64,000 nucleotides of DNA, taken from positions 1 through 64,000 of the IMG/VR virus record IMGVR_UViG_3300017917_003859. One strand, written 5' to 3'. A model generated the notes under the pieces. The model was not told the origin of the DNA. It searched no databases and was given only the letters and a program-made list of their open reading frames with translations. This stretch comes from a virus. Position numbers and translations under genes: made by a program. Below, one piece after another: positions 1-64,000 of this stretch (within the stretch, counting starts at the first letter, position 1; every line of letters starts with the position of its first letter).

Positions 1-2
1 AT

Positions 3-368
3 ATGAAAACTGATATTTTAAAAAAATTAATTAAAGAAGCAGTAAAGGAAGCTATTGCTGAAGAATTAAAGGATATTCTTTTAGAAGCAGTAAAATCTAA
101 TAAACAACCCATAACTGAATCTAATATTTCAGATATGAAAACATTAAATTTTACCACTAAATCTATTCCCCACCAAACCCCTAAATCTAATATGGATACT
201 AAAAAAGCATACATGGATATATTGGGAGAAATGGCTCAAGGACCTAAATCAGGTTTTGATGGAGAATTTAAAGTAAGAGGATCTGTTAATACTATGTCTG
301 AAGGAAGTTCATTGCCTGATGGGCAATTAGGACTAGATCAAATAATGAATTTAATTAATGGAAAATAA
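3..368 (+). CDS. Small protein upstream of baseplate genes, helical N-terminus
   Basis: This 121-residue protein has no recognised function. The first 30 residues form a strongly amphipathic Lys/Glu helix (KKLIKEAVKEAIAEELKD) resembling the short leader helix on many proteins between 14823 and 32722. A Gly/Ser-rich C-terminal half follows, with a hydrophobic end (GLDQIMNLI). Its stop overlaps the ATG of the gp25-like gene by one base, so it is probably co-translated with the baseplate genes and may be a small virion or assembly protein. The start is two bases into the window, and the ATG fits the helix well, so the gene is probably complete. Confidence 0.7.
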   Translation: MKTDILKKLIKEAVKEAIAEELKDILLEAVKSNKQPITESNISDMKTLNFTTKSIPHQTPKSNMDTKKAYMDILGEMAQGPKSGFDGEFKVRGSVNTMSEGSSLPDGQLGLDQIMNLINGK

Positions 369-772
369 TGGCATTTAATGCTAGAAAAATATATCCTTTA
401 GATACTAAACCTAGTGTAGCTGTTGGTATTGGATTACCATTTAATGGACCTGCTGTATTTAACTCTACATATTTAACTAAAGACGCTATAAAATCTAATT
501 TAATCAATTATTTTCTTACAGATAGATATGAGCGTTATTTAAATAATAATTTTGGTGCTAATTTAAAAGCTTTTATCTTTGAACAAATAAATAATGATAA
601 TATATCTTTTTTAAAAGAAGATATTCAAAATAAAATAAACCAATATTTTTCTAATATAAATGTAACTGATTTAGAAGTATTATCATATCCTGATAGTAAT
701 GAAATTAATATTAAACTATCTTATAGTATACCTAATACTAATATATCTGATAAAATAGAAATTACTTTTTAA
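368..772 (+). CDS. Baseplate wedge protein, gp25-like
   Basis: This 134-residue protein matches the GPW/gp25 family, the lysozyme-like baseplate wedge component of contractile tails that links the wedge to the sheath. The family hallmark RYERYLNNNFGANLKAFIFE lies at about residues 56-75, and the C-terminal half alternates strands as expected (LEVLSYPD, INIKLSYSI). Length is typical (T4 gp25 is 132 residues). It directly precedes a gp6-like gene, the order seen in T4 and many myoviruses, with only three bases between stop and next start. Family assignment is firm; its role as wedge component in this particle is from family knowledge. Confidence 0.92.
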   Translation: MAFNARKIYPLDTKPSVAVGIGLPFNGPAVFNSTYLTKDAIKSNLINYFLTDRYERYLNNNFGANLKAFIFEQINNDNISFLKEDIQNKINQYFSNINVTDLEVLSYPDSNEINIKLSYSIPNTNISDKIEITF

Positions 773-775
773 TAA

Positions 776-2632
776 ATGGCTGATAGAAAAGATATAAAAT
801 ATTTAAATAGAGATTTTAATTCCTTTAGAACGGCATTAATAGACTATACAAAAACTTATTTCCCCACTACATACAATGATTTTAGTCCTGCATCCCCAGG
901 TATGATGGTAATGGAGATGGCAGCGTATGTTGGTGATGTTTTATCATTTTATTTAGATAATCAAGTACAAGAGACTTATTTACAATATGCTAGACAAACT
1001 AATAATTTGTTTGAATTAGCATACATGTTTAATTACACACCTAAAGTAACGGGCGCGGCTACTGTAACATTATCTGTATATCAATTATTGCCTTCAAAAC
1101 TAAGTGGTAGTACTTATATACCTGATTTTGATTATGCTTTAAGAGTAGGTAAAAATTCTACTGTAACTTCTACTTTAGTAGGGACCCCTTCATTTTTAAC
1201 CCAAAACGAAGTAGATTTTACAGTTTCAAGCTCAACTAATCCCACAGAAATAACTGTATACCAAATATCTTCAGGAAACCCTACATTTTTCTTATTAAAA
1301 AAAGAAGTTGAAGCTATTTCTGCTACTATAAATACTACTACTTTTTCTTTTGGAAGCCCACAGCAATTTCCTACGGTTACTGTTAATAATGATAGAATAA
1401 TTGGTGTATTAGATATAATAGATAATGAAGGAAATGAATGGTATGAGGTAGATCATTTAGCTCAAGATACTGTTTATACTTCTATAAAAAACACTAACCC
1501 TAATGATCCTAATAATTATCAAAATGTTGGTGATGCTCCATATTTATTAAAACTTCAACAAGTTCAAAGACGTTTTGCTACTAGATTTTTAAATTCTGGT
1601 TCATTACAATTACAATTTGGAGCAGGTACTACTAATGATTTTGATGAAACTATAGTTCCTAACCCATTTAATGTTGGGTTAGGTTTAACTTATGGACAGA
1701 GTAAATTAACTACTGCTTATAGTCCTACTAATTTTATTTTTACTAATACTTATGGTATTGCTCCTTCTAATACTACTTTAACAGTTAGATATTTAACAGG
1801 TGGTGGAGCATCAGCTAATATTCCTTCAAATACTTTAACTCAAATATCTGGAGATATTAGATTTTTAATAAATAATTTAAATTCAACAACTGCAAATACT
1901 ATATTTGCTTCTCTAGTTGTTAATAATTTAGAAGCAGCAGATGGAGGAAGTGACGGAGATTCAATTGAAGAAATTAGACAAAATACTATTTCAAATTATA
2001 GCACTCAATTAAGAACAGTTACTCAAGATGATTATTTAATTAGAGCTTTAAGTATGCCTTCACAATATGGAGATATAGCTAAAGCATATATTGAACCTAC
2101 TAAACTTGAAAATTTAAATATAGGTGAAATTCCATCAGTATTAGACTTATATATTTTAACTTATAATATAAATGGAAATTTAAATACAGCTTCATCTACA
2201 GTCAAACAAAATTTATCTACTTATTTATCTCAATATAGAGTAATAGGTGACTCTATTAGAATAAAAGATGCATTTATTATTAATATAGGAGCTAACTTTG
2301 ATATTATAGTTTTACCTGATTATAATAATAATGATGTGCTTAATAATTGTATACTAGCATTACAAGATTATTTTAATACTAGTAAATGGCAAATTAATCA
2401 GCCTATAATTTTAAAAGATCTTTATATTTTATTAGATAGAATAGAAGGAGTTCAAACAGTTAAAAATATTGAAATTATAAATAAAGTTGGAACTAGTTTA
2501 GGATATTCTCAATATGCTTATCCTATTAAAGGAGCTACTTATAATAATGTGGTATATCCTTCATTAGATCCTTCTATATTTGAATTAAGATATCCAAATC
2601 AAGATATTCAAGGAAGAGTAGTACCATTATAA
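776..2632 (+). CDS. Baseplate wedge protein, gp6-like (baseplate J family)
   Basis: This 618-residue protein is the gp6-type baseplate wedge subunit, which forms the inner baseplate ring and triggers sheath contraction. The N-terminus has the family signature: YLNRDFNSFRTALIDYTK followed by PASPGMMVMEMAAYVGDVLSFYLDNQ (about residues 40-65). The centre has the baseplate J-like segment ADGGSDGDSIEEIRQNTISN followed by RTVTQDDYLIRAL. The C-terminal segment LLDRIEGVQTVKNIEI is also typical. It is similar in length to T4 gp6 (660 residues). It sits directly after gp25 as in T4. Confidence 0.93.
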   Translation: MADRKDIKYLNRDFNSFRTALIDYTKTYFPTTYNDFSPASPGMMVMEMAAYVGDVLSFYLDNQVQETYLQYARQTNNLFELAYMFNYTPKVTGAATVTLSVYQLLPSKLSGSTYIPDFDYALRVGKNSTVTSTLVGTPSFLTQNEVDFTVSSSTNPTEITVYQISSGNPTFFLLKKEVEAISATINTTTFSFGSPQQFPTVTVNNDRIIGVLDIIDNEGNEWYEVDHLAQDTVYTSIKNTNPNDPNNYQNVGDAPYLLKLQQVQRRFATRFLNSGSLQLQFGAGTTNDFDETIVPNPFNVGLGLTYGQSKLTTAYSPTNFIFTNTYGIAPSNTTLTVRYLTGGGASANIPSNTLTQISGDIRFLINNLNSTTANTIFASLVVNNLEAADGGSDGDSIEEIRQNTISNYSTQLRTVTQDDYLIRALSMPSQYGDIAKAYIEPTKLENLNIGEIPSVLDLYILTYNINGNLNTASSTVKQNLSTYLSQYRVIGDSIRIKDAFIINIGANFDIIVLPDYNNNDVLNNCILALQDYFNTSKWQINQPIILKDLYILLDRIEGVQTVKNIEIINKVGTSLGYSQYAYPIKGATYNNVVYPSLDPSIFELRYPNQDIQGRVVPL

Positions 2633-2646
2633 TAACTTACTAATAC

Positions 2647-3780
2647 ATGGCAATTTATAAAATATTCCCATACAAAGACACAACATTGTACTCTTTATAC
2701 CCAAATAAAAATACTGGGTTAGACTCTATATTAGAAATATATAATCAAACTCATTATAATAACCCAATTTTTATTTCTGCTGCTGAAGTCGCTAGAGCAT
2801 TAGTTGAATTTGATACTGAAGATATAATAGATGTTATAGATAATTTAATATCTAGTTCTTCATGGGAAGCTAATATTAAATTATTTAATGCTTTTACAAC
2901 TGGTATAAATAATAACACAACATTATTTCTATATCCTTTAGCCCAAGATTGGAATAATGGAACAGGAAAATCCACATATATCCCAGATGTAGAGGATGGT
3001 GCTAGTTGGACTTGGAATACATATAATGGAGGAACAACTTGGAATACTGCCTCTTTTGGACCATATATAACTGCTTCTTTTATTTCTTCAAACCCAGGAG
3101 GAGGAGTTTGGTATACAGGTTCATCAACAGGATTAAAATATGAAGTAACTCAATCTTTTGGGCTTAGATCTCCTAAAGATCTTAATATAAATATTACCGA
3201 TATAGTATCATCTTGGTACTCTGGAAGTATTGATAATTATGGAGTTATATTAAAACTAGATTCTTCTGTAGAATACAACCAAAGCTCTTCAGTTGACCCT
3301 GACTTTAAACTATTTTCAGTTGATACAAATACTATATATCCTCCTCAACTTGAGTTTAAATGGAATGATTATAATTTTATTACTTCTAGCGCTATCAATT
3401 TTATAACTTCATCTGATATGATAGTGGCTTTATCTAATAATAAAGGAATGTATAATCAAAATAGTATAGAAAAATTTAGATTAAATGTTCGTCCTCAATA
3501 TCCTCCTAGAGTATTTCAAACTAGTTCATTTTATATAACTAATTATTATTTACCTACATCTTCATATTATGCTATAAAAGATTTAGATACTAATGAATTT
3601 GTTGTAGATTTTGATAATAATTACACTAAAATAAGCGCTGACACTCAAGGAAATTACTTTAAAATATTTATGAATGGATTACAACCAGAACGATACTATA
3701 CTATGTTGGTAAAAACAATAATAAATGGAGAAACATTAATATTGGATAATGAAAATTATTTTAAAGTTGTAAATGGATAA
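2647..3780 (+). CDS. Structural protein with DNRLRE-like domain
   Basis: This 377-residue protein is probably a baseplate-associated or fibre-attachment structural protein. The N-terminal section (FPYKDTTLYSLYPNKNTGLD at about residues 7-26, then RALVEFDTEDI near residue 50) resembles DNRLRE-type beta-sandwich domains, which have the pattern KDT-x-N-G-(L)-RxLxxFD. The protein is rich in Ser, Thr, Asn and aromatic residues, as are phage beta-structured virion proteins. It follows gp6 and overlaps the next gene by eight bases, indicating translational coupling. I do not recognise a T4 equivalent; gp7 or gp8 positions in the T4 order would fall here. Confidence 0.6.
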   Translation: MAIYKIFPYKDTTLYSLYPNKNTGLDSILEIYNQTHYNNPIFISAAEVARALVEFDTEDIIDVIDNLISSSSWEANIKLFNAFTTGINNNTTLFLYPLAQDWNNGTGKSTYIPDVEDGASWTWNTYNGGTTWNTASFGPYITASFISSNPGGGVWYTGSSTGLKYEVTQSFGLRSPKDLNINITDIVSSWYSGSIDNYGVILKLDSSVEYNQSSSVDPDFKLFSVDTNTIYPPQLEFKWNDYNFITSSAINFITSSDMIVALSNNKGMYNQNSIEKFRLNVRPQYPPRVFQTSSFYITNYYLPTSSYYAIKDLDTNEFVVDFDNNYTKISADTQGNYFKIFMNGLQPERYYTMLVKTIINGETLILDNENYFKVVNG

Positions 3781-4120
3781 ATTAATTTTAAATAAAACAG
3801 TATACGAAAAGAACCAATATTCTAATGTTATAAATACTACTTTTTCTCAATTGGTTCCTCCTCCAGCAGTGACGTCTTCTATAACTGTAGAAGATCAAAT
3901 TGCATCTTTTTTTAATCAATATCAAAGTTTATTTTATGATATTCCTAAAACTGGAGAAGTAAATTCTCATGAATATCTAGTTAAACAAAGTAGTGAATAT
4001 ATTAATTATAATTTTATAGATGAAGATGTGCAAGCTCTTTTAGATGAAATTACTTCTTTAAGAGAAGAAAATTTGACTTTACAAAAACAAATTATAGATT
4101 TAAGTACCTCAAATAAATAG
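3773..4120 (+). CDS. Small protein with C-terminal coiled coil in the baseplate operon
   Basis: This 115-residue protein has no recognised family. The last 30 residues (ALLDEITSLREENLTLQKQI) form a clear heptad-type coiled coil, suggesting that it oligomerises or docks onto a larger fibre or baseplate protein. It overlaps the preceding gene by eight bases, and its TAG stop overlaps the GTG start of the next gene by one base, so the three genes are coupled. A role as baseplate accessory or fibre chaperone is inference from context only. Confidence 0.6.
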   Translation: MDKLILNKTVYEKNQYSNVINTTFSQLVPPPAVTSSITVEDQIASFFNQYQSLFYDIPKTGEVNSHEYLVKQSSEYINYNFIDEDVQALLDEITSLREENLTLQKQIIDLSTSNK

Positions 4121-7100
4121 TGAGTATTATATCCAACATACAATCCGTTAATGCTGATAATTTGGAATTCCAAAACTACCAGCAAAGTGATAGTAATTTA
4201 ATTTCTAATTTTACTATTAATAATATACCTTTTACTTCAAGTATTGATAAAATTGAATATTATGTTTTTGATGCTAATCAGAATTTAATTAATACTGAGT
4301 ATGATTATAAAAATTATTCATTAATAGATAATGATGTAACTATTGATCCTCAAACTGATTTAACTTCTATAGGATTTGAAGAAGGACAATATTATACATT
4401 ATATCATTTTATAACTCTTTTATTAAATTCTTCTCCTACCAACACTTATTTCATTTCAGAAATTAGTTCAGATAGAACAGAATTAAGATTATCATCTAAT
4501 ATTTTAGATTCTGCTTCTATAGTAAATGGATATAACGATTTTATAACTCAATATAGTAATGAAAATTATTTTTTTGATTTTTATTTAAATTTTGGAAATA
4601 ATAATTTAATTATTGCAAATAATATTTTATTAAGTGGTAATACTATTTTAATAAAATTATATGAACCTCTTCCACCTCAATTAGATTTAAAATCTGAATT
4701 GTGGGTAGTAAATAAAATATCTGATTCTATAGCATATTTTATAGAATTAATTTCTGTATTTGAAAATATAGATGGAGTTATAAATTTAAAAGGACCTAAT
4801 TTAAATATTCCTCTTAAAGATAAAATTAATAATTCCACAGAATATATTAATTATACAACATTACAAACATCATCGTTATCTTCTTTATCTAACCAATTAA
4901 ATAATATTTTATTAAATAAATCTATTAGGTTAAATATAGATTATTCTGATTATTCTAATTTTATTCATTTTTCATCTGCTGAAACTAGATTAGAAAATTT
5001 TTACTATAAATTATCTTTAATTGAACAATACAATCAGCAATATTTAAGTTCTTCTACATATTTTACTACTTCTAGTCAAAATGTGTATTTTAATAAAATT
5101 AAAGAAATTGAAGAAGGTTTTGATGGATATGAATATTATCTATACTATTCTTCAGGTAGCACTGCTTGGCCTAAATCTAATTCTATTCAACCATATATAA
5201 ATTATTCAACTACCTCTTCTCAAGCCACAACTTGGTTAGCAGGACAGTTATCGTCAGCATCATTGTATGATTCTGAAAATAAAGATGCATTAATAAATGC
5301 TATTCCTTTATACTTGTTAGAAGATTCACAAAATGCTCCGTATGAATTATTTATAGAAATGTTAGGTCAACATTTTGATACTATATATTTGTATCTTAAT
5401 GAAATTACTAATAAATACAATTCTGATAATAGAATAGATCATGGGTCTTCTATAGATTTAATTTCTGATATATTAAAAGATTTTGGAGTTAAAATATACC
5501 AGAATAATTTTTCTACAGATGATCTTTATACTTCATTTTTAGGTATAACTAATAATTTAAGTTTTTTACCTCCTACTGGAAGTGAATTAATAACTAATTA
5601 TGTGACTGCTTCTAATAATATTATTCCTTTAGAAAATGTAAATGCAGAAACATATAAAAGAATATATCATAATTTACCATTATTATTTAAAAAGAAAGGT
5701 ACTGTTGAAGGATTAAGATTATTAATTAATTTATATGGTATTCCTGATACTATATTGAGAATAAATGAATTTGGAGGTAAAAATAAAAATAATTCAAATG
5801 ATTGGGATCAATTTCAAAATCAATTCAATTATGAATTTTTTACTACTAGTTCTGGATATTTAAAAAAGGATATAATAGATTTTAATTCAATTCCTGGAAA
5901 TGTTTATTCTACTGAATCATTTTCTGTTGAATTTAGATTTAAAACAACAGGTATACCTGTTACTTCTAGTTTTAGTCAATCTTTAGCTTATTTTACTCCT
6001 GATTTTAATTTTAATTTAGTATTAGAATATACAGGAAGTGGCTATTCTTCTGGATCATATGATGGTTCTATCCCTGATTTATATAATCAATATGGTACTT
6101 TAAAATTAATAGATAATAATAATACCTCGGCTAGTGTATATTTACCTTTCTTTGATAATGAATGGTGGTCTATATTAGCTACTTTTAATAACTATACTTG
6201 TAGTTTATATGCTAAAAACAAAATATATACGGGGTATGATGGTAATGAAATAGGATTTCAAGGATCTAGTAGTTTTATAGGTACTGATTTTTGGATTCCT
6301 AATAGTCAAAGTTTTTATCTTTCTTATTTTTCTAATAAAACTATAGCTGGAAAAAATTATACTCCTTTTTCTGGATCTTTTCAAGAATTAAGATTTTACA
6401 TAAATTCATTAAGTGAAAGTGTATTTAATGATTATGTTATGAATCCTTATTCTATTGAATCTAATCAATTAACTAGTTCTTTAAATTCATTAATATTTAG
6501 AGCCCCTTTAGGTACATTCTTAGATACCAGTAGTTCTATTAGAAATTCATTACACCCAGCTTATCCTGCTACTCAATCTTTTATATCTGCTAGTACTAGT
6601 GAATATGTTTTAAGCGGTTCTTATTCTTTTGTGCCTAATATAGAATTGATATATTTAGATCAATTCCCTAATGGTATTAAAAATGTAATATCTAATAAAA
6701 TAAGAATTGAAAATAATATTTTACCTGAAGGAGATACTTTATCACAATATATTTCTATTCAACAAAAATTTCCTGTAAGTGAAAGTTATACTAGAGATGT
6801 TAATTATGTTGAAGTAGGATTTTCTCCTCAAAATGAAATAAATACAGATATTATTTCTCAATTAGGATATTTCGATATCGGAGATTATATAGGTGATCCT
6901 AGACAATTAATAAATACTAGTACTAGTTATTATCCTGATTTTAATAAAATACGAGATTATTATTTTGAAAAATATCAATCTAATTATAATTTAACTGATT
7001 ATATAAGATTAATTAAATATTTTGATAATTCTTTATTTAAACTAATTAAAGATTTTACTCCAGCTCGAACTAGCTTAGCTTCAGGAGTAATAATTAAACA

Positions 7101-7623
7101 GCATTTGTTAGAAAGAAATAGATATTCTCCCCCACAAATGTCTTATACTACTCATGATTATTCATCATCTGTAGCTTCTTATCCTTATAATTATTCTACT
7201 TCTAGTGTTTTATATAAGGTTAAAGGAGAAACAGGGGGGGTAATGCCTAATTTGAATGGTAGTATTAGTAGTAGTTTAAACTACCCTGGAGCTGTAAATG
7301 TTACTCAAAGTTGGATAAGATCCTTTGGAGGTCCAACAGGTATTTCTTACATTACTCAAAGTAGCCAATATGAATTTTTTAATGGGGAGTTTAGTGGATC
7401 TTCTATTCAAGTATCTGCTGAATCATTAAATGATGGAGCTACTTTATTTAATAATATTAATGCTTTTAAATATACTCCTGTTTTGTATAAAGCTGATTCA
7501 ACAGATATTGATGTATTTTTAAATTCAACCACAGCCCCAAATCAAGGAGAAATATTTATTTATATATCTTCAATTCAATTAACTATAGATTCTGGAGGAC
7601 CATCTTCACCATCTCCATTATAA
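4120..7623 (+). CDS. Large baseplate/tail protein with tail protein I-like segment and LamG-like domain
   Basis: This 1167-residue protein is one of the two largest in the window and is probably a baseplate wedge or fibre-anchoring protein. A central segment (YHNLPLLFKKKGTVEGLRLL, then INLYGIPDTILRINEFGG, about residues 512-550) resembles the P2 gpI/tail protein I and gp7-like class that joins baseplate to fibres. Shortly after comes a concanavalin/LamG-like sandwich of about 200 residues, with FSVEFRFKTTG, the core EWWSILATFNNYTCSLYAK and the closing GSFQELRFYINSLS. The start is GTG, overlapping the stop of the preceding gene; this is the only non-ATG start I am confident of here. The gp7 analogy is inference from position and size. 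Confidence 0.72.
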   Translation: MSIISNIQSVNADNLEFQNYQQSDSNLISNFTINNIPFTSSIDKIEYYVFDANQNLINTEYDYKNYSLIDNDVTIDPQTDLTSIGFEEGQYYTLYHFITLLLNSSPTNTYFISEISSDRTELRLSSNILDSASIVNGYNDFITQYSNENYFFDFYLNFGNNNLIIANNILLSGNTILIKLYEPLPPQLDLKSELWVVNKISDSIAYFIELISVFENIDGVINLKGPNLNIPLKDKINNSTEYINYTTLQTSSLSSLSNQLNNILLNKSIRLNIDYSDYSNFIHFSSAETRLENFYYKLSLIEQYNQQYLSSSTYFTTSSQNVYFNKIKEIEEGFDGYEYYLYYSSGSTAWPKSNSIQPYINYSTTSSQATTWLAGQLSSASLYDSENKDALINAIPLYLLEDSQNAPYELFIEMLGQHFDTIYLYLNEITNKYNSDNRIDHGSSIDLISDILKDFGVKIYQNNFSTDDLYTSFLGITNNLSFLPPTGSELITNYVTASNNIIPLENVNAETYKRIYHNLPLLFKKKGTVEGLRLLINLYGIPDTILRINEFGGKNKNNSNDWDQFQNQFNYEFFTTSSGYLKKDIIDFNSIPGNVYSTESFSVEFRFKTTGIPVTSSFSQSLAYFTPDFNFNLVLEYTGSGYSSGSYDGSIPDLYNQYGTLKLIDNNNTSASVYLPFFDNEWWSILATFNNYTCSLYAKNKIYTGYDGNEIGFQGSSSFIGTDFWIPNSQSFYLSYFSNKTIAGKNYTPFSGSFQELRFYINSLSESVFNDYVMNPYSIESNQLTSSLNSLIFRAPLGTFLDTSSSIRNSLHPAYPATQSFISASTSEYVLSGSYSFVPNIELIYLDQFPNGIKNVISNKIRIENNILPEGDTLSQYISIQQKFPVSESYTRDVNYVEVGFSPQNEINTDIISQLGYFDIGDYIGDPRQLINTSTSYYPDFNKIRDYYFEKYQSNYNLTDYIRLIKYFDNSLFKLIKDFTPARTSLASGVIIKQHLLERNRYSPPQMSYTTHDYSSSVASYPYNYSTSSVLYKVKGETGGVMPNLNGSISSSLNYPGAVNVTQSWIRSFGGPTGISYITQSSQYEFFNGEFSGSSIQVSAESLNDGATLFNNINAFKYTPVLYKADSTDIDVFLNSTTAPNQGEIFIYISSIQLTIDSGGPSSPSPL

Positions 7624-7635
7624 TAAATTAGAATA

Positions 7636-9861
7636 ATGAATTATTATTTATCATATATAAAAATTAATAAGATTGATGTTCAAGGAGCAAATGTATCTAC
7701 TTATTTAAAAGAAGTTTTAGATATTAAATTAAATTATACTGATATTTCTCCAATAACTTTTGAAATATCTACTATAATTGAATATTCAACATATTATTTA
7801 GTTTTGATTAAATTTCAAGGATATGGGGCTTTAAATACTTTAGCTAGTAGTTCTAATAACCATATTCGAGACTACTCTCTTTCAGCTGTAGGACAAAATG
7901 CCTATGGTCCTGGATCTGGAGAAATATTATTGCCTTTAGGTTCTAAAACATATGGTCCTATTGATTTACAAAATGTGATAACTGATGCTCAATCATATTT
8001 TAATAATATTACTGGAGAATACACATTTGGGAATGTACCTAACACATTGCTAAAAATTACAGCATCTTTAGATGTATCATGTCCTGTTAATTCATCATAT
8101 AGAAGTTCTATATATAATTTTACTAAAGGAATAGATTTAATAACTAGTTCTGCCACCTCTATCACTGCAGGTACTACAGCATCTATAACTTTTAAAGGAA
8201 CTATTCTTTCTCAACAATATGGAGATGTAATAGGATTAAAATTATACCATAATGGAAATTATAATACTCAGCAATTAGCCATTCAGGGTTCTACTATTTT
8301 GATGACAGGTATCTCTCTTCAAAATACCGGAGTAAGTGGCTCAGGAGATACTTTAATAATAACTACTCCTGGACTATCTTCAGATAATCCACTATATGGT
8401 AATTATACAGAATTCCCTATTAATTCAAAATACACACTATTACCTCCAGATCCATACATTCCAGTTATAGAATTTAATTCAATATTATCAGGCTCATTTA
8501 CTAAATCTACTGTAAGTCAATATGGATATGAATTAAAACGCTCTGTTTATCCTAGATATTTAGGAAGTAGATATACTACAGATGGATTTAATACCAATTC
8601 TATATCTCAATCTATATTAGTTCAATCTTCAACCAAAATGTATTTAAATCCGATGATGAATGATTTGGTTCCGGCTAATGATTGGAATACTACTATCTTC
8701 GAATTTAATGGAGGAAAACCTTGTATTGAATTACCATTAACTAGTAGAATTGATATATCTCAAATTATCAATACAGATAATACATCCTCAGTTTCTACTT
8801 TATCTCCATTAGATCAATCTTTTAATTTTATTATTCAAAATAAATTAGCATTAAATAGTATCCCTAATATATCTCAATATATTACAGACTATATAATCCC
8901 ATCAGATACTAAAATTATATCTAACAATGTTTCTCCAACTCCAGTATTTATAGGAACATCATACCCTCAAGATTGGTCATATGTTACTAGTTCAACTTCA
9001 AATGGGTCTGGTCCTAATTATTTTTTAAAAAATGATGGAAGTTTTTATAGAATTAAAAAATATGTTCCTGGAGATAATTTTACTGCTTCTTTTACTGTAT
9101 TTGAAGGTACTATAAATACCAATAATTGTATAATGCAAGCAACAAATGGTAATAATGCAAATATAGATTTTTTTACTACTTGGACTAAAGGAACTGTAAT
9201 AGAAAAAATCCCATACTATAATACTCAGTTTCTTATAGACAATTCAACATTCAATCTCTACTCAGGATGGTATGCTTTTAAAGATGATAAAAATCAATAT
9301 TACCCAAAAGGATTTATAACTGGATCAGATATTAGTAGATCTATAGCTGAAGGAAAAAATAATGGAGAAAGATGGTTTGTAAGTTTATATAGTAATAATT
9401 TTATATCTCCTGTTAATGTAAATGAAATTAGTAAATATCCTAACAATTTTACTTCCTCATTAGACATAACCCAATACCCATTTCAATTTAACGCAGCTTA
9501 TGAAATAGATAATATAATACCCGCAAATGTATATCATAAACTTGATAGTCCTAATGTCTCTACATATGTAACTGAACCTATGTATACTTTTACTTTTAAA
9601 AATATACCATCTGGAAAAAGTATTGTAGAACCTCCATTTTCAACAGGTTTCCCTCCTGCCCCTCCGGGTTCATATTATTCTGGAGGAACTGGAAATAATG
9701 GGTTTGTAATTTGGAAAACCACTCCTAATTCAAATACTTTACTATTTAATAATATATATTTACAAAATTTAGGCCCTGGCAATTTAATCTCAGACAATAC
9801 TCACCCAATAATTAAAGAAAATTTAAATTATATAACAAAAACATTTGGAAATAGAACTTAG
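7636..9861 (+). CDS. Large virion structural protein of unknown function
   Basis: This 741-residue protein has no recognised family. It has a beta-rich, Ser/Thr/Asn/Tyr-rich composition like its neighbours and a Pro/Gly-rich stretch near the C-terminus (PPFSTGFPPAPPGSYYSGGT). It shows no signal peptide or membrane segment. It lies 12 bases after the large baseplate gene and precedes a clear promoter-like motif, so it ends the first structural operon. It is probably a baseplate or fibre component, inferred from context. Confidence 0.6.
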   Translation: MNYYLSYIKINKIDVQGANVSTYLKEVLDIKLNYTDISPITFEISTIIEYSTYYLVLIKFQGYGALNTLASSSNNHIRDYSLSAVGQNAYGPGSGEILLPLGSKTYGPIDLQNVITDAQSYFNNITGEYTFGNVPNTLLKITASLDVSCPVNSSYRSSIYNFTKGIDLITSSATSITAGTTASITFKGTILSQQYGDVIGLKLYHNGNYNTQQLAIQGSTILMTGISLQNTGVSGSGDTLIITTPGLSSDNPLYGNYTEFPINSKYTLLPPDPYIPVIEFNSILSGSFTKSTVSQYGYELKRSVYPRYLGSRYTTDGFNTNSISQSILVQSSTKMYLNPMMNDLVPANDWNTTIFEFNGGKPCIELPLTSRIDISQIINTDNTSSVSTLSPLDQSFNFIIQNKLALNSIPNISQYITDYIIPSDTKIISNNVSPTPVFIGTSYPQDWSYVTSSTSNGSGPNYFLKNDGSFYRIKKYVPGDNFTASFTVFEGTINTNNCIMQATNGNNANIDFFTTWTKGTVIEKIPYYNTQFLIDNSTFNLYSGWYAFKDDKNQYYPKGFITGSDISRSIAEGKNNGERWFVSLYSNNFISPVNVNEISKYPNNFTSSLDITQYPFQFNAAYEIDNIIPANVYHKLDSPNVSTYVTEPMYTFTFKNIPSGKSIVEPPFSTGFPPAPPGSYYSGGTGNNGFVIWKTTPNSNTLLFNNIYLQNLGPGNLISDNTHPIIKENLNYITKTFGNRT

Positions 9862-9870
9862 ATTTATTAA

Positions 9871-9883
9871 TATGTATAATAAA
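9871..9883 (+). promoter_or_regulatory. Phage promoter-like motif
   Basis: TATGTATAATAAA, one mismatch from the recurrent TATTTATAATAAA motif, begins 24 bases before the ATG of the next gene. It marks a probable transcription start between two structural operons. Confidence 0.55.
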
Positions 9884-9894
9884 TATTAAAAACA

Positions 9895-10551
9895 ATGGGA
9901 TATCTTAACAATTCTGTATTAACAATAGACGCTATTTTAACTACTAAAGGTCGTGAACTTTTAGCAAAAGGTGATGGTTCATTTAAAATTACTCAATTTT
10001 CATTAGCTGATGATGAAATTGATTATACTTTATATAATCCTAACCATCCATCTGGATCAGCATATTACGGTCAAGCAATCGAAAACATGCCATTATTAGA
10101 AGCATTTCCTGAAGAAACTCAGGTAATGAAATATAAATTAGTTACCTTACCTAGAGGTACAGCCAAGATGCCTATCTTAGATTTAGGGTATGGTGCTGTT
10201 GTATTGAAACAAGGAGCTTCATTAGCTATTACTCCCCAAACTCTTAATTATTTAGGTAGTAACCAAACATTTGAATCATCAGGATATACTGCAACTATTT
10301 CAGATGTTCGTTTATTCAACACATTTAATGGAGTAGGTATTCAAACTCCTGAAGCTCAAGCTTTAAATACAACTACTACATTAGGTACAAATGTATCTAA
10401 AACTGTTGTAGGTACTACTATTAACTTAACAGCTACTACTATTAATACATTATTTGGTTCAAATACCGAATTATATGCTTCATTAACTGTAGTAGGAAGA
10501 GATAGTGGTGCTCGTTCAATCATTCCTGTAACAATTAAAAAAACCCAATAA
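9895..10551 (+). CDS. Conserved virion structural protein
   Basis: This 218-residue protein begins LTIDAILTTKGRELLAKGDG, followed by FKITQFSLADDEIDYTLYNP, a signature I associate with structural proteins of T4-like marine phages; no function is known to me. The C-terminal half is Thr-rich with beta character and ends in an Ig-like strand pattern (LYASLTVVGRDSGARSIIPV). It has its own promoter-like motif and is followed by two related structural genes, so it probably belongs to the same tail or baseplate substructure. Confidence 0.65.
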   Translation: MGYLNNSVLTIDAILTTKGRELLAKGDGSFKITQFSLADDEIDYTLYNPNHPSGSAYYGQAIENMPLLEAFPEETQVMKYKLVTLPRGTAKMPILDLGYGAVVLKQGASLAITPQTLNYLGSNQTFESSGYTATISDVRLFNTFNGVGIQTPEAQALNTTTTLGTNVSKTVVGTTINLTATTINTLFGSNTELYASLTVVGRDSGARSIIPVTIKKTQ

Positions 10552-10570
10552 TTAATATAAATTAAAAAAC

Positions 10571-11608
10571 ATGTCATTTAGTAGATTAGATCCTCAAGAC
10601 TTTTTAATATCAGCTGACGCTATCACTTCAGCAATATGGACCAATTATGTTCCTACATTAACTGCTAATAGTATGTATACTTCTTCTACTCAAGCAGCAA
10701 GTACTGCTGGAGCTTATTATTTAAGTGTATATAATACTAGTTCAACTTTATCTACTGCAGAAATACAGTTTGATATTACTTATGGAAATAAAATAGGTAG
10801 TGGTAGTTTATGGTACGATTCTTCAGTACCTGGAGCTTCACCAACTAAAACTATATATGGTCAATATAGAAGTTTAGTTTTAGGAGATGAAAATGCTGAT
10901 TTTATTTTTGGTAATTACACTTCTTCACAATTTTTTGTTATTTCTGTTGAGAGAAATCGTTATAAAGAATCATTATTCCCAGGTTCATTAAGTTTAACTT
11001 TAGGATCAGGAAGTAATAGAATTACTTTAACTGATGATTCAAGAATTACTAATTCTAATGTATTTAAAGATGCGGGTCGAGTATATAATTTAGTAAGTGG
11101 TTCATCAGGAACCGTTTATACTGGAGTAAATTCTCGTGGATGGGCTGGAGGAGTAACAGCAGCCTCAGGATCATATGGTTGGTTTTTACCAGACATTGCT
11201 ACATTAATATTTAACCCAGAAGCATTATCTGCAGCTGTAGCTGATGGAGGAATTGAATTGTCAGCTAATACTGGATCTAATGTTATAAATACTAACCCAG
11301 CAATTTTGTATTCTTCACTAAAAACAGGGAGTAATTTTACTTTAAATTCCCAAGAAACTATAACTTCAGATTATGTATTTGTTAGAGCTAGAAATGCCGA
11401 ATACAATTACTCAGAAAATCCAAGTTTTATTTCTGGAAGTAATGGAACAGTATTGTATGATACATTTATAAATAATCCTCAAACTTTTGTAACTACTATA
11501 GGATTGTATAATGATAATAATGAATTATTAGCTGTAGCTAAATTATCAAAACCTCTTAAAAAGGATTTCACTAAAGAAATGCTTGTTAGAGTAAAATTAG
11601 ATTTTTAA
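10571..11608 (+). CDS. Virion structural protein, paralog 1 of 2
   Basis: This 345-residue protein has no recognised catalytic motif. Its C-terminal 75 residues (RARNAEYNYSENPSFISGS, then TTIGLYNDNNELLAVAKLSK) closely match the C-terminus of the next gene, so the two are tandem paralogs sharing a common C-terminal module. A plausible role is attachment of the two proteins to the same virion site with different N-terminal domains. It starts at an ATG with an A-rich leader, 19 bases after the previous gene. Structural assignment is inferred from context and composition. Confidence 0.65.
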   Translation: MSFSRLDPQDFLISADAITSAIWTNYVPTLTANSMYTSSTQAASTAGAYYLSVYNTSSTLSTAEIQFDITYGNKIGSGSLWYDSSVPGASPTKTIYGQYRSLVLGDENADFIFGNYTSSQFFVISVERNRYKESLFPGSLSLTLGSGSNRITLTDDSRITNSNVFKDAGRVYNLVSGSSGTVYTGVNSRGWAGGVTAASGSYGWFLPDIATLIFNPEALSAAVADGGIELSANTGSNVINTNPAILYSSLKTGSNFTLNSQETITSDYVFVRARNAEYNYSENPSFISGSNGTVLYDTFINNPQTFVTTIGLYNDNNELLAVAKLSKPLKKDFTKEMLVRVKLDF

Positions 11609-11611
11609 TGA

Positions 11612-12574
11612 ATGACTGCATTCAAACAATTTTCTTCTCAAGATTTAATAGTTACTCCCTTTAAAGTAAATAAAAATTTTACTTTTTTAGGGAGTAGCTC
11701 TCTTATTGCCTCTGATGTACAAATAGATAGATTTATAGGAACCAATTTAACTGGTACTTTTGACCCTCAAACCGATCCTACTACTGGATATATTAATACT
11801 GGTTCCTATCAAAGATTAGTATATAATTCTATTAAAGAATTGTATTATACTAATTTTTTATCTTCAAGTAAAGGAGATATATCTGTTTTAACTATTGAAG
11901 AAAAAGGAGTATTGATTCAAGCTAATAATCTTCAACCTCAATATGATAATTATCTTCAATCAACTTTAGTTCCACATAGATATTTTCCTACTAGTTCTGG
12001 AGCTCAAATAGGAGTAATATCTGTCCCCGTTAAATTATATGGAGAACAAATTAGTCCTAAAACTTTTACTATCAATACGCCAAATGGTAGTTTATTAGAA
12101 GATGGAGAAGGAAATTTATATTTTGATTCAAATCCGTATGTTTCTTCAGGATATGTTACGGATGATTATTTTTTAACTATAACTGGAAGTAAAATAGGTA
12201 ACATAATTTATCCCCATGGTATAGCTGTAATCACACTAGACTCAGTATCTGGATCATCAGGTTTAATCAATTCATTTACAACAGGTTCTGATGTAACTAT
12301 GTCTTTTTCTAGTACTTTCACTATTTATGAAACTCAATATAAATGTACTATTCGTGAAAGTGAATTTAACTTTAGTTTAAACCCAACTCTACTTTCAGGA
12401 AGTCTTAATGAATATATTTATAATTTTGCTACAGGATCATATTTTTCTCCTTACATAACTACTGTTGGATTGTATAATGAAAATCAAGATTTACTAGCTG
12501 TAGCTAAATTAGCTCAACCTCTCCCATCAAGTAGAACTACAGATATGAATATAATTGTTAATTTAGATAGATAA
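11612..12574 (+). CDS. Virion structural protein, paralog 2 of 2
   Basis: This 320-residue protein shares its C-terminal module with the preceding gene: RESEFNFSLNPTLLSGS and TTVGLYNENQDLLAVAKLAQ align with the corresponding paralog segments. The N-terminal 220 residues differ from the paralog and begin with a beta-rich region (FKQFSSQDLIVTPFKVNKNF). The start lies only three bases after the previous stop, indicating an operon. It is probably a tail or baseplate accessory protein that arose by duplication. Confidence 0.65.
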   Translation: MTAFKQFSSQDLIVTPFKVNKNFTFLGSSSLIASDVQIDRFIGTNLTGTFDPQTDPTTGYINTGSYQRLVYNSIKELYYTNFLSSSKGDISVLTIEEKGVLIQANNLQPQYDNYLQSTLVPHRYFPTSSGAQIGVISVPVKLYGEQISPKTFTINTPNGSLLEDGEGNLYFDSNPYVSSGYVTDDYFLTITGSKIGNIIYPHGIAVITLDSVSGSSGLINSFTTGSDVTMSFSSTFTIYETQYKCTIRESEFNFSLNPTLLSGSLNEYIYNFATGSYFSPYITTVGLYNENQDLLAVAKLAQPLPSSRTTDMNIIVNLDR

Positions 12575-12580
12575 ATTAAA

Positions 12581-13027
12581 ATGAGTAATTGGTTATATAA
12601 AAATAAAGTTATAGAAAAATTAGAAGATTTTCCCGAAGGTATTTATGGATTTATTTATGTTACTACTCATATTCCTACTGGTAAAAAGTATTTAGGTAAA
12701 AAATCTTTACATCACAATTTAACTAAAAAGCTTACTAAAAAAGAATTAACAGAACAAACGGGTCCTGGTAGAAAAGCTACTTCTAAAAAAGTACAAAAAG
12801 AATCTGATTGGAAAACATATTATGGATCAGAAGAATTTATTAAAAATTTAATCAAAGATAAAAAACAATCTGAATTTACACGTGAAATAATACATTTAGT
12901 TTCCAATAAAAAATTATTAACATATTATGAATGTAAATATCAGTTTACATATAATGTATTAGAATCGTCAGATTGGTTGAATACTAATATTTTAGGAAAA
13001 TTTTTTGCTAAAGATTTTTTAAATTAG
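12581..13027 (+). CDS. GIY-YIG-like endonuclease (SegE-like)
   Basis: This 148-residue protein has the core of a degenerate GIY-YIG nuclease domain: YGFIYVTTHIPTGKKYLGKK (about residues 22-41) matches the pattern GFIY-x-GKKYLGKK. A basic segment with RKATSKK follows, then SDWKTYYGSEEF. Short phage proteins with this layout are known in T4-like phages, where a SegE-like GIY-YIG class is recognised. It lies between structural genes and the replication genes. It could act as a homing endonuclease or as a resident nuclease. Family fairly certain, activity uncertain. Confidence 0.7.
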   Translation: MSNWLYKNKVIEKLEDFPEGIYGFIYVTTHIPTGKKYLGKKSLHHNLTKKLTKKELTEQTGPGRKATSKKVQKESDWKTYYGSEEFIKNLIKDKKQSEFTREIIHLVSNKKLLTYYECKYQFTYNVLESSDWLNTNILGKFFAKDFLN

Positions 13028-13047
13028 GACATTTAATTTACTTTTTT

Positions 13048-13055
13048 TATATTTG
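13048..13055 (+). promoter_or_regulatory. Possible Bacteroidota-type -7 box before the primase
   Basis: TATATTTG matches the known Bacteroidota -7 consensus TAnnTTTG and ends six bases before the primase ATG. No convincing TTG -33 element is present at the expected distance, and an eight-base match with two free positions is common in A+T-rich DNA. The spacing is also short for a transcribed leader, so this is a weak candidate. Confidence 0.2.
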
Positions 13056-13060
13056 TCTAA

Positions 13061-13996
13061 ATGTCTAATTCTCCTTTGATACATTTAATTGATTCAGTAT
13101 TGGGTCAAGGTAAATCTACTGCTCGCGGTAATAGAGCATATCATTGCCCTGAATGTAAACACCATAAATTGAAATTAGAAATTAATTTAGATGATTCATC
13201 TTCAAATTTTCAATCATATCAGTGTTGGGTGTGTGGATTTAAAGGTAAAAAATTATCTTCTTTATTTAGAAAATTATCAGTAGATTCTGATAAATTAAAT
13301 CAATTAAAATTATTAACAAATTCTCAATCATCAGAAAATAAAAATGAAGTTAATAATGTACAAGAAATTTTATTACCTGATGAATTTATACCATTACTCA
13401 GCTCTCCATTAAATAATTTAGTGGCTAAAAAAGCACTACATTACTTAAAAACTCGAAATATAACTAAAGAAGATATAATAAAATACAACATTGGATATTG
13501 TGAATATGGACCTTATTCTAATATGATTGTTATTCCATCATATGATAATAAGGGTAAATTAAATTATTTTTTTGGAAGAAGTTTTGAGCCTGGTTCTTCT
13601 TTAAAGAAAAATCCACCAATTTCTAGAAACATTATTCCTTTTGAATTATTCATTAATTGGAATGTGCCTGTTATATTATGTGAAGGTATGTTTGATGCTA
13701 TGGCTATTAAAAGAAATGCCATACCATTATTAGGAAAAAATATGCAATCTAATTTATTAAAACAACTTATAAAATCTTCTGTACAAAAAATATACATAGC
13801 TTTAGATAAAGATGCTATAAAACAGTCATTAAATTTTTGTGAAAAACTAATGAATGAAGGTAAAGAAGTATATTTAATAGATTTACAAGATAAAGATCCA
13901 AGTGAAATGGGGTTTGAAAAATTTACAATTCTTACCCAAAATACCAAACCATTAACTCTCTCAAATTTAATTGAGAAAAAATTACATATAATATGA
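13061..13996 (+). CDS. DNA primase, TOPRIM type
   Basis: This 311-residue protein is a DnaG/T4 gp61-like primase that would make RNA primers for phage DNA replication. A zinc-binding module is at the N-terminus, with Cys29-x2-Cys32 (YHCPEC) and Cys55-x2-Cys58 (CWVC). The TOPRIM domain follows, with the catalytic Glu208 in VILCEGMFDAMAI and the DxD-like acidic pair in IALDKDA (Asp249, Asp251). It overlaps the RecB-like nuclease gene by four bases (ATGA), so the two are coupled. T4 gp61 is about 340 residues, so this is near full length. No helicase gene is in the window. Confidence 0.88.
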   Translation: MSNSPLIHLIDSVLGQGKSTARGNRAYHCPECKHHKLKLEINLDDSSSNFQSYQCWVCGFKGKKLSSLFRKLSVDSDKLNQLKLLTNSQSSENKNEVNNVQEILLPDEFIPLLSSPLNNLVAKKALHYLKTRNITKEDIIKYNIGYCEYGPYSNMIVIPSYDNKGKLNYFFGRSFEPGSSLKKNPPISRNIIPFELFINWNVPVILCEGMFDAMAIKRNAIPLLGKNMQSNLLKQLIKSSVQKIYIALDKDAIKQSLNFCEKLMNEGKEVYLIDLQDKDPSEMGFEKFTILTQNTKPLTLSNLIEKKLHII

Positions 13997-14787
13997 TAGA
14001 AAAAAATGTAAATGTCTTTAAAAAAGACATCAAACGTATAGTTGAAATAGATTCTGAATCAAAACGAGTAAATTTACTTGATTTAAGATATTATACTAGA
14101 AATGGTAAATATTACCCTTCTGTAACTAGTATACTACAGTATATGCCTAAAAATAAATTTTTTGAAACTTGGCTTAAAGATGTTGGACATAATGCCGATA
14201 TAATTGCTAGAAAAGCAGCAGATGAAGGTACTCAAGTACATGATAGTATAGAAAAATATCTACAAGGTGAAAAATTAACATTTTTAGATGAAAATGGATA
14301 TTCTAAATATTCTTTAGAAGTTTGGAAAATGTTATTAAAATTCCATGATTTTTGGTCCACTCATAAACCAACATTAGTTGAAAGTGAAATCCATTTATTT
14401 TCAGATAAATACATATATGCTGGTACAGGTGACTTAATTGTAGAAATTAATAAAGAATTATGGTTGTTAGATATTAAAACTTCAAACTCTTTACACACAG
14501 CCTATGATTTACAGATAGCAGCATACGCTCAAGCATGGAATGAATTATATGAAGAAAAAATTAAAAGAATTGGTATTCTTTGGTTAAAATCATCAAAACG
14601 TGGGGAAGATAAAAAAGGTGAAAAAATTCAAGGTAAAGGTTGGGAAATATATGAACCTGTAAAATCTATTGAAGAAAATTTAACTATATTCAATTACATA
14701 TACGAATTATATAAATTAGACCACCCAGACGTAAAACCAACAGCTGAACAATTCCCTACGGAAATACAAATCGGTTCTGATATTTAG
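13993..14787 (+). CDS. RecB-like PD-(D/E)XK exonuclease
   Basis: This 264-residue protein has the ordered motifs of the RecB/Cas4 branch of PD-(D/E)XK nucleases: GTQVHDSIE (His83), SEIHLF (Glu132), AGTGDLIVE (Asp147), LLDIKTS (Asp160, Lys162) and QIAAYAQAW (Gln174, Tyr178). Such enzymes process DNA ends or single strands in recombination and repair. It begins inside the primase stop codon (ATGA overlap), supporting a shared replication or recombination role. Catalytic residues appear intact. The exact polarity and substrate cannot be read from sequence. Confidence 0.85.
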   Translation: MIEKNVNVFKKDIKRIVEIDSESKRVNLLDLRYYTRNGKYYPSVTSILQYMPKNKFFETWLKDVGHNADIIARKAADEGTQVHDSIEKYLQGEKLTFLDENGYSKYSLEVWKMLLKFHDFWSTHKPTLVESEIHLFSDKYIYAGTGDLIVEINKELWLLDIKTSNSLHTAYDLQIAAYAQAWNELYEEKIKRIGILWLKSSKRGEDKKGEKIQGKGWEIYEPVKSIEENLTIFNYIYELYKLDHPDVKPTAEQFPTEIQIGSDI

Positions 14788-14789
14788 TA

Positions 14790-14799
14790 TATTTATAAT
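14790..14799 (+). promoter_or_regulatory. Phage promoter-like motif (first of a double)
   Basis: TATTTATAAT followed by GGA lies 33 bases before the metallopeptidase ATG. A second weaker copy, TATTTATATTT, lies at 14810-14820, only a few bases from the start codon. This begins the accessory island. Confidence 0.55.
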
Positions 14800-14822
14800 G
14801 GACTTAGTCTATTTATATTTTC

Positions 14823-15266
14823 ATGAAGAAATTAGTTAACGAATTAATTAAGGATATATTACAAGAAGATTGTGGGTGCCAACATGATTCTATGAATTTT
14901 AAAGAAGCATTAGCATCTTTAACTAAATATATGTTGGATCAAGGTTTAAATATTAAACCACTACCTAAACTTAAATTAATTAATAATGATGTTTCTAATG
15001 CTTCAAATATTTTAGGTAAAACAGCATACTATAATCCATCAGATTGTTCTATTACTTTATATACTTTAAATCGTCATCCTAAAGATATATTACGTTCATA
15101 TGCTCATGAAATGATTCATCGTATTCAAGATAATGAAAATAGATTGAATAATGTTAATACTACTAATACAAATGAAGGTGGTGATTTAGATCAATTAGAA
15201 CGCGAAGCATATGAACATGGAAATATGACTTTTAGAAATTGGGAAGACTCAATCAAAAATGTATAA
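14823..15266 (+). CDS. Predicted zinc metallopeptidase with leader helix
   Basis: This 147-residue protein has a zincin motif, HEMIH (His95, Glu96, His99, in YAHEMIHRIQDNE). A downstream acidic stretch (LEREAYEHG, Glu126, Glu128, Glu131) is suitable for the third metal ligand as in gluzincins. The N-terminus KKLVNELIKDILQED is one of the recurring leader helices and ends in an [LI]-x-E tripeptide (LQE), followed by CGC. Removal of the leader would leave a compact small protease. The substrate is unknown. If the leader is a capsid-targeting signal, the enzyme could be packaged and injected to cut a host protein. Metallopeptidase fold is likely; the packaging idea is inference. Confidence 0.72.
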   Translation: MKKLVNELIKDILQEDCGCQHDSMNFKEALASLTKYMLDQGLNIKPLPKLKLINNDVSNASNILGKTAYYNPSDCSITLYTLNRHPKDILRSYAHEMIHRIQDNENRLNNVNTTNTNEGGDLDQLEREAYEHGNMTFRNWEDSIKNV

Positions 15267-15792
15267 ACTTACAGATCTATATAAACAACTTAAAGAAGAA
15301 GAACAAGCATCTCAAGTATCACAATATAAAATATTTTGTGATATGGATGGAGTATTATGTGATTTTGATGGTCGTTTTGAACAATTTTCTGGGATGTCTC
15401 CTAAAGAATATGAATCTAGATATGGTACTAAAAAATTTTGGGAATTAATAGATGATAAAGTAGGATATACATTTTGGTCTAAAATGCCATGGATGAAAGA
15501 TGGAAAACAACTTTGGTCTTATATTAGTAAATATAAACCATCTTTACTTTCAGCCCCATCACAAAAATCATCTTCTCGTTACGGAAAACGTTTATGGGTA
15601 CAAGAAAATTTACCTGGGGTTAAATTAATTCTAGCTAAACGTGAAAATAAACAAGATTATTCTAAATCTAACCATATACTTATTGATGATCGAGAAGATA
15701 ATATCAATGAATGGAATAGTCGTGGAGGAATAGGAATATTACATACATCAACTAATAATACTATTGAACAATTAAAACAACTAGGGCTATGA
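15259..15792 (+). CDS. HAD-type 5'(3')-deoxyribonucleotidase
   Basis: This 177-residue protein is a haloacid-dehalogenase-fold nucleotidase. Motif I is DMDGVLCDFD at residues 28-37 (nucleophile Asp28, general acid Asp30), motif II is near LLSAPSQ, and motif IV is HILIDDRE, the pattern of NT5C-like 5'(3')-deoxyribonucleotidases. It would hydrolyse nucleoside monophosphates and could adjust dNTP pools. The first 17 residues (YKLTDLYKQLKEEEQ) form a helix like the recurring leader, placed ahead of motif I. The gene overlaps the metallopeptidase gene by eight bases and the next gene by four. Confidence 0.82.
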   Translation: MYKLTDLYKQLKEEEQASQVSQYKIFCDMDGVLCDFDGRFEQFSGMSPKEYESRYGTKKFWELIDDKVGYTFWSKMPWMKDGKQLWSYISKYKPSLLSAPSQKSSSRYGKRLWVQENLPGVKLILAKRENKQDYSKSNHILIDDREDNINEWNSRGGIGILHTSTNNTIEQLKQLGL

Positions 15793-16325
15793 GTAAATAT
15801 AAATATAGATTAATTAAAGAACAGGAAGAACCAATGGATGGAGATAATTCTTTAGAAAGAACATTTTATGACATAGTTATTACTCCTGTAAATGCTTCTA
15901 TTGAAGAAACTATTAAAGCATTAGAAAATATAGAAAATTATGGACCATATATTCCTAATTTAAGAAATGTAGCTGTAGATGTAAATAAAGCAGTAGAAGA
16001 TTATTTTGGTCCTAGTCAAAGATTTGAAAAATTAAAAAAGGAAAAAGAACGTGGAAAACCATTTCCTATTAAAACTAAACAAGCAGTAGATGATTTTATT
16101 AAATCTTTAAAATCAAAACCTAATCTTTTAGTTTGGAAAATTGAAAATGATTCTTTAGTTTTTCCTTCAAAAAAGAATCCTTCTAAAAAAGTAACTCAAA
16201 ACATTATATCTACAGTAATGTCAAATGCTGATATAAAATATGATTTAGATGAAAAAGAATCATTAAATGAAAATAAAATTCGTGAAATTATTAAAAATCT
16301 AATCCATAAAAACTATGACAAATAG
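15789..16325 (+). CDS. Unknown protein with C-terminal leader-type helix
   Basis: This 178-residue protein has no recognised family. Its middle region (TFYDIVITPVNASIEETIKA) suggests a small alpha/beta fold. The last 21 residues (LNENKIREIIKNLIHKNYDK) carry the same amphipathic helix seen at the N-terminus of other island proteins, preceded by an LNE tripeptide. Its own N-terminus (YKYRLIKEQEEP) has a weaker version. Having the tag at the C-terminus argues that the helix is a functional module rather than a translation-start artefact. It overlaps the next gene by 11 bases. Confidence 0.6.
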   Translation: MSKYKYRLIKEQEEPMDGDNSLERTFYDIVITPVNASIEETIKALENIENYGPYIPNLRNVAVDVNKAVEDYFGPSQRFEKLKKEKERGKPFPIKTKQAVDDFIKSLKSKPNLLVWKIENDSLVFPSKKNPSKKVTQNIISTVMSNADIKYDLDEKESLNENKIREIIKNLIHKNYDK

Positions 16326-16884
16326 TGTTCTAAAAAAAGATTTCAAATCAGCTGATATTCAACGTCTCCGTAATTTAGTTCAGGGAAAAACTGAAGAAAA
16401 AACTACTGTAGGTGTAGGTTATAATAAAATACAAGAATTTCATGAAGAAGGAGATATATGGGAAGAAGATGGAAGACAATGGACTATCAAAAATGGCATT
16501 AAACAAAATATTACTAAATTAGATAAAGCTAAAAAATTAATAGTTATGCCTCTTTTTTGTCCAAGTTGTAATAATTTGATGAAAAAGAAAAATGATAAAT
16601 TATTTTATATCCAATACCACAGATGTCTTGATTGTCAGGTTGAATTCGAAACTGAATTACGTAGATTAGGATTGTGGGAAGAATATGAAAAAAATATTAT
16701 AAATACTGATCTTGATTATTTGATTGAAGATTATTCTGTATGGGTGGATGAAGTAATCAATGAGTCAAATGAAAGTTTTATAACTGAAGCCGGAGATGTA
16801 GAGCGCTGGGTAGGAACAACAAAGAAAAAATTATTAGAAAATAAGGAAGAAACCATTAAATATTTACAAAACCTAAAAAAATAA
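16315..16884 (+). CDS. Zinc-ribbon protein of T4-like phages
   Basis: This 189-residue protein has a zinc ribbon with two CxxC knuckles: LFCPSCNNL and RCLDCQVEFE (about residues 82-108). Upstream is a conserved-looking segment EEGDIWEEDGRQWTIKNGIK, which resembles uncharacterised proteins of T4-like marine phages. The C-terminal third is acidic and helical. A DNA- or RNA-binding or transcription-related role is possible from the zinc ribbon, but nothing in the sequence fixes it. It overlaps the preceding gene by 11 bases, within a tightly packed operon. Confidence 0.65.
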   Translation: MTNSVLKKDFKSADIQRLRNLVQGKTEEKTTVGVGYNKIQEFHEEGDIWEEDGRQWTIKNGIKQNITKLDKAKKLIVMPLFCPSCNNLMKKKNDKLFYIQYHRCLDCQVEFETELRRLGLWEEYEKNIINTDLDYLIEDYSVWVDEVINESNESFITEAGDVERWVGTTKKKLLENKEETIKYLQNLKK

Positions 16885-16886
16885 CT

Positions 16887-17504
16887 ATGTACTCTTTACT
16901 CATCACTATTTGTACAGCATTAATAACAGCAATTATAGGACCTATAGTAGTAGAATGGGCTAAAACTAAATTTTCATCTAATAAAAAATCGGATTTACTT
17001 GGTGAATCTATTTATGTTGATGAAAAAATAGATAAACAACTTGAAGTAATAATTAATGAATTAAATTGTGATAGAGTATGTATATCTCAATTTCATAATG
17101 GAGGTCATTTTTATCCAACCGGAAAATCTATTAAAAAATTTAGTATTTTTTATGAACGAACTACAGAATATGCTTCTTCAATAAAAGAAACATTTCAAAA
17201 TATTCCTGTATCTTTATTTCCTAAAGTATTCTATATTTTATATACTAATGGTGAATTAAATATACCTATTTGTAAATACAACACAACAGATTGTGGTATA
17301 TTCCAGGTTAATGGAAAAGATTATAAAACTAAATCTATGTATATGTTAGCCATAAAAGATTTAGATGATAATTTTATAGGTACATTAACTATATCCTTTT
17401 ATAATAAAGAAAGTGTACTTACATTAGAAGAATGGGTACTGTTGAGACAAAAAGTTGGTGCTATTGGTACAATTTTAACAGATTATTTACATAATAAAAG
17501 ATAA
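16887..17504 (+). CDS. Membrane-anchored GAF-like domain protein
   Basis: This 205-residue protein has one N-terminal transmembrane segment (LLITICTALITAIIGPIVV, residues 4-22) followed by a soluble domain of about 150 residues with GAF-like layout: CDRVCISQFHNGGHFYPTG, FSIFYERTTEY, then MYMLAIKDLDDNFIGTLTIS. GAF domains bind small ligands or report redox state. The charged linker (KTKFSSNKKSD) predicts a cytoplasmic domain tethered to the host membrane. No output domain is present, so it may act by protein contact. The GAF assignment is by pattern and moderate. It ends the operon; a new promoter-like motif follows. Confidence 0.6.
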   Translation: MYSLLITICTALITAIIGPIVVEWAKTKFSSNKKSDLLGESIYVDEKIDKQLEVIINELNCDRVCISQFHNGGHFYPTGKSIKKFSIFYERTTEYASSIKETFQNIPVSLFPKVFYILYTNGELNIPICKYNTTDCGIFQVNGKDYKTKSMYMLAIKDLDDNFIGTLTISFYNKESVLTLEEWVLLRQKVGAIGTILTDYLHNKR

Positions 17505-17523
17505 ATTTAATTAAATTTCATAA

Positions 17524-17537
17524 TATTTATAATAAAA
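17524..17537 (+). promoter_or_regulatory. Phage promoter-like motif
   Basis: A perfect TATTTATAATAAAA begins 21 bases before the next ATG, in a short A+T-rich gap. Confidence 0.7.
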
Positions 17538-17544
17538 TATCAAA

Positions 17545-17907
17545 ATGAATTCAACAAACATGACTAAATCTGATTTTAAAGCATATCTTCGTGAGATGAT
17601 TTTATATGAAGTTAAAAAAAAGAAAAAAAATAAACCCGAAGATGTAGCTCCTCAAGAAGATGTTGATATCAACATAGAAGCACCAGCGGAAGAAACACCA
17701 ACTGATACTACAACTCCTGAAATTTCTACAGAAGTTGATATAGATCCAAAAGTTAAAGCAATTCAAGATGCTTTAAATAAAGCATTAGCCAACGCTAAAG
17801 CATTAGGTGATGAAAAATTAGTAAATCAAATTGGTAATACTATCACTATGTTAGTTAGAACACAAGTAGTAGGACAGCAAGCTGTTGCTGAAAGTATTAA
17901 AAAATAA
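17545..17907 (+). CDS. Small acidic-linker protein with leader helix
   Basis: This 120-residue protein has a leader-like helix (TKSDFKAYLREMILYEVKKK, residues 7-26) with an LRE tripeptide, then a basic run. A long Pro/Glu/Thr-rich disordered linker follows (about residues 32-67), and then a helical C-terminal domain (KVKAIQDALNKALANAKALG). No known family. A second possible ATG lies five codons in (MTKSD); I keep the first because both fit. It is the first gene after a strong promoter-like motif and abuts the next gene with a one-base overlap. Confidence 0.6.
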   Translation: MNSTNMTKSDFKAYLREMILYEVKKKKKNKPEDVAPQEDVDINIEAPAEETPTDTTTPEISTEVDIDPKVKAIQDALNKALANAKALGDEKLVNQIGNTITMLVRTQVVGQQAVAESIKK

Positions 17908-18401
17908 TGGCACTCACTCCTAGAGAATTAGAATTAAAAAATAAATTATACAACCAGTATAAAAAAAATAAATCTAAATTCATAAAAGATTATGGGAAAG
18001 ATGCTGAACAAGTAATGATAGGGAGAGCAATTAAATTAGCAAAAAAGATGGCGGATCAAGATAATAAAAATAAAATTAAAGAAGCTATACGTAAAGCTTT
18101 ATCTAAACCTTTAGAAGAAGAAATTGACTCTAATTTATTTTTCACTCACCAAAAACCAGCAGCTCCTGTATCTCTTCCTAAACCAAAACCTCATAAAACT
18201 GATAAAGAAAATCCAATGGATATCATAATGTTAGATGTTCCATTAATTATACGTTTATTAGAATATGCTAGAGAAGATGCTAAAGAAGATGTAGATTTAC
18301 ATAATGTAGCTGAAAATTTAATTGAATTATCAAAAAACGGACAGGTACTAAATATGACTGATTATTCAAGCATAGTTTCACCTGATGAAAAAATTGATTA
18401 A
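17907..18401 (+). CDS. Unknown conserved phage protein with internal leader-type helix
   Basis: This 164-residue protein begins with a basic helical region (LYNQYKKNKSKFIKDYGKDA, then IGRAIKLAKKMA) of a type I associate with T4-like marine phages. Residues 54-72 (NKNKIKEAIRKALSKPLEEE) carry an internal copy of the recurring amphipathic helix ending in LEEE. The rest has a Pro-rich linker and an acidic helix (MLDVPLIIRLLEYAREDAKE). Function unknown. A prohead-protease cut after the internal helix would release the C-terminal half, but this is inference. Confidence 0.6.
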   Translation: MALTPRELELKNKLYNQYKKNKSKFIKDYGKDAEQVMIGRAIKLAKKMADQDNKNKIKEAIRKALSKPLEEEIDSNLFFTHQKPAAPVSLPKPKPHKTDKENPMDIIMLDVPLIIRLLEYAREDAKEDVDLHNVAENLIELSKNGQVLNMTDYSSIVSPDEKID

Positions 18402-18403
18402 AA

Positions 18404-18919
18404 ATGACTAGAAACGAATTAAGAGATAAAATAAAATTATTAGTTAAACAAGTATATAAAATTACTAATACTACTAAATCTACCCAAATAGATTTAGATT
18501 CAGCATCTCCTATATCTTTAGACACAGATCGTTTTCCAGTTTTAATTAAATTTCCTACTCTTAAAGATACTATTATCAAATTATTAACAGATCAATATGA
18601 TTTATTTATAAAAGATATTGAATGGGTAGCACCACGTCCAACTACATTTCGTATTATTTTAGCAAATGATCAACCCTTTTATTTAATTTATACTGATAGA
18701 TCATGGATTGGTAAAGTTGAAGGTAAAAAATATTATTTACTTAATTTAAGTGAAGAACAAAATTGTATTGAATCTATTGCTAGAATATTATCATACGGAG
18801 CTAAAATAGAAAAACCAGCAGAAAAAACACCTGCTCCTGAAACTACAACCCCAGAAACACCGGTTGCTCCTGAAACTCCAGTTGCTCCTGAAACACCTGT
18901 TGAAGAAATTCCTAAATAA
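18404..18919 (+). CDS. Unknown protein with leader helix and Pro-Glu-Thr repeat tail
   Basis: This 171-residue protein starts with the recurring amphipathic helix (TRNELRDKIKLLVKQVYK). A predicted alpha/beta domain follows (FPVLIKFPTLKDTIIKLL, RIILANDQPFYLIYTDRS). The C-terminal 35 residues form a low-complexity tail with repeats of APETPV (ETPVAPETPVAPETPVEE), likely an extended linker or spacer. No known family. It starts three bases after the previous stop and is followed by a 37-base gap. Confidence 0.6.
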   Translation: MTRNELRDKIKLLVKQVYKITNTTKSTQIDLDSASPISLDTDRFPVLIKFPTLKDTIIKLLTDQYDLFIKDIEWVAPRPTTFRIILANDQPFYLIYTDRSWIGKVEGKKYYLLNLSEEQNCIESIARILSYGAKIEKPAEKTPAPETTTPETPVAPETPVAPETPVEEIPK

Positions 18920-18956
18920 GGAATTTAATGTTAATTAAAGTTATAAAATATTAAAC

Positions 18957-19811
18957 ATGAGTATATTAAAAAAATTTTTAAATTTATTTAATTCAATATT
19001 GAATAAAAATAGTTTTTTAATTGAAAATAATACAAATTTTAAAAAATTAACCCAAACATTAACACCCAAAAATATATCTCCAGATTTAATAGAACTTATA
19101 TTTCTATATTCAGTAGCATACCGTCAAGATAATAAATTATTAAAATATATAAAACATCCTTCTTTAAAATTTAATATTAACTCTAAAACAGGAAATATAA
19201 TTAACCATATTAAAAATGTAGGATTTAATGAAAATTTTATTAAAAAAATACTTAACATTAAACTAAATTCTGGAGGAAAAGGAATAGGTTTTGGAGAAAC
19301 TATTTTAGTTTTATTTTTTAATGGGGAAAAAATTAAAATAGGAGATGTAAAGATTAACAATAAATGTATTGAACTTAAAGCTAATGGAGGTAGATTGTCT
19401 CAAGGTAAAGGTAAAGGTAGAGAAGGTAATATTTCATTTTTATTTAAAAAATTACAAAACAATTACCCTAAAGCCCAATATAAAATTAATTTAATAGACT
19501 ATATACATGAAATCATCACCCTTTACCCAGAATCTGAGTCTATAATTAATCTAGAATTAAATAAAATATACCCAAAAACTGAAAATTATATTATAAATAA
19601 AACAAGCACTAATGAAGATTTACTAATTAAATATGCTGCTAGTTATATAAATTCTCAACCAGATATTGATTTATATATGTTTATTAATGATGATGGGGAT
19701 TATAATTTATATGAATCTAATGAAATGTTATATGCTATTAAAAATAAACATATAATTTTTAGAAATAATATAACTCCTTCTTCTTCATACCCTCAATTAA
19801 AATTAAATTAA
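18957..19811 (+). CDS. Predicted PD-(D/E)XK restriction-like endonuclease
   Basis: This 284-residue protein probably has a restriction-endonuclease fold. The core runs GKGIGFGETILVLFFNGEKI then KIGDVKINNKCIELKANGGR (about residues 109-148): a Glu on the first helix, Asp in GDV, and the E-x-K pair in IELKANGG, matching the PD-(D/E)XK order E-D-ExK. Comparable phage nucleases have the pattern GD-x(6)-(I/V)E-(L/V)K-x-x-GGR. It could degrade host or competitor DNA, or act in repair or packaging. The N-terminus is helical but not a good match to the leader. Moderately confident in the fold, not in the target. Confidence 0.6.
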   Translation: MSILKKFLNLFNSILNKNSFLIENNTNFKKLTQTLTPKNISPDLIELIFLYSVAYRQDNKLLKYIKHPSLKFNINSKTGNIINHIKNVGFNENFIKKILNIKLNSGGKGIGFGETILVLFFNGEKIKIGDVKINNKCIELKANGGRLSQGKGKGREGNISFLFKKLQNNYPKAQYKINLIDYIHEIITLYPESESIINLELNKIYPKTENYIINKTSTNEDLLIKYAASYINSQPDIDLYMFINDDGDYNLYESNEMLYAIKNKHIIFRNNITPSSSYPQLKLN

Positions 19812-19828
19812 TTCATATATTTATATAC

Positions 19829-21256
19829 ATGAAACATGCAGATCTTATAAAACGTTTAATTAAAGAGGCATTATCTACACCTCCTAAAAAAGATAAATGT
19901 AATTGCGGTTGTCATTCATGTGAAAACGTAGGTAATCCTGGCCCTGTCCTTAATGAAAGTCTTAATAATAGAATTATTATGACTGAAAATATGAAATATC
20001 ATGTTAATAATAAATTAGCATTAACTGAAAATACTTTTAGGTATGGTTCTGATGCTTTTTTAAAATTATGGGCTGAAGCACGTTATTTATATTCTCGTAA
20101 CGCTATTCATGTAAATGATTTAGATAAAGAAATAATTATTGAAACCGATTTAGGTGAATATGGTATATATGAAGGACAAAAAGTACCTTTAGACTTACCT
20201 ATGTTAGAGGAAAAAGAAAATAATTATTATATTATTAAATTTGGATTTAATGATGATGGTGAATATAAAGTAGTAAATTCTAAACCTATATATGCTCAAA
20301 ATGAAGAAGAAGCTGCATATAAGCTTAGAGATCAATTCGAATCATATGAAGGTATTTCCATTGAAATAATCTCAATTGAAAGATCAGGTTTAAATGAAGA
20401 TCAAAAAGTACCTTTAGATTTAGTATTATTAGAAGATGAAGACATAATTGGTGGAAAAAAAGATATTGAATATGCTGAAATTATTCCATTTAGAGCTTTA
20501 AGTAATTTAACTAAAACTGTTGGGGAAGAAATTGAAATATTAAAAGCTGAAGAAGAAAAACGAGGTATAGATTTCACTGGAGATTTACAATTATTAGATA
20601 AAGAAGATCAAAAGATAGTTCAAAAACGACTAAGAATGCTAAATCTACTTAAAGATTTAGATAGATTGTTTTCTTTTGAAAATAAGAATATACATTATAA
20701 TACTGTATTAGGTATATTAAAAAAATATAATGCTTTAGATTTATTATCTTCTGTGGGTGCTGGACTTAATGAAATAGAATTAGGTAATAAAGAAGATATT
20801 GAGATGGGAATAATGAGTTCATATACCCCCACCATAAATGATTTATATAAAAAAGCTAAAACTGGTGATAAACAAGCTACTAAAATTTATGATGAATTAA
20901 TACAAGCTATTACTCCTGAAGAAAAACAACAAATATTAAATAAATATTTCCCTGAAAAACTAAACGAATCTACAGATAAAAAACACCCAGCATTAAATAA
21001 ACCTAAACGCGGTGGATCTAAAAAATTCTATGTGTATGTTCGTGACCCTAAAACTAAACGCATTAAAAAAGTTAGCTTTGGAGATACTACAGGTCTTTCA
21101 GCTAAAATAAACAATCCTAAAGCACGCCAAGCATTTGCAAAAAGACATGATTGTGCTAACAAAAAAGATAAAACAAAAGCATCATATTGGTCTTGTAGGC
21201 TTCCAAGGTACGCATCTTTATTAGGTTTAAAGTCAACATTTAGTGGTTATTGGTAA
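19829..21256 (+). CDS. Modular tagged protein with repeats and Cys-rich basic C-terminal domain
   Basis: This 475-residue protein looks like a chain of modules. Residues 1-16 are a leader helix (ADLIKRLIKEALS), and residues 24-31 are a Cys cluster (CNCGCHSC). LNE or LTE tripeptides at 41-43, 65-67 and 188-190 mark module borders. The segment GQKVPLDLPMLEE (about 116-128) recurs as DQKVPLDLVLLED (about 191-203), an internal duplication. The C-terminal 95 residues (KPKRGGSKKFYVYVRDPKTK, then RHDCANKKDKTKASYWSCRL) form a basic, Cys-containing domain common in T4-like phage proteins, function unknown. The layout suits a precursor cut by the prohead protease, which is inference. Confidence 0.65.
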   Translation: MKHADLIKRLIKEALSTPPKKDKCNCGCHSCENVGNPGPVLNESLNNRIIMTENMKYHVNNKLALTENTFRYGSDAFLKLWAEARYLYSRNAIHVNDLDKEIIIETDLGEYGIYEGQKVPLDLPMLEEKENNYYIIKFGFNDDGEYKVVNSKPIYAQNEEEAAYKLRDQFESYEGISIEIISIERSGLNEDQKVPLDLVLLEDEDIIGGKKDIEYAEIIPFRALSNLTKTVGEEIEILKAEEEKRGIDFTGDLQLLDKEDQKIVQKRLRMLNLLKDLDRLFSFENKNIHYNTVLGILKKYNALDLLSSVGAGLNEIELGNKEDIEMGIMSSYTPTINDLYKKAKTGDKQATKIYDELIQAITPEEKQQILNKYFPEKLNESTDKKHPALNKPKRGGSKKFYVYVRDPKTKRIKKVSFGDTTGLSAKINNPKARQAFAKRHDCANKKDKTKASYWSCRLPRYASLLGLKSTFSGYW

Positions 21257-21267
21257 AATAAATTATT

Positions 21268-21633
21268 ATGGAAAATTTTTCAAAACTTATATCTTATCTT
21301 TTGCATTCAAGAACACAAGCTCATGTGTATCATTTGCAAACTCCATCATTTGCTGCTCATAAAGCATTAAATGAATACTACGATGAAATTGTAGATATTA
21401 CTGATGGTTTAGTTGAATCATATCAAGGCAAATATGGTATTATAATGGATTATACTAATTTTACTTTAATGCAGTATCAAAGTTGTGAAGCAATTCAAGA
21501 ATATTTTAGAGCATTGAATACTACTGTTGAAATGTTACGTCAAGATATTCCTGATTCATATTTACAAAATCAAATTGATAGTGTTGTTGAATTAATTCAA
21601 TCTACATTATATAAACTTAAATACTTAAAATAA
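21268..21633 (+). CDS. Ferritin-like four-helix-bundle protein
   Basis: This 121-residue protein is almost entirely helical and resembles a Dps/ferritin-like fold: AHVYHLQTPSFAAHKALNEY followed by YDEIVDITDGLVESYQGKYG (about residues 18-56). The His and acidic residues are spaced as in the ferroxidase-type H-x(6-12)-H-x-x-x-x-x-Y-x-x-x-x-D arrangement. Similar short proteins occur in T4-like phages without a defined function. If real, it could bind iron or protect DNA, and a head-packaged form would be attractive. It lacks the leader helix. It overlaps the next gene by one base. Confidence 0.55.
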   Translation: MENFSKLISYLLHSRTQAHVYHLQTPSFAAHKALNEYYDEIVDITDGLVESYQGKYGIIMDYTNFTLMQYQSCEAIQEYFRALNTTVEMLRQDIPDSYLQNQIDSVVELIQSTLYKLKYLK

Positions 21634-22007
21634 TGAATAGTAAACTTAAACAAATAATTAGAGAAGAAATACGTAAAATTTTACGTGAAGGGTCTGAGTC
21701 TAAACTATATAAAATTGAAGGTTTACTTGTATCAGATAATAATAAAAAAACCCAATCTCAATTACTTTCAGATATTCGTGCTATAACTGGTGTTACTACT
21801 GTAGATGCCCAAGAATATACTCCTCGTTTACCTAAACCTGATCGTTCATATAATAGATTAACTGTTAAAATAGATCCATATCCATATTTAAAAAATAGTA
21901 ATTTTGATATAGATACAATTAAAATGATTATTGATAATATTAATAAAATTAAAGGAGTAATTAAGTTTAAAGTTGACAATCCACAATTGATTAATATAGG
22001 GATATAA
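21633..22007 (+). CDS. Small tagged protein with ferredoxin-like fold
   Basis: This 124-residue protein opens with one of the clearest leader helices (NSKLKQIIREEIRKILREG) ending in LRE. The remaining 100 residues suggest a beta-alpha-beta ferredoxin-like domain: LLSDIRAITGVTTVDAQEYT, YNRLTVKIDPYPYL, then IDNINKIKGVIKFKV. No catalytic motif is visible. Similar domains in other proteins serve ligand binding or protein contact. The domain begins straight after the putative cleavage point. Overlaps by one base with both neighbours. Confidence 0.62.
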   Translation: MNSKLKQIIREEIRKILREGSESKLYKIEGLLVSDNNKKTQSQLLSDIRAITGVTTVDAQEYTPRLPKPDRSYNRLTVKIDPYPYLKNSNFDIDTIKMIIDNINKIKGVIKFKVDNPQLINIGI

Positions 22008-22870
22008 TGAATCTTATTGATATACTTAAACAACTCCTCCAAGAAAAAGCAGATCGTTGTAAACGTATTGCTGATCGCAAATACGATAAACCATCTGCTT
22101 ATAAGTCAGGAGCAATTGTTAGATGTCGTAAAGGAAATATTTGGAAAGATATAAAAGAAGATAAAGAAGAATTTCAAAATAAAGCTTTAGATAAAATAAA
22201 TAAAGTTGGTGGATTTAATAATTTACCTGATATTGATAAATTAGCTTTACTTGGTGGTTCTGGTGATGCATTGTTAAAAAATTTAAATTTAGGAAAAATT
22301 TTTAAAGAAAACGGAGGCACATTCGGTAAATTAGAAATAAAAATTAAAGTTAAAGATAAAAACAATCAACCAATTAAACATAGATTTAGTCAAGAATTTG
22401 CTGGTAAAGAAGGTTATTTATTTCCTTATATTAATTATGATGATGAAAATCAACCTTATGTTATAGTAAGATTTGATGAATTTGCTAGTGACCCTAATCT
22501 TAAAGGTGGTGGAAATTACAAAGAATTACCAATAATGTTAGGTAATATGTATCCAATTGATTACGATAAAATAAAAAGTGATTTTGTCCAATATCAAAAT
22601 AAAGTAGATTTTGAAAGAAATGAATTTTTAAAATCATTTGGGCTTGATGATTTAGATGAAGGTGAATCACTTCGCTCCTGGTTTAAACGTCAAGGTCCTA
22701 AAGGTAAAGAAGGTGGATGGGTAGATTGTAATGCACCTGATGGAAAAGGTGGATATAAAGCATGTGGTCGTAAAGAAGGCGAAAAACGAGCTAAATATCC
22801 TTCATGTCGTCCTACACCTTCACAATGTAAATCGCCTGGCAAAGGCAAAAAATGGGGTAAAACAAAATAA
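22007..22870 (+). CDS. Tagged protein with Cys/basic modules at both ends
   Basis: This 287-residue protein starts with a leader helix (NLIDILKQLLQEK, LQE tripeptide), directly followed by a basic module DRCKRIADRKYDKPSAYKSG then AIVRCRKGNIWKD. The C-terminal 65 residues are basic and Cys/Gly-rich (SLRSWFKRQGPKGKEGGWVD, then CRPTPSQCKSPGKGKK), an uncharacterised domain that I associate with T4-like marine phages. The middle is a mixed alpha/beta region (KLEIKIKVKDKNNQPIKHRF). The very basic ends fit a nucleic-acid-binding protein. Function unknown. One-base overlaps on both sides. Confidence 0.62.
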   Translation: MNLIDILKQLLQEKADRCKRIADRKYDKPSAYKSGAIVRCRKGNIWKDIKEDKEEFQNKALDKINKVGGFNNLPDIDKLALLGGSGDALLKNLNLGKIFKENGGTFGKLEIKIKVKDKNNQPIKHRFSQEFAGKEGYLFPYINYDDENQPYVIVRFDEFASDPNLKGGGNYKELPIMLGNMYPIDYDKIKSDFVQYQNKVDFERNEFLKSFGLDDLDEGESLRSWFKRQGPKGKEGGWVDCNAPDGKGGYKACGRKEGEKRAKYPSCRPTPSQCKSPGKGKKWGKTK

Positions 22871-23181
22871 TGTTTAGTTCAGAAAATACATTAATAATGA
22901 TATTTGGAGTTTTATTAGCTTTAAGTTTTATTATTTTTATTGTATGGTATACTAATTCATTATTTGCAACTAAAACCCAAGATGTATTAGTTAGATTTAT
23001 ACTTTTAATATTTGCTGCTTTAGTTGGTGTCTTTATTGTTGATAAAACTATAGCATTTAAAATAAATTTATTAAGTCAAGAACAAAACTCACAATTATTT
23101 GATTTAATTAAGACCTTAACCTTAATGATTTTTTCTTATTATTTCGGAACCCAAAAAACAGAAAATAAACCCATAAATTAA
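22870..23181 (+). CDS. Small membrane protein, holin candidate 1
   Basis: This 103-residue protein has two or three hydrophobic segments: LIMIFGVLLALSFIIFIVWY (about residues 8-27), FILLIFAALVGVFIVD (about 43-58) and LTLMIFSYYFGTQ near the C-terminus. It directly precedes the M15 endopeptidase (six-base gap), so it is a holin or antiholin candidate by size, topology and position. The 85-residue membrane protein at 24330 is a rival candidate. The assignment is contextual. Confidence 0.5.
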   Translation: MFSSENTLIMIFGVLLALSFIIFIVWYTNSLFATKTQDVLVRFILLIFAALVGVFIVDKTIAFKINLLSQEQNSQLFDLIKTLTLMIFSYYFGTQKTENKPIN

Positions 23182-23187
23182 ATACAC

Positions 23188-23658
23188 ATGCAATTATCAG
23201 AACATTTAGTATTAACAGAAGTTATTAAATCAGATACCGCAAAAAGATTAGGTATTGATAATAACCCAACCTCAGAACATTTAGCTAATTTAAAATTATT
23301 AGCTGAAAAAGTATTTGAACCCATTAGAAATCATTTCAAAAAACCAATTAATGTTTCTTCAGGTTATAGAAGTAAAGCATTAAATGATGCCGTTCCTGGA
23401 TCCTCAGCTACATCACAGCATTGTTCTGGTGAAGCCTTAGATTTAGATCAAGATAATATGAATACTGGAATTACTAATAAGATGGTATTTGACTATATTA
23501 AAGATAATTTAGTTTTTGATCAACTTATCTGGGAATTTGGAACTGATTCTAATCCAGATTGGGTACACGTATCATATGAATCTACGGGAAAACAACGTAA
23601 ACAAATTTTGAAAGCTATAAGAGTTAATGGTAAACCTGTATATAAACCTTGGGCTTAA
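23188..23658 (+). CDS. Endolysin-type M15 D,D-peptidase
   Basis: This 156-residue protein is a zinc-dependent peptidase of the M15 family that would cut peptidoglycan cross-links during lysis. The metal-binding signature is complete: SQHCSGEALDLD (His78, Asp85) and DWVHVSY (His127). VSSGYRSKALNDAV at about 56-69 is the conserved entry strand and helix. There is no signal peptide, so export would need a holin, consistent with the neighbouring membrane proteins. The family includes both cell-wall remodelling enzymes and phage endolysins; the position beside holin and spanin candidates favours lysis. Confidence 0.85.
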   Translation: MQLSEHLVLTEVIKSDTAKRLGIDNNPTSEHLANLKLLAEKVFEPIRNHFKKPINVSSGYRSKALNDAVPGSSATSQHCSGEALDLDQDNMNTGITNKMVFDYIKDNLVFDQLIWEFGTDSNPDWVHVSYESTGKQRKQILKAIRVNGKPVYKPWA

Positions 23659-23692
23659 ATAAAACTTTACTTACACAATTTAAAAATATAAA

Positions 23693-23974
23693 ATGAAATT
23701 ACCTATTTCTTTTAAAGACTTTGCAAAGGATCCGGTTAAAGGTCTTTTATTTATTGTCTTACTTGCTGTTGGATACTTATATTATGATAATAAAGCAAGT
23801 TATCAAACACAAGCCGCGGAATATAAGGAACAATATTCTGAATGTGGTTCTAAAGTAGAAGCTCTTGAAAAAAAGCTTGATGAAAGAACCGAAAAACTTA
23901 GAAGAGCAGACAGTATCATGGCTATTACAGTAGCTAGATTACAAGTATTAAACGATATAAATAAAATAAAATGA
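23693..23974 (+). CDS. Inner-membrane spanin-like protein
   Basis: This 93-residue protein has one N-terminal transmembrane segment (GLLFIVLLAVGYLYYD, residues 18-33) followed by a periplasmic coiled coil (YKEQYSECGSKVEALEKKLD, about residues 43-62, continuing to about 80). That is the layout of an i-spanin. Its stop overlaps the ATG of a small lipoprotein gene by four bases, the usual arrangement of paired i-spanin and o-spanin genes. No sequence family recognised; the call rests on topology and context. Confidence 0.6.
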   Translation: MKLPISFKDFAKDPVKGLLFIVLLAVGYLYYDNKASYQTQAAEYKEQYSECGSKVEALEKKLDERTEKLRRADSIMAITVARLQVLNDINKIK

Positions 23975-24333
23975 AAAAATTTATTATTATTAGTCTAGTT
24001 TTGGCATCTTGCCAAAATAAACCAGTACAAGTTGAAACTACATTCATTATAACTGATAGCCTTATTACAGTTGAGCCAGCTCCATCAGATACTATATCAT
24101 TTAAAATCTCAAATCTTTTACAAAGCACAGAAAATGCTGATAAAAAGGTAAAAGAAATTAAAGCTATTAAACAAGAAAATGTAAGTTTAAAAAAAGAACT
24201 TGTTGAAACTAAAGCTGAGCTTGAAGAAGCTAAAGCTATTCTTGCCGATACAACTTCAGAACCTATTAAGAAAAAGAAAAAAAGTTTTATACAAAAAGTA
24301 ATATCAACAATTAAAAAAGATACAACACAATGA
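23971..24333 (+). CDS. Outer-membrane lipoprotein, o-spanin-like
   Basis: This 120-residue protein has a short lipoprotein signal, KKFIIISLVLASCQN, with the lipobox LASC (Cys14) as the predicted lipidated residue. The mature part is charged and helical with a coiled-coil stretch (VKEIKAIKQENVSLKKELVE) and a Lys-rich C-terminus. It overlaps the i-spanin-like gene by four bases. Together they would fuse inner and outer membranes at the end of lysis, fitting a diderm host. It is longer than lambda Rz1 but within the range of phage lipoproteins. The functional call is inference. Confidence 0.62.
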   Translation: MKKFIIISLVLASCQNKPVQVETTFIITDSLITVEPAPSDTISFKISNLLQSTENADKKVKEIKAIKQENVSLKKELVETKAELEEAKAILADTTSEPIKKKKKSFIQKVISTIKKDTTQ

Positions 24334-24587
24334 AAAAATTTTGGTCAATGTTTGATGATAACAATACAGTAAATGAAAAAGCTGTTATTGGATTTGGTGC
24401 ATTCGTAGTCATGATTATGTTTGCAATAGTAGATGTTACTACTGGTATTTTAAATAAACCTTTACTTGTTAATGAGTTTATATTTGATTCATTTAAATTA
24501 TTAACAATTGCATGTTTTGGCATTGCATCTGTGGACAAATGGATTAATAAGAAACATAACTCAGAATCAGAAACGGAAGAAAAATGA
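24330..24587 (+). CDS. Small two-segment membrane protein, holin candidate 2
   Basis: This 85-residue protein has two hydrophobic segments, AVIGFGAFVVMIMFAIVDVT (about residues 18-37) and FDSFKLLTIACFGIASVDKW (about 52-71), with a charged C-terminus (NKKHNSESETEEK). Size and topology suit a class II holin. It overlaps the lipoprotein gene and the next gene by four bases each, so it is translated as part of the lysis cassette. Which of the two small membrane proteins is the holin cannot be decided from sequence. Confidence 0.6.
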   Translation: MKKFWSMFDDNNTVNEKAVIGFGAFVVMIMFAIVDVTTGILNKPLLVNEFIFDSFKLLTIACFGIASVDKWINKKHNSESETEEK

Positions 24588-25357
24588 TTAAATTATTAGA
24601 TATATTATTTGAATTAGAACTTACAGATCACTATAAAGATCGAAAAGTTGATAGAATTGATAATATAAAAAAAGTCATAGTTCCTAAAGAAGCTTTGGGT
24701 GATTTTACTTTAGAACAAATTCAACAACCTCTTATAAAAGAAATTCAAAAAGGAATTTTTACTAAATTAAAAACATTAGAAGCTCAAGATGTTCCTTTAT
24801 CTCAAGGATATAATATTACTTATAAATTTTTTACTCCTGTACTAGAAGCTAATAATACTCGATATCCTATTACTATTGTATCTGATGCCGGGAAAGGAAA
24901 ATTTTATTATGTTATAATTCATAATAATTTTCTCATAACATTGGTATTGTCTGGTTCTGATGATCTTTATAAAGATACAATTAATCATTTAGAAAGAAAA
25001 AAGAAAGACATTCCTGTAAAAGTACTTGAATTTGAAGAATCAACATATCCAATCAATTTAAATAAATTAATGGGTATAGAAATAGCTAAACCCGAAAAAA
25101 TTAAAGAAAAAGATTTACCATACAAAATTAGAACAGACTATAGGATAGGAGCAGACTTCAAACATGATACATATGGTACTGGTAAAATAATAACTACATC
25201 CTCAGGCAATAGAGGTTTAGCGGATTCTAGAGGAATGTTAAATTGGGTTGAAGTAGATTTTGGAAAACCTTACATTTCTGGTGGAAAAATGCTTAAAACT
25301 AGAAAAATACCTAATGTATATTCAACTATATATTTTGATAAACAATTGAAAAGCTAA
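24584..25357 (+). CDS. Tagged protein of unknown function
   Basis: This 257-residue protein begins with a short leader-type helix (IKLLDILFELELTD) resembling that of the kinase-like gene at 25633. The body is mixed alpha/beta, with FYYVIIHNNFLITLVLSGSD in the middle. The C-terminal 75 residues contain YRIGADFKHDTYGTGKIITT and NWVEVDFGKPYISGGK, which look like a small beta-barrel (SH3- or Tudor-like) module. No family recognised. It overlaps the holin candidate by four bases but is probably an accessory rather than a lysis gene. Confidence 0.6.
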   Translation: MIKLLDILFELELTDHYKDRKVDRIDNIKKVIVPKEALGDFTLEQIQQPLIKEIQKGIFTKLKTLEAQDVPLSQGYNITYKFFTPVLEANNTRYPITIVSDAGKGKFYYVIIHNNFLITLVLSGSDDLYKDTINHLERKKKDIPVKVLEFEESTYPINLNKLMGIEIAKPEKIKEKDLPYKIRTDYRIGADFKHDTYGTGKIITTSSGNRGLADSRGMLNWVEVDFGKPYISGGKMLKTRKIPNVYSTIYFDKQLKS

Positions 25358-25358
25358 A

Positions 25359-25640
25359 ATGAAAAAAGAATTTAACATAACTGAGTGGATACTCAAAAAT
25401 AAATTAAACGAGCATAATGAAGAAGGTGAATATCCTCCTTATATGTATTCTCCAATAGGCTTTAGCTGTGCTGTTTGTAAATATCATTATATGGAAGATG
25501 GTAAACATATGTGTTCAAATAAAAAATATCAAGAATACAAAGGTACTTCTGAATTAGTAGATGATGAAGGAAATCAAATTAAAGATCCTTCAAAATGGTG
25601 TTCTAATTGGTTTTTGCCTAAAGAAGAAGAAAATGATTAA
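25359..25640 (+). CDS. Small four-cysteine protein, HiPIP-like
   Basis: This 93-residue protein has four cysteines placed as Cys37-x2-Cys40, Cys52 and Cys81 (FSCAVCKYH, GKHMCSN, SKWCSNWF). The pattern, with the last Cys next to Trp, resembles high-potential iron-sulfur proteins, but a zinc-binding role is equally possible. The N-terminus (NITEWILKNKLNEHNEEGE) is a leader-type helix ending in an LNE tripeptide. It has no signal peptide. The stop overlaps the start of the kinase-like gene by eight bases. Confidence 0.55.
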   Translation: MKKEFNITEWILKNKLNEHNEEGEYPPYMYSPIGFSCAVCKYHYMEDGKHMCSNKKYQEYKGTSELVDDEGNQIKDPSKWCSNWFLPKEEEND

Positions 25641-26229
25641 ACTTATAGATATATTAAAAGAAATTTTTGTATCTGGTAAAGAACCTATAGGACAAGGTTC
25701 ACAACATGTTGTTTACCCTTACTCAAAAGATCCTAACAAAGTAATAAAAACATTTGATCCAAGTGAAGGAGAATCTATAAACATTGAACAAATAGATACG
25801 TTTCAACAATATCCTAATATATTTCCTATAGTTTATAAAGTAACAGACAAATACGCTGTTTTAGAAAAACTAGATGTAGACCAGGCAGTTGCAGAATTAG
25901 AAAAACTAAATGTAGAATTTTCTAATATAAAACAAAAAAGTAATGAAAAAAGAAAATATTCAATTCTTTTAGATGATATAATGGAAGATGATAATTTACA
26001 ATATGATGATTTCATATATAAATTGTATTATTTAATAAAAAATAATCCTTCTTCTTTAAAATCTGAATTAAATACCTTGTATTCATTAACTCAAAATCCT
26101 AACTTGCTTAAAAAATGGATAGACTTTTTACTTCAAATTGTATCAATTTTTGGTAAAAAAGATTTAGATATCCATGCTGAGCAATTTGGCTACACACCAG
26201 AAGGACAAATAAAATTATTAGACATTTAA
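25633..26229 (+). CDS. Protein-kinase-like protein with leader helix
   Basis: This 198-residue protein has hallmarks of a small protein-kinase-like fold: a Gly-rich loop PIGQGSQHVVYPY (residues 19-30), the Lys of strand 3 in KVIKTF (Lys39), a hinge-like strand KYAVLEKLD (residues 73-81), and a catalytic-loop-like motif DLDIHAEQFG (178-186) followed by the metal-binding strand GQIKLLDI. The order mimics D-x-H-x-x-(N/Q)-x-G ... LLD of aminoglycoside/lipopolysaccharide-type kinases. I chose the ATG at 25633 because it gives the leader IKLIDILKEIFVSG; an upstream in-frame ATG at 25561 would add 24 residues lying wholly in the preceding gene. Whether it is active is unknown. Confidence 0.62.
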   Translation: MIKLIDILKEIFVSGKEPIGQGSQHVVYPYSKDPNKVIKTFDPSEGESINIEQIDTFQQYPNIFPIVYKVTDKYAVLEKLDVDQAVAELEKLNVEFSNIKQKSNEKRKYSILLDDIMEDDNLQYDDFIYKLYYLIKNNPSSLKSELNTLYSLTQNPNLLKKWIDFLLQIVSIFGKKDLDIHAEQFGYTPEGQIKLLDI

Positions 26230-26489
26230 TGACCCCATACACTGACATAGAAGTTACAGACAAATATATCATTCGTGAATTTAACGAAAATATAGATCCA
26301 ATTGAACTTATGTGGCATCGTGATAATGAAGATCGTACATTAGAAATTATAGGAGAAACAGATTGGAAATTCCAATTTGATGATAAATTGCCAATTTTGT
26401 TAGAAAATCATATATTTATAAAAAAACACGAATGGCATCGTGTTATTAAAGGTACAGGAACACTTAAATTAAAAATATATAAAAAATGA
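26229..26489 (+). CDS. Small cupin-like protein
   Basis: This 86-residue protein looks like a compact cupin or double-stranded beta-helix: LMWHRDNEDRTLEIIGE, then WKFQFDDKLPILLENHIFIK and HEWHRVIKGTGTLKLKIYKK. The two His motifs (WHRD, WHRV) flank strands in the way expected for metal ligands. Substrate and role are unknown; I associate similar short proteins with T4-like phages. It overlaps the kinase-like gene by one base and the following tagged protein by four bases. Confidence 0.55.
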   Translation: MTPYTDIEVTDKYIIREFNENIDPIELMWHRDNEDRTLEIIGETDWKFQFDDKLPILLENHIFIKKHEWHRVIKGTGTLKLKIYKK

Positions 26490-27448
26490 ATAATTCAAAA
26501 CTAATACAACTAATCCGCGAATCAATCAATGATTATATTCGTGAAATTGATGAAGCAGGTAATGTTGCTGCTTTAGAAGCAAAAATGGGTAAAACTAAAG
26601 AAGCTATTGATCTTCGTGAAAAGAAAATGAACATGGATGGCTTAGATGAAGCATACCATGATATGCTTGATAAAGGTAAAATGAAAGAACTTAGCAATGA
26701 AGTTAAAGCATTGAAAAAAAGTTTAGCTAAATATGAAAAACAATTAGATAAACTTAAATCAAAATCTGAAAAAAGCGAAAAAGTAGAAGATACTGAAGAA
26801 AAAGAAATTGTTGATGAAGTAAATATCGATGAAAATTTTCCTGAAAATGGTCCACAATTAGAAGAAATTGCTTTAGAAGATATTAAAATAAATGAATCAT
26901 TTCTTTATATGCAAAAACTAGCAGGTGTTCTTTCAGAAAAAGAATATAACGAAAAACTAGAAGAAGCTCGTTTTAAAAAAGGAACAGATATTGGTAAAAA
27001 AGGTAAAGGATTTGCTAAAGTAGCTAAAGCTGCTGCTAAAGAATACGGTTCAAAAGAAGCTGGACAAAAAGTTGCTGGTGCTATTTTAAAAAAAGTAGTT
27101 AAAAATAAACCTAAAAGCTTAAAAGAAGAAGTATTAGCTTTATTTGAAAATGAAGTTGGTGGTGATAATGATAAAGCATTAGGAATATTATTTCATCCAA
27201 ATGATGATATGGAAGAAGCAAATGAGACACCATATGTTTGGGATCATAACGCTTATGAAAATCTTGTTAAAAGTATGGGATATGAAGATTATGAAGATGT
27301 AGCAGGAGAAATGACACATTATTTTGCACCTGGAGATAATGATGAGATGAGAGTAATGAGAAATTTGATAGGTAATCCTAATTTACAACCAACTGATCTT
27401 ACTATAGGAATGTATAAAAAAGCTATAAGAAGTGAGTACCCTGATTAA
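26486..27448 (+). CDS. Tagged internal-protein candidate with scaffold-like motif
   Basis: This 320-residue protein has an N-terminal leader helix (NNSKLIQLIRESINDYIREI, LRE/IRE-type tripeptides), then a Lys/Glu-rich coiled coil (about residues 60-105). At 136-147 it has INESFLYMQKLAGV, matching the C-terminal motif of the scaffold protein (NDAFARMRELAGL at 41874-41910). After LEEA at 158-161 comes a very basic, Ala/Gly/Lys-rich stretch (KKGKGFAKVAKAAAKEYGSK), then an acidic C-terminus. Cuts at the [LI]-x-E tripeptides would free a basic DNA-binding peptide, as for T4 internal proteins. The resemblance is seen in sequence; packaging and cleavage are inferred. Confidence 0.65.
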   Translation: MNNSKLIQLIRESINDYIREIDEAGNVAALEAKMGKTKEAIDLREKKMNMDGLDEAYHDMLDKGKMKELSNEVKALKKSLAKYEKQLDKLKSKSEKSEKVEDTEEKEIVDEVNIDENFPENGPQLEEIALEDIKINESFLYMQKLAGVLSEKEYNEKLEEARFKKGTDIGKKGKGFAKVAKAAAKEYGSKEAGQKVAGAILKKVVKNKPKSLKEEVLALFENEVGGDNDKALGILFHPNDDMEEANETPYVWDHNAYENLVKSMGYEDYEDVAGEMTHYFAPGDNDEMRVMRNLIGNPNLQPTDLTIGMYKKAIRSEYPD

Positions 27449-27464
27449 TATTTAAATTTTTATA

Positions 27465-27485
27465 GAACACATTCATTGCGTGTTC
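27465..27485 (+). other. Small hairpin in the intergenic gap
   Basis: GAACAC and GTGTTC flank a nine-base loop (27471-27479). It has no T-tract, and it lies 27 bases before a terminator hairpin. It may be an RNA stability or processing element. The gap 27449-27588 otherwise holds the terminator and a weak promoter motif. Confidence 0.35.
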
Positions 27486-27511
27486 GAATATAACAAAATT
27501 AAAGGAGTAGT

Positions 27512-27544
27512 GGCCTAATCTTAAAGATTGGGCCTCTTTAATTT
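27512..27544 (+). terminator. Rho-independent terminator
   Basis: GGCCTAATC and GATTGGGCC (27512-27520 and 27526-27534) pair with one G-U, loop TTAAA, followed by TCTTTAATTT. It closes the long operon that ends with the tagged protein at 26486-27448. Confidence 0.65.
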
Positions 27545-27567
27545 GGTTTACTTAATAAAATAACTTA

Positions 27568-27581
27568 TATTTATCAAAAAT
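27568..27581 (+). promoter_or_regulatory. Weak phage promoter-like motif
   Basis: TATTTATCAAAAAT shares the first half of the TATTTATAATAAA motif and begins 21 bases before the next ATG, immediately downstream of a terminator. The position supports promoter function although the match is partial. Confidence 0.4.
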
Positions 27582-27588
27582 AAAAGTT

Positions 27589-28062
27589 ATGAATATATTT
27601 TATATTAATGAAGATCCAATCATTGCTGCTCGTGAACTAGCCGATGATCATATCCGTAAAATGCAAATCGAAAGTGCACAAATGTGTTGTACAGCACATT
27701 GGGAAACAGGTGGAACAGCTCCATACAAACGTGCCCATAAAAACCACCCCTCAACAATTTGGACAAGACAATCTATCCAACATTATAGATGGCTTATATC
27801 TCATGGTTTAGAAATATGCAATGAATTTGAAAAACGTTATGGTAAACCCCATAAAACTAAAGAAATATTGGAGTGGTGTAAAACAAATGAACCAAATATC
27901 CCTGATAATGGCTTTACTCCTCCACCTCAATGTATGCCTGATGAATTTAAAATGAATGATGTTATAAAAGCATATAAAAATTTTTATATTAATGATAAAG
28001 TAAAAATTAAAAAATTAGATTGGAAAAAATTAAATAATAAACCTGAATGGGTGTTGGTCTGA
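27589..28062 (+). CDS. Conserved T4-like phage protein, unknown function
   Basis: This 157-residue protein belongs to a family I associate with T4-like phages: an N-terminal INEDPIIAARELADDHIRKM, then HKNHPSTIWTRQSIQHYRWL (about residues 51-70), then a C-terminal PPPQCMPDEFKMNDVIKAYK. Conserved His, Trp and Arg residues suggest an enzyme, but I cannot name the reaction. It stands between a terminator and the GIY-YIG endonuclease gene and lacks the leader helix. Confidence 0.68.
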   Translation: MNIFYINEDPIIAARELADDHIRKMQIESAQMCCTAHWETGGTAPYKRAHKNHPSTIWTRQSIQHYRWLISHGLEICNEFEKRYGKPHKTKEILEWCKTNEPNIPDNGFTPPPQCMPDEFKMNDVIKAYKNFYINDKVKIKKLDWKKLNNKPEWVLV

Positions 28063-28075
28063 TGGGATTTTACAA

Positions 28076-28089
28076 TATGTATAATAAAA
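28076..28089 (+). promoter_or_regulatory. Phage promoter-like motif
   Basis: TATGTATAATAAAA (one mismatch to the recurrent motif) starts 18 bases before the ATG of the GIY-YIG endonuclease, in the short gap after the previous gene. Confidence 0.55.
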
Positions 28090-28093
28090 TAGT

Positions 28094-28711
28094 ATGACTA
28101 AAATTTATATATTGGAAAAAAATGAAGTTCCATTTTATGTTGGAAAGGCAAAAGATGTTACTAGAAGAAAACACAAACATTATACTACATATGGAAATAA
28201 TATTAAATTAGAAATAATTGATGAAGTTGAAGACTGGAAATATTGGGAAGAATTTTATATTGAATTATTTAAAAGTTGGGGATTTAAATTAAAAAATAAA
28301 AACAGTGGTGGTGGGGGTCCTTCAAGTTATACTGAAGAACAAAAACAAAAAATGAGAAAACCAAGACCTGGTTCTGGAGAAAAAATAAGTAAAACATTAA
28401 AAGAAAAAAATCATTCACAATATTATACTGAAGAAGTTAGACAAAAAATAAGTAAAAATAATAAAGGAAAACCAAAACCATTTACTGAAAAACATCAACA
28501 AAACATGTTATTAGCTAAACGTAAACAAGCTACACCTGTACTTATGTTTGATTTAAATAATAATTTTATTAGAGAATGGGAAAGTAAAGGACAAGCTGCT
28601 CTTTGGATAAAAGAACAAACAAATAAAACAAGTAATTTGACTTCTCAAATAAAAGATTGTATATTGGGTAGACAAAAAACAGCATTTGGATATAAATGGA
28701 AATATAAATAA
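28094..28711 (+). CDS. GIY-YIG homing endonuclease with NUMOD-type modules
   Basis: This 205-residue protein has an N-terminal GIY-YIG domain: TKIYILEKNEVPFYVGKAKD, then RRKHKHYTTYG, and a Glu in WEEFYIELF as the metal ligand. Its middle has NUMOD3-like repeats (SSYTEEQKQKMRKPRPGSGE, YYTEEVRQKISKNNKGKPKP, PFTEKHQQNMLLAKRK). The C-terminus is NUMOD1-like (PVLMFDLNNNFIREWESKGQ, then AFGYKWKYK). This is the classic homing endonuclease architecture. It has its own promoter-like motif and sits between unrelated genes, as expected of a free-standing mobile gene. No split host gene is evident. Confidence 0.88.
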   Translation: MTKIYILEKNEVPFYVGKAKDVTRRKHKHYTTYGNNIKLEIIDEVEDWKYWEEFYIELFKSWGFKLKNKNSGGGGPSSYTEEQKQKMRKPRPGSGEKISKTLKEKNHSQYYTEEVRQKISKNNKGKPKPFTEKHQQNMLLAKRKQATPVLMFDLNNNFIREWESKGQAALWIKEQTNKTSNLTSQIKDCILGRQKTAFGYKWKYK

Positions 28712-28712
28712 T

Positions 28713-30020
28713 ATGAAATACACAAAGAAAATCGTAATTGTAGGAAGTGGAGTAGCTGGTATTAGTGCTGCTTTAAAATTAGTAGACAATAATTATCCTG
28801 GAGAACTTATTACTATAATTGATAAAGGTAAAGATCCTTACACTCGTAAACCTGAAGAAGTAATGACAGGTTTTGCAGGAGCTGGAGGATTCTCAGACGG
28901 CAAATTAACATATCATACCGCAATTGGGGGTCAATTATCAAAATATTGTGGCGAAGAAAAAGCATATAATTTGATGGACCAAGCTATTGAAATGTGGAAA
29001 CGTTTTCACCCTGATCCCTCTAAAATTATGTACTCAAACCCAGAATCAGAACCAGACTTTATTAAACCATACTTTGGTCTTCGTTTATTCCCAGTATACC
29101 ACATTGGTACAGATTATTTACACGAAATAGGAAAACGTTGGTATGATTATTTAGTTGATAAAGGTGTTAAATTTAGTTGGAATGTAGAAGTATCTGATAT
29201 TCTTTTTAAAGAAAATTTAGTATGTTTAAAACATACATCTAAAGAAGATTGGATTTTTTACGATGAACTTATCTTTGCTGTAGGCAAATCAGGTATTGAC
29301 TTTGCCCAAAAACTATCAGACGATTATAAACTACCAACCGAACCTAAATCAGTTCAAATTGGAGTGAGATTTGAAAGCCCACAAAAATATTTTCAAAAAT
29401 TAATAGATGTATCTTATGATTTTAAATTATATCAAAAATTTGATAATGTATCATTACGTTCATTCTGTACTAACAATAATGCAGCTTATGTAGCTGTTGA
29501 AGAAACTTATGGAGATATTAGCTATAATGGTCATGCTAAGAAAGGTGAAGAATTTAGAAACGATATGACCAACTTTGGTATTCTAATGGAAATTAAAGGT
29601 ATTGAAAATCCATTTGAGTGGTCACGTGATGTAGTTAAATTATGTCAAGCTAATAAAACAGGATTATATTATTCACCTAATATGACTCGTAAACCAGGTT
29701 TAACATCAGAAGGAACAACTGTATCATCTTGGGAAATATCTGAGTATTCATTAAATAATGTTAGGAGTGCTATGGGTGGTTATTTTAAATATATTGAAGA
29801 TTTCATTGATCAAATGAATAAAGTATTTGAATTTGGTGATGACTATGGAATCTATATACCTGAGGTAAAATACTTAAGTCCTGAACCATTAGTAAATTAT
29901 AATGATCTATCGCTAACTGAATATCCAAATGTGCATTTTGTAGGAGATGCATTAAGTGCTAGAGGTATTACTGTAAGTGGAGCACACGGTATTTATGTAG
30001 CAGAATCTCTTTTAAAATAA
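28713..30020 (+). CDS. FAD-dependent dehydrogenase (COG2509-like)
   Basis: This 435-residue flavoprotein begins with a Rossmann dinucleotide fold, KIVIVGSGVAGISAALKLVD, the GxGxxG FAD-binding motif. Next come GAGGFSDGKLTYHTAIGG (substrate side) and a closing FAD motif near the C-terminus (YPNVHFVGDALSARGITVSG, then AHGIYVAESLL). This order matches the uncharacterised FAD-dependent dehydrogenase group related to geranylgeranyl-reductase-like enzymes (COG2509). I start at 28713 (MKYTKKIVIV); an in-frame ATG at 28686 would overlap the endonuclease gene. Such an enzyme is unusual in a phage and is probably a captured metabolic gene. Substrate unknown. Confidence 0.78.
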   Translation: MKYTKKIVIVGSGVAGISAALKLVDNNYPGELITIIDKGKDPYTRKPEEVMTGFAGAGGFSDGKLTYHTAIGGQLSKYCGEEKAYNLMDQAIEMWKRFHPDPSKIMYSNPESEPDFIKPYFGLRLFPVYHIGTDYLHEIGKRWYDYLVDKGVKFSWNVEVSDILFKENLVCLKHTSKEDWIFYDELIFAVGKSGIDFAQKLSDDYKLPTEPKSVQIGVRFESPQKYFQKLIDVSYDFKLYQKFDNVSLRSFCTNNNAAYVAVEETYGDISYNGHAKKGEEFRNDMTNFGILMEIKGIENPFEWSRDVVKLCQANKTGLYYSPNMTRKPGLTSEGTTVSSWEISEYSLNNVRSAMGGYFKYIEDFIDQMNKVFEFGDDYGIYIPEVKYLSPEPLVNYNDLSLTEYPNVHFVGDALSARGITVSGAHGIYVAESLLK

Positions 30021-30048
30021 TAATATTTATTTCCATAACCTAAACATT

Positions 30049-30090
30049 ATGGAAACCCAAGACTACCCAGACTTTATTGAAAATTATTAA
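30049..30090 (+). CDS. Possible 13-residue mini-ORF
   Basis: A 14-codon reading frame (METQDYPDFIENY plus stop) lies in the otherwise gene-free 115-base gap, 26 bases after a TATTTATTTCC sequence that partly matches the promoter motif. It could be a leader peptide or a chance ORF. Little supports translation. Confidence 0.15.
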   Translation: METQDYPDFIENY

Positions 30091-30108
30091 TTTTGTTTAG
30101 TTTTGTAA

Positions 30109-30122
30109 TATTTATAATAAAA
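30109..30122 (+). promoter_or_regulatory. Phage promoter-like motif
   Basis: A perfect TATTTATAATAAAA begins 27 bases before the next ATG. A possible host-type promoter overlaps just upstream (TTG at 30077-30079, 18 bases, TAGTTTTG at 30098-30105), so this gene might be read both early and late. Confidence 0.7.
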
Positions 30123-30135
30123 ATAATTAAAAATA

Positions 30136-30975
30136 ATGAACAAACTAAGAAATATTATTCGTGAAATAGTAGAAGCCGAATTAAATGAAATGGCTAGAAT
30201 ATCTACTAACATTACAATTGGAGATACTGAAAAATTAGCAGCTGCTAAAGAATTATACTCTGGCACTTGGATTGGAGATATGATTAAATTTGTTGAAGAA
30301 GCTGGAGAAAAAGGTATTCCCCAACCTGAATTAGCTAAAAAATTAGGAAAATCAGGTATGCAATCTATTAATCCAAAAATTCGTGATTTTGTAGAAGCCA
30401 ACATTTTCACCAAAGGTGAGTTATCTGTACCTAAAAAGGAAAAACCAGAATCAAGTGGTGTTAAAGGACGCCCAACATCAGAAAAAACATTGATTGCTAA
30501 AGCTGTTAATTCTAAATTAGAAGCTGATACTAATTATAAACCTACAGAAGATGAATTAGCGACATTAGGTCCTGAATTTATTGAAAAATTAAGAATGCGT
30601 GTTAAAGGTTTATTAAAACGTGGTCGTCCATTATCTCCTTCTAAAGCTAAAGATGGCATGACTGCTACTCCAAATCCTGTAGATAATGAAAAAGATACAA
30701 ATATGGATGGTGTTGTTGATGATGAAGATTTAGATGAATTTCTTGAAGAATCAAAATCATTAAATGAATCATTAAAAAATGACGATTTGATATATAATAG
30801 AATGTTAACAATTGATCAAGAACAGTTGGTATCATCAATATTAAATTTTGCTGAAACAAATCCTAAAATTAAATTAGTAGATTATTTAAATTCTGAATGG
30901 GGTTATGATGATGAAGATAAATCATTAAATGAATCATTTATTCGTATGCAAAAAATTGCAGGAATAGTTAAATAA
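30136..30975 (+). CDS. Tagged winged-helix protein with scaffold-like C-terminal motif
   Basis: This 279-residue protein has a leader helix (NKLRNIIREIVEAELNEMA) ending in LNE. A probable winged-helix domain follows: KLAAAKELYSGTWIGDMIKF, then EKGIPQPELAKKLGKSG and INPKIRDFVEAN. A basic Lys/Arg stretch (KGLLKRGRPLSPSKAKDG) and an EF-hand-like loop (DTNMDGVVDDEDLD) come next. The C-terminus (SLNESFIRMQKIAGIVK) matches the scaffold C-terminal motif. The first 100 residues are paralogous to 31850-32722. I infer a packaged DNA-binding internal protein. It has its own promoter motif and terminator. Confidence 0.68.
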   Translation: MNKLRNIIREIVEAELNEMARISTNITIGDTEKLAAAKELYSGTWIGDMIKFVEEAGEKGIPQPELAKKLGKSGMQSINPKIRDFVEANIFTKGELSVPKKEKPESSGVKGRPTSEKTLIAKAVNSKLEADTNYKPTEDELATLGPEFIEKLRMRVKGLLKRGRPLSPSKAKDGMTATPNPVDNEKDTNMDGVVDDEDLDEFLEESKSLNESLKNDDLIYNRMLTIDQEQLVSSILNFAETNPKIKLVDYLNSEWGYDDEDKSLNESFIRMQKIAGIVK

Positions 30976-30997
30976 ATATTTAATATAATTTTTTAAG

Positions 30998-31024
30998 AAG
31001 GCTTGGATTACCAAGCCTTTTTTG
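30998..31024 (+). terminator. Rho-independent terminator
   Basis: A perfect nine-base stem (AAGGCTTGG / CCAAGCCTT, 30998-31006 and 31011-31019), loop ATTA and a T-tract follow the winged-helix gene. It overlaps the region just before the small gene at 31052, which argues against any start upstream of 31052. Confidence 0.85.
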
Positions 31025-31051
31025 TTATTTTTACATTATAAATTATACAAT

Positions 31052-31273
31052 ATGGAATCTATCAAAAAAATTAAATCCCCAGACGGTACCATTCGTTATA
31101 TTAAAAATAGTAAACTCCATAACCCTGACGGGCCAGCACTAATTCATCCTGATGGTAAAGAGGAATATTATTTAAATGGTATTTTTTACACTAAAGATCA
31201 ACATAAAAAAGTTAAAAAAGATAGCACTGGGTTACCATTCTATAAAACATCTAGTGGAAAAATGAGACATTAA
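31052..31273 (+). CDS. Small protein with MORN-like repeat
   Basis: This 73-residue protein contains LHNPDGPALIHPDGKEEYYL followed by NGIFYTKDQ, similar to repeated DGPA-x-dG-x-x-YYLNG units in phage and bacterial proteins (MORN-like beta hairpins). The start at 31052 is chosen because an earlier in-frame TTG at 31022 lies in the terminator. Function unknown. Confidence 0.55.
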   Translation: MESIKKIKSPDGTIRYIKNSKLHNPDGPALIHPDGKEEYYLNGIFYTKDQHKKVKKDSTGLPFYKTSSGKMRH

Positions 31274-31297
31274 AATTAATAATAAAATAAATAAATT

Positions 31298-31828
31298 ATG
31301 CGTATAGGTTTTACTGGAACTATGTCATGTGGGAAAACCACACTTGTTAACTCACTCAAAGAACTCCCAGAATTTAAAAATTATGATTTTGCTACAGAAC
31401 GTAGTAAATACTTACGTGATTTAGGTATTCCATTGAATACCGATAGTACTTTAAAAGGTCAAACAATATTCCTTGCTGAACGAGCTAGTGAATTAATTAA
31501 ACATAATATATTAACTGATAGAACAGTTATAGATGTTATAGCATTTACATTAAATGCCCAATCAATAGATAAAATTGATAAAAATAATTTTGAATACTTT
31601 GCATCATCGTTCATACCAGAATATGATTGGATATTTTATGTAAGCCCAGCTGGGGTAGAACTAGAAGACAATAATGTTCGTACTACTGATTCTGATTATA
31701 GAACTCAAATAGATACTACTATAAAATATTTATGTTCTCAATATCTTTATAAAATTAAAAATTTTGGAATTATATCGGGAACTACTGAGAATAGAATAAA
31801 TCAAATAAAATCTTATTTAAATTTATAA
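31298..31828 (+). CDS. P-loop ATPase/kinase (AAA_28, NadR-like)
   Basis: This 176-residue protein has a Walker A motif at its N-terminus, GFTGTMSCGKTTLVNSL (GTMSCGKT at residues 6-13). Further features are TERSKYLRDLGIPLN, LTDRTVIDVIAFTLNAQSID (Asp as Walker B-like acid), DWIFYVSPAG and the lid segment ELEDNNVRTTDSDYR. This layout matches the AAA_28/NadR-type kinase group common in phages, which phosphorylates small molecules such as nucleosides or cofactors. The substrate cannot be read from sequence. It lacks the leader helix and is followed directly by a promoter-like motif. Confidence 0.78.
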   Translation: MRIGFTGTMSCGKTTLVNSLKELPEFKNYDFATERSKYLRDLGIPLNTDSTLKGQTIFLAERASELIKHNILTDRTVIDVIAFTLNAQSIDKIDKNNFEYFASSFIPEYDWIFYVSPAGVELEDNNVRTTDSDYRTQIDTTIKYLCSQYLYKIKNFGIISGTTENRINQIKSYLNL

Positions 31829-31842
31829 TATTTATAATAAAA
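31829..31842 (+). promoter_or_regulatory. Phage promoter-like motif
   Basis: A perfect TATTTATAATAAAA begins 21 bases before the next ATG, immediately after the kinase stop codon. Confidence 0.7.
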
Positions 31843-31849
31843 CCTTATA

Positions 31850-32722
31850 ATGAAACGTAAAGATTTATATCAATACATCCGCCAAGAAATAATCAATGAA
31901 TTATCTGAAACTACATACGCTGGCAAAGACTCAGTACAAAAAATTCAGAAAGACCCTAAATTTAATACATTAAAGTCTGATGCTAAAGCTAATGCTATTA
32001 GTGATTTAAAAGCAGGAGGTGATGTAGAGTTAGAAGAAATGGCTCGTACCCCAAATAATATCAAACTTGGAGACCCAGCCAAAATAGCACTAGCACGAAA
32101 ATTATATGCTGGTACTTGGAAAGAAGATTTATTAAATGTTGTAGAAAAAGCAGGTGAAGAAGGAATTTCTCAACTAGAATTAGCTAAAGCTGTAGGTAAA
32201 TCTAGCCAACCAGCAATTAATCCATCTGTAAATGAATTTCTTAAAATCGGAGCGTTTGCTCTAGTAAAATCATCAATATCACCTACAGTAGAACCTACTC
32301 CAATTGAAGAACCAGAATTGGAATTGGAACCAGAAATTGAGCCTGAAAAAGTAGAACCGGCCGATGAAGATGAAGAAGATGTTGAAGTAAAAGATGATTG
32401 GGAAAAATCGGAAGAGGAAGAAGAACCAGCAGAAGAAGAACCTAAAACAGCTGATATAAAAGCAGATGATAAAGAAATTGAAAAAATCTCAGGTGGTTCA
32501 ACTTATGCCCAAAAGTTATCTTCTGAAGATGAAGAAAAATATAATAAACTTAAGAAAGGTATAGAAAATAAAGTTAATAAGTTATCACAAATGTCTAAAG
32601 ACAATCGTGAAGCTTCTGATGATCTTAAGATTTTAAAACAACTAATTGCTAGAGATGATGTTAAAAAATTATTTAAAGCAAAGGGTGTAAGTTTAAAAGA
32701 CCTTACTTCAAGCATTTTCTAA
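31850..32722 (+). CDS. Tagged winged-helix paralog with acidic middle
   Basis: This 290-residue protein starts with a leader helix (KRKDLYQYIRQEIINELSE, LSE tripeptide), then a 40-residue spacer. LEEMARTPNNIKLGD then begins a winged-helix domain (ARKLYAGTWKEDLLNVVEKA, EEGISQLELAKAVGKS) paralogous to 30136-30975, where LNEMARIS stands at the same point. A long acidic Glu/Pro region (about residues 143-205) and a basic helical C-terminus follow. The conserved L-x-E/M-A-R boundary in both paralogs marks a likely cleavage point. DNA binding is inferred from the fold. It is followed by a membrane protein gene. Confidence 0.65.
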   Translation: MKRKDLYQYIRQEIINELSETTYAGKDSVQKIQKDPKFNTLKSDAKANAISDLKAGGDVELEEMARTPNNIKLGDPAKIALARKLYAGTWKEDLLNVVEKAGEEGISQLELAKAVGKSSQPAINPSVNEFLKIGAFALVKSSISPTVEPTPIEEPELELEPEIEPEKVEPADEDEEDVEVKDDWEKSEEEEEPAEEEPKTADIKADDKEIEKISGGSTYAQKLSSEDEEKYNKLKKGIENKVNKLSQMSKDNREASDDLKILKQLIARDDVKKLFKAKGVSLKDLTSSIF

Positions 32723-32723
32723 T

Positions 32724-33326
32724 ATGAAATGGGTAAAAGATAATTTTTTATTTATTATTATATTAGTTCTAATCGTAATTATATTAATGCAACGATGCGG
32801 AAATGGTATTGATTTAGCTAATTTATTTAATAATAAACCATCTGCTGATACTATTATAAAAACAGATACTACATTTGTTACAATTACTAAAGAAATCCCA
32901 ACATATATTCCTAAATGGAATACTAAAGTAGAACATGATATAATTTTTGATACAATTACCAAAATAGATACAACATATGTTTTAGGAGATTATTTTGCAA
33001 CTTATGTGTATAATGATACTATAAAAAAGGATACAATTACTATTTATATTAATGATTCTATTCATAAAAATAAAATTAAAAATAGAAATGTAAAGTATAA
33101 ATTATTATATTCTACTATATCTACTACAAATACTATAATTCAAAATAAACATGAATTTTATGTAGGTCCTAAATTAGTAGGAAGTAATAAGGGAATTAAT
33201 TTTTTTGGTCCTGAGGTGCTTTGGAGAACTAAAAATAAACAAGTATATAGTTTAGGAATTGGAATAGACGGGAATTTACAACCAAATTTAAGTTTAAGTA
33301 CCTATTGGAAAATAGGTAAAAAATAA
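32724..33326 (+). CDS. Membrane-anchored protein upstream of terminase
   Basis: This 200-residue protein has one N-terminal transmembrane segment (FLFIIILVLIVIILMQ, residues 8-23), followed by a Thr/Asp-rich periplasmic-type region with repeated TKIDTT/KKDTITIY strands. Its C-terminal part (HEFYVGPKLVGSNKGINFFG, then YSLGIGIDGNLQPNLSLS) looks like beta-hairpins of an outer-membrane-type protein. I associate such proteins with Bacteroidota phages, function unknown. It could be a second spanin-like or an exclusion protein. Overlaps the terminase start by one base. Confidence 0.55.
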   Translation: MKWVKDNFLFIIILVLIVIILMQRCGNGIDLANLFNNKPSADTIIKTDTTFVTITKEIPTYIPKWNTKVEHDIIFDTITKIDTTYVLGDYFATYVYNDTIKKDTITIYINDSIHKNKIKNRNVKYKLLYSTISTTNTIIQNKHEFYVGPKLVGSNKGINFFGPEVLWRTKNKQVYSLGIGIDGNLQPNLSLSTYWKIGKK

Positions 33327-34897
33327 TGTCACAAGATCTTAAACAAATAATAAGAGAAGAGTATATTAAATGTGCTCAAGACCCTGCGCATTTTATGCGC
33401 AAATACTGTTACATCCAACATCCTCAACGTGGACGAGTAATATTTAATTTATACCCATTCCAGGGTAAAGTATTAAATTTATGGAAAGATAATCCATACT
33501 CTATAGTACTTAAATCTCGCCAGTTAGGTATATCAACTTTAGCAGCAGGTTATTCTTTATGGTTAATGATATTCCATAAAGATAAAAACGTATTGTGTTT
33601 AGCTACTAAACAAGAAACAGCCAAGAATATGGTTACTAAGGTAAAATTCATGTATGATAATTTACCTTCATGGCTAAAAGTACCTGCAGACGAAAACAAT
33701 AAACTTACATTAAGATTATCAAATGGATCCCAAATCAAAGCAGTATCAGCAGCAGGTGATGCAGGTCGATCTGAAGCAGTATCTTTACTTATAATAGATG
33801 AGGCTGCGTTTATTGACAATATTGGAGAAATATGGGCTTCTGCTCAACAAACTTTAGCAACTGGTGGTGGTGCAATTGTATTATCTACACCTTATGGTAC
33901 TGGTAATTGGTTTCACCAAACATGGGTTAAAGCTGAAACCAGTGAAAATGATTTTCTTCCTATTAAATTACCTTGGTTTGTACATCCTGAACGAGATGAT
34001 GCTTGGAGAAAACGACAAGATGAACTATTGGGTGATCCTAGATTAGCGGCTCAAGAATGTGATTGTAACTTTACCACTTCAGGAGATACAGTTTATTATC
34101 CTGAACATTTAGAATATTATCTTACTACACACATTTGTGAACCAGTAGAACGTAGAGGAGTAGACAAAAATCTTTGGATTTGGGAATCTCCAGACTATAC
34201 TAGAAATTACATGGTTGTAGCTGACGTAGCTAGGGGTGATGGAAAAGATTTTTCTGCATTTCATGTATTTGATTTAGAAACTAATGCTCAAGTAGCAGAA
34301 TATAAAGGACAAATAACCCCTAAAGAATTCGGTTATATGTTAGTAGGTATTGCTACAGAATATAATGAAGCGTTATTAGTACCTGAAAATGCCAATATAG
34401 GATGGGCTACAATTGATGCTATACAAGAAAGAGGATATAGAAATTTATATTATTCACCTAAAAGTGACTCCTCAACTTCAGATTCGTATTTTAACAAATA
34501 TGAAGATCATTCCAAAATGACCCCAGGTTTTACTATGTCTTTAAGAACTCGTCCATTAGTAATAAATAAAGGAAGAGAATATTTAGGAGACCATAGTGTT
34601 ATTATTCGTTCAAAACGTTTAATAGAAGAAATGAAAGTATTTGTTTGGAAAAATGGTAGAGCAGAAGCACAATCAGGATATAATGATGATTTAGTTATGC
34701 CTTTTAGTGTGGCTATGTATTTACGAGATACTTCACTTAAATTTAAATCTCAAGGAATTGAATTAGCAAAAGCAACAATAAATAATATATCAAGACCTTC
34801 TCAATATCAAGGAGCTTATTTTTCTTCAGGTAAAGATAACCCATATCATATACCTACAGGAAATAATCAAAATGAAGATATTAGATGGTTATTTTAA
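33326..34897 (+). CDS. Terminase large subunit (gp17-like)
   Basis: This 523-residue protein is the DNA-packaging motor with ATPase and nuclease domains. ATPase motifs are Walker A SRQLGIST (residues 64-71), Walker B LLIIDEAAF (154-162) and the coupling motif LSTPYGTGN (187-195). The nuclease domain has VADVARGDGKDFSAFHVFD (first Asp) and a late GYNDDLVMPF. Length and motif order match T4 gp17 (610 residues) without its N- and C-terminal extensions. It is followed directly by the portal gene, as expected. The N-terminal LKQIIREEYIKCAQDP resembles the leader but is part of the conserved terminase start. Confidence 0.95.
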   Translation: MSQDLKQIIREEYIKCAQDPAHFMRKYCYIQHPQRGRVIFNLYPFQGKVLNLWKDNPYSIVLKSRQLGISTLAAGYSLWLMIFHKDKNVLCLATKQETAKNMVTKVKFMYDNLPSWLKVPADENNKLTLRLSNGSQIKAVSAAGDAGRSEAVSLLIIDEAAFIDNIGEIWASAQQTLATGGGAIVLSTPYGTGNWFHQTWVKAETSENDFLPIKLPWFVHPERDDAWRKRQDELLGDPRLAAQECDCNFTTSGDTVYYPEHLEYYLTTHICEPVERRGVDKNLWIWESPDYTRNYMVVADVARGDGKDFSAFHVFDLETNAQVAEYKGQITPKEFGYMLVGIATEYNEALLVPENANIGWATIDAIQERGYRNLYYSPKSDSSTSDSYFNKYEDHSKMTPGFTMSLRTRPLVINKGREYLGDHSVIIRSKRLIEEMKVFVWKNGRAEAQSGYNDDLVMPFSVAMYLRDTSLKFKSQGIELAKATINNISRPSQYQGAYFSSGKDNPYHIPTGNNQNEDIRWLF

Positions 34898-34907
34898 ATA
34901 AAAAACA

Positions 34908-36767
34908 ATGGCGGATACGAATATATTTAATAGATTAAAACGATTATTTTCCACAGATGTTATTATCAGAAATGATGGTGGAAATCAGGTTAAGGTAATG
35001 GATGTTAATTCCATTCAACGTAGTGGTGAATATCAAACTAATTCTTTAAATGATAGATTTACTAGAATTTATTCTCAAAACGCTACATCTCTTTATGGTC
35101 AACAATTAAATGTTAACTACCAGTATTTAAGAGCCCAATTATATTCAGATTATGATGTTATGGATACAGACGCTATTGTAGCATCTGCTTTAGATATTAT
35201 TTCTGATGAATGTACTTTAAAAAACGAAATGGGAGAAATACTCCAAATTCGTAGTTCTGATGAAGATCTTCAAAAAATTCTTTATAATTTATTTTATGAT
35301 GTTTTAAATATTGAATTTAATCTTTGGTCATGGACTAGACAAATGTGTAAATATGGTGACTTTTTCTTAAAACTAGAAATAGCAGAAAAATTTGGTGTAT
35401 ATAATGTAATACCTTATACTGCATACCATATAATGCGTCAAGAAAACTATGACCCAAATTTACCCGCAGCAGTAAGATTTAGATTTAGTCCTGATGGTTA
35501 TGTAGGTGGTACAGGACAATATTTTGTTCCTAATCAATATTCCAAAACAGAAAACGGAATATATTTTGATAATTACGAAATGGCTCATTTCCGTTTATTA
35601 ACTGATGTAAACTATTTACCATATGGCCGTTCTTATATAGAACCAGCTCGTAAATTATTTAAACAATACACATTAATGGAGGATGCTATGTTAATTCATA
35701 GAATATCTAGAGCACCAGAAAAACGTGTTTTTTATATCAATGTAGGTTCTATTCCTCCTAATGAAGTGGAGAATTTCATGCAAAAAACTATTAATACCAT
35801 GAAAAAAACTCCATACATAGATCAACAAACTGGTGAATATAATCTTAAGTATAACATGCAAAATATGTTAGAAGATTTTTATATTCCTGTTCGTGGTAAT
35901 GACACAACTACTAAAATTGAAACTACTAAAGGTTTAGAGTATAATGGTATTGAAGATGTTAATTATTTAAGAGATAAATTGTTTGCTGCACTTAAAATAC
36001 CTAAAGCTTTTATGGGTTATGAGAAAGATTTAAGTGGTAAAGCAACATTAGCTGCTGAAGATATTCGTTTTGCTCGCACTATTGATAGAATCCAGCGTAT
36101 TATGTTGTCTGAGTTGTATAAAATTGCTTTAGTACATTTGTATACTCAAGGATATAAAGGAGAATCTTTAACAAATTTTGAACTTTCATTAACTACTCCA
36201 TCAATTATATACGATCAAGAACGTATTGCTTTAATGAAAGAAAAGGTTGATTTAGCCAAAAACATAATGGAGGCCCAATTATTACCCACAGATTGGATTT
36301 ATCACAATATCTTCCACTTCAGTGAAGATCAATTCGATGAATACAGAGATTTAATTTTACAAGATTCTAAACGTAAATTCCGTTTATCTCAAATAGTTGA
36401 AGAAGGAAATGATCCATTAGAAACTGGCCGTTCATATGGTACTCCACATGATTTAGCATCATTGTATGGTAAAGGTAGAACTATGTCAGATCCAGGAAAT
36501 GTTCCTGATGGGTATAATGGAGATGTTAAATTAGGTAGACCTTTTGAAAAAGTATCTAATATTAATACACAACAAAACGCATTTGGTAGAGATAGATTAG
36601 GTAAAAAAGATATGAAAATAGATGATCAACCTGATTATAATTCTAAATCATTAAATGAAAATTATTTAAAAAATAAACAATTTTTAAATGAAATTGAAAA
36701 AAAATTGGTTTTTACTACAGATAAATCAAAAGAATCATTACTTGATGAAAATCAATTGAAAGACTAA
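34908..36767 (+). CDS. Portal protein (gp20-like)
   Basis: This 619-residue protein is the dodecameric head portal of T4-like phages. Typical segments are YDVMDTDAIVASALDIISDE (about residues 82-101), MAHFRLLTDVNYLPYGRSYI (about 224-243) and RISRAPEKRVFYINVGSIPP (about 262-281). Near 350-385 comes GIEDVNYLRDKLFAALKIPK, followed by GYEKDLSGKATLAAEDIRFA. T4 gp20 is 524 residues; the extra C-terminal 50 residues (SLNENYLKNKQFLNEIEKKL) contain LNE tripeptides and may be processed or form the barrel. It lies between terminase and head-assembly genes. Confidence 0.94.
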   Translation: MADTNIFNRLKRLFSTDVIIRNDGGNQVKVMDVNSIQRSGEYQTNSLNDRFTRIYSQNATSLYGQQLNVNYQYLRAQLYSDYDVMDTDAIVASALDIISDECTLKNEMGEILQIRSSDEDLQKILYNLFYDVLNIEFNLWSWTRQMCKYGDFFLKLEIAEKFGVYNVIPYTAYHIMRQENYDPNLPAAVRFRFSPDGYVGGTGQYFVPNQYSKTENGIYFDNYEMAHFRLLTDVNYLPYGRSYIEPARKLFKQYTLMEDAMLIHRISRAPEKRVFYINVGSIPPNEVENFMQKTINTMKKTPYIDQQTGEYNLKYNMQNMLEDFYIPVRGNDTTTKIETTKGLEYNGIEDVNYLRDKLFAALKIPKAFMGYEKDLSGKATLAAEDIRFARTIDRIQRIMLSELYKIALVHLYTQGYKGESLTNFELSLTTPSIIYDQERIALMKEKVDLAKNIMEAQLLPTDWIYHNIFHFSEDQFDEYRDLILQDSKRKFRLSQIVEEGNDPLETGRSYGTPHDLASLYGKGRTMSDPGNVPDGYNGDVKLGRPFEKVSNINTQQNAFGRDRLGKKDMKIDDQPDYNSKSLNENYLKNKQFLNEIEKKLVFTTDKSKESLLDENQLKD

Positions 36768-36779
36768 TATATTCCTATA

Positions 36780-36793
36780 TATTTATAATAAAA
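36780..36793 (+). promoter_or_regulatory. Phage promoter-like motif
   Basis: A perfect TATTTATAATAAAA begins 23 bases before the next ATG and just after the portal stop codon. Confidence 0.7.
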
Positions 36794-36802
36794 CCTGTAT
36801 AG

Positions 36803-37663
36803 ATGTTAATAAAACATTCAAAATTTAAAAACACCAGTATATTATTTGAGTTACTAGTAAGACAAATAACAACTGATACTTTATCTGGTAAAAATTCAGA
36901 AGCAACTGATATACTAAAAAAATATTTTAGTAAAACTGAATTGGGTCGTGAATATAAATTATATGAAACTTTACTTAAACGTACTAATTTATCTGAAGGT
37001 AAAGCTGAAATAATAATCAATACTGTACTTGAAGGTGCTAAACAATTAAATAAATCAGCACTTAAACGACAAAAATATAATTTAATTAAAGAAATTAAAA
37101 ATCATTATGATTTAGAAAAATTCTTTAAAACTAAATTACCCCACTATAAGACACAGGCTGCTATATATAATTTATTAGAATCAATAGACCGCAAACCTTT
37201 ACTTACTGAACAAATTATTTCAAATAAAATAACAATTTTAGAACATTTAACTTCAACCTCAACTGAAAAAAATAAAGAAAAAGCTCCTGAAGTAATAAAT
37301 GAATTTACTAAATTTGATAAGGGAACTCGCAATTTAGCTTATAAAATTTTATTAGAAAAATTTAATGAAAAATATTCTAATTTTACTAACAATCAAAAAT
37401 TAATTTTAAAAGAATTTATCAATAGTGTAGATAATAATGCTAAATTAAAAGAATTTTATAATATTAAAATTAATGAAATAAAGAAAGATTTAATTTTATT
37501 AAATAAAACTACTTCTAATAAAGTTACTAAAATTAAAATTAATGAAATAGTTAATTTATTAGTTGAATTAAATAAAACTGATAAAGTAAGTAATGATCAT
37601 ATGATTAATTTACTTCAATATTGTGATTTAATTGAAGAATTAAAAAAAATAAATGGAAAGTAA
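36803..37663 (+). CDS. Conserved head-region protein, unknown function
   Basis: This 286-residue protein is nearly all helical and Lys/Glu-rich. Its start (LIKHSKFKNTSILFELLVRQ, then SEATDILKKYFSKTELGREY) resembles uncharacterised proteins encoded between portal and prohead genes in T4-like marine phages. No catalytic motif or membrane segment. It has its own promoter-like motif, and its stop overlaps the next start by 11 bases. A role in prohead assembly or core formation is inferred from position. Confidence 0.65.
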   Translation: MLIKHSKFKNTSILFELLVRQITTDTLSGKNSEATDILKKYFSKTELGREYKLYETLLKRTNLSEGKAEIIINTVLEGAKQLNKSALKRQKYNLIKEIKNHYDLEKFFKTKLPHYKTQAAIYNLLESIDRKPLLTEQIISNKITILEHLTSTSTEKNKEKAPEVINEFTKFDKGTRNLAYKILLEKFNEKYSNFTNNQKLILKEFINSVDNNAKLKEFYNIKINEIKKDLILLNKTTSNKVTKIKINEIVNLLVELNKTDKVSNDHMINLLQYCDLIEELKKINGK

Positions 37664-38441
37664 TAACCCAAATACCCCTAAATTTACCGTTGATCCTGAA
37701 ACTGGAAAAGTAGATTATGGTATTTATCATAATTTAATTAAAGTTTGGAAAGAATTTCTTATTTTTTATAGAGATACTTTTTTAAAAAACGAAAATGTTT
37801 TAGATAAAAATGATCCTAAATTTAATGAGATATTTAATGATTCTAAAAAACTTTATAATAAATTTATTAGTCATTTAAAATCTAATTATCCAAAAGATTA
37901 CGAAAATATAAAACTTATCATCAGTAAACAAATTAAAGAAATTATACAAGCTTCTTTAAAAGAAATGAGTGCTACAGGTGCAGGTTCAGGAGCAGCAACT
38001 TTCACTCCAGGCACTGGTGCTCAATATGCTACACCGTATGCTTTTAATCCAAATAAAAAAGCAAAAGGAGCTCAAAATATTTACTATTATAAACTGGGAT
38101 GGAAACCAGTACCTGCTGAAGAATTACATAAACAATCTAAAGTTATAGACCATAAAGATTTATGGAAGAAAAAATTAAAAGAATCTAGTGAATCTTCTCA
38201 ATCATATTTAAATACATTAAATTTACAAGATCCATCTTTAAAACAGTTTGTAGAAACTCGAGTTACGGATTTTGATAAAATAGAAGATAAATTAAATACT
38301 TTACTCCCATTGTTAAAAGATGCTAAAAAAGAAACAATGGAATATTATAAAAATAATCCTGAATTTAAAATAAAATATGGGACTGATTTAGCATTAGATT
38401 ATTTAAATGACCTAATAACATTATTTAAAGAGAAAAAATGA
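37653..38441 (+). CDS. Head-region protein with MCP-like cleavage segment
   Basis: This 262-residue protein has a helical N-terminal half ending in an internal leader-type helix (ISKQIKEIIQASLKEMSATG, residues about 89-108). Immediately after LKE comes MSATGAGSGAATFTPGTG, strikingly like the presumed cleavage region of the major capsid protein (VVEASSTGAGATAGTFTVGQ). Then follows AQYATPYAFNPNKKAKG, a pattern I recall from T4-like marine phage proteins. The C-terminal half is helical. It is probably a prohead component cut by the gp21-like protease, with the cut inferred. It overlaps the next gene by four bases. Confidence 0.65.
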   Translation: MESNNPNTPKFTVDPETGKVDYGIYHNLIKVWKEFLIFYRDTFLKNENVLDKNDPKFNEIFNDSKKLYNKFISHLKSNYPKDYENIKLIISKQIKEIIQASLKEMSATGAGSGAATFTPGTGAQYATPYAFNPNKKAKGAQNIYYYKLGWKPVPAEELHKQSKVIDHKDLWKKKLKESSESSQSYLNTLNLQDPSLKQFVETRVTDFDKIEDKLNTLLPLLKDAKKETMEYYKNNPEFKIKYGTDLALDYLNDLITLFKEKK

Positions 38442-40075
38442 AAACATTACAAGAACACTACAACGCTATCAAATCCGGAAAAGGCGGAAATAAAACTCAA
38501 TTTTTAAAACACGCACGTCAACTTTTCCCAGAATATATCAATCAATATTTTGATTTTGATACAGCAACTAACGTATTAAAATCTAAACAAATTATTAGTG
38601 AAGCAGCAGCTGGTGGTGTTGTTTCTAAAGGATTTGATATTTTTGATTGGAAAAAGATTTTAGCTGAAGAAGTAAAATCAATAGAAAAAGAAACATCTAA
38701 AGAAGTTACAGATAAGCAATCACATTCATATGATAATAAAGATATGAAAAATGCTGACAATATTAACTTTAATGAAATCATGAAAGGTTTTTATTGTGAA
38801 TTACGCAATGAAAAAAATGCTGGTAAAACAGGTGATGAATTAAAAGATATTGTAGTTAAAAATTTAGCTAAAGATCCTTTATATTATACTAAAAATGGTG
38901 AATTTGGAACTGAAGGTGTAGGATACACTGATGAAGCTCCAGGTTTAGGTAAGCCCAAAGAACCAAAAGGCAAACATAAATCCTCAGGATATGGTGATCT
39001 AGATACTGATAAAAAAGAAGAGAAAGTAAAGTCAAATGTTCAAGACTCATTAGGTGATAAAGAAGCAAAAACTTCAATGCCTAAAAAAGTTAAAGAAATG
39101 CCTGTAGCTCCTCAAAACGCTTCTGGTGTTAAAAAAATGGCTATGCCTGGCAAAGAAAAAAAAATTAAATTAAAGGAAGGATTTGAATATTCATTTAGTG
39201 AATATGATTTTGAGATTCCTGATAATATGAAAGAATATATTAAAACTAAAATTAAAACCAAATTTCCTGATATATCTGATAAAAGTATTGACTCATATAT
39301 AGAAAATACTGAAAACTACTATTATTCTGAAGCTCGAAAAGAAAATAAACGAGGCAGAGAATATCCATCTGTAAGCGCTGATGATATAGTAGATTTGATT
39401 ATTGCTTATATTGAAGATATAGAATTAAAGGAAGGTATAGGAATGTTTCATGACCCTATAGGATATAAAAAACCTGAATTAAGTGATATAGATAAAATGT
39501 TCACTAAAGAGTATAAAGGTAATGGCATGTATGTGATTTATAAAAATGATAAAGAAGTCAAAACTATTGAAGGTGAAGGTAATGCTAATGCTTGGATAAA
39601 TAATGAAAAAAGAAAATTAAAAGAATCACTTAACGAAAATATCAATAAAAAATATACTCATTTTGCTATCCGTAAATCAGATGGTAAAATAGTAGAAGGA
39701 TGGGAAACAGTAAGTGATGTTGAAAGCTTAAAATATTATGCTAAGATGGATCTTAAAGATATATTTCCTGATTCTAAATTATCTGAATTTGTTATTGTTT
39801 CTAAAAAAGGATTAGAAAAAAAAGGAATTGATCCATTTGATTACAAAAATTGGTATTGGTATAAAAGTGGTGATTCTGTAAATGAAAATGAAGATGTTTA
39901 TCAACAACTTGAAGATCTTCAAAATGAATTAACAAAAGAAAAAGATCCTGAACGTAAAGCTGAACTTGAAAAAAAGATCAAAGCTTTAGAAGCAGGATTA
40001 AAAGAAAATATAAATGTTGGAGAATCAAAACTTCGTTCTATAATTCGTAATATTATTAAAGAAGAATTAAAATAA
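38438..40075 (+). CDS. Prohead-region multidomain protein with C-terminal leader-type helix
   Basis: This 545-residue protein begins QEHYNAIKSGKGGNKTQFLK and LFPEYINQYFDFDTATNVLK, a start shared with T4-like marine phage proteins of unknown function. A disordered Lys/Gly/Pro middle (about residues 165-240) and a short helical module follow. Next come KLKESLNENINKKYTHFAIR, a small alpha/beta domain, and a coiled coil. The end (GESKLRSIIRNIIKEELK) is the recurring amphipathic helix at the C-terminus. It lies directly before the protease gene (one base gap), so I infer a packaged or core protein. Several LKE/LNE tripeptides are candidate cut sites. Confidence 0.65.
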   Translation: MKTLQEHYNAIKSGKGGNKTQFLKHARQLFPEYINQYFDFDTATNVLKSKQIISEAAAGGVVSKGFDIFDWKKILAEEVKSIEKETSKEVTDKQSHSYDNKDMKNADNINFNEIMKGFYCELRNEKNAGKTGDELKDIVVKNLAKDPLYYTKNGEFGTEGVGYTDEAPGLGKPKEPKGKHKSSGYGDLDTDKKEEKVKSNVQDSLGDKEAKTSMPKKVKEMPVAPQNASGVKKMAMPGKEKKIKLKEGFEYSFSEYDFEIPDNMKEYIKTKIKTKFPDISDKSIDSYIENTENYYYSEARKENKRGREYPSVSADDIVDLIIAYIEDIELKEGIGMFHDPIGYKKPELSDIDKMFTKEYKGNGMYVIYKNDKEVKTIEGEGNANAWINNEKRKLKESLNENINKKYTHFAIRKSDGKIVEGWETVSDVESLKYYAKMDLKDIFPDSKLSEFVIVSKKGLEKKGIDPFDYKNWYWYKSGDSVNENEDVYQQLEDLQNELTKEKDPERKAELEKKIKALEAGLKENINVGESKLRSIIRNIIKEELK

Positions 40076-40076
40076 T

Positions 40077-40682
40077 ATGAAATCATTACTTATAGAAACC
40101 CGCCAATTTAATGTATCACCAATGGCACTTACCGAAGGTAAAAGTGTTGGTGGTAATCCATTAGTTGAAGGTATTTTAGCTACTTGTGAAGTAAAAAACG
40201 GAAACGGTAGATATTATGCTAAAGATTTGTGGGAACGTGAAATTGATAAATACATGACTTTAGTTAAAGAAAGACGTGCTTGTGGTGAATTAGATCATCC
40301 TGATTCTCAAGTAATTAACTTAAAAAATGTATCACACAATATCAATAGTATTTGGTGGGATGGTGATAATATTATGGGTAAAATCGAAATTTTACCTACC
40401 CCATCAGGAAATATATTAAAAGCATTAATCGAATCGGGTATTAAAGTTGGTGTATCAAGTCGTGGGATGGGTAGCCTAAAACAAGTAGGTGAAGTATTAG
40501 AAGTACAAGATGACTTTGAATTATTATGTTGGGATTTTGTAAGTACACCTTCAAATCAAGGATCATGGATGACTTCTATTCATGAAGGAATGTCTACTCC
40601 AATTAATTCAAATCCATATTCTAGAGTTAATTCAATAATAACCGAGATTCTATGTGCAAATGGATCTTGTCCTATAATTTAA
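40077..40682 (+). CDS. Prohead maturation protease (gp21-like, S80 family)
   Basis: This 201-residue protein is the T4 gp21-type serine protease that matures the prohead by cutting scaffold, capsid and internal proteins at [LI]-x-E sites. Conserved elements are GNGRYYAKDLWEREI, CGELDHPDS (catalytic His74), GVSSRGMGS (nucleophile Ser127 or Ser128) and LLCWDFVSTPS (Asp153). Length equals T4 gp21 (212 residues). It lies upstream of the scaffold and capsid genes as in T4. Its presence makes the many [LI]-x-E tripeptides in tagged proteins potentially meaningful. Confidence 0.93.
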   Translation: MKSLLIETRQFNVSPMALTEGKSVGGNPLVEGILATCEVKNGNGRYYAKDLWEREIDKYMTLVKERRACGELDHPDSQVINLKNVSHNINSIWWDGDNIMGKIEILPTPSGNILKALIESGIKVGVSSRGMGSLKQVGEVLEVQDDFELLCWDFVSTPSNQGSWMTSIHEGMSTPINSNPYSRVNSIITEILCANGSCPII

Positions 40683-40687
40683 CCACT

Positions 40688-40706
40688 CTTAAAATAGTAT
40701 TTTAAG
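40688..40706 (+). other. A+T-rich hairpin after the protease gene
   Basis: CTTAAAAT and ATTTTAAG form a perfect eight-base stem with loop AGT, five bases before a strong terminator. It may protect the transcript end or form a tandem terminator. Confidence 0.4.
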
Positions 40707-40710
40707 ATCG

Positions 40711-40743
40711 AGGCGCTTCAAAAAGAAGCGCCTTTCTTTTTCT
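40711..40743 (+). terminator. Rho-independent terminator
   Basis: AGGCGCTTC and GAAGCGCCT (40711-40719, 40725-40733), loop AAAAA, followed by a T-rich tract. It ends the head operon before the scaffold and capsid genes, which therefore must have their own promoter. Confidence 0.88.
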
Positions 40744-40885
40744 ATTCTTGCGACTTTGAATAGATACATACATACGTATATTAGAATGTGCCCAATTCTA
40801 TGAGGCATTGTGAATTATAAATTTTATTACGCTTGAATTTATTTCGTATTAAGCGTATTTCCAACAATTAAAAATTAAGGAAAAA
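40744..40885 (+). promoter_or_regulatory. Leader/promoter region of the scaffold-capsid unit
   Basis: This 142-base gene-free stretch lacks the TATTTATAATAAA motif seen at other units. It contains an inverted repeat (TACGCTT 40828-40834, AAGCGTA 40851-40857), a small palindrome TACGTA near 40773-40778, and a purine-rich AAGGAAAAA just before the scaffold ATG, one of the few ribosome-site-like sequences here. A terminator ends right upstream, so a promoter must lie inside. Which part is the promoter is not resolved. Confidence 0.45.
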
Positions 40886-41920
40886 ATGGCAACAAACAGA
40901 GATTTGCTTAAAGAAGCAATCGCAGATGCTAAAACTGTTAAAGAAACAGCTATAGCTAATGCAAAAGCTGCTTTAGAAGAAGCCTTCACTCCTTATCTCA
41001 AAGAAAAATTAGCAGCTAAATTATCAGAAATGGAAGAAGCTGAAAATGAAGAGATGATGAATGAAGAAACTTATGAAGCAGAAATGGATGAAGTTAAAAA
41101 ACCTTCAACTATGGACGAAGAAATTTCTTTGGATGAACTTTTAGCCGAATTAGAAGAAGAAGACACTATGGATGAAACCGGTCTTTATGAAGCTAAGAAG
41201 GAAGAAAAAGAAGAAGAAGAAATGTCTATTGAAGATATGTCTGAAGATGATTTAAAATCATTTATTGAAGATGTTATTAAAGACATGGTGGCTGCTGGGG
41301 AACTAGAAGCTGGTCATGAAGGTGAAGAGGGTGAAGAAGCAGAAGAAGAAGCTGAAATGGAACCTGCTGAAGGTGAAGAAGAAGCTGAAGAGTCTGAAGA
41401 AGAATTAGATGAAGAAGTTAATATTGATGAACTTCTATCTGAAGATTTAGAAGAAGAAATGGATGAAGTTAATTTAGATGAACTTTTAGCTGAGCTAGAA
41501 GAAACTGATTCTAAAAAAGAAGAAAAAGAACTTGATGAAGCTAAAGAAGAAGAATCAATGAAAAAAGATCTTGAAGAAGCTTATACTACAATCAAAACTC
41601 TTAAATCTGAACTTCAAGAAATTAACTTGTTAAATGCTAAACTTCTTTACACTAACAAGATTTTCCGTAATAAATCTTTAACCGAATCACAAAAAATTAA
41701 AGTTTTAACAGCATTCGATAAAGCTACATCTAAAAAAGAAGCTCAGTTGGTTTATGAAACTTTATTAGAGAATTTTAAAACATCAACTACTAAAAATCCT
41801 ATTAAAGAATCATTAAATCCAGCATCTAAAATTTTAGGAAATGTTCAAGCAAAACCAATTATCGAATCAAATGATGCGTTCGCTCGTATGCGCGAATTAG
41901 CTGGGTTACATAAAAAATAA
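40886..41920 (+). CDS. Prohead scaffold/core protein (gp22-like)
   Basis: This 344-residue protein is the presumed internal scaffold, by position between protease and major capsid genes. It is highly acidic (a long run of Glu/Asp with GEEGEEAEEEAEMEPAEGEE and LLSEDLEEEMDEVNLDELLA). The N-terminus is helical and Ala-rich (DLLKEAIADAKTVKETAIAN) and the later part is a coiled coil (TTIKTLKSELQEINLLNAKL). The C-terminus, NDAFARMRELAGLHKK, matches motifs in two tagged proteins (26486, 30136). Many [LI]-x-E tripeptides would allow destruction by the gp21-like protease, as for T4 gp22 (269 residues). Sequence identity to gp22 is not evident. Confidence 0.8.
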   Translation: MATNRDLLKEAIADAKTVKETAIANAKAALEEAFTPYLKEKLAAKLSEMEEAENEEMMNEETYEAEMDEVKKPSTMDEEISLDELLAELEEEDTMDETGLYEAKKEEKEEEEMSIEDMSEDDLKSFIEDVIKDMVAAGELEAGHEGEEGEEAEEEAEMEPAEGEEEAEESEEELDEEVNIDELLSEDLEEEMDEVNLDELLAELEETDSKKEEKELDEAKEEESMKKDLEEAYTTIKTLKSELQEINLLNAKLLYTNKIFRNKSLTESQKIKVLTAFDKATSKKEAQLVYETLLENFKTSTTKNPIKESLNPASKILGNVQAKPIIESNDAFARMRELAGLHKK

Positions 41921-41961
41921 TAAAAACAATTAAAAACTAAAAACAAAAACAATTAAAAACA
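41921..41961 (+). promoter_or_regulatory. A-rich leader before the capsid gene
   Basis: The 41-base gap contains the sequence AAAAACAATTAAAAAC twice, ending directly at the capsid ATG (with AAACAATG). It has no Shine-Dalgarno. Unstructured A-rich leaders enhance initiation in Bacteroidota, so this may support high capsid expression. Confidence 0.5.
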
Positions 41962-43677
41962 ATGAGTTCAATTCAAACATTATTAGAATCAGCTAACCCA
42001 TGGAAATCACTTCAAAGTGATGCTGCTAAGTTAGCTACTAAATGGTCTAAAACAGGATTATTAGAGCATTTAGGAAATGACGTGGATAAAAATAACATGT
42101 CAATCTTATTAGAAAACCAAGCAAAACAGTTAGTAGTAGAAGCTAGCTCAACTGGTGCTGGTGCAACTGCAGGTACTTTTACTGTAGGTCAATCTGAAAA
42201 CTGGGCAGGTATTGCTTTACCATTAGTACGTAAAGTATTTGGTCAAATCGCTGCAAAAGAATTTGTTAGCGTTCAACCAATGAACTTACCTTCAGGTCTA
42301 GTGTTTTTCTTAGATTTCCAATACGGAACTAGCAAAAACCCATTCTCTTCAGGTGATTCACTTTATGGTACTCGTAGCGCAACTGGTCAGTTTCCATTCT
42401 CTACTACTGATACAACTGGTGGTTTATATGGTGCAGGTCGTTTTGCTTATTCAACTAACCAATTCTCAGCTTCAGTATTTATTACTGGTTCTGCTAACGG
42501 TGGTACTTTACCAGTTGTTGGTCCTGGAACAGGTTCAATTGTAACAGCTTCTTGGTCTGACTTAAACTTTGACGCTAATTACTCTGCTTCAGTAATTGCT
42601 AATGGAATTTACAAAGTTACTGTTCCTACAGCTTCTGGAGTATTATCTAACTTTGATCCAGATGGAGTTCGTGCGTTTGTTTTAACTACTGGTTCTTGGG
42701 CTACTGTAGCTAATTCTTTACCAGCATTTACATCTTACAACTACACTAACAACTCAATTACATTCTTTTTCACAGCTTCAGCTACATTAGCTGCTACTAT
42801 AGCTGGTGATAAAGCTGTAATTTATTACAATAAGATTACTGCTGATAACAATCGTGGTGATTTTGAAGATACAAGTTCTCCTTCATTCTCAGTTCCAAAT
42901 GCTGCTAGCGCTACAGCAATTTCTATCCCAGAAATCAATATCAAGATGCAATCTCAAGCTATCACTGCTAAAACTAAAAAGTTAAAAGCTGTATGGACTC
43001 CTGAATTTGCTCAAGATTTAAACGCTTATCAGAACATTGATGCTGAAGCTGAATTAACTAACATCATGAGTGAATATATTTCAATGGAAATTGATCTTGA
43101 AATTCTTGATATGTTAATCGAAGATGCTTCTGCAGCTACTGAATATTGGACAGTTCAAAATAACATCGCTTTAGGTGCTAGTGGTATTACTAATAGTAAC
43201 TTAGGTTTCTATAACACTCAAGGTGGTTGGTTCCAAACTCTTGGTACTAAAATGCAAAAAGTAAGTAACAAGATTCACCAATTAACTCTTCGTGGTGGTG
43301 CAAATTTCTTAGTATGTTCTCCAACAGTTGCTACTGTATTAGAATCAATCCCAGGATTTGCTGCTAACACTAATGGTGATGCTGCTAACATGGAATATGC
43401 AATGGGTGTTCAGAAAGTAGGTCAAATCAATAACCGTTACACAGTTTATAAGAACCCTTATATGACTGAAAACGTAATTTTGATGGGCTTCCGCGGTAAA
43501 CAATTCCTTGAATCAGGTGCTGTTTTCGCTCCATACATTCCGTTAATTATGACTCCTCTAGTGTACGATCCAAATACCTTCACTCCACGTAAAGGTTTAA
43601 TGACTCGTTACGCTAAGAAGATGTTACGTCCAGAATTTTATGGACGCATCTACGTGTCAGGTCTAAATACACTTTAA
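41962..43677 (+). CDS. Major capsid protein (gp23-like)
   Basis: This 571-residue protein matches T4 gp23 in order and motifs: FVSVQPMNLPSGLVFFLDFQ (T4 GVQPMNSPTGQVFALR), KLKAVWTPEFAQDLNAYQNI, DAEAELTNIMSEYISMEIDL and a C-terminal FTPRKGLMTRYAKKMLRPEF. The N-terminal 60 residues (LLESANPWKSLQSD, ILLENQAKQLVVE) resemble the T4 propeptide; cleavage would most likely follow Glu60 (VVE, then ASSTGAG), giving a mature protein of about 511 residues. By eye it has more codons ending in C than its neighbours, as expected for the most abundant protein. It ends at a terminator. Confidence 0.96.
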   Translation: MSSIQTLLESANPWKSLQSDAAKLATKWSKTGLLEHLGNDVDKNNMSILLENQAKQLVVEASSTGAGATAGTFTVGQSENWAGIALPLVRKVFGQIAAKEFVSVQPMNLPSGLVFFLDFQYGTSKNPFSSGDSLYGTRSATGQFPFSTTDTTGGLYGAGRFAYSTNQFSASVFITGSANGGTLPVVGPGTGSIVTASWSDLNFDANYSASVIANGIYKVTVPTASGVLSNFDPDGVRAFVLTTGSWATVANSLPAFTSYNYTNNSITFFFTASATLAATIAGDKAVIYYNKITADNNRGDFEDTSSPSFSVPNAASATAISIPEINIKMQSQAITAKTKKLKAVWTPEFAQDLNAYQNIDAEAELTNIMSEYISMEIDLEILDMLIEDASAATEYWTVQNNIALGASGITNSNLGFYNTQGGWFQTLGTKMQKVSNKIHQLTLRGGANFLVCSPTVATVLESIPGFAANTNGDAANMEYAMGVQKVGQINNRYTVYKNPYMTENVILMGFRGKQFLESGAVFAPYIPLIMTPLVYDPNTFTPRKGLMTRYAKKMLRPEFYGRIYVSGLNTL

Positions 43678-43698
43678 TATTTAAATAAAGTGAAGAAG

Positions 43699-43726
43699 AG
43701 AGCCGCATTTTTGCGGCTCTTTTTAA
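43699..43726 (+). terminator. Rho-independent terminator after capsid gene
   Basis: AGAGCCGCA and TGCGGCTCT (43699-43707, 43712-43720), loop TTTT, then a T-run. It is immediately followed by a promoter-like motif for the HNH gene. Confidence 0.88.
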
Positions 43727-43739
43727 TATTTATAATAGA
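43727..43739 (+). promoter_or_regulatory. Phage promoter-like motif
   Basis: TATTTATAATAGA (near-perfect match) begins 31 bases before the HNH endonuclease ATG, directly abutting the capsid terminator. Confidence 0.6.
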
Positions 43740-43757
43740 CCCGAAGATTCAAGGCTT

Positions 43758-44339
43758 ATGAAACAATGTAAAAGATGCAGTGTAGAAAAACAATTAACAG
43801 AATTCTGTAATAGAAAAGGTGAAATAGATGGTAAACATCGATATTGTAAATCTTGTTTAAAAAAAGAAAATGATCAATGGTATCATACTACTAAACAAAA
43901 TAGATCAAATTATTATAAAGAATATCGCAAACAAAATAAAGAATATTTTAATAAATATTGCTATATTCACTATCATACAAATAAAGATTTATATAGAGAA
44001 TGGAATAAAAATAAATACCATTCAGACCCAATATTTAGAATAAAACATGTAACTTCTGCTCGCATATTTGAAGCTCTTAAAACTTATCAAACATTCAAAC
44101 GAGATCGTACTATAGAATATTTAGGATGTACTATAGAAAAATACACACAATATCTTGAATCTAAATTTACCTCAGAAATGAATTGGGAAAATTATGGAGT
44201 ATATTGGGAAATAGATCATATTAAACCTATAGATTCTTTTGATTTAAACATAGAAAAAAATTTATATGTTTGTTTTCATTATACCAATACTCAACCTTTA
44301 GAAAAAAGTCAAAATCGAAAAAAAAGTAATAATATATAA
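43758..44339 (+). CDS. HNH homing endonuclease
   Basis: This 193-residue protein has two CxxC zinc-binding knuckles (KQCKRCSVEKQLTEFCNR and RYCKSCLKKEND) at the N-terminus. A C-terminal HNH-type motif runs GVYWEIDHIKPIDSF (Asp-His), then CFHYTNTQPLEKSQNRKKS, with Asn in place for the conserved HNH Asn. It is a free-standing gene with its own promoter-like motif and terminator, inserted between the capsid and phoH genes. This is typical of a mobile homing endonuclease in T4-like phages. Its target is probably a nearby conserved gene in related phages. Confidence 0.87.
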   Translation: MKQCKRCSVEKQLTEFCNRKGEIDGKHRYCKSCLKKENDQWYHTTKQNRSNYYKEYRKQNKEYFNKYCYIHYHTNKDLYREWNKNKYHSDPIFRIKHVTSARIFEALKTYQTFKRDRTIEYLGCTIEKYTQYLESKFTSEMNWENYGVYWEIDHIKPIDSFDLNIEKNLYVCFHYTNTQPLEKSQNRKKSNNI

Positions 44340-44350
44340 TTTATAGAATT

Positions 44351-44380
44351 AGCCGAGCAAAAGCTCGGCTTTTTCTTTTT
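44351..44380 (+). terminator. Rho-independent terminator
   Basis: AGCCGAGC and GCTCGGCT (44351-44358, 44363-44370), loop AAAA, followed by TTTTCTTTTT. It closes the HNH unit. Confidence 0.88.
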
Positions 44381-44408
44381 AAATTTGGTTGTTAAATTAG
44401 TCTATCTA

Positions 44409-44422
44409 TATTTATAATAAAT
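44409..44422 (+). promoter_or_regulatory. Phage promoter-like motif
   Basis: TATTTATAATAAAT begins 22 bases before the phoH-like ATG. Confidence 0.65.
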
Positions 44423-44430
44423 TAATTACT

Positions 44431-45111
44431 ATGGTTGATAATAATGATGAGGTTTTTAAAAATAAAAAGAAACCAAAAAACCCAATTAAGTTCAAATTAG
44501 AACTTAATGAAGAACAAAAAGAAGCAAAACAAACTATTTTAGATAACCCAGTAGTATTACTTAAAGGAATGGCAGGTAGCGGTAAAACATTGTTAGCTTG
44601 TCAAGTTGCTTTAGATATGGTTTTTAAACAAGAATTAGAAAAAATAGTAATAACTCGTCCAACTGTATCTAAAGAAGAAATAGGATTTTTACCAGGTGAT
44701 TTAAAGGAAAAAATGGACCCTTGGTTAGCTCCAATTTATGCTAATTTATATCTATTATATGATAAAGATAAAATAGATAAAATGGTATTAGAAAACAAAA
44801 TAGAAATAGTTCCATTTGCATTTATGAGAGGTAGAACATTTCCAAATTGTTTTGTAATAATAGATGAATGTCAAAACATTACTCATTCACAAACTGAAAT
44901 GATTTTAGGTCGTTTAGGTAAAGGAGGTAAAATGGTATTTTGTGGTGATTTATCTCAAGTAGATTTAAAAAGTAAAAAAGACTCAGGAATTAGTTTTTTT
45001 ACTCGATTAGAAGAACGAATTAAAGGAGTAAAAATTGTTATTCTTAAGAAAAATCATCGTCATGAAATTGTTGAGGAAATTCTTAAAACATACGAAGAAT
45101 TTAGAGACTAA
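44431..45111 (+). CDS. phoH: PhoH-like ATPase
   Basis: This 226-residue protein has the PhoH P-loop layout: Walker A LKGMAGSGKTLLACQ (GMAGSGKT, residues 46-53), KIVITRPTVSKEEIGFLPGD, MDPWLAPIYANL, and Walker B NCFVIIDECQNITHSQTEMI (FVIIDE, residues 141-146). A C-terminal FCGDLSQVDLKSKKDSGISF follows. PhoH proteins are ATPases linked to RNA metabolism and phosphate starvation, common in marine and large phages; the phage role is unsettled. It is complete compared with cellular PhoH cores. It lies between two terminators with its own promoter-like motif. Confidence 0.9.
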   Translation: MVDNNDEVFKNKKKPKNPIKFKLELNEEQKEAKQTILDNPVVLLKGMAGSGKTLLACQVALDMVFKQELEKIVITRPTVSKEEIGFLPGDLKEKMDPWLAPIYANLYLLYDKDKIDKMVLENKIEIVPFAFMRGRTFPNCFVIIDECQNITHSQTEMILGRLGKGGKMVFCGDLSQVDLKSKKDSGISFFTRLEERIKGVKIVILKKNHRHEIVEEILKTYEEFRD

Positions 45112-45136
45112 ATTAATTTGAAATTTTATTAAATAT

Positions 45137-45166
45137 AAAAGGATAACAGATGTTGTCCTTTTTATT
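45137..45166 (+). terminator. Rho-independent terminator after phoH
   Basis: AAAAGGATAACA and TGTTGTCCTTTT (45137-45148, 45151-45162) pair over 12 bases with one G-U pair, two-base loop, followed by T's. The very small loop means the top base pairs would open. Confidence 0.72.
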
Positions 45167-45282
45167 TACCTAAATAAAATATACATTTTACTAATTTTAT
45201 TACCTAAATATTTGGCGTATTCAACTAAATTATATATTTTTAGTATTAAATTAATTTATAGTTATAAACAAAACAAAGTAAA
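45167..45282 (+). promoter_or_regulatory. Leader with host-type promoter candidate before T9SS genes
   Basis: The gap holds a direct repeat TACCTAAATA (45166-45175 and 45201-45210). It also has a TTG (45212-45214), 18 bases, then TATATTTT (45233-45240), one mismatch from the Bacteroidota -7 box TAnnTTTG. The phage motif TATTTATAATAAA is absent. This suggests that the two downstream genes may be read by host polymerase. Candidate only. Confidence 0.35.
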
Positions 45283-47997
45283 ATGAAAAAATTATTTTTA
45301 AGTTTGATTATTGTATTGAGTTTCTCAATCTTTAATCTAAAAGCAGGTCATGGTATGCCTTTAGTAAATCCTTCATTCACTGTAGGAACAACTGGATTAA
45401 CCTTTACTGCAAGTTCAAATGCTGCTACTTGCGGTGGTGGCCCATATTGGTTACAAGTAGAATTACGTTGTACTTCTAGTCAATTAACCGGAACACCTCC
45501 TTCAACCATGCAAACCAACTTATTAAACTGGACAGGCCCAGGAGTAAATTATAATAGCTTTCCTTGGTTTAATTCTTTATTGAATGTTCCTAATTATACA
45601 TTCCCTACTTGGACTGATAATTGTACTACAGAGCCTTACAACTCCGTCTTTATATCTTTCACTGGATTATGTCCCGGACAAACATATTTCTTTTCAGCTC
45701 GTGAGTGGGTGAGTGGTACTAATTCTGTTGGTCCTTGGACAACACCTTCTTCTTTTGTAGTACCAGGTACATTTGTTCCATTAAATTTTAATGTAACTGC
45801 TTCACCTAGTATATTTTGTTCACCTGGATCTTCAACTTTAACTATAAGTAGTATAACTGGAGGATGCGGCCAGACAAACATTCAATGGTTACCTGGTGGT
45901 TCTACTTTAAATCCTATAGTTGTATCACCTGCTTCAACAACTAACTATACTGCTTTAGTTACTACTCCTTGTAATACTTTATCCAAAGTAATAACAGTAA
46001 CTGTAGTTCCAAACGTCAGTGCTGCCTTTACTCCCTTAAATACAAATACTTGCGCAGGAATTCCAGTACAATATAATCATACAGGAACAGCAGGTGTATC
46101 TCATATTTGGAGTGTTTTTCCTATTGGAGCTACTATTAGTAGTAATACAATTTCAAACCCATCAATAACCTTTAACAACCCAGGACTATACACTATTTCT
46201 CATACAGTATCTGTAGGAACTTGTAGTAATGTAGTTACAACAACTGCTAATATAACAGGAATAGGCGCATCATTTACATCTAGTAATCCAAATCAATGTT
46301 TACAAAATAATAGTTTTACATTTAATTCAACAGCTACTGTTGGTACACAGTCTTATACTTTTTCACCATCTATAGGTTCTCCACCATCAAGTAATACTCC
46401 AAATTATGGCCCTGTCAGCTTTACATCTCCAGGAACATATACTGTAACTTACTCAAATACTAATTCTGGATGTACTTCTTCAACGTATTCTGTGATTAAT
46501 ATTTATCCTACCCCAACACTAGCTGTCTCTAATAGTGGACCTGTTTGTGAAGGAAATAATATTAATTTAACTTTAACAACAACAGCTACTAGCTATAGTT
46601 GGACAGGTCCTAATGGTTTTACTTCTACATTACAAAATCCATCTATAACATCTACATCAGTAGCGAATTCAGGTACATACCAAATTAATGTAGCTAGTGT
46701 TAATAATTGTACTAATACTAGTAATACTAATGTTGTTATTAATCCTCCTCCTCAAATAACAGTAACTACTCCAACAGCATGCTCCGGAGGTTCTTTTTCT
46801 ATAAATTCTTTTGGAGGTATAAACTATACTTGGACTGGTCCTAATAGTTATACATCTAATTCACAAAATTTATTTTTTACAAATGCTAATTCAAATTTAA
46901 ATGGATTGTATACTGTGGTTGGCACTGATGTTAATGGTTGTATAGGAACCAATACTGTTTTAGTTAATGTTAATCCGTCATTCACTATAAGCATAAACAA
47001 CAATAGTCCAATATGTGCTGGTTCTGTATTACAACTTAACAGCCCTCCAGGATTTATATATAATTGGTCTGGTCCGAATGGATTTAGCTCAACACAGCAA
47101 ACACCACAACTAAGCAATGTATCATCACAAACTACAGGACAGTATTCGTTAAATGTTCAAGATAATAATGGATGTCAAGGTAGTGCTGTAACTAATGTTA
47201 TTGTTAATCCTTCACCTCAACTCAGTATTACCAACTCCAAAGATAAAATATGTACTCCAGCATGTGTTGATTTTACATTAAATGCTAGTTCTAGTTTAGC
47301 ATCTTTAATTTGGGAATTTATCAGTGGTGTATCTACAAATACAAATACTTCAACTCAATGTTATACTAAAGGAGGAATATACACATCAACAGCAACTGCT
47401 ACTGATGTAAATGGATGTATTAGTGTTATAACTCATAGTGTGGAAGTATATGATACACCAACTGCTGATTTTATTTTCTCACCTTTAAAACCTATCGAGA
47501 ATGAATATGTACAATTTTCTAATGCCTCTTACGGAGCACCATTAACTAGTATGATAAATGGATGGTATATAAATAATGAACTTACTTCATTTGCTAACAG
47601 TCCTCAAATAGCATTCCAATATCCTGGAGACTATCTTGTGACTTTAATAGTTTTAACTACTCATGGTTGTAGTGATACTATTTCTAAAATAGTAAATATA
47701 AAAGAAAATTATTATTTATGGGTACCAAATTCATTTACCCCAAATAATGATGGATTAAATGATACATTCCAGCCAAAAGGTCAAGGAATTGCTAAGTACG
47801 AGTTGATGGTGTTTGATCGTTGGGGTGAAATGATTTTTAAAACTAAGGAATTTAATCAAGGGTGGGATGGTAAACATCATAGAGGTATAGATTATGGTAT
47901 TTATTGTAAAGATGATGTATATACTTGGTTAATAAAAGTAACTGATGTTTTTGGTAAATCACATGAATTAAAAGGACATGTTACATTAATAAAATAA
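45283..47997 (+). CDS. Secreted SprB-like adhesin with T9SS type B sorting domain
   Basis: This 904-residue protein has a signal peptide (KKLFLSLIIVLSFSIFNLKA, cut after Ala21). The main body is Ig/PKD-like repeats, three of them obvious, with SWTGPNGFTSTLQNP, TWTGPNSYTSNSQN and NWSGPNGFSSTQQTP about 80 residues apart (SprB-repeat-like). The last 96 residues (about 809-904) are a gliding-associated T9SS type B C-terminal domain: VPNSFTPNNDGLNDTFQP, MVFDRWGEMIFKTKEFNQGW and the closing LKGHVTLIK. Such proteins are exported across the outer membrane and displayed on Bacteroidota cells. It does not look like a virion protein. Very probably a host-derived cargo gene. Confidence 0.9.
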   Translation: MKKLFLSLIIVLSFSIFNLKAGHGMPLVNPSFTVGTTGLTFTASSNAATCGGGPYWLQVELRCTSSQLTGTPPSTMQTNLLNWTGPGVNYNSFPWFNSLLNVPNYTFPTWTDNCTTEPYNSVFISFTGLCPGQTYFFSAREWVSGTNSVGPWTTPSSFVVPGTFVPLNFNVTASPSIFCSPGSSTLTISSITGGCGQTNIQWLPGGSTLNPIVVSPASTTNYTALVTTPCNTLSKVITVTVVPNVSAAFTPLNTNTCAGIPVQYNHTGTAGVSHIWSVFPIGATISSNTISNPSITFNNPGLYTISHTVSVGTCSNVVTTTANITGIGASFTSSNPNQCLQNNSFTFNSTATVGTQSYTFSPSIGSPPSSNTPNYGPVSFTSPGTYTVTYSNTNSGCTSSTYSVINIYPTPTLAVSNSGPVCEGNNINLTLTTTATSYSWTGPNGFTSTLQNPSITSTSVANSGTYQINVASVNNCTNTSNTNVVINPPPQITVTTPTACSGGSFSINSFGGINYTWTGPNSYTSNSQNLFFTNANSNLNGLYTVVGTDVNGCIGTNTVLVNVNPSFTISINNNSPICAGSVLQLNSPPGFIYNWSGPNGFSSTQQTPQLSNVSSQTTGQYSLNVQDNNGCQGSAVTNVIVNPSPQLSITNSKDKICTPACVDFTLNASSSLASLIWEFISGVSTNTNTSTQCYTKGGIYTSTATATDVNGCISVITHSVEVYDTPTADFIFSPLKPIENEYVQFSNASYGAPLTSMINGWYINNELTSFANSPQIAFQYPGDYLVTLIVLTTHGCSDTISKIVNIKENYYLWVPNSFTPNNDGLNDTFQPKGQGIAKYELMVFDRWGEMIFKTKEFNQGWDGKHHRGIDYGIYCKDDVYTWLIKVTDVFGKSHELKGHVTLIK

Positions 47998-47999
47998 AA

Positions 48000-49280
48000 A
48001 TGAGAAAAATATTATTAATTATATTTTTATTTGTACTTAATATAAGTAAATCCCAAATGTGTAATACAGCTCCTACTAATATGGGAGCTATTACACCCCT
48101 AACGGCTTGGACAAACGTAGCTGCTAATTTAGGAGCTAAAAGATATTGGACTTTCAATGCTACAGCAGGATGTACTTATGATTTTAGTTCTTGTAATGGT
48201 ACAAATACAAATGATACTTATTTAAGATTATATTCTGGTATAAGTCCATTAACAGCAATATTACAAACTTCAAATGATGATTTTGGAGTTTGGTGTACAG
48301 GAAGTACAAAAGCCTCATTATCTTGGGCGTGTACAGTAAGTGGAGCTTATTCTATTTTATTAACAAATTATTCTTGTGCTAACTTATCTCAAAATTCAAT
48401 ATTTAGTTATAAAGTAACTTGCCCAGTTATTCCTTCTAATAATAATTGTTCAGGAGCAATTGCTATAGGTATTCCTTATACAAGCCCAGTGACCTCAAAC
48501 AATGGAGCTACAGACGATGTGCCAACAAGCATCTCAGGTTGTGGCACACAGGGATCTAATATTTGGTATAAAGTTGTAGGTAATAACAATCAATTAACCG
48601 CTACTACATGTAATGCATCTACAAACTTTGATACTGAAGTGAGAGTATATACTGGAACTTGTTCTTCTCTTAATTCTATGGTTGAAATAGGATGTAACGA
48701 TGATGATGGAGCATGCGCTGCTGGAATTTTAAAATCAACAGTAACATGGTGTTCTTTATCAGGAACTACTTATTATATTTCAGTAGGATATTTTGCTTCT
48801 GGAGCAGGATATGGTAATTTTGTTCTATCAGTTACTAATGGAGCTGTTTGTTCTGTCTTACCTATAGAACTAATTCAATTTGAAGGTCAAAATAAAGATA
48901 TATATAATTATATTAGTTGGGTAACTGCTAATGAAATAAATAATAATTATTTTATTTTAGAAAGAAGTATAGATGGAGAAAATTGGTCTATAATTAATAC
49001 TCAAACTGGAGCTGGAACCTCTAATGCTCCTAAAATGTATGAACATAAAGATTATTATTTTGATAAAAACAATATTAATTATTATAAATTAAGTCAAGTA
49101 GATTTTAATAATCAAAAAACATATTTTAATGTTATAGCAATTGATTTTAAAAAACAATCTACTTGTGAAATATATGAATATTATGATTTATTAGGTAAAA
49201 AAATTAATATACAAGAAGTTATTCCTGGAATTTATCTGAGAAAATGTAATGATAAAATTGAAAAATTTATAAAAAATTAA
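48000..49280 (+). CDS. Secreted protein with T9SS type A-like sorting domain
   Basis: This 426-residue protein has a signal peptide (RKILLIIFLFVLNISKS). Two beta-sandwich domains follow: YWTFNATAGCTYDFSSCNGT, then TYLRLYSGISPLTAIL, and a second SNIWYKVVGNNNQLTATTCN with TEVRVYTGTCSSLNSM (PPC-like). The C-terminal part, VLPIELIQFEGQN, ISWVTANEINNNYFILERSI and NYYKLSQVDFNNQKTYFNVI, with the closing YDLLGKKI and PGIYLRKCNDKIEKFIKN, is the pattern of T9SS type A sorting domains. It starts two bases after the adhesin stop, so they form an operon ended by a terminator. Confidence 0.87.
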   Translation: MRKILLIIFLFVLNISKSQMCNTAPTNMGAITPLTAWTNVAANLGAKRYWTFNATAGCTYDFSSCNGTNTNDTYLRLYSGISPLTAILQTSNDDFGVWCTGSTKASLSWACTVSGAYSILLTNYSCANLSQNSIFSYKVTCPVIPSNNNCSGAIAIGIPYTSPVTSNNGATDDVPTSISGCGTQGSNIWYKVVGNNNQLTATTCNASTNFDTEVRVYTGTCSSLNSMVEIGCNDDDGACAAGILKSTVTWCSLSGTTYYISVGYFASGAGYGNFVLSVTNGAVCSVLPIELIQFEGQNKDIYNYISWVTANEINNNYFILERSIDGENWSIINTQTGAGTSNAPKMYEHKDYYFDKNNINYYKLSQVDFNNQKTYFNVIAIDFKKQSTCEIYEYYDLLGKKINIQEVIPGIYLRKCNDKIEKFIKN

Positions 49281-49304
49281 ATAAAAATATATACTATTAT
49301 TTTG

Positions 49305-49334
49305 AATCCCTCTATCAATTAGAGGGATTTTTTT
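49305..49334 (+). terminator. Rho-independent terminator after T9SS genes
   Basis: A perfect ten-base stem (AATCCCTCTA / TAGAGGGATT, 49305-49314 and 49320-49329), loop TCAAT, followed by a T-run. With the terminator at 45137 it isolates the two secreted-protein genes as a separate transcription unit. Confidence 0.9.
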
Positions 49335-49345
49335 ATTGTTTTAAA

Positions 49346-49359
49346 TATTTATAATAAAA
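49346..49359 (+). promoter_or_regulatory. Phage promoter-like motif
   Basis: A perfect TATTTATAATAAAA begins 20 bases before the first tail-fibre operon ATG. Confidence 0.7.
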
Positions 49360-49365
49360 CATAAT

Positions 49366-49746
49366 ATGTCAGCAGGTAGGTATTCATTTGTTATAGAACA
49401 AGGTTCAACATTAAATTTAGAACTCCAATATAAAGATGCTAGTGGAAATCCAATAGATTTAACAGATTATAATGGTAGAATGCAAATTCGTCCTTCAATT
49501 GCTTCTAGTACAATTTATATATCTTTAAGTAGTTCTTTACAAGCAGATGGAACAGGATTAAATTTTAGTGGATCAAATGGATCAACTCCTCCTACTTCTG
49601 GTTCAATAGGAGTATATATTTCTGCTATTTCTTCTTCATTGTTAGATTTTGATCAAGCGGTATATGATTTGGAAATATATTCTGGAAGTTATGTATCAAG
49701 AATTTTAGAAGGACAAATTAAATTATCTAAAGAAGTAACTCGATAA
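49366..49746 (+). CDS. Small tail-fibre-associated structural protein
   Basis: This 126-residue protein begins MSAGRYSFVIEQGSTLNLEL and continues PIDLTDYNGRMQIRPS, a beta-sandwich (BppU-N-like) start seen in phage fibre-attachment proteins. The C-terminus (VYDLEIYSGSYVSRILEGQI) completes the strands. It overlaps the large fibre gene by one base, so it may act as fibre connector or first fibre subunit. The function is inferred from position and pattern. Confidence 0.68.
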   Translation: MSAGRYSFVIEQGSTLNLELQYKDASGNPIDLTDYNGRMQIRPSIASSTIYISLSSSLQADGTGLNFSGSNGSTPPTSGSIGVYISAISSSLLDFDQAVYDLEIYSGSYVSRILEGQIKLSKEVTR

Positions 49747-52700
49747 TGTCAGATTGTATAGGTCCAATTAATATTACTCCTAACAACAATCAAATCAATT
49801 TACAGGATGTTAATAGAACAATCACAGTAATTGATAATAATTGTTGTACTCAGGTTGAAATAACACAACCCATTACTAATGTTATACAAGTACTTACAGG
49901 TCCTATGGGTCCTAAAGGGGAATTCCCCACCTCAGGATCTTTTAATCTTACTGGATCGATTAATGTAAGTGGAAGTATATCTGCTAATAATTTCAATGGA
50001 GGAACATTTAGTGGATCTTTTATAGGTAATTTTAGTGGTTCAGTTTCTTCTAATTTACAAGATGTAACTAATAATGGAAATGTAACTACATTACCTATTA
50101 CTGCTTCTAGTTTTTATGGAAATGGATTGCAAATTGTAGGAAATGCTATTATAACTGGTTCTTTAACTGTAAGTGGTTCAAATACTTTTAGAAATATAGG
50201 TCCCGCTGAATTTACAGGATCATTAGGTGTAAGTGGTTCAATAAATTTTAATAATAATTCAACTCTAATACCTGATTTATTTGGAGGTCCTGGTACTGTA
50301 GATTTAGTAGCAGGGCCCGGGGGATGGGCAGAATTAACTTCAAACAACACTCAATCTTTTATTTGGGTTGATGATAATGGAGCTTATGTAGGTACAAATT
50401 GGGATATTGGAAATTATTTATGGACATTTAATAATAGTGGTTCATTAATAGCTCCAGGTAGAATAGAAGCACCATCATTTACAGGTTCATTAGAAGGTAC
50501 TGCAAGTTATGCTATAACTGCATCCTATGCTTTAAATGTTCCCTTAACTTCATCTTATGCTATACAAGCATTAAGTAGTTCATATGCTGCAACTGCTTCA
50601 CTTGCCCCAGATTATTTACCTTTAACAGGTGGAACAATAAATGGAAATGTAATAGTTAATGGTACGGCATCTATTACTTATTTAAATGTTACTTATGAAT
50701 CTGCCTCTATTATTTATTCTTCTGGTTCAAATCAATTAGGTGATACAATAGATGATATTCAAACATTAATTGGAAAAGTTATTGTAAGTGGTAGTTTTGA
50801 AGTAACTGGAAGTACAAATATTCCTAATTTAACTGGTAGTTTATTTGGAACTGCTAGCTACTCAAATAACTCAGCTACTGCTTCAAATATATTAGGTGGA
50901 AAAGCACCCCATGTTCCCTTCTTTATCACTGATACTAGTTTAGCAACAAGCTCAATTTATCAATCTGGATCTAACACTATAATTATAAACCAAGATAATG
51001 CCACATCAGCAAATCCAGAAGCATTATATGTTTGGCAACCAAGTACAAGCTCATTTAATGTAATAAGTGGTAAAGGTAACTTAAATAACTATCTACAGCT
51101 TAATATTCAAAACACAAACCAAGGAACTGATGCCTCATCAGATGTAGTTGCAACCGCCAATAATGGTAGTGAAGTAGATAACTACATTGATATGGGTATT
51201 AATAATGAGAATTTTGCTGGATTTTTAGGAGGTCCAAATGATTCTTATGTGTATACTCATGGTCATAATTTTTGGATTGGAAATGTAAATGATGGATATA
51301 AATTATATTTCTTTAATAGCTCTAGTTTACAACCAATCATAACATTAAATGCTTTAGATGCTGAAGTTACTGGTTCTTTATTTGGTACTGCCTCTTGGGC
51401 TCAAAATGCTGTAACAGCATCAAATGTAAATACTGCATCTTATGCTTTAACAGCATCTTATGCCTTAAATGTACCAACAACTGCTTCATATGCAATAAGT
51501 TCTTCATATTCTATAACTGCTTCATATGCTTTAAATGCTTTAACTTCATCATATTCTATAAGTGCTTCACATGCTAATATATCTAATGATGCTTTAACAG
51601 CTACCAGTGCATCACATGCTTTAGTAGCAGATAATGCTTTAACAGCAAATTATGCTACAACAGCAGGTAATGGTGGAGTAACACAACTTATAGCAGGATC
51701 GGGTATTACATTATTACCTCCTGGAGGTCAAGGAGCAGTTACAATAGTATCAACTGGAGGTGGAGGTGTTACTATTATATCTGGCTCATTAATAACTGGT
51801 TCATTTATTAATACTACTAGTTATACTTTTAATCATAATTTAAATACTAGAACACCTATTATAACTGTATTTGATTCTAATTATAATCAAATTATACCTG
51901 AAAATATACAGTTAGTAGATAGTTCAAGTGCAATTATAACTTTTCCAACACAAGAAAGTGGATTTGCTATAGGATCAACCGGAGGCACAACCGGTACTGC
52001 TTTATCATCATCATATGCTTTATTTTCAACTTACGCTACTACAGCATCTTTCTATCAAGAAACAGATCCAATATTTACAGCTAAGAGTGCATCTTTAGCA
52101 ACAACAGGATCTAATATATTTAGAGGTAATCAAACGGTAACCGGAAGTCTATTCACAAGTGGCTCAAACACCTTAGTAGGAAACACAGTTTTAAGTGGCA
52201 GTATTAATATAAGTGGTTCTCAAACATTTAATGGTACCTCAGCTTTTTATGGTAACCATACATTGAGTGGTAGCAATACAATTACTGGAAATACTATTTT
52301 AAGTGGTAGTATTGAGGTAAGTGGTTCATCTAATTTTCATAATTCAAGTTTTATAGTAACAGGTTCAACTTCATTTTCTGGAAGTTTTAATGTTAAGGGA
52401 ACTTCTACATTCTCAGATACATCAATGACATTAACTGGTTCACTATTAGTAAGTGGATCTCAAATATTTAATGGTATAATAACAGTAACCGGATCTCAGT
52501 TTTTTAGTGGTTCTTCAAATATTAATGGAGCAGCTTCAATTACAGGCTCATTAAATGTAAGAGACGGAGACATTAATATAGTAAGTGGATCATCATTTAC
52601 AAGATGGGGTAATAAGTTATTTAACTACGGACAATTCTCAGATACTACAATACAAACAGGCTCAGCAAACACTGCGTATGCAATGAGATTTAATACAACA

Positions 52701-53075
52701 GATTTTGGATTAGGAGTAAGTTTAGTAAGTGGAAGTAGAATAACTGTAGAAAATACTGGAATATATAATTTACAATTTTCAGCTCAATTAGCTAACACTG
52801 CCAATACAACTATAGCAGTTGACATATGGTTTGCAATAACTGGAAGTAATGTACCTAATTCAAATACTCAAGTAAATATAACTAAAACCGCAGGTTCAAC
52901 TGGTAGAAACGTAGCAGCATGGAATTTTGCAACTCCTTTAAGTGCAAGCCAATATATAGAAATATATTGGAGTTGTGATGCCTCTACAGCACAAATACAA
53001 TCCGCCCCAACTGCAAGTACACCAACAAGACCAGCAATTCCATCAATAATAGCAACATTAACACAGATAGCATAA
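49746..53075 (+). CDS. Large tail fibre protein with repeats
   Basis: This 1109-residue protein is a probable trimeric fibre. The N-terminus includes a collagen-like TGPMGPKGE segment. Long stretches are made of TGSLxVSGS, SGSINISGS and ASYALTASYALN repeats, characteristic of extended beta-helical fibres in Bacteroidota phages. The C-terminal 160 residues (WGNKLFNYGQFSDTTIQTGS, YNLQFSAQLANTANTTIAVD) look like a jelly-roll, C1q/TNF-like knob, suited to receptor binding. It overlaps the preceding gene by one base and leads directly into a second fibre gene. The fibre role is well supported by composition; the receptor is unknown. Confidence 0.85.
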   Translation: MSDCIGPINITPNNNQINLQDVNRTITVIDNNCCTQVEITQPITNVIQVLTGPMGPKGEFPTSGSFNLTGSINVSGSISANNFNGGTFSGSFIGNFSGSVSSNLQDVTNNGNVTTLPITASSFYGNGLQIVGNAIITGSLTVSGSNTFRNIGPAEFTGSLGVSGSINFNNNSTLIPDLFGGPGTVDLVAGPGGWAELTSNNTQSFIWVDDNGAYVGTNWDIGNYLWTFNNSGSLIAPGRIEAPSFTGSLEGTASYAITASYALNVPLTSSYAIQALSSSYAATASLAPDYLPLTGGTINGNVIVNGTASITYLNVTYESASIIYSSGSNQLGDTIDDIQTLIGKVIVSGSFEVTGSTNIPNLTGSLFGTASYSNNSATASNILGGKAPHVPFFITDTSLATSSIYQSGSNTIIINQDNATSANPEALYVWQPSTSSFNVISGKGNLNNYLQLNIQNTNQGTDASSDVVATANNGSEVDNYIDMGINNENFAGFLGGPNDSYVYTHGHNFWIGNVNDGYKLYFFNSSSLQPIITLNALDAEVTGSLFGTASWAQNAVTASNVNTASYALTASYALNVPTTASYAISSSYSITASYALNALTSSYSISASHANISNDALTATSASHALVADNALTANYATTAGNGGVTQLIAGSGITLLPPGGQGAVTIVSTGGGGVTIISGSLITGSFINTTSYTFNHNLNTRTPIITVFDSNYNQIIPENIQLVDSSSAIITFPTQESGFAIGSTGGTTGTALSSSYALFSTYATTASFYQETDPIFTAKSASLATTGSNIFRGNQTVTGSLFTSGSNTLVGNTVLSGSINISGSQTFNGTSAFYGNHTLSGSNTITGNTILSGSIEVSGSSNFHNSSFIVTGSTSFSGSFNVKGTSTFSDTSMTLTGSLLVSGSQIFNGIITVTGSQFFSGSSNINGAASITGSLNVRDGDINIVSGSSFTRWGNKLFNYGQFSDTTIQTGSANTAYAMRFNTTDFGLGVSLVSGSRITVENTGIYNLQFSAQLANTANTTIAVDIWFAITGSNVPNSNTQVNITKTAGSTGRNVAAWNFATPLSASQYIEIYWSCDASTAQIQSAPTASTPTRPAIPSIIATLTQIA

Positions 53076-53076
53076 T

Positions 53077-53808
53077 ATGAAAATATTTCAACCTATAATA
53101 TCAGGATCATTAAGCGTTTCAGGTTCAGTTACAGCAATTGACTTTACTGGAAGTTTACGTGGTACTGCTTCTTATGCTATAACAGCCTCTTATGCTTTAA
53201 ATGGTGGAGGAGGTGGAGCATCATTCCCTTATACGGGTAGCGCAATTATAACTGGTAGTTTAATTGTAACTGGATCTACTACATCAACTTTAGGATTTAC
53301 AGGAAGTTTATATGGAACAGCAAGTTGGGCTAATAATTCAACTAGTGCTTCTTACGCTTTAAGCAGCTCTTATTCATTAACATCTTCATACGCATTAGTA
53401 GCAGATTCAGTTTTAGGTAGTGTTACTAGTGCTAGTTATGCTGCAACATCATCTTATAGTAATAATTTTACAGTAAATAGTACTATAACTATTGATCAAA
53501 CACTAACTGATTACGCCAGTGTGAATTCTAGTATAGTTGGTTCTAATAATCTATTTACACAAGCCACTGGCTCAAGAACCTCAGCTCATGGGAAATACAC
53601 TATATATAAAGGTGCAAATGCGAGAGCTGGAGAATTTATAACTGTATGGAATGGAACTACAGTAACATATACAGATGTTTCAACAACAGATATAGGAAAT
53701 ACAAGTGATATTACATTTCAATCATCAATTGTTGGAGGAAATATACAAATAGACATAGTTGCAGGCTCATCAGGTTGGACAATAAAAATGCTAACAATGT
53801 TTATTTAA
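53077..53808 (+). CDS. Short tail fibre protein
   Basis: This 243-residue protein shares the repeat style of the preceding fibre: SGSLSVSGSVTAIDFTGSLR, GTASYAITASYALN, TASWANNSTSASYALSSSYS. A C-terminal beta domain (TSAHGKYTIYKGANARAGEF, then ITVWNGTTVTYTDVS) is probably the tip. It begins one base after the previous stop. It may be a second fibre or an accessory tip. A promoter-like motif follows it. Confidence 0.78.
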   Translation: MKIFQPIISGSLSVSGSVTAIDFTGSLRGTASYAITASYALNGGGGGASFPYTGSAIITGSLIVTGSTTSTLGFTGSLYGTASWANNSTSASYALSSSYSLTSSYALVADSVLGSVTSASYAATSSYSNNFTVNSTITIDQTLTDYASVNSSIVGSNNLFTQATGSRTSAHGKYTIYKGANARAGEFITVWNGTTVTYTDVSTTDIGNTSDITFQSSIVGGNIQIDIVAGSSGWTIKMLTMFI

Positions 53809-53811
53809 GCA

Positions 53812-53825
53812 TATTTATAATAAAT
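53812..53825 (+). promoter_or_regulatory. Phage promoter-like motif
   Basis: TATTTATAATAAAT begins 37 bases before the next fibre ATG. Among the better copies, this has the longest distance to a start codon. Confidence 0.65.
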
Positions 53826-53848
53826 TAGTTGGATAGGGAAAACTAAAC

Positions 53849-56497
53849 ATGGCAAACGAATTTATAGCTCGTAATGGGCTCATAGCACAAAATAATTCAG
53901 TAGTATCTGGATCATTAACAGTAACTGGAGGTATTACTGGTTCATTATTAGGAACAGCATCATATACTTCACAAGCATTAAGTGCTTCATTCACCTCTAC
54001 TGCTTCTTATGTTAATCCACTATCACAATCAGTTTTAATAACTGGTAGTATAAATTTAACTGGATCAATAAATGCGTATGTAACTGGAGGAGATTATGTA
54101 AATATAGGTAACTATGCAAATCCAACTAATTTAAGAACATTAACGGTTGGGCAAAATACGGCTTACATGAGCTTTGGTAGTTTGGTTGGTGCTACAAGTT
54201 ATGGAGCTATTTACATTAACCAAGCAACACCAAGCGTATCTAATTATACCATAACATCTGATGGGCTTATCAGTGTTTTAAACGCATCAACAATAGCCTA
54301 CATAAGAATATTAAATAACAATCGTATTGCTATATCAAATACAGACCAGTCATTTACACCCGCAGCAGCAACAAGTGGGGCTGTTACAACTTTTACATTC
54401 ACCAAACCTAACAACACAGGACAGACAGCATCAACGGCTATTAACGGTATACTTTATACTTTAGGTAATAGACAATGGGCAACTGGAAATATTACAACGC
54501 AAAAAGAATTTGAACTTACAAGCCCTACTTATTTATTTACAGGTGCTAGTACAATAACGTCAGCATATTCATTTTATGTTAATGCCCCCGTAGCAGGAAC
54601 TAATGCCACAATAACCACAGCGTATGCTGCGGGATTCAATGGTCGTGTTCGTATTGAGGGTATTGTTAACTTAGGTGATGGTCGGATTTTTTCCGATGCA
54701 GGAATGGATTTTAACGCAGGTTCAAATTCAATAAGATTCTTCGTTGGTGGTGCTGGAGTTGGTGCATTTACAACAACTAGATTAACAGTAACGCCGTTTA
54801 CATCAAATACAGGTGCAGTAAATAATATATCATTTACAATTCCAGCAAATACAGGTCAAACAGCCTCTACGCCTATTATAGGAGTAAATTGGGCTTTAGG
54901 TTCAAGACAGTGGGCAACTGGTAACATCACAACTCAACAAGAATACCTACTAACAGCACCAACTTATTCTTTTGTAGGAGCTAGTACAATCACTAATTCA
55001 TATACATTTTACGTAGAAGCAGCTTTAGCAGGAACAAATGCCACAATAACTAATAACTATGCAGCTGGGTTTAACGGAAGAGTAAGAGTATTAGCAGGAG
55101 GAGCAGATATCACAGGTCCATTAATTGTTACTGGTAACTTAAATGTATCTAATTCAGTAACAGCCTCAATCGTATCAGCCTCAGCATTTACCGGTTCATT
55201 GTTTGGAACGGCAACAAGTGCATCATTTGCTTCAACAGCATCATTTGCTTCAACAGCATCATATTCTGAAACAGCTTCTTATGCAGTTGTATTCCCATAC
55301 ACAGGATCTGCAAATATAAGTGGTAGTATAAATTTAGAAGGAAACTATATACAGAATATTAACACTAATATTGGTGGAAATTATTATCATATAGAAGGAA
55401 ATAATAATACGAATGGAACTCAAACCGCCTTTTCTGCTTCAATAAATGCAGGTATAGTTACTGTAGATACTACATATGGAGACGTTACTGGATTCTTCAC
55501 TAACAATAATTATTTATTTATATATGATGCCTTTCAAGACAACATATATGGTAAAATTACTCGTCAATATGACTCAGCCAGTTACAATGGAACAAACACT
55601 CTCATCAACTTATTTGATGTAACAGTTACTACTACAGCAGCATATATTATAGATGCTAGTTCTATTGGTACAGGTGGTGATAAAACAATTCCTGCAGATT
55701 ATACTCATATTGAAGGATATAATAATATAACTGTTGGAAATTATAGTCATATAAAAGGTTATAGTAGTGTAGCTGTTGGAAATTATTCACACGCTGAAGG
55801 CCAAGGTGCATTAGCAATAGGAGATTATTCACATGCTGAAGGTGTAGGATCTGTTGCAATAGGAGAAGGTTCTCATGCTGAAGGAGGTTCCAAATCTGTA
55901 GGAAACTATTCACATGCTGAAGGTAGAATTAATCAAGCAATAGGAGATTATTCACACGCTGAAGGATTAAATACAAAAACAATTGGAACTTTTTCACATA
56001 CTGAAGGTGAAGGTACAATTGCATCAGGATCTGCTCAACATGTATCAGGAAAATATAATACTCATGGAGACACTACTTCTTTATTTATTATAGGAAATGG
56101 AGTAGATAACTTAAATAGATCAGATATAGTTAGAGTTACAACAACAGACGTGCAAGTAACTGGCTCTGTAATAGCCACAGCATTTACAGGATCTTTATAT
56201 GGTACAGCTTCTTGGGCTGAACACGCCTCAACTGCTTCATATGTTAATGGAATGATTACTAAAGTTAATGCGGTAACAGCAGCTTCTTTTGGTGGTACAC
56301 CATTAACAGCAAGTGTAACATTTACAACACCTTTTCCTAATGCAAACTACGGAATTACAATTACAGGAGAAGATGCTCGTACGTGGACAATACAATCAAA
56401 AGCTATAACTGGATTTGTGATTAATTCAAATAGTAGTGTTGCTCTAACTGGAAATACTTACTGGCAAGCTACAGGTTATGGTGAATTTAATAGTTAA
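53849..56497 (+). CDS. Tail fibre with duplicated modules and SHAEG repeats
   Basis: This 882-residue protein is a fibre made of several modules. After the usual VSGSLTVTGGITGSLLGTAS start, a module with QTASTAINGILYTLGNRQWA and SYSFYVNAPVAGTNATITTA occurs twice in tandem (about 54355-54657 and 54790-55092). More ASFASTASYS repeats follow. Next are nine units of about 14 residues such as NYSHAEGQGALAIGDYSHAE, the YadA-head-like left-handed roll. The C-terminus (VTFTTPFPNANYGITITGED) is a beta tip. By eye the duplicated part has higher G+C than neighbours, hinting at exchange. Receptor binding is inferred. Confidence 0.83.
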   Translation: MANEFIARNGLIAQNNSVVSGSLTVTGGITGSLLGTASYTSQALSASFTSTASYVNPLSQSVLITGSINLTGSINAYVTGGDYVNIGNYANPTNLRTLTVGQNTAYMSFGSLVGATSYGAIYINQATPSVSNYTITSDGLISVLNASTIAYIRILNNNRIAISNTDQSFTPAAATSGAVTTFTFTKPNNTGQTASTAINGILYTLGNRQWATGNITTQKEFELTSPTYLFTGASTITSAYSFYVNAPVAGTNATITTAYAAGFNGRVRIEGIVNLGDGRIFSDAGMDFNAGSNSIRFFVGGAGVGAFTTTRLTVTPFTSNTGAVNNISFTIPANTGQTASTPIIGVNWALGSRQWATGNITTQQEYLLTAPTYSFVGASTITNSYTFYVEAALAGTNATITNNYAAGFNGRVRVLAGGADITGPLIVTGNLNVSNSVTASIVSASAFTGSLFGTATSASFASTASFASTASYSETASYAVVFPYTGSANISGSINLEGNYIQNINTNIGGNYYHIEGNNNTNGTQTAFSASINAGIVTVDTTYGDVTGFFTNNNYLFIYDAFQDNIYGKITRQYDSASYNGTNTLINLFDVTVTTTAAYIIDASSIGTGGDKTIPADYTHIEGYNNITVGNYSHIKGYSSVAVGNYSHAEGQGALAIGDYSHAEGVGSVAIGEGSHAEGGSKSVGNYSHAEGRINQAIGDYSHAEGLNTKTIGTFSHTEGEGTIASGSAQHVSGKYNTHGDTTSLFIIGNGVDNLNRSDIVRVTTTDVQVTGSVIATAFTGSLYGTASWAEHASTASYVNGMITKVNAVTAASFGGTPLTASVTFTTPFPNANYGITITGEDARTWTIQSKAITGFVINSNSSVALTGNTYWQATGYGEFNS
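54355..55092 (+). repeat. Tandem duplication of a fibre module
   Basis: Two copies, about 54355-54657 and 54790-55092, encode NRQWATGNITTQKEFELTSP and SRQWATGNITTQQEYLLTAP respectively, with flanks that also align. The copies differ at many bases, so the duplication is old or came in preformed. Boundaries are approximate. Confidence 0.75.
55701..56055 (+). repeat. SHAEG (YadA-head-like) coding repeats
   Basis: About nine tandem units of roughly 42 bases encode YSHAEGxxxxAIGD-type repeats. They are similar in protein and in DNA (ttcacatgctgaagg recurring), so unit number could change by slippage or recombination. The repeats form a left-handed beta-roll in related adhesins. Confidence 0.8.
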
Positions 56498-56503
56498 TTA
56501 AAA

Positions 56504-56517
56504 TATTTATAAATAAA
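56504..56517 (+). promoter_or_regulatory. Phage promoter-like motif
   Basis: TATTTATAAATAAA, with one inserted A compared with the consensus, begins 18 bases before the next fibre ATG. Confidence 0.55.
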
Positions 56518-56521
56518 GAAG

Positions 56522-58744
56522 ATGTCAATTTTTTATAATGATAGTGCAAGTTTTAAATCTTTAGAGATTACAAATGATTTTATTTATACCAATACAGAGT
56601 CTTTTTCTATAAATGGACCATTACAACTTAATCCAACTAAAGATCCAGGTACATCTAATATTTCAGCTTCTTATTTATTTGTATCATCTTCAGTAGACAA
56701 TACAGAGTATAATTTACATTATAGAAATAATGGAACACTTTGGGAAACTCATTGGCTAGAAGAAAAAACAGATACAGGTATAGTTTGGGGAGGAATACTA
56801 ACATTTACAGGAACTACAATGTCAATTACTCCTGGAGTAGGATTAATTATAAATCATAATGCATCTACTAGTTCACATGGAGATACAGTTCCAACTTATG
56901 TTAAGTTTGGCCCTATAACAGCTAGTGCAACTTATATAACATCATCACAAGTAACATATTTACTAATTGATACTGATGGAACTTTAATACAACAACCTAC
57001 AATATTTACTCCACAACAGTTTAATGAAAAACTACCATTAGGATATATCTTTTGTTTAACAACTTCTAGTATTAGTAGTTATGCAGATGCAAGAACAACT
57101 ACCTATGGACAAGACGAACAACAAACCCAATTTATTAGAGCATTTGGTCCATTAAAAGTAAATGGATATGATATAACACCACAAAGTGGATCTTTAAAAA
57201 TATCTATAGCTTCTGGACGAACTTATCGTTATGGTGGATTTTATACACAAAATCCAGACAATCCTTCTATATATGACTCCACAACAGTACCAACAGGAAG
57301 TTTAGTAAGAATTCAAAGAGATCCTGCAATTGTAGGAGGATTTAAAGCAATTACTAATGGAGGACTACCTTTTACAGTAATAGATCCTACAATGTGGGAT
57401 GATGGAAGTGGTACATTACAATCTGTAGGAGCAAGTGAATGGACAATTCAAAGATTATTTCAAGGAGTTGTAAATAACATTACTTACGTATATTATGGTC
57501 AAAATACTTATGACAGTTTAAATGCTGCTATACAAAGTATAACAACAGAAGCGTTTGAAGAAGCGCAAACTAGTATATTAGCTTTACCATTTATAGGGTA
57601 TGTTATTTGTAAAGGTAATACAACAAATTTAGCAGACACCACTGAGAATAAAATAATTAATTCTGGATTATTTAGAAATACAGCAGGCTCAAGTGGAGGG
57701 GGAGGTGTTGCAACAACAACATTAAATGATCTATCAGATGTAACCATTACATCACCATCAACGGGTCAAGCTTTAGTTTATAATGCAGGTATTTGGGTAA
57801 ATTCAAACCCAACATCAGCTTCATATGCCTCAACAGCTTCTTATATATTAGAAGCAGTAAGTGCATCTTATGCTACTTTAGCACAAACCGCTAACACAGC
57901 ATCTTTTGTACAAACAGCTCAAACTGCCTCATACGTGCTACAAGCAGTATCAAGTTCGTATGCAACAACATCAAGTTATGCATCAAGTGGAAATGGAATA
58001 TTTAGTGGATCGTTTAGTGGATCATTTGAAGGAAATGGTTCTGGATTAACAGGAATTATTGCAACCGCAGCACCTGCAGGACCAGATACATCAATTCAAT
58101 TTAACAGTGGTGGTACTACAGCTGGAAGTGCAGACCTTACTTTTAATGACACGACAAACAAGTTAACATTAACCGGATCATTGTATATAACTGGCTCAGT
58201 AGACGCTACAATATTTACTAATACATTAAAAATATCTGGATCTAGCGGCGCTTCCGGTAATTATATAACAACTCAGTTTTTAGGTAGCGATGTTACCAAT
58301 AGTACAACAGGATTAGTAACTGCAATGACAACTACAGGAGTAGGTCCTGGATTGTATCAATTTAAGTATGTAGTAAGATATCAGTCAGCTGCAACTACAA
58401 CTGGTATAGGCTTAGCAGTAGATCACACGCAAGCTGCTAATTACTTTGTATCTTCGTTTTGGTTTATTTCAACCGGTGGTGCTGCAGCAACTGGTGTAGC
58501 CGATCAAGTAGCTACGACTAATGCTGGTCAAATGGCTGAAGGTAAATCAGAACGTGTTAAAGGTACTGTTTCATCTACAACAGCGGGTGTTGATACAATA
58601 AACGCTGACATGTTAGCAGTAATGGAAGGTTTAATAGATGTATCGACGAGCGGAGATTTAATTTTAGAATTTAGATCAGAGGTGGCTGCTTCTCAAGTAA
58701 CTATTAAATCAGGAACTAGTCTTATATTAACTAAAATGTCATAA
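56522..58744 (+). CDS. Tail fibre protein
   Basis: This 740-residue protein has an N-terminal domain typical of phage fibres (YNLHYRNNGTLWETHWLEEK, then KLPLGYIFCLTTSSISSYAD). It continues with a beta-helical middle (SGSLKISIASGRTYRYGGFY) and the repeats TASYILEAVSASYATLAQTA and SSYATTSSYASSG. The C-terminal 170 residues (GLYQFKYVVRYQSAATTTGI, then GDLILEFRSEVAASQVTIKS) look like a jelly-roll tip and are richer in G+C by eye. It has its own promoter-like motif. Role as host-recognition fibre is inferred from composition and position. Confidence 0.82.
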   Translation: MSIFYNDSASFKSLEITNDFIYTNTESFSINGPLQLNPTKDPGTSNISASYLFVSSSVDNTEYNLHYRNNGTLWETHWLEEKTDTGIVWGGILTFTGTTMSITPGVGLIINHNASTSSHGDTVPTYVKFGPITASATYITSSQVTYLLIDTDGTLIQQPTIFTPQQFNEKLPLGYIFCLTTSSISSYADARTTTYGQDEQQTQFIRAFGPLKVNGYDITPQSGSLKISIASGRTYRYGGFYTQNPDNPSIYDSTTVPTGSLVRIQRDPAIVGGFKAITNGGLPFTVIDPTMWDDGSGTLQSVGASEWTIQRLFQGVVNNITYVYYGQNTYDSLNAAIQSITTEAFEEAQTSILALPFIGYVICKGNTTNLADTTENKIINSGLFRNTAGSSGGGGVATTTLNDLSDVTITSPSTGQALVYNAGIWVNSNPTSASYASTASYILEAVSASYATLAQTANTASFVQTAQTASYVLQAVSSSYATTSSYASSGNGIFSGSFSGSFEGNGSGLTGIIATAAPAGPDTSIQFNSGGTTAGSADLTFNDTTNKLTLTGSLYITGSVDATIFTNTLKISGSSGASGNYITTQFLGSDVTNSTTGLVTAMTTTGVGPGLYQFKYVVRYQSAATTTGIGLAVDHTQAANYFVSSFWFISTGGAAATGVADQVATTNAGQMAEGKSERVKGTVSSTTAGVDTINADMLAVMEGLIDVSTSGDLILEFRSEVAASQVTIKSGTSLILTKMS

Positions 58745-58763
58745 TAGTTAATTAGAATACTCT

Positions 58764-58778
58764 TAGACTAAAAGTCTA
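58764..58778 (+). other. Small hairpin between fibre and neck units
   Basis: TAGACT and AGTCTA form a six-base stem with an AAA loop and no T-tract, just before a promoter-like motif. It could be a weak terminator or an RNA end-protecting element. Confidence 0.3.
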
Positions 58779-58780
58779 CA

Positions 58781-58794
58781 TATTTGTAATAAAA
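58781..58794 (+). promoter_or_regulatory. Phage promoter-like motif
   Basis: TATTTGTAATAAAA (one mismatch) begins 33 bases before the small gene's ATG; a second partial copy, TATTTATAAAC, is at 58803-58813, touching the start codon. Confidence 0.5.
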
Positions 58795-58813
58795 ATATAT
58801 TATATTTATAAAC

Positions 58814-59023
58814 ATGAAAACACTAATTTATTTTAATGCACCCGATAAACCTGAAAATATGGGTATTAGTCAATTAACAGACGATGTTCAAACCTTTTTA
58901 GACGAACGTTCAGACATTCTTATCAATCCAGTAATTACAGGAAATATTCTTGAATTTGAAAATGTTGAAGGTATAAAAGGATATGCTGTAATGGCTGATA
59001 CTCCTGATGATTTCCAAAACTAA
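58814..59023 (+). CDS. Small protein of unknown function
   Basis: This 69-residue protein has no recognised family. It reads KTLIYFNAPDKPENMGISQL, then ILINPVITGNILEFENVEGI and ends ADTPDDFQN, which looks like a compact alpha/beta domain. It is a single-gene unit between promoter-like motifs, with a similar codon style to its neighbours. No leader helix. Confidence 0.6.
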   Translation: MKTLIYFNAPDKPENMGISQLTDDVQTFLDERSDILINPVITGNILEFENVEGIKGYAVMADTPDDFQN

Positions 59024-59050
59024 TTAAGACAATTAGAATTAATTTTGGTA

Positions 59051-59064
59051 TATTTATAATAAAA
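59051..59064 (+). promoter_or_regulatory. Phage promoter-like motif
   Basis: A perfect TATTTATAATAAAA begins 22 bases before the neck protein ATG. Confidence 0.7.
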
Positions 59065-59072
59065 TATACTCT

Positions 59073-60209
59073 ATGAATATTCCTATCTACCCCGGCTCAA
59101 GTTCATTTTTCCCAGGAAATACTCCTTTTGGGTTTTATGATAATGATTATGAATTTCAAGTAGATGCTGATAAAGTAACTACTTTTTGTGCTAGAAGATT
59201 GGGATACCCAATCATGGAAGTTGAATTGCAAGATTTAAACTTTTATGCTGCTTTTGAAGAAGCTATTACTACATATGGAAATGAAGTATACGCTTATCAA
59301 TTAAGAGATAATTTATTAAATGTTGATGGAGCATCTACATCTATAAATTTAAGTCAAGCAGCTATTACTCCTACTTTAAATGTAATAGTACGATTATCAC
59401 AACAATATGCTGAAGAAGCAGGTTCAGGAGGAAATGTAAATTGGTATAGTGGTTCAATTGCAACTACGGCAGGAATACAAGATTATGATTTATCTGTTTG
59501 GGCATCAAGCAATAATATAACTGGTGGAATTGAAATTAAAAGAGTATTTTGGCAACCACCTCCAGCAGTTAATCAAGTATACAATTTAAGTGTATTTTCA
59601 GGTCTTGGAGGAGTACCAGCAGTGGGTGCTTATGGATTATTTGGTTCAACTGGATTCTTAATGTATCCTACAAGTTTGTTAGTTCAATCTGCTCAAGCAG
59701 TTGAAATGCAAAACCAAATTTCTTTAGCTAATTATACTTTTGAATTAATAAATAATAAATTAAGAATATTTCCTATTCCTGATTCTAATGATAATTATAT
59801 TTGGTTTCAATATATTAAAGTAGATGAAAGAAAAAATTCAGCTATTACACCAAATGTTACTTCCTCTATTACTAATCCTTCAAATGCTGGATATCATAAT
59901 CCAACATATTCTAGAATTAATTCAATAGGAAGACAATGGATATTTGAATATACTTTAGCTTTATGTAAAGAAATGTTAGGGTATGTCCGTGGAAAATATT
60001 CTCAAGTCCCAATACCAGGAGCTGAAGTTACTTTAAATCAAGGTGATTTAATTTCTGCTGCTAATAATGAAAAAACTGCTTTAATTGAAAGACTAAGAAT
60101 ATATTTAGATGATACTTCAAGACAAAAATTATTAGAAAGAAAAGCAGCTGAATCTGATGCTCGCCAGAAAGAAATAGGACAAGTTCCAATGCAAATTTAT
60201 ATAGGATAA
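59073..60209 (+). CDS. Neck protein, gp13-like
   Basis: This 378-residue protein resembles the T4 gp13 neck protein that seals the head-tail joint. Diagnostic parts are FCARRLGYPIMEVELQDLNF then YAAFEEAITTYGNEVYAYQL (about residues 38-77), followed by IQDYDLSVWASSNNITGGIE with KRVFWQPPP, the strand LINNKLRIFPIPDSND, and the C-terminal helix WIFEYTLALCKEMLGYVRGK. T4 gp13 is 309 residues. It starts the neck operon with its own promoter-like motif. Confidence 0.8.
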   Translation: MNIPIYPGSSSFFPGNTPFGFYDNDYEFQVDADKVTTFCARRLGYPIMEVELQDLNFYAAFEEAITTYGNEVYAYQLRDNLLNVDGASTSINLSQAAITPTLNVIVRLSQQYAEEAGSGGNVNWYSGSIATTAGIQDYDLSVWASSNNITGGIEIKRVFWQPPPAVNQVYNLSVFSGLGGVPAVGAYGLFGSTGFLMYPTSLLVQSAQAVEMQNQISLANYTFELINNKLRIFPIPDSNDNYIWFQYIKVDERKNSAITPNVTSSITNPSNAGYHNPTYSRINSIGRQWIFEYTLALCKEMLGYVRGKYSQVPIPGAEVTLNQGDLISAANNEKTALIERLRIYLDDTSRQKLLERKAAESDARQKEIGQVPMQIYIG

Positions 60210-60210
60210 C

Positions 60211-60720
60211 ATGGCATTATTTGGTTCAAATAGAGATGTTTCTTTTGTAAGAAAAATGAATAGAGAATTATTAGGAAATATAATCTCTCAACAATGTGTC
60301 TTATATAAAGTAAATTTAGAAAAAACAGTCTCTAACATATATGGTGAATCTGTAGATAAAAGATTTTACACTGAACCTACTTTACTCAATTGTAGAATAA
60401 CTAGAACAGACCCAGAATTTAATCAAACTGATATAGGCCCAGATTATACCAGAAATATCACATTTTCATTTCTTAAAGATGATTTAATAACATCCAACGC
60501 ATACCCAGAACCTGGAGATATAATTATGTACTATGAAGGATATTATGAAATTGAACAATCATATGACAACCAATTATTTGTAGGAAAAGACCCAGACTAT
60601 CCTTATGCTATAAATCCTATAAATCCTGGATTAGAGAATTTTGGATACTCAGTATCTATAAATTGTCTAGCTCATTATGTTCCTGCTGATAAAGTGAATA
60701 TCACCCTTGAAAGAGATTAA
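60211..60720 (+). CDS. Neck/connector protein, gp14-like candidate
   Basis: This 169-residue protein has the conserved-looking pattern LFGSNRDVSFVRKMNRELLG, VLYKVNLEKTVSNIYGESVD, FSFLKDDLITSNAYPEPGDI and YYEGYYEIEQSYDNQLFVGK. These resemble head-tail connector proteins of T4-like marine phages. T4 gp14 (256 residues) follows gp13 in the same order, so gp14 is the best guess, but the identity is by position. It follows the gp13-like gene after one base. Confidence 0.62.
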   Translation: MALFGSNRDVSFVRKMNRELLGNIISQQCVLYKVNLEKTVSNIYGESVDKRFYTEPTLLNCRITRTDPEFNQTDIGPDYTRNITFSFLKDDLITSNAYPEPGDIIMYYEGYYEIEQSYDNQLFVGKDPDYPYAINPINPGLENFGYSVSINCLAHYVPADKVNITLERD

Positions 60721-60722
60721 TT

Positions 60723-61598
60723 ATGGCAAACAAAAAACCAACACCTAAAACTCAAAGAGAAATAAGTATTTCTCAACAAGATCCATATAATCAGAGTGGT
60801 CCTGGGTTTCAACCTGTTGGAAACCCAAATGATTTCAATACGAATAACAGAGGAAATCAATTATCTTTTAAAGATGATACTGTAAAACCTTTTACTTTAG
60901 GTATTAAAGATATAGATGAAGCTATATATTATTATTTTAATGAAATAATAAAACCATCTATAATTCAAAATGGTCAAAGAATAAATGTTCCTGTAATATA
61001 TGGAGATCCTGAAAAATGGAAATCAATTCAAAAAGATGGATATTATAGAGATAAAAATGGAGCAATTATGTCTCCTTTATTAGTATTTAAAAGAAATAAT
61101 ATTACTAAAAATAGAAGTATAGGAAATAAATTAGACGCAAACAATCCAAATTTATATAGTTCTTTAGTAAAACAATATTCTAAAAAGAATTTTTACACTC
61201 CATTTGATATTTTAAATAATGTAAAACCACTAACAGAACAATATGCAGTAATAATTCCTGATTATGTAACTATAAATTATAGTTGTGTTATATATACTTA
61301 CTATATAGAACAAAATAATAAAATAATAGAAGCTATAAATTATGCTTCAGATTCATATTGGGGAGACCCAGCAAGATTTAAATTTAATGCTAGAATTGAT
61401 TCATTTAATACTGTAGTTGAAATTTCAGATGGAAAAAATAGATCTGTTAAAAGTACATTTGATATTAAATTAAATGGGTATCTTATTCCTGATCTTATTC
61501 AAAAAGATGTGAGTGCTGTAAAAAAGATTCCTACCATCAATACTATAAATTTTGGTATAGAAATTACAAATAACATAAATGATATAAATAATAAATAA
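60723..61598 (+). CDS. Connector/tail completion protein
   Basis: This 291-residue protein has a central conserved-looking domain: IKDIDEAIYYYFNEIIKPSI, NVPVIYGDPEKWKSIQKDGY, YRDKNGAIMSPLLVFKRNNI and NYSCVIYTYYIEQNNKIIEA. I associate this domain with T4-like phages of Bacteroidota and marine origin, probably in tail completion or the connector; a gp15-like role is possible by position. The N-terminal 45 residues are disordered and Pro/Gln/Asn-rich. No enzyme motif. Confidence 0.6.
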   Translation: MANKKPTPKTQREISISQQDPYNQSGPGFQPVGNPNDFNTNNRGNQLSFKDDTVKPFTLGIKDIDEAIYYYFNEIIKPSIIQNGQRINVPVIYGDPEKWKSIQKDGYYRDKNGAIMSPLLVFKRNNITKNRSIGNKLDANNPNLYSSLVKQYSKKNFYTPFDILNNVKPLTEQYAVIIPDYVTINYSCVIYTYYIEQNNKIIEAINYASDSYWGDPARFKFNARIDSFNTVVEISDGKNRSVKSTFDIKLNGYLIPDLIQKDVSAVKKIPTINTINFGIEITNNINDINNK

Positions 61599-61600
61599 AC

Positions 61601-62395
61601 ATGTTATATTCTCATCCAGGTCATTGGCAATTATTTTTAAAACGTCCTGATAATATTGGGCTTCCCTTAATGGAAGTAAAATCCAAATATTTAAAAGAAG
61701 AATCATTTTACTATTCTCAATTTAATTGGAATAATCCTTTAGGAGGAGGAACACCTCCCACTATCTCTACCCCACCATCAACACCTACAGAACAATCTAT
61801 ATTTTTAGAAACTTTTGGAAATGATGGAACTACTCCAAATCCTAACTTACTAACAAATGCTGTCGGAACTGATTTTATAAATCCTCCTTTATCATGGACT
61901 ACAATATCATTAGATAGTATAAATGGGGTATATGCTAATAATGGTGATTATACAAATAACTGGAGTGTTATAGATGCTGCAGGTATAGTTGCCTATTGTG
62001 GATTACCTGCTTCAAATGATCCTTCTGAAATTCCAGGAGCATCTGGAGGAAGTGCTTTATTTATGTCTGATGTTTCTGACACTCAGGCATATATAACTTT
62101 ACCCGCTATAAATACTTTAGGTAAAACAAATATTAAATTACAATTTAAAGCTGTACAATTAAATCCAATAGCAATATATTATAGCACAAATAATATTTCA
62201 TGGACACTTATAAACGCATCATATTCCATCTCAGGTACAATACAAAGTGGTAATAATTGGGGATACGATTCTATAAATTTACCAGCCGGAACAGCTAATA
62301 AAGCAACATTATATATTAAATTCCAACAACTACCAGGAACAGGTGGTAATAATTGGCAATTATTTGATGATATACAAGTTTTAGCAACTTTTTAA
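61601..62395 (+). CDS. Virion decoration protein with adhesion-like domain
   Basis: This 264-residue protein has a short N-terminal part (LYSHPGHWQLFLKRPDNIGL, then PLMEVKSKYLKEESFYY) that looks like a virion anchor, a Pro/Thr linker (GGGTPPTISTPPSTPTEQS), and then a 190-residue beta-sandwich. The sandwich has FLETFGNDGTTPNPNLLTNA, WSVIDAAGIVAYCGL, GSALFMSDVSDTQAYITLP and KTNIKLQFKAVQLN. This resembles jelly-roll/choice-of-anchor domains found on Bacteroidota surface proteins. Located between the neck and sheath genes, it may be a neck-level whisker or decoration that binds host glycans. That role is inference. Confidence 0.6.
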   Translation: MLYSHPGHWQLFLKRPDNIGLPLMEVKSKYLKEESFYYSQFNWNNPLGGGTPPTISTPPSTPTEQSIFLETFGNDGTTPNPNLLTNAVGTDFINPPLSWTTISLDSINGVYANNGDYTNNWSVIDAAGIVAYCGLPASNDPSEIPGASGGSALFMSDVSDTQAYITLPAINTLGKTNIKLQFKAVQLNPIAIYYSTNNISWTLINASYSISGTIQSGNNWGYDSINLPAGTANKATLYIKFQQLPGTGGNNWQLFDDIQVLATF

Positions 62396-62419
62396 TTTAA
62401 ACTTGATTTTTTAAAAAAA

Positions 62420-62433
62420 TATATTATAATAAA
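62420..62433 (+). promoter_or_regulatory. Weak phage promoter-like motif
   Basis: TATATTATAATAAA shares most of the consensus and begins 18 bases before the next ATG. Confidence 0.4.
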
Positions 62434-62437
62434 GATT

Positions 62438-62689
62438 ATGGAAAAAAAATTTTTAACTCTCGAAGAATTAAATGGTTTAAAAAAGATTAATGAAGATAAT
62501 CAAAATCTTGTTGTATCTTATGGTCAAATTGAATACCAAATCCAATTATTAAAAGTTCAAAAACAAAATTTAAATGAACAATTAAAGATTAATAAAAATT
62601 CTGAAATAGAATTTTTTAAAGAACTTGAAACTAAATATGGAATTATGAATATTAATTTAGAGACAGGAGAGATCACCCCAGTTAATTAA
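62438..62689 (+). CDS. Small coiled-coil protein before the sheath gene
   Basis: This 83-residue protein is a coiled coil (QNLVVSYGQIEYQIQLLKVQ, then KQNLNEQLKINKNSEIEFFK) with a short end (KYGIMNINLETGEITPVN). I associate such proteins with T4-like marine phages, where no function is known to me. It may be an assembly chaperone or tail assembly factor. Located 58 bases upstream of the sheath gene. Confidence 0.65.
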   Translation: MEKKFLTLEELNGLKKINEDNQNLVVSYGQIEYQIQLLKVQKQNLNEQLKINKNSEIEFFKELETKYGIMNINLETGEITPVN

Positions 62690-62713
62690 TTTTGAGCCCT
62701 TTCTAGATATTTA

Positions 62714-62743
62714 TTGACAACAATAAACAATTAAATATTTTAG
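62714..62743 (+). promoter_or_regulatory. Possible host-type promoter before the sheath gene
   Basis: TTG (62714-62716, within TTGACA), 19 bases, then TATTTTAG, one mismatch to the Bacteroidota -7 box TAnnTTTG, lies just before the sheath ATG. It is too close to leave a leader of more than a few bases, which weakens the case. A partial phage motif (TATTTATT, 62708-62715) overlaps. Confidence 0.25.
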
Positions 62744-62747
62744 AAAA

Positions 62748-64000
62748 ATGGCAGAAACTTTAATATCCCCTGGTGTATTAGCTAGAGAAATCGACCGTTC
62801 TCAAGTAGCAGCACAACCAGTGCAGGTAGGAGCAGCAATCATAGGCCCTACAGTAAAAGGTCCTGTAGAGTTACCTACAGTAGTAACTTCTTATAGTGAT
62901 TATGTAAACAAATTTGGTGATGTATTAGTAAGTGGTAGTGATACTTATTCTTATTTTACATCTATTGCTGCTTACAATTATTTTAACAATGGTGGCGATT
63001 CATTACTAATAGCAAGAGTAGTAACCGGATCGTACACTTCAGCAACTAGTACTGCAATTAGCGCTAGTACTCAAGCTTCTTCACAACCAGCATTTACCTT
63101 AAAAACAATCTCTAAAGGTATTATAATGAATAGCTCTAGCTCAATTGATTCAGCAGGTGCTTTAGCTAGTGGTTCAAAAGATAATATTCGTTGGGAAATT
63201 ATTAATCCAAACACTTCATCTGGAACATTTGATTTATTAGTTCGTCAAGGTAATGATGTTACAAATAGTAAAATAGTATTAGAACAATTTACTGGATTAT
63301 CATTAGATCCTAAATCTCCAAACTTTGTTTCTAAAGTTGTTGGTGATTATGTTTACAACTATAATCCATCTACTCAACAAATTGAATTAACAGGTAGTTA
63401 CAAAAATAATTCAAATTATATATATGTTAGCTCAGTTAATTTATTAACTCCAGATTATTTAGATAATAACGGTGTAGCTAAAGTTCAATATACTTCATCT
63501 ATTCCTTTAGCAGCAAGTGGTTCATTCAGTGGCGCTACTGGTGATCTTAAAGGTGGAGCTGCTTTCTATAACAACATTACTATAGCAGGTAATACTCAAG
63601 GTTTAGATGCTGGTTGTTATACTAACATGATTAATTTATTAGCTAATAAAGATGATTATAGATTTAATGTATTGATCACTCCAGGTTTAATTGATTCATT
63701 ACATACAAGTGCTATAAGTACTATCATTACTAACACTCAACAACGTGGTGATAACATTTTTGTAGTTGACCCAGTAGTTTATGGTCAAGCATCTTCAGCT
63801 GTAATTTCTCAAGCCTCTTCTCGTGATACTTCATATGCAGCAGAATATTGGCCATGGTGTCAAATTCAAGACCCTGCAACCGGTAAAAATGTTTGGGTTC
63901 CAGCTTCTACAATGATTGTAGGTGTTTATGCTTATAATGATTCAGTAGCAGAACCTTGGTTTGCACCTGCAGGTATTAATCGTGGTGGATTAGGAACAGT
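62748..64000 (+). CDS. Tail sheath protein (gp18-like), 3' end outside window
   Basis: This frame starts at 62748 (ATG GCA GAA ACT) and runs open to the window edge, giving about 417 residues. It begins AETLISPGVLAREIDRSQVA, the gp18 family start. It continues AAIIGPTVKGPVELPTVVTS, YSDYVNKFGDVLVSG, SIAAYNYFNNGGDSLLIARV and a late NVWVPASTMIVGVYAYNDSV, followed by EPWFAPAGINRGGLGT. These match contractile tail sheath proteins, including the gp18 PAGxNRG region. T4 gp18 is 659 residues, so the remaining part probably extends beyond the window. The tail tube gene would be expected next. Confidence 0.95.
   Translation, partial: MAETLISPGVLAREIDRSQVAAQPVQVGAAIIGPTVKGPVELPTVVTSYSDYVNKFGDVLVSGSDTYSYFTSIAAYNYFNNGGDSLLIARVVTGSYTSATSTAISASTQASSQPAFTLKTISKGIIMNSSSSIDSAGALASGSKDNIRWEIINPNTSSGTFDLLVRQGNDVTNSKIVLEQFTGLSLDPKSPNFVSKVVGDYVYNYNPSTQQIELTGSYKNNSNYIYVSSVNLLTPDYLDNNGVAKVQYTSSIPLAASGSFSGATGDLKGGAAFYNNITIAGNTQGLDAGCYTNMINLLANKDDYRFNVLITPGLIDSLHTSAISTIITNTQQRGDNIFVVDPVVYGQASSAVISQASSRDTSYAAEYWPWCQIQDPATGKNVWVPASTMIVGVYAYNDSVAEPWFAPAGINRGGLGT

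Follow-up and report, generated by a model that had tools for sequence, protein, structure and literature searches.

We found that a T4-like phage, like many of its relatives, encodes dozens of proteins with unrelated bodies that carry one of a few short, interchangeable leaders, and these leaders probably (we put the probability at about 0.8) act as capsid-targeting sequences, which would mimic core proteins, undergo cleavage by the S77 protease and bring in cargo for injection. The DNA analysed, here called the window, comprises bases 1-64,000 of a virus record of 155,027 bases. It contains a head module of T4 type (TerL 33326, portal 34908, protease 40077, scaffold 40886 and major capsid protein 41962, genes being named by their first position), and the closest isolate in the phage collection was Flavobacterium phage immuto, with a portal identity of 60.7%. 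The phage appears to be a T4-like virus of aquatic Bacteroidota, its host being assigned from sequence. A Bacteroidota host is also indicated by a large protein (45283-47997) that combines PKD domains with a type IX secretion signal of the CHU_C type (E = 1.4e-14); this phage product is apparently destined for secretion by the host.

A preliminary description of this DNA had reported a tag at several gene starts. All the starts that it named exist as starts of open reading frames except 25633, an internal methionine of the frame 25561-26229, which is likely the true start because homologues begin at that methionine. The copies that it described at the C-termini of 15789 and 38438 and within 37653 are present as well. 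It had also placed the tags in an accessory island; tagged genes do occur there, but they are found at 82, 94, 99.7, 106.7 and 122-125 kb of the record too.

The strict motif L..[LI][IL][RK][EQ].[IL] was searched for in all 228 genes called on the 155-kb record. It matched six times, always within residues 1-30, and not once in the ~41,600 remaining residues, whereas shuffled N-termini gave a mean of 0.07 matching genes (maximum 3 of 2000). A relaxed motif gave 10 matches versus 0.47 in shuffles. In 80 related loci, 23 copies of the strict motif lay within residues 1-30, as compared with 3 in 190,000 internal residues. Leader profiles A, B and C were then built from relatives and run on the phage's own genome together with decoys. 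Profile A called eight genes (99725, 94154, 124302, 21633, 26486, 122765, 124603 and 30136) and profile B four (25633, 106662, 82056 and 24584), and no decoy scored equally. Profile A left 14823, 19829 and 31850 uncalled, the tags of which rest on comparison with homologues, and the leader of 22007 scored at decoy level. The sequence check proposed in the preliminary description, a profile search with a test for enrichment over shuffles, set the tags apart from chance, which is opposite to one of the outcomes that it had named as refuting its reading.

The single tag pattern initially claimed gave way to several leader types. Relatives use at least three interchangeable leaders, namely A (MKKSELKQIIKEEIxKVLNE), B (MIKLIDILKE, 10 residues) and C (MKKQILSEEFxRMQKLAGIITE), A and C being about 20-25 residues long; phage immuto has a fourth type, FDLKKFLVENKLT. 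Leader A was present in at least 119 viral stretches, as compared with 0 for a codon-scrambled A pattern, and leader B also in at least 119. The exact peptide MQKLAGIITE was found in 117 viral stretches and was N-terminal in 83 of 90 readings. Across genomes of 84,980 prokaryote species, leader A occurred in only 2 contigs of one MAG, both of which carry genes like those of tagged phages. The leaders are phage-specific. As queries in tblastn against phages, leaders of 20-24 residues were too short for sensitivity. Recent copying of a leader cassette was considered and rejected, since leader codons within a contig showed only a mild excess of identity (0.74 identical versus 0.63 expected). The features of the window are listed in Table 1.

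Table 1. Tagged genes and head genes of the window. Cargo denotes a predicted role; leaders end at the putative cleavage site.
Feature	Coordinates	Strand	Leader, motif or match
Putative HExxH metallopeptidase-like cargo	14823..15266	+	leader MKKLVNELIKDILQE, 14823-14867
Putative NT5C 5'(3')-deoxyribonucleotidase cargo	15259..15792	+	B-like leader MYKLTDLYKQLKE, 15259-15297; Pfam NT5C E = 4.8e-6
Protein with C-terminal A-like helix after LNE	15789..16325	+	helix 16272-16322
Putative tagged cargo	19829..21256	+	leader MKHADLIKRLIKE, 19829-19867; several internal LNE/ITE/LTE sites
Putative tagged cargo	21633..22007	+	A leader MNSKLKQIIREEIRKILRE, 21633-21689; profile A 28.1 bits
Putative DUF5872-like cargo	22007..22870	+	leader MNLIDILKQLLQE, 22007-22045; Pfam DUF5872 E = 6e-4, below its cut-off
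Putative tagged cargo	24584..25357	+	B leader MIKLLDILFE, 24584-24613; profile B 12.9 bits
Possible type D leader (tentative)	25359..25640	+	MKKEFNITEWILKNKLNE, 25359-25412; resembles FDLKKFLVENKLT leaders of immuto
Putative minimal kinase-fold cargo	25633..26229	+	B leader MIKLIDILKE, 25633-25662; profile B 18.1 bits
Tagged protein	26486..27448	+	A leader 26486-26554; internal C motif INESFLYMQKLAGV, 26891-26938; profiles A 27.9, C 25.0 bits
Tagged protein	30136..30975	+	A leader MNKLRNIIREIVEAELNE, 30136-30189; C-terminal C motif SFIRMQKIAGIVK, 30928-30972
Paralogue of 30136 with different leader	31850..32722	+	leader MKRKDLYQYIRQEIINELSE, 31850-31909; homologue comparison
Putative prohead core protein (gp67/68 position)	37653..38441	+	internal A-like helix ~37932-37967
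Putative prohead core protein (gp68 position)	38438..40075	+	ends in A element ESKLRSIIRNIIKEELK, 40022-40072
Prohead protease, gp21 family (Peptidase_S77)	40077..40682	+	Pfam E = 1.7e-29; phrog_207 E = 1.4e-57
Prohead scaffold (gp22 position)	40886..41920	+	C-terminal C-like motif DAFARMRELAGLHKK, 41873-41917
Major capsid protein	41962..43677	+	phrog_138 E = 2e-68

The leader has a sharp end. Only the columns after residue 13 of leader A are informative, because residues 1-13 were fixed by the search pattern. Among 104 bodies from different clusters, the information content fell from 1.59 bits at residue 20 (E) to 0.35 at residue 21 and 0.15 at residue 22. A [LI]xE site was present at residues 14-24 in 80% of the A leaders (about 20% lacking one) versus 27% after shuffling, and leaders of different length within one contig mostly still ended in LNE, LTE or LLNE. 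As judged from these alignments, leader conservation stops exactly at L/I-x-E, the cleavage motif of T4 gp21. The major capsid protein 41962 has a likely propeptide end of its own at NQAKQLVVE/A (the slash marking the putative cut), found at the same place in immuto and Mel-JY01.

The S77 protease was present in 18 of 20 large tagged contigs; the other two are fragments in which gp23 was likewise not found. It was also present in all 6 control contigs of at least 89 kb (some matches being weak or partial) and, among contigs of 40-70 kb, in 8 of 20 tagged versus 2 of 12 control contigs. We rejected its co-occurrence with leaders as proof of targeting: S77 is frequent in large viral contigs, controls included, and the association therefore discriminates poorly.

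The bodies behind the leaders are diverse. The 341 bodies examined fell into 203 clusters, the set varying between relatives, and 9 clusters occurred with more than one leader type. Pfam and PHROGs searches on 110 bodies revealed no dominant family, most being unknown. In the window, metallopeptidase-like, NT5C and kinase-fold bodies bear out the earlier claim of unrelated domains behind the tag. Four window families (14823, 15259, 21633 and 22007) change leader among relatives. Thus, the body of 14823 stands behind the B leader MIDLTILLNE in one homologue (L180) and that of 15259 behind MIKLLDILKE in another (L345); two homologues of 21633 (L388 and L409) have B leaders, and in homologues of 22007 the leader varies in front of a conserved KADRC/KEDRC start. 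Behind either A or B, proteins of ADP-ribosyltransferase-like type have the junction LNE or ITE/GKQVGTLYHFT in common. Homologues of 19829 retain an L-I-K-E helix, and both tags of 30136 are conserved in three relatives (L014, L021 and L036). The first 70 residues of 19829-21256 hold many LNE/ITE/LTE sites, as if for multiple cuts.

Structure models were in line with enzymatic cargo. The model of 82056-82604, a leader B protein of the same genome (pLDDT 78.6), matched tRNA 2'-phosphotransferase (E = 7.8e-5) and DarT (~1e-3), both NAD-dependent ADP-ribosyltransferase folds, and this protein is predicted to be cargo of that fold. The Foldseek matches listed for the model of 25633 (pLDDT 79.6) were kinases or kinase-like phosphotransferases, including aminoglycoside phosphotransferases (best E = 8.5e-4). 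The N-terminal extension of NT5C was found in four marine T4-like phages (the window phage, immuto, HTVC008M and Melnitz). In most other phages checked, NT5C starts at or near the domain (for ORM_20 and ME3 the annotated start is uncertain); several phages with unextended NT5C also encode S77. A separate cluster of 24 members (L206, L356 and others) is leucine-rich-repeat-like (ITSLPxxL); leader B precedes most of these proteins, of which a single contig can hold as many as 3.

The same elements recur in the head genes. The A element was present in 19 of 38 homologues of 38438 versus 1 of 9238 other ORFs, and in some relatives the homologue of 37653 is a shorter stand-alone protein that starts with an A-like helix. 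Near the C-terminus of the scaffold, the C-like motif R[MW]xxLA was present in 26 of 40 homologues; profile C, when run on the window, left the scaffold motif uncalled, this copy being degenerate (MRELAG for MQKLAG). The scaffold also holds 22 [LI]xE sites versus 13 after shuffling.

We found, among published work, no virion proteome of a phage with leader A, B or C. Mass spectrometry of S-CREM2 virions detected a SAM hydrolase, an APH-like kinase, a cytidylyltransferase and a Cas9-like nuclease (PMC10665884), and all four carry T4-like leaders (MKDFDSFLEE, VKRFDAFLTE, MKNFSSFLTE and LRFASFMAE), which that paper does not mention. With a motif derived from T4 internal proteins, though after these sequences had been seen, detection extended to 6 of the 7 non-structural proteins that have a T4-type leader versus 19 of the 177 that lack one (p = 2.3e-5). 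In S-SCSM1, where the motif was fixed beforehand, there were only two cases, of which one was detected (p = 0.15, not significant), an NMNAT that begins MKSFLQFLKE/A. The papers on both phages leave contamination as a possibility (PMC10665884, PMC9602691), and for S-CREM1 the accessible text reports only 14 virion proteins. A T4-type leader thus predicts virion presence in S-CREM2, which supports the role of T4-type leaders and not directly that of A, B and C. The virion kinases, NMNAT and other enzymes of S-CREM2 and S-SCSM1 are similar in class to the cargo predicted here, but their leaders (MKNFSSFLTE, MKDFDSFLEE, MKSFLQFLKE) have the form F-x-x-F-L-x-E, differing from those of the tagged phages.

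We propose that, during head assembly, cargo would dock on the prohead core through its leaders by their imitation of short helical stretches of the core proteins, leader A imitating those of the gp67/68-position proteins 37653 and 38438 and leader C the scaffold C-terminus. The S77 protease would cleave after the terminal L/I-x-E and release the mature cargo within the head; scaffold and leader peptides would exit, DNA would then be packaged, and the cargo would be injected with it. The injected set would comprise proteins of ADP-ribosyltransferase fold and kinase fold, a nucleotidase and a metallopeptidase. We infer this sequence for the present phage, from docking by mimicry through cleavage, packaging and injection to effector roles. 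Capsid targeting of T4 type, the reading already put forward, appears the best supported by the S77 protease, the L/I-x-E end, the leader swaps, the core resemblance and the S-CREM2 data. We give even odds to a broader idea, a modular cargo-loading code in which distinct address tags, derived from scaffold and core proteins of the phage itself, are interchangeable and work at either end of the cargo, so that a gene gaining a tag becomes an injected effector.

We considered the possibility that the tagged proteins are themselves parts of the prohead core, which would join it via the tag, shape the head, be cut and be expelled rather than delivered. The presence of the same elements in core proteins fits this view, as do 26486, 19829 and 30136, in which several tags or cut sites occur but no enzyme domain was recognised. 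Yet enzymes or enzyme folds (NT5C, ADP-ribosyltransferase, kinase) occur among the bodies, the cargo set varies across relatives and leader-bearing enzymes were detected in purified S-CREM2 virions, which makes this explanation unlikely. Less probable still is recruitment by the leader to some other destination, such as a membrane, a site of replication or a partner protein that the tagged proteins have in common; the L-x-E end would then be incidental. That the leaders are short predicted amphipathic helices fits this reading; however, conservation stops at L-x-E despite varying leader length, the leaders resemble core proteins and leaders are linked to virions in S-CREM2. Finally, amphipathic helices arising by chance in an A+T-rich, Lys/Glu-rich proteome do yield look-alikes. 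The N-terminus of TerL (33326-34897), MSQDLKQIIREEY, resembles leader A and was discarded as a false positive, being probably part of that protein's own fold; ORF 3-368 has a similar amphipathic N-terminus, but also a conserved orthologue in immuto (81525) adjoining baseplate genes, and was likewise set aside. Shuffles, decoys and scrambled codons did not reproduce the tags or their position specificity, and we regard a chance origin as refuted by these controls.

The capsid-targeting leaders of T4 are 10-19 residues long. T4 IPI, IPII, IPIII and Alt resemble the tagged proteins in having a short N-terminal leader that ends in L/I-x-E, unrelated bodies and a gp21-family protease. Leader B has, by eye, the same 10-residue layout as MKTYQEFIAE and the gp24 N-terminus MAKINELLRE, whereas A and C show no resemblance to the T4 sequence. 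The first 10 residues of IPIII suffice to direct it into the head, gp21 cleaves after L/I-x-E and Alt is a packaged ADP-ribosyltransferase (PMC9026906), to which the ADP-ribosyltransferase-fold cargo is akin; the T-even internal proteins, of which at least ten are reported, have only the leader in common, and Ip1-3 inhibit type IV restriction enzymes (PMC12373910). The T-even internal proteins are a precedent for tagged cargo. Unlike T4, the tagged phages have several leader types side by side, tags that are also C-terminal or internal, a resemblance to core proteins and a far larger set of bodies. The inner body and ejection proteins of phiKZ and SPN3US, and MuF-fused or other head-packaged effectors, are alike in forming large packaged sets with propeptides cut after Glu (PMC9026906, PMC9503650); the proteins differ, phiKZ cuts at S/A-x-E, and the accessible parts of these sources describe no short interchangeable leader. 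Head-packaged ADP-ribosyltransferases have been predicted earlier from gene context (PMC9503650). In the open-access literature (subscription papers and most preprints lying outside this scope), we found no description of leaders A-C or of their core resemblance.

The leaders offer a sequence rule for spotting head-packaged proteins among uncharacterised genes of aquatic T4-like phages and a candidate answer to why cyanophage virions hold kinases and NMNAT. They would also open up a sizeable reservoir of candidates for effectors that act early and for anti-defence proteins, and make cargo loading via scaffold-protein mimicry a testable mechanism.

Two virion-detected proteins, S-SCSM1 ORF97 (L525) and S-CREM2 gp160 (L518), have an N-terminal helix followed by EM-x-A-x-GA-x-GFTG. 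Their N-terminus resembles part of 37653, namely its A-like helix and its EMSATGAG stretch, and the helix plus EM-x-A-x-GA shared by the three is possibly an old core module.
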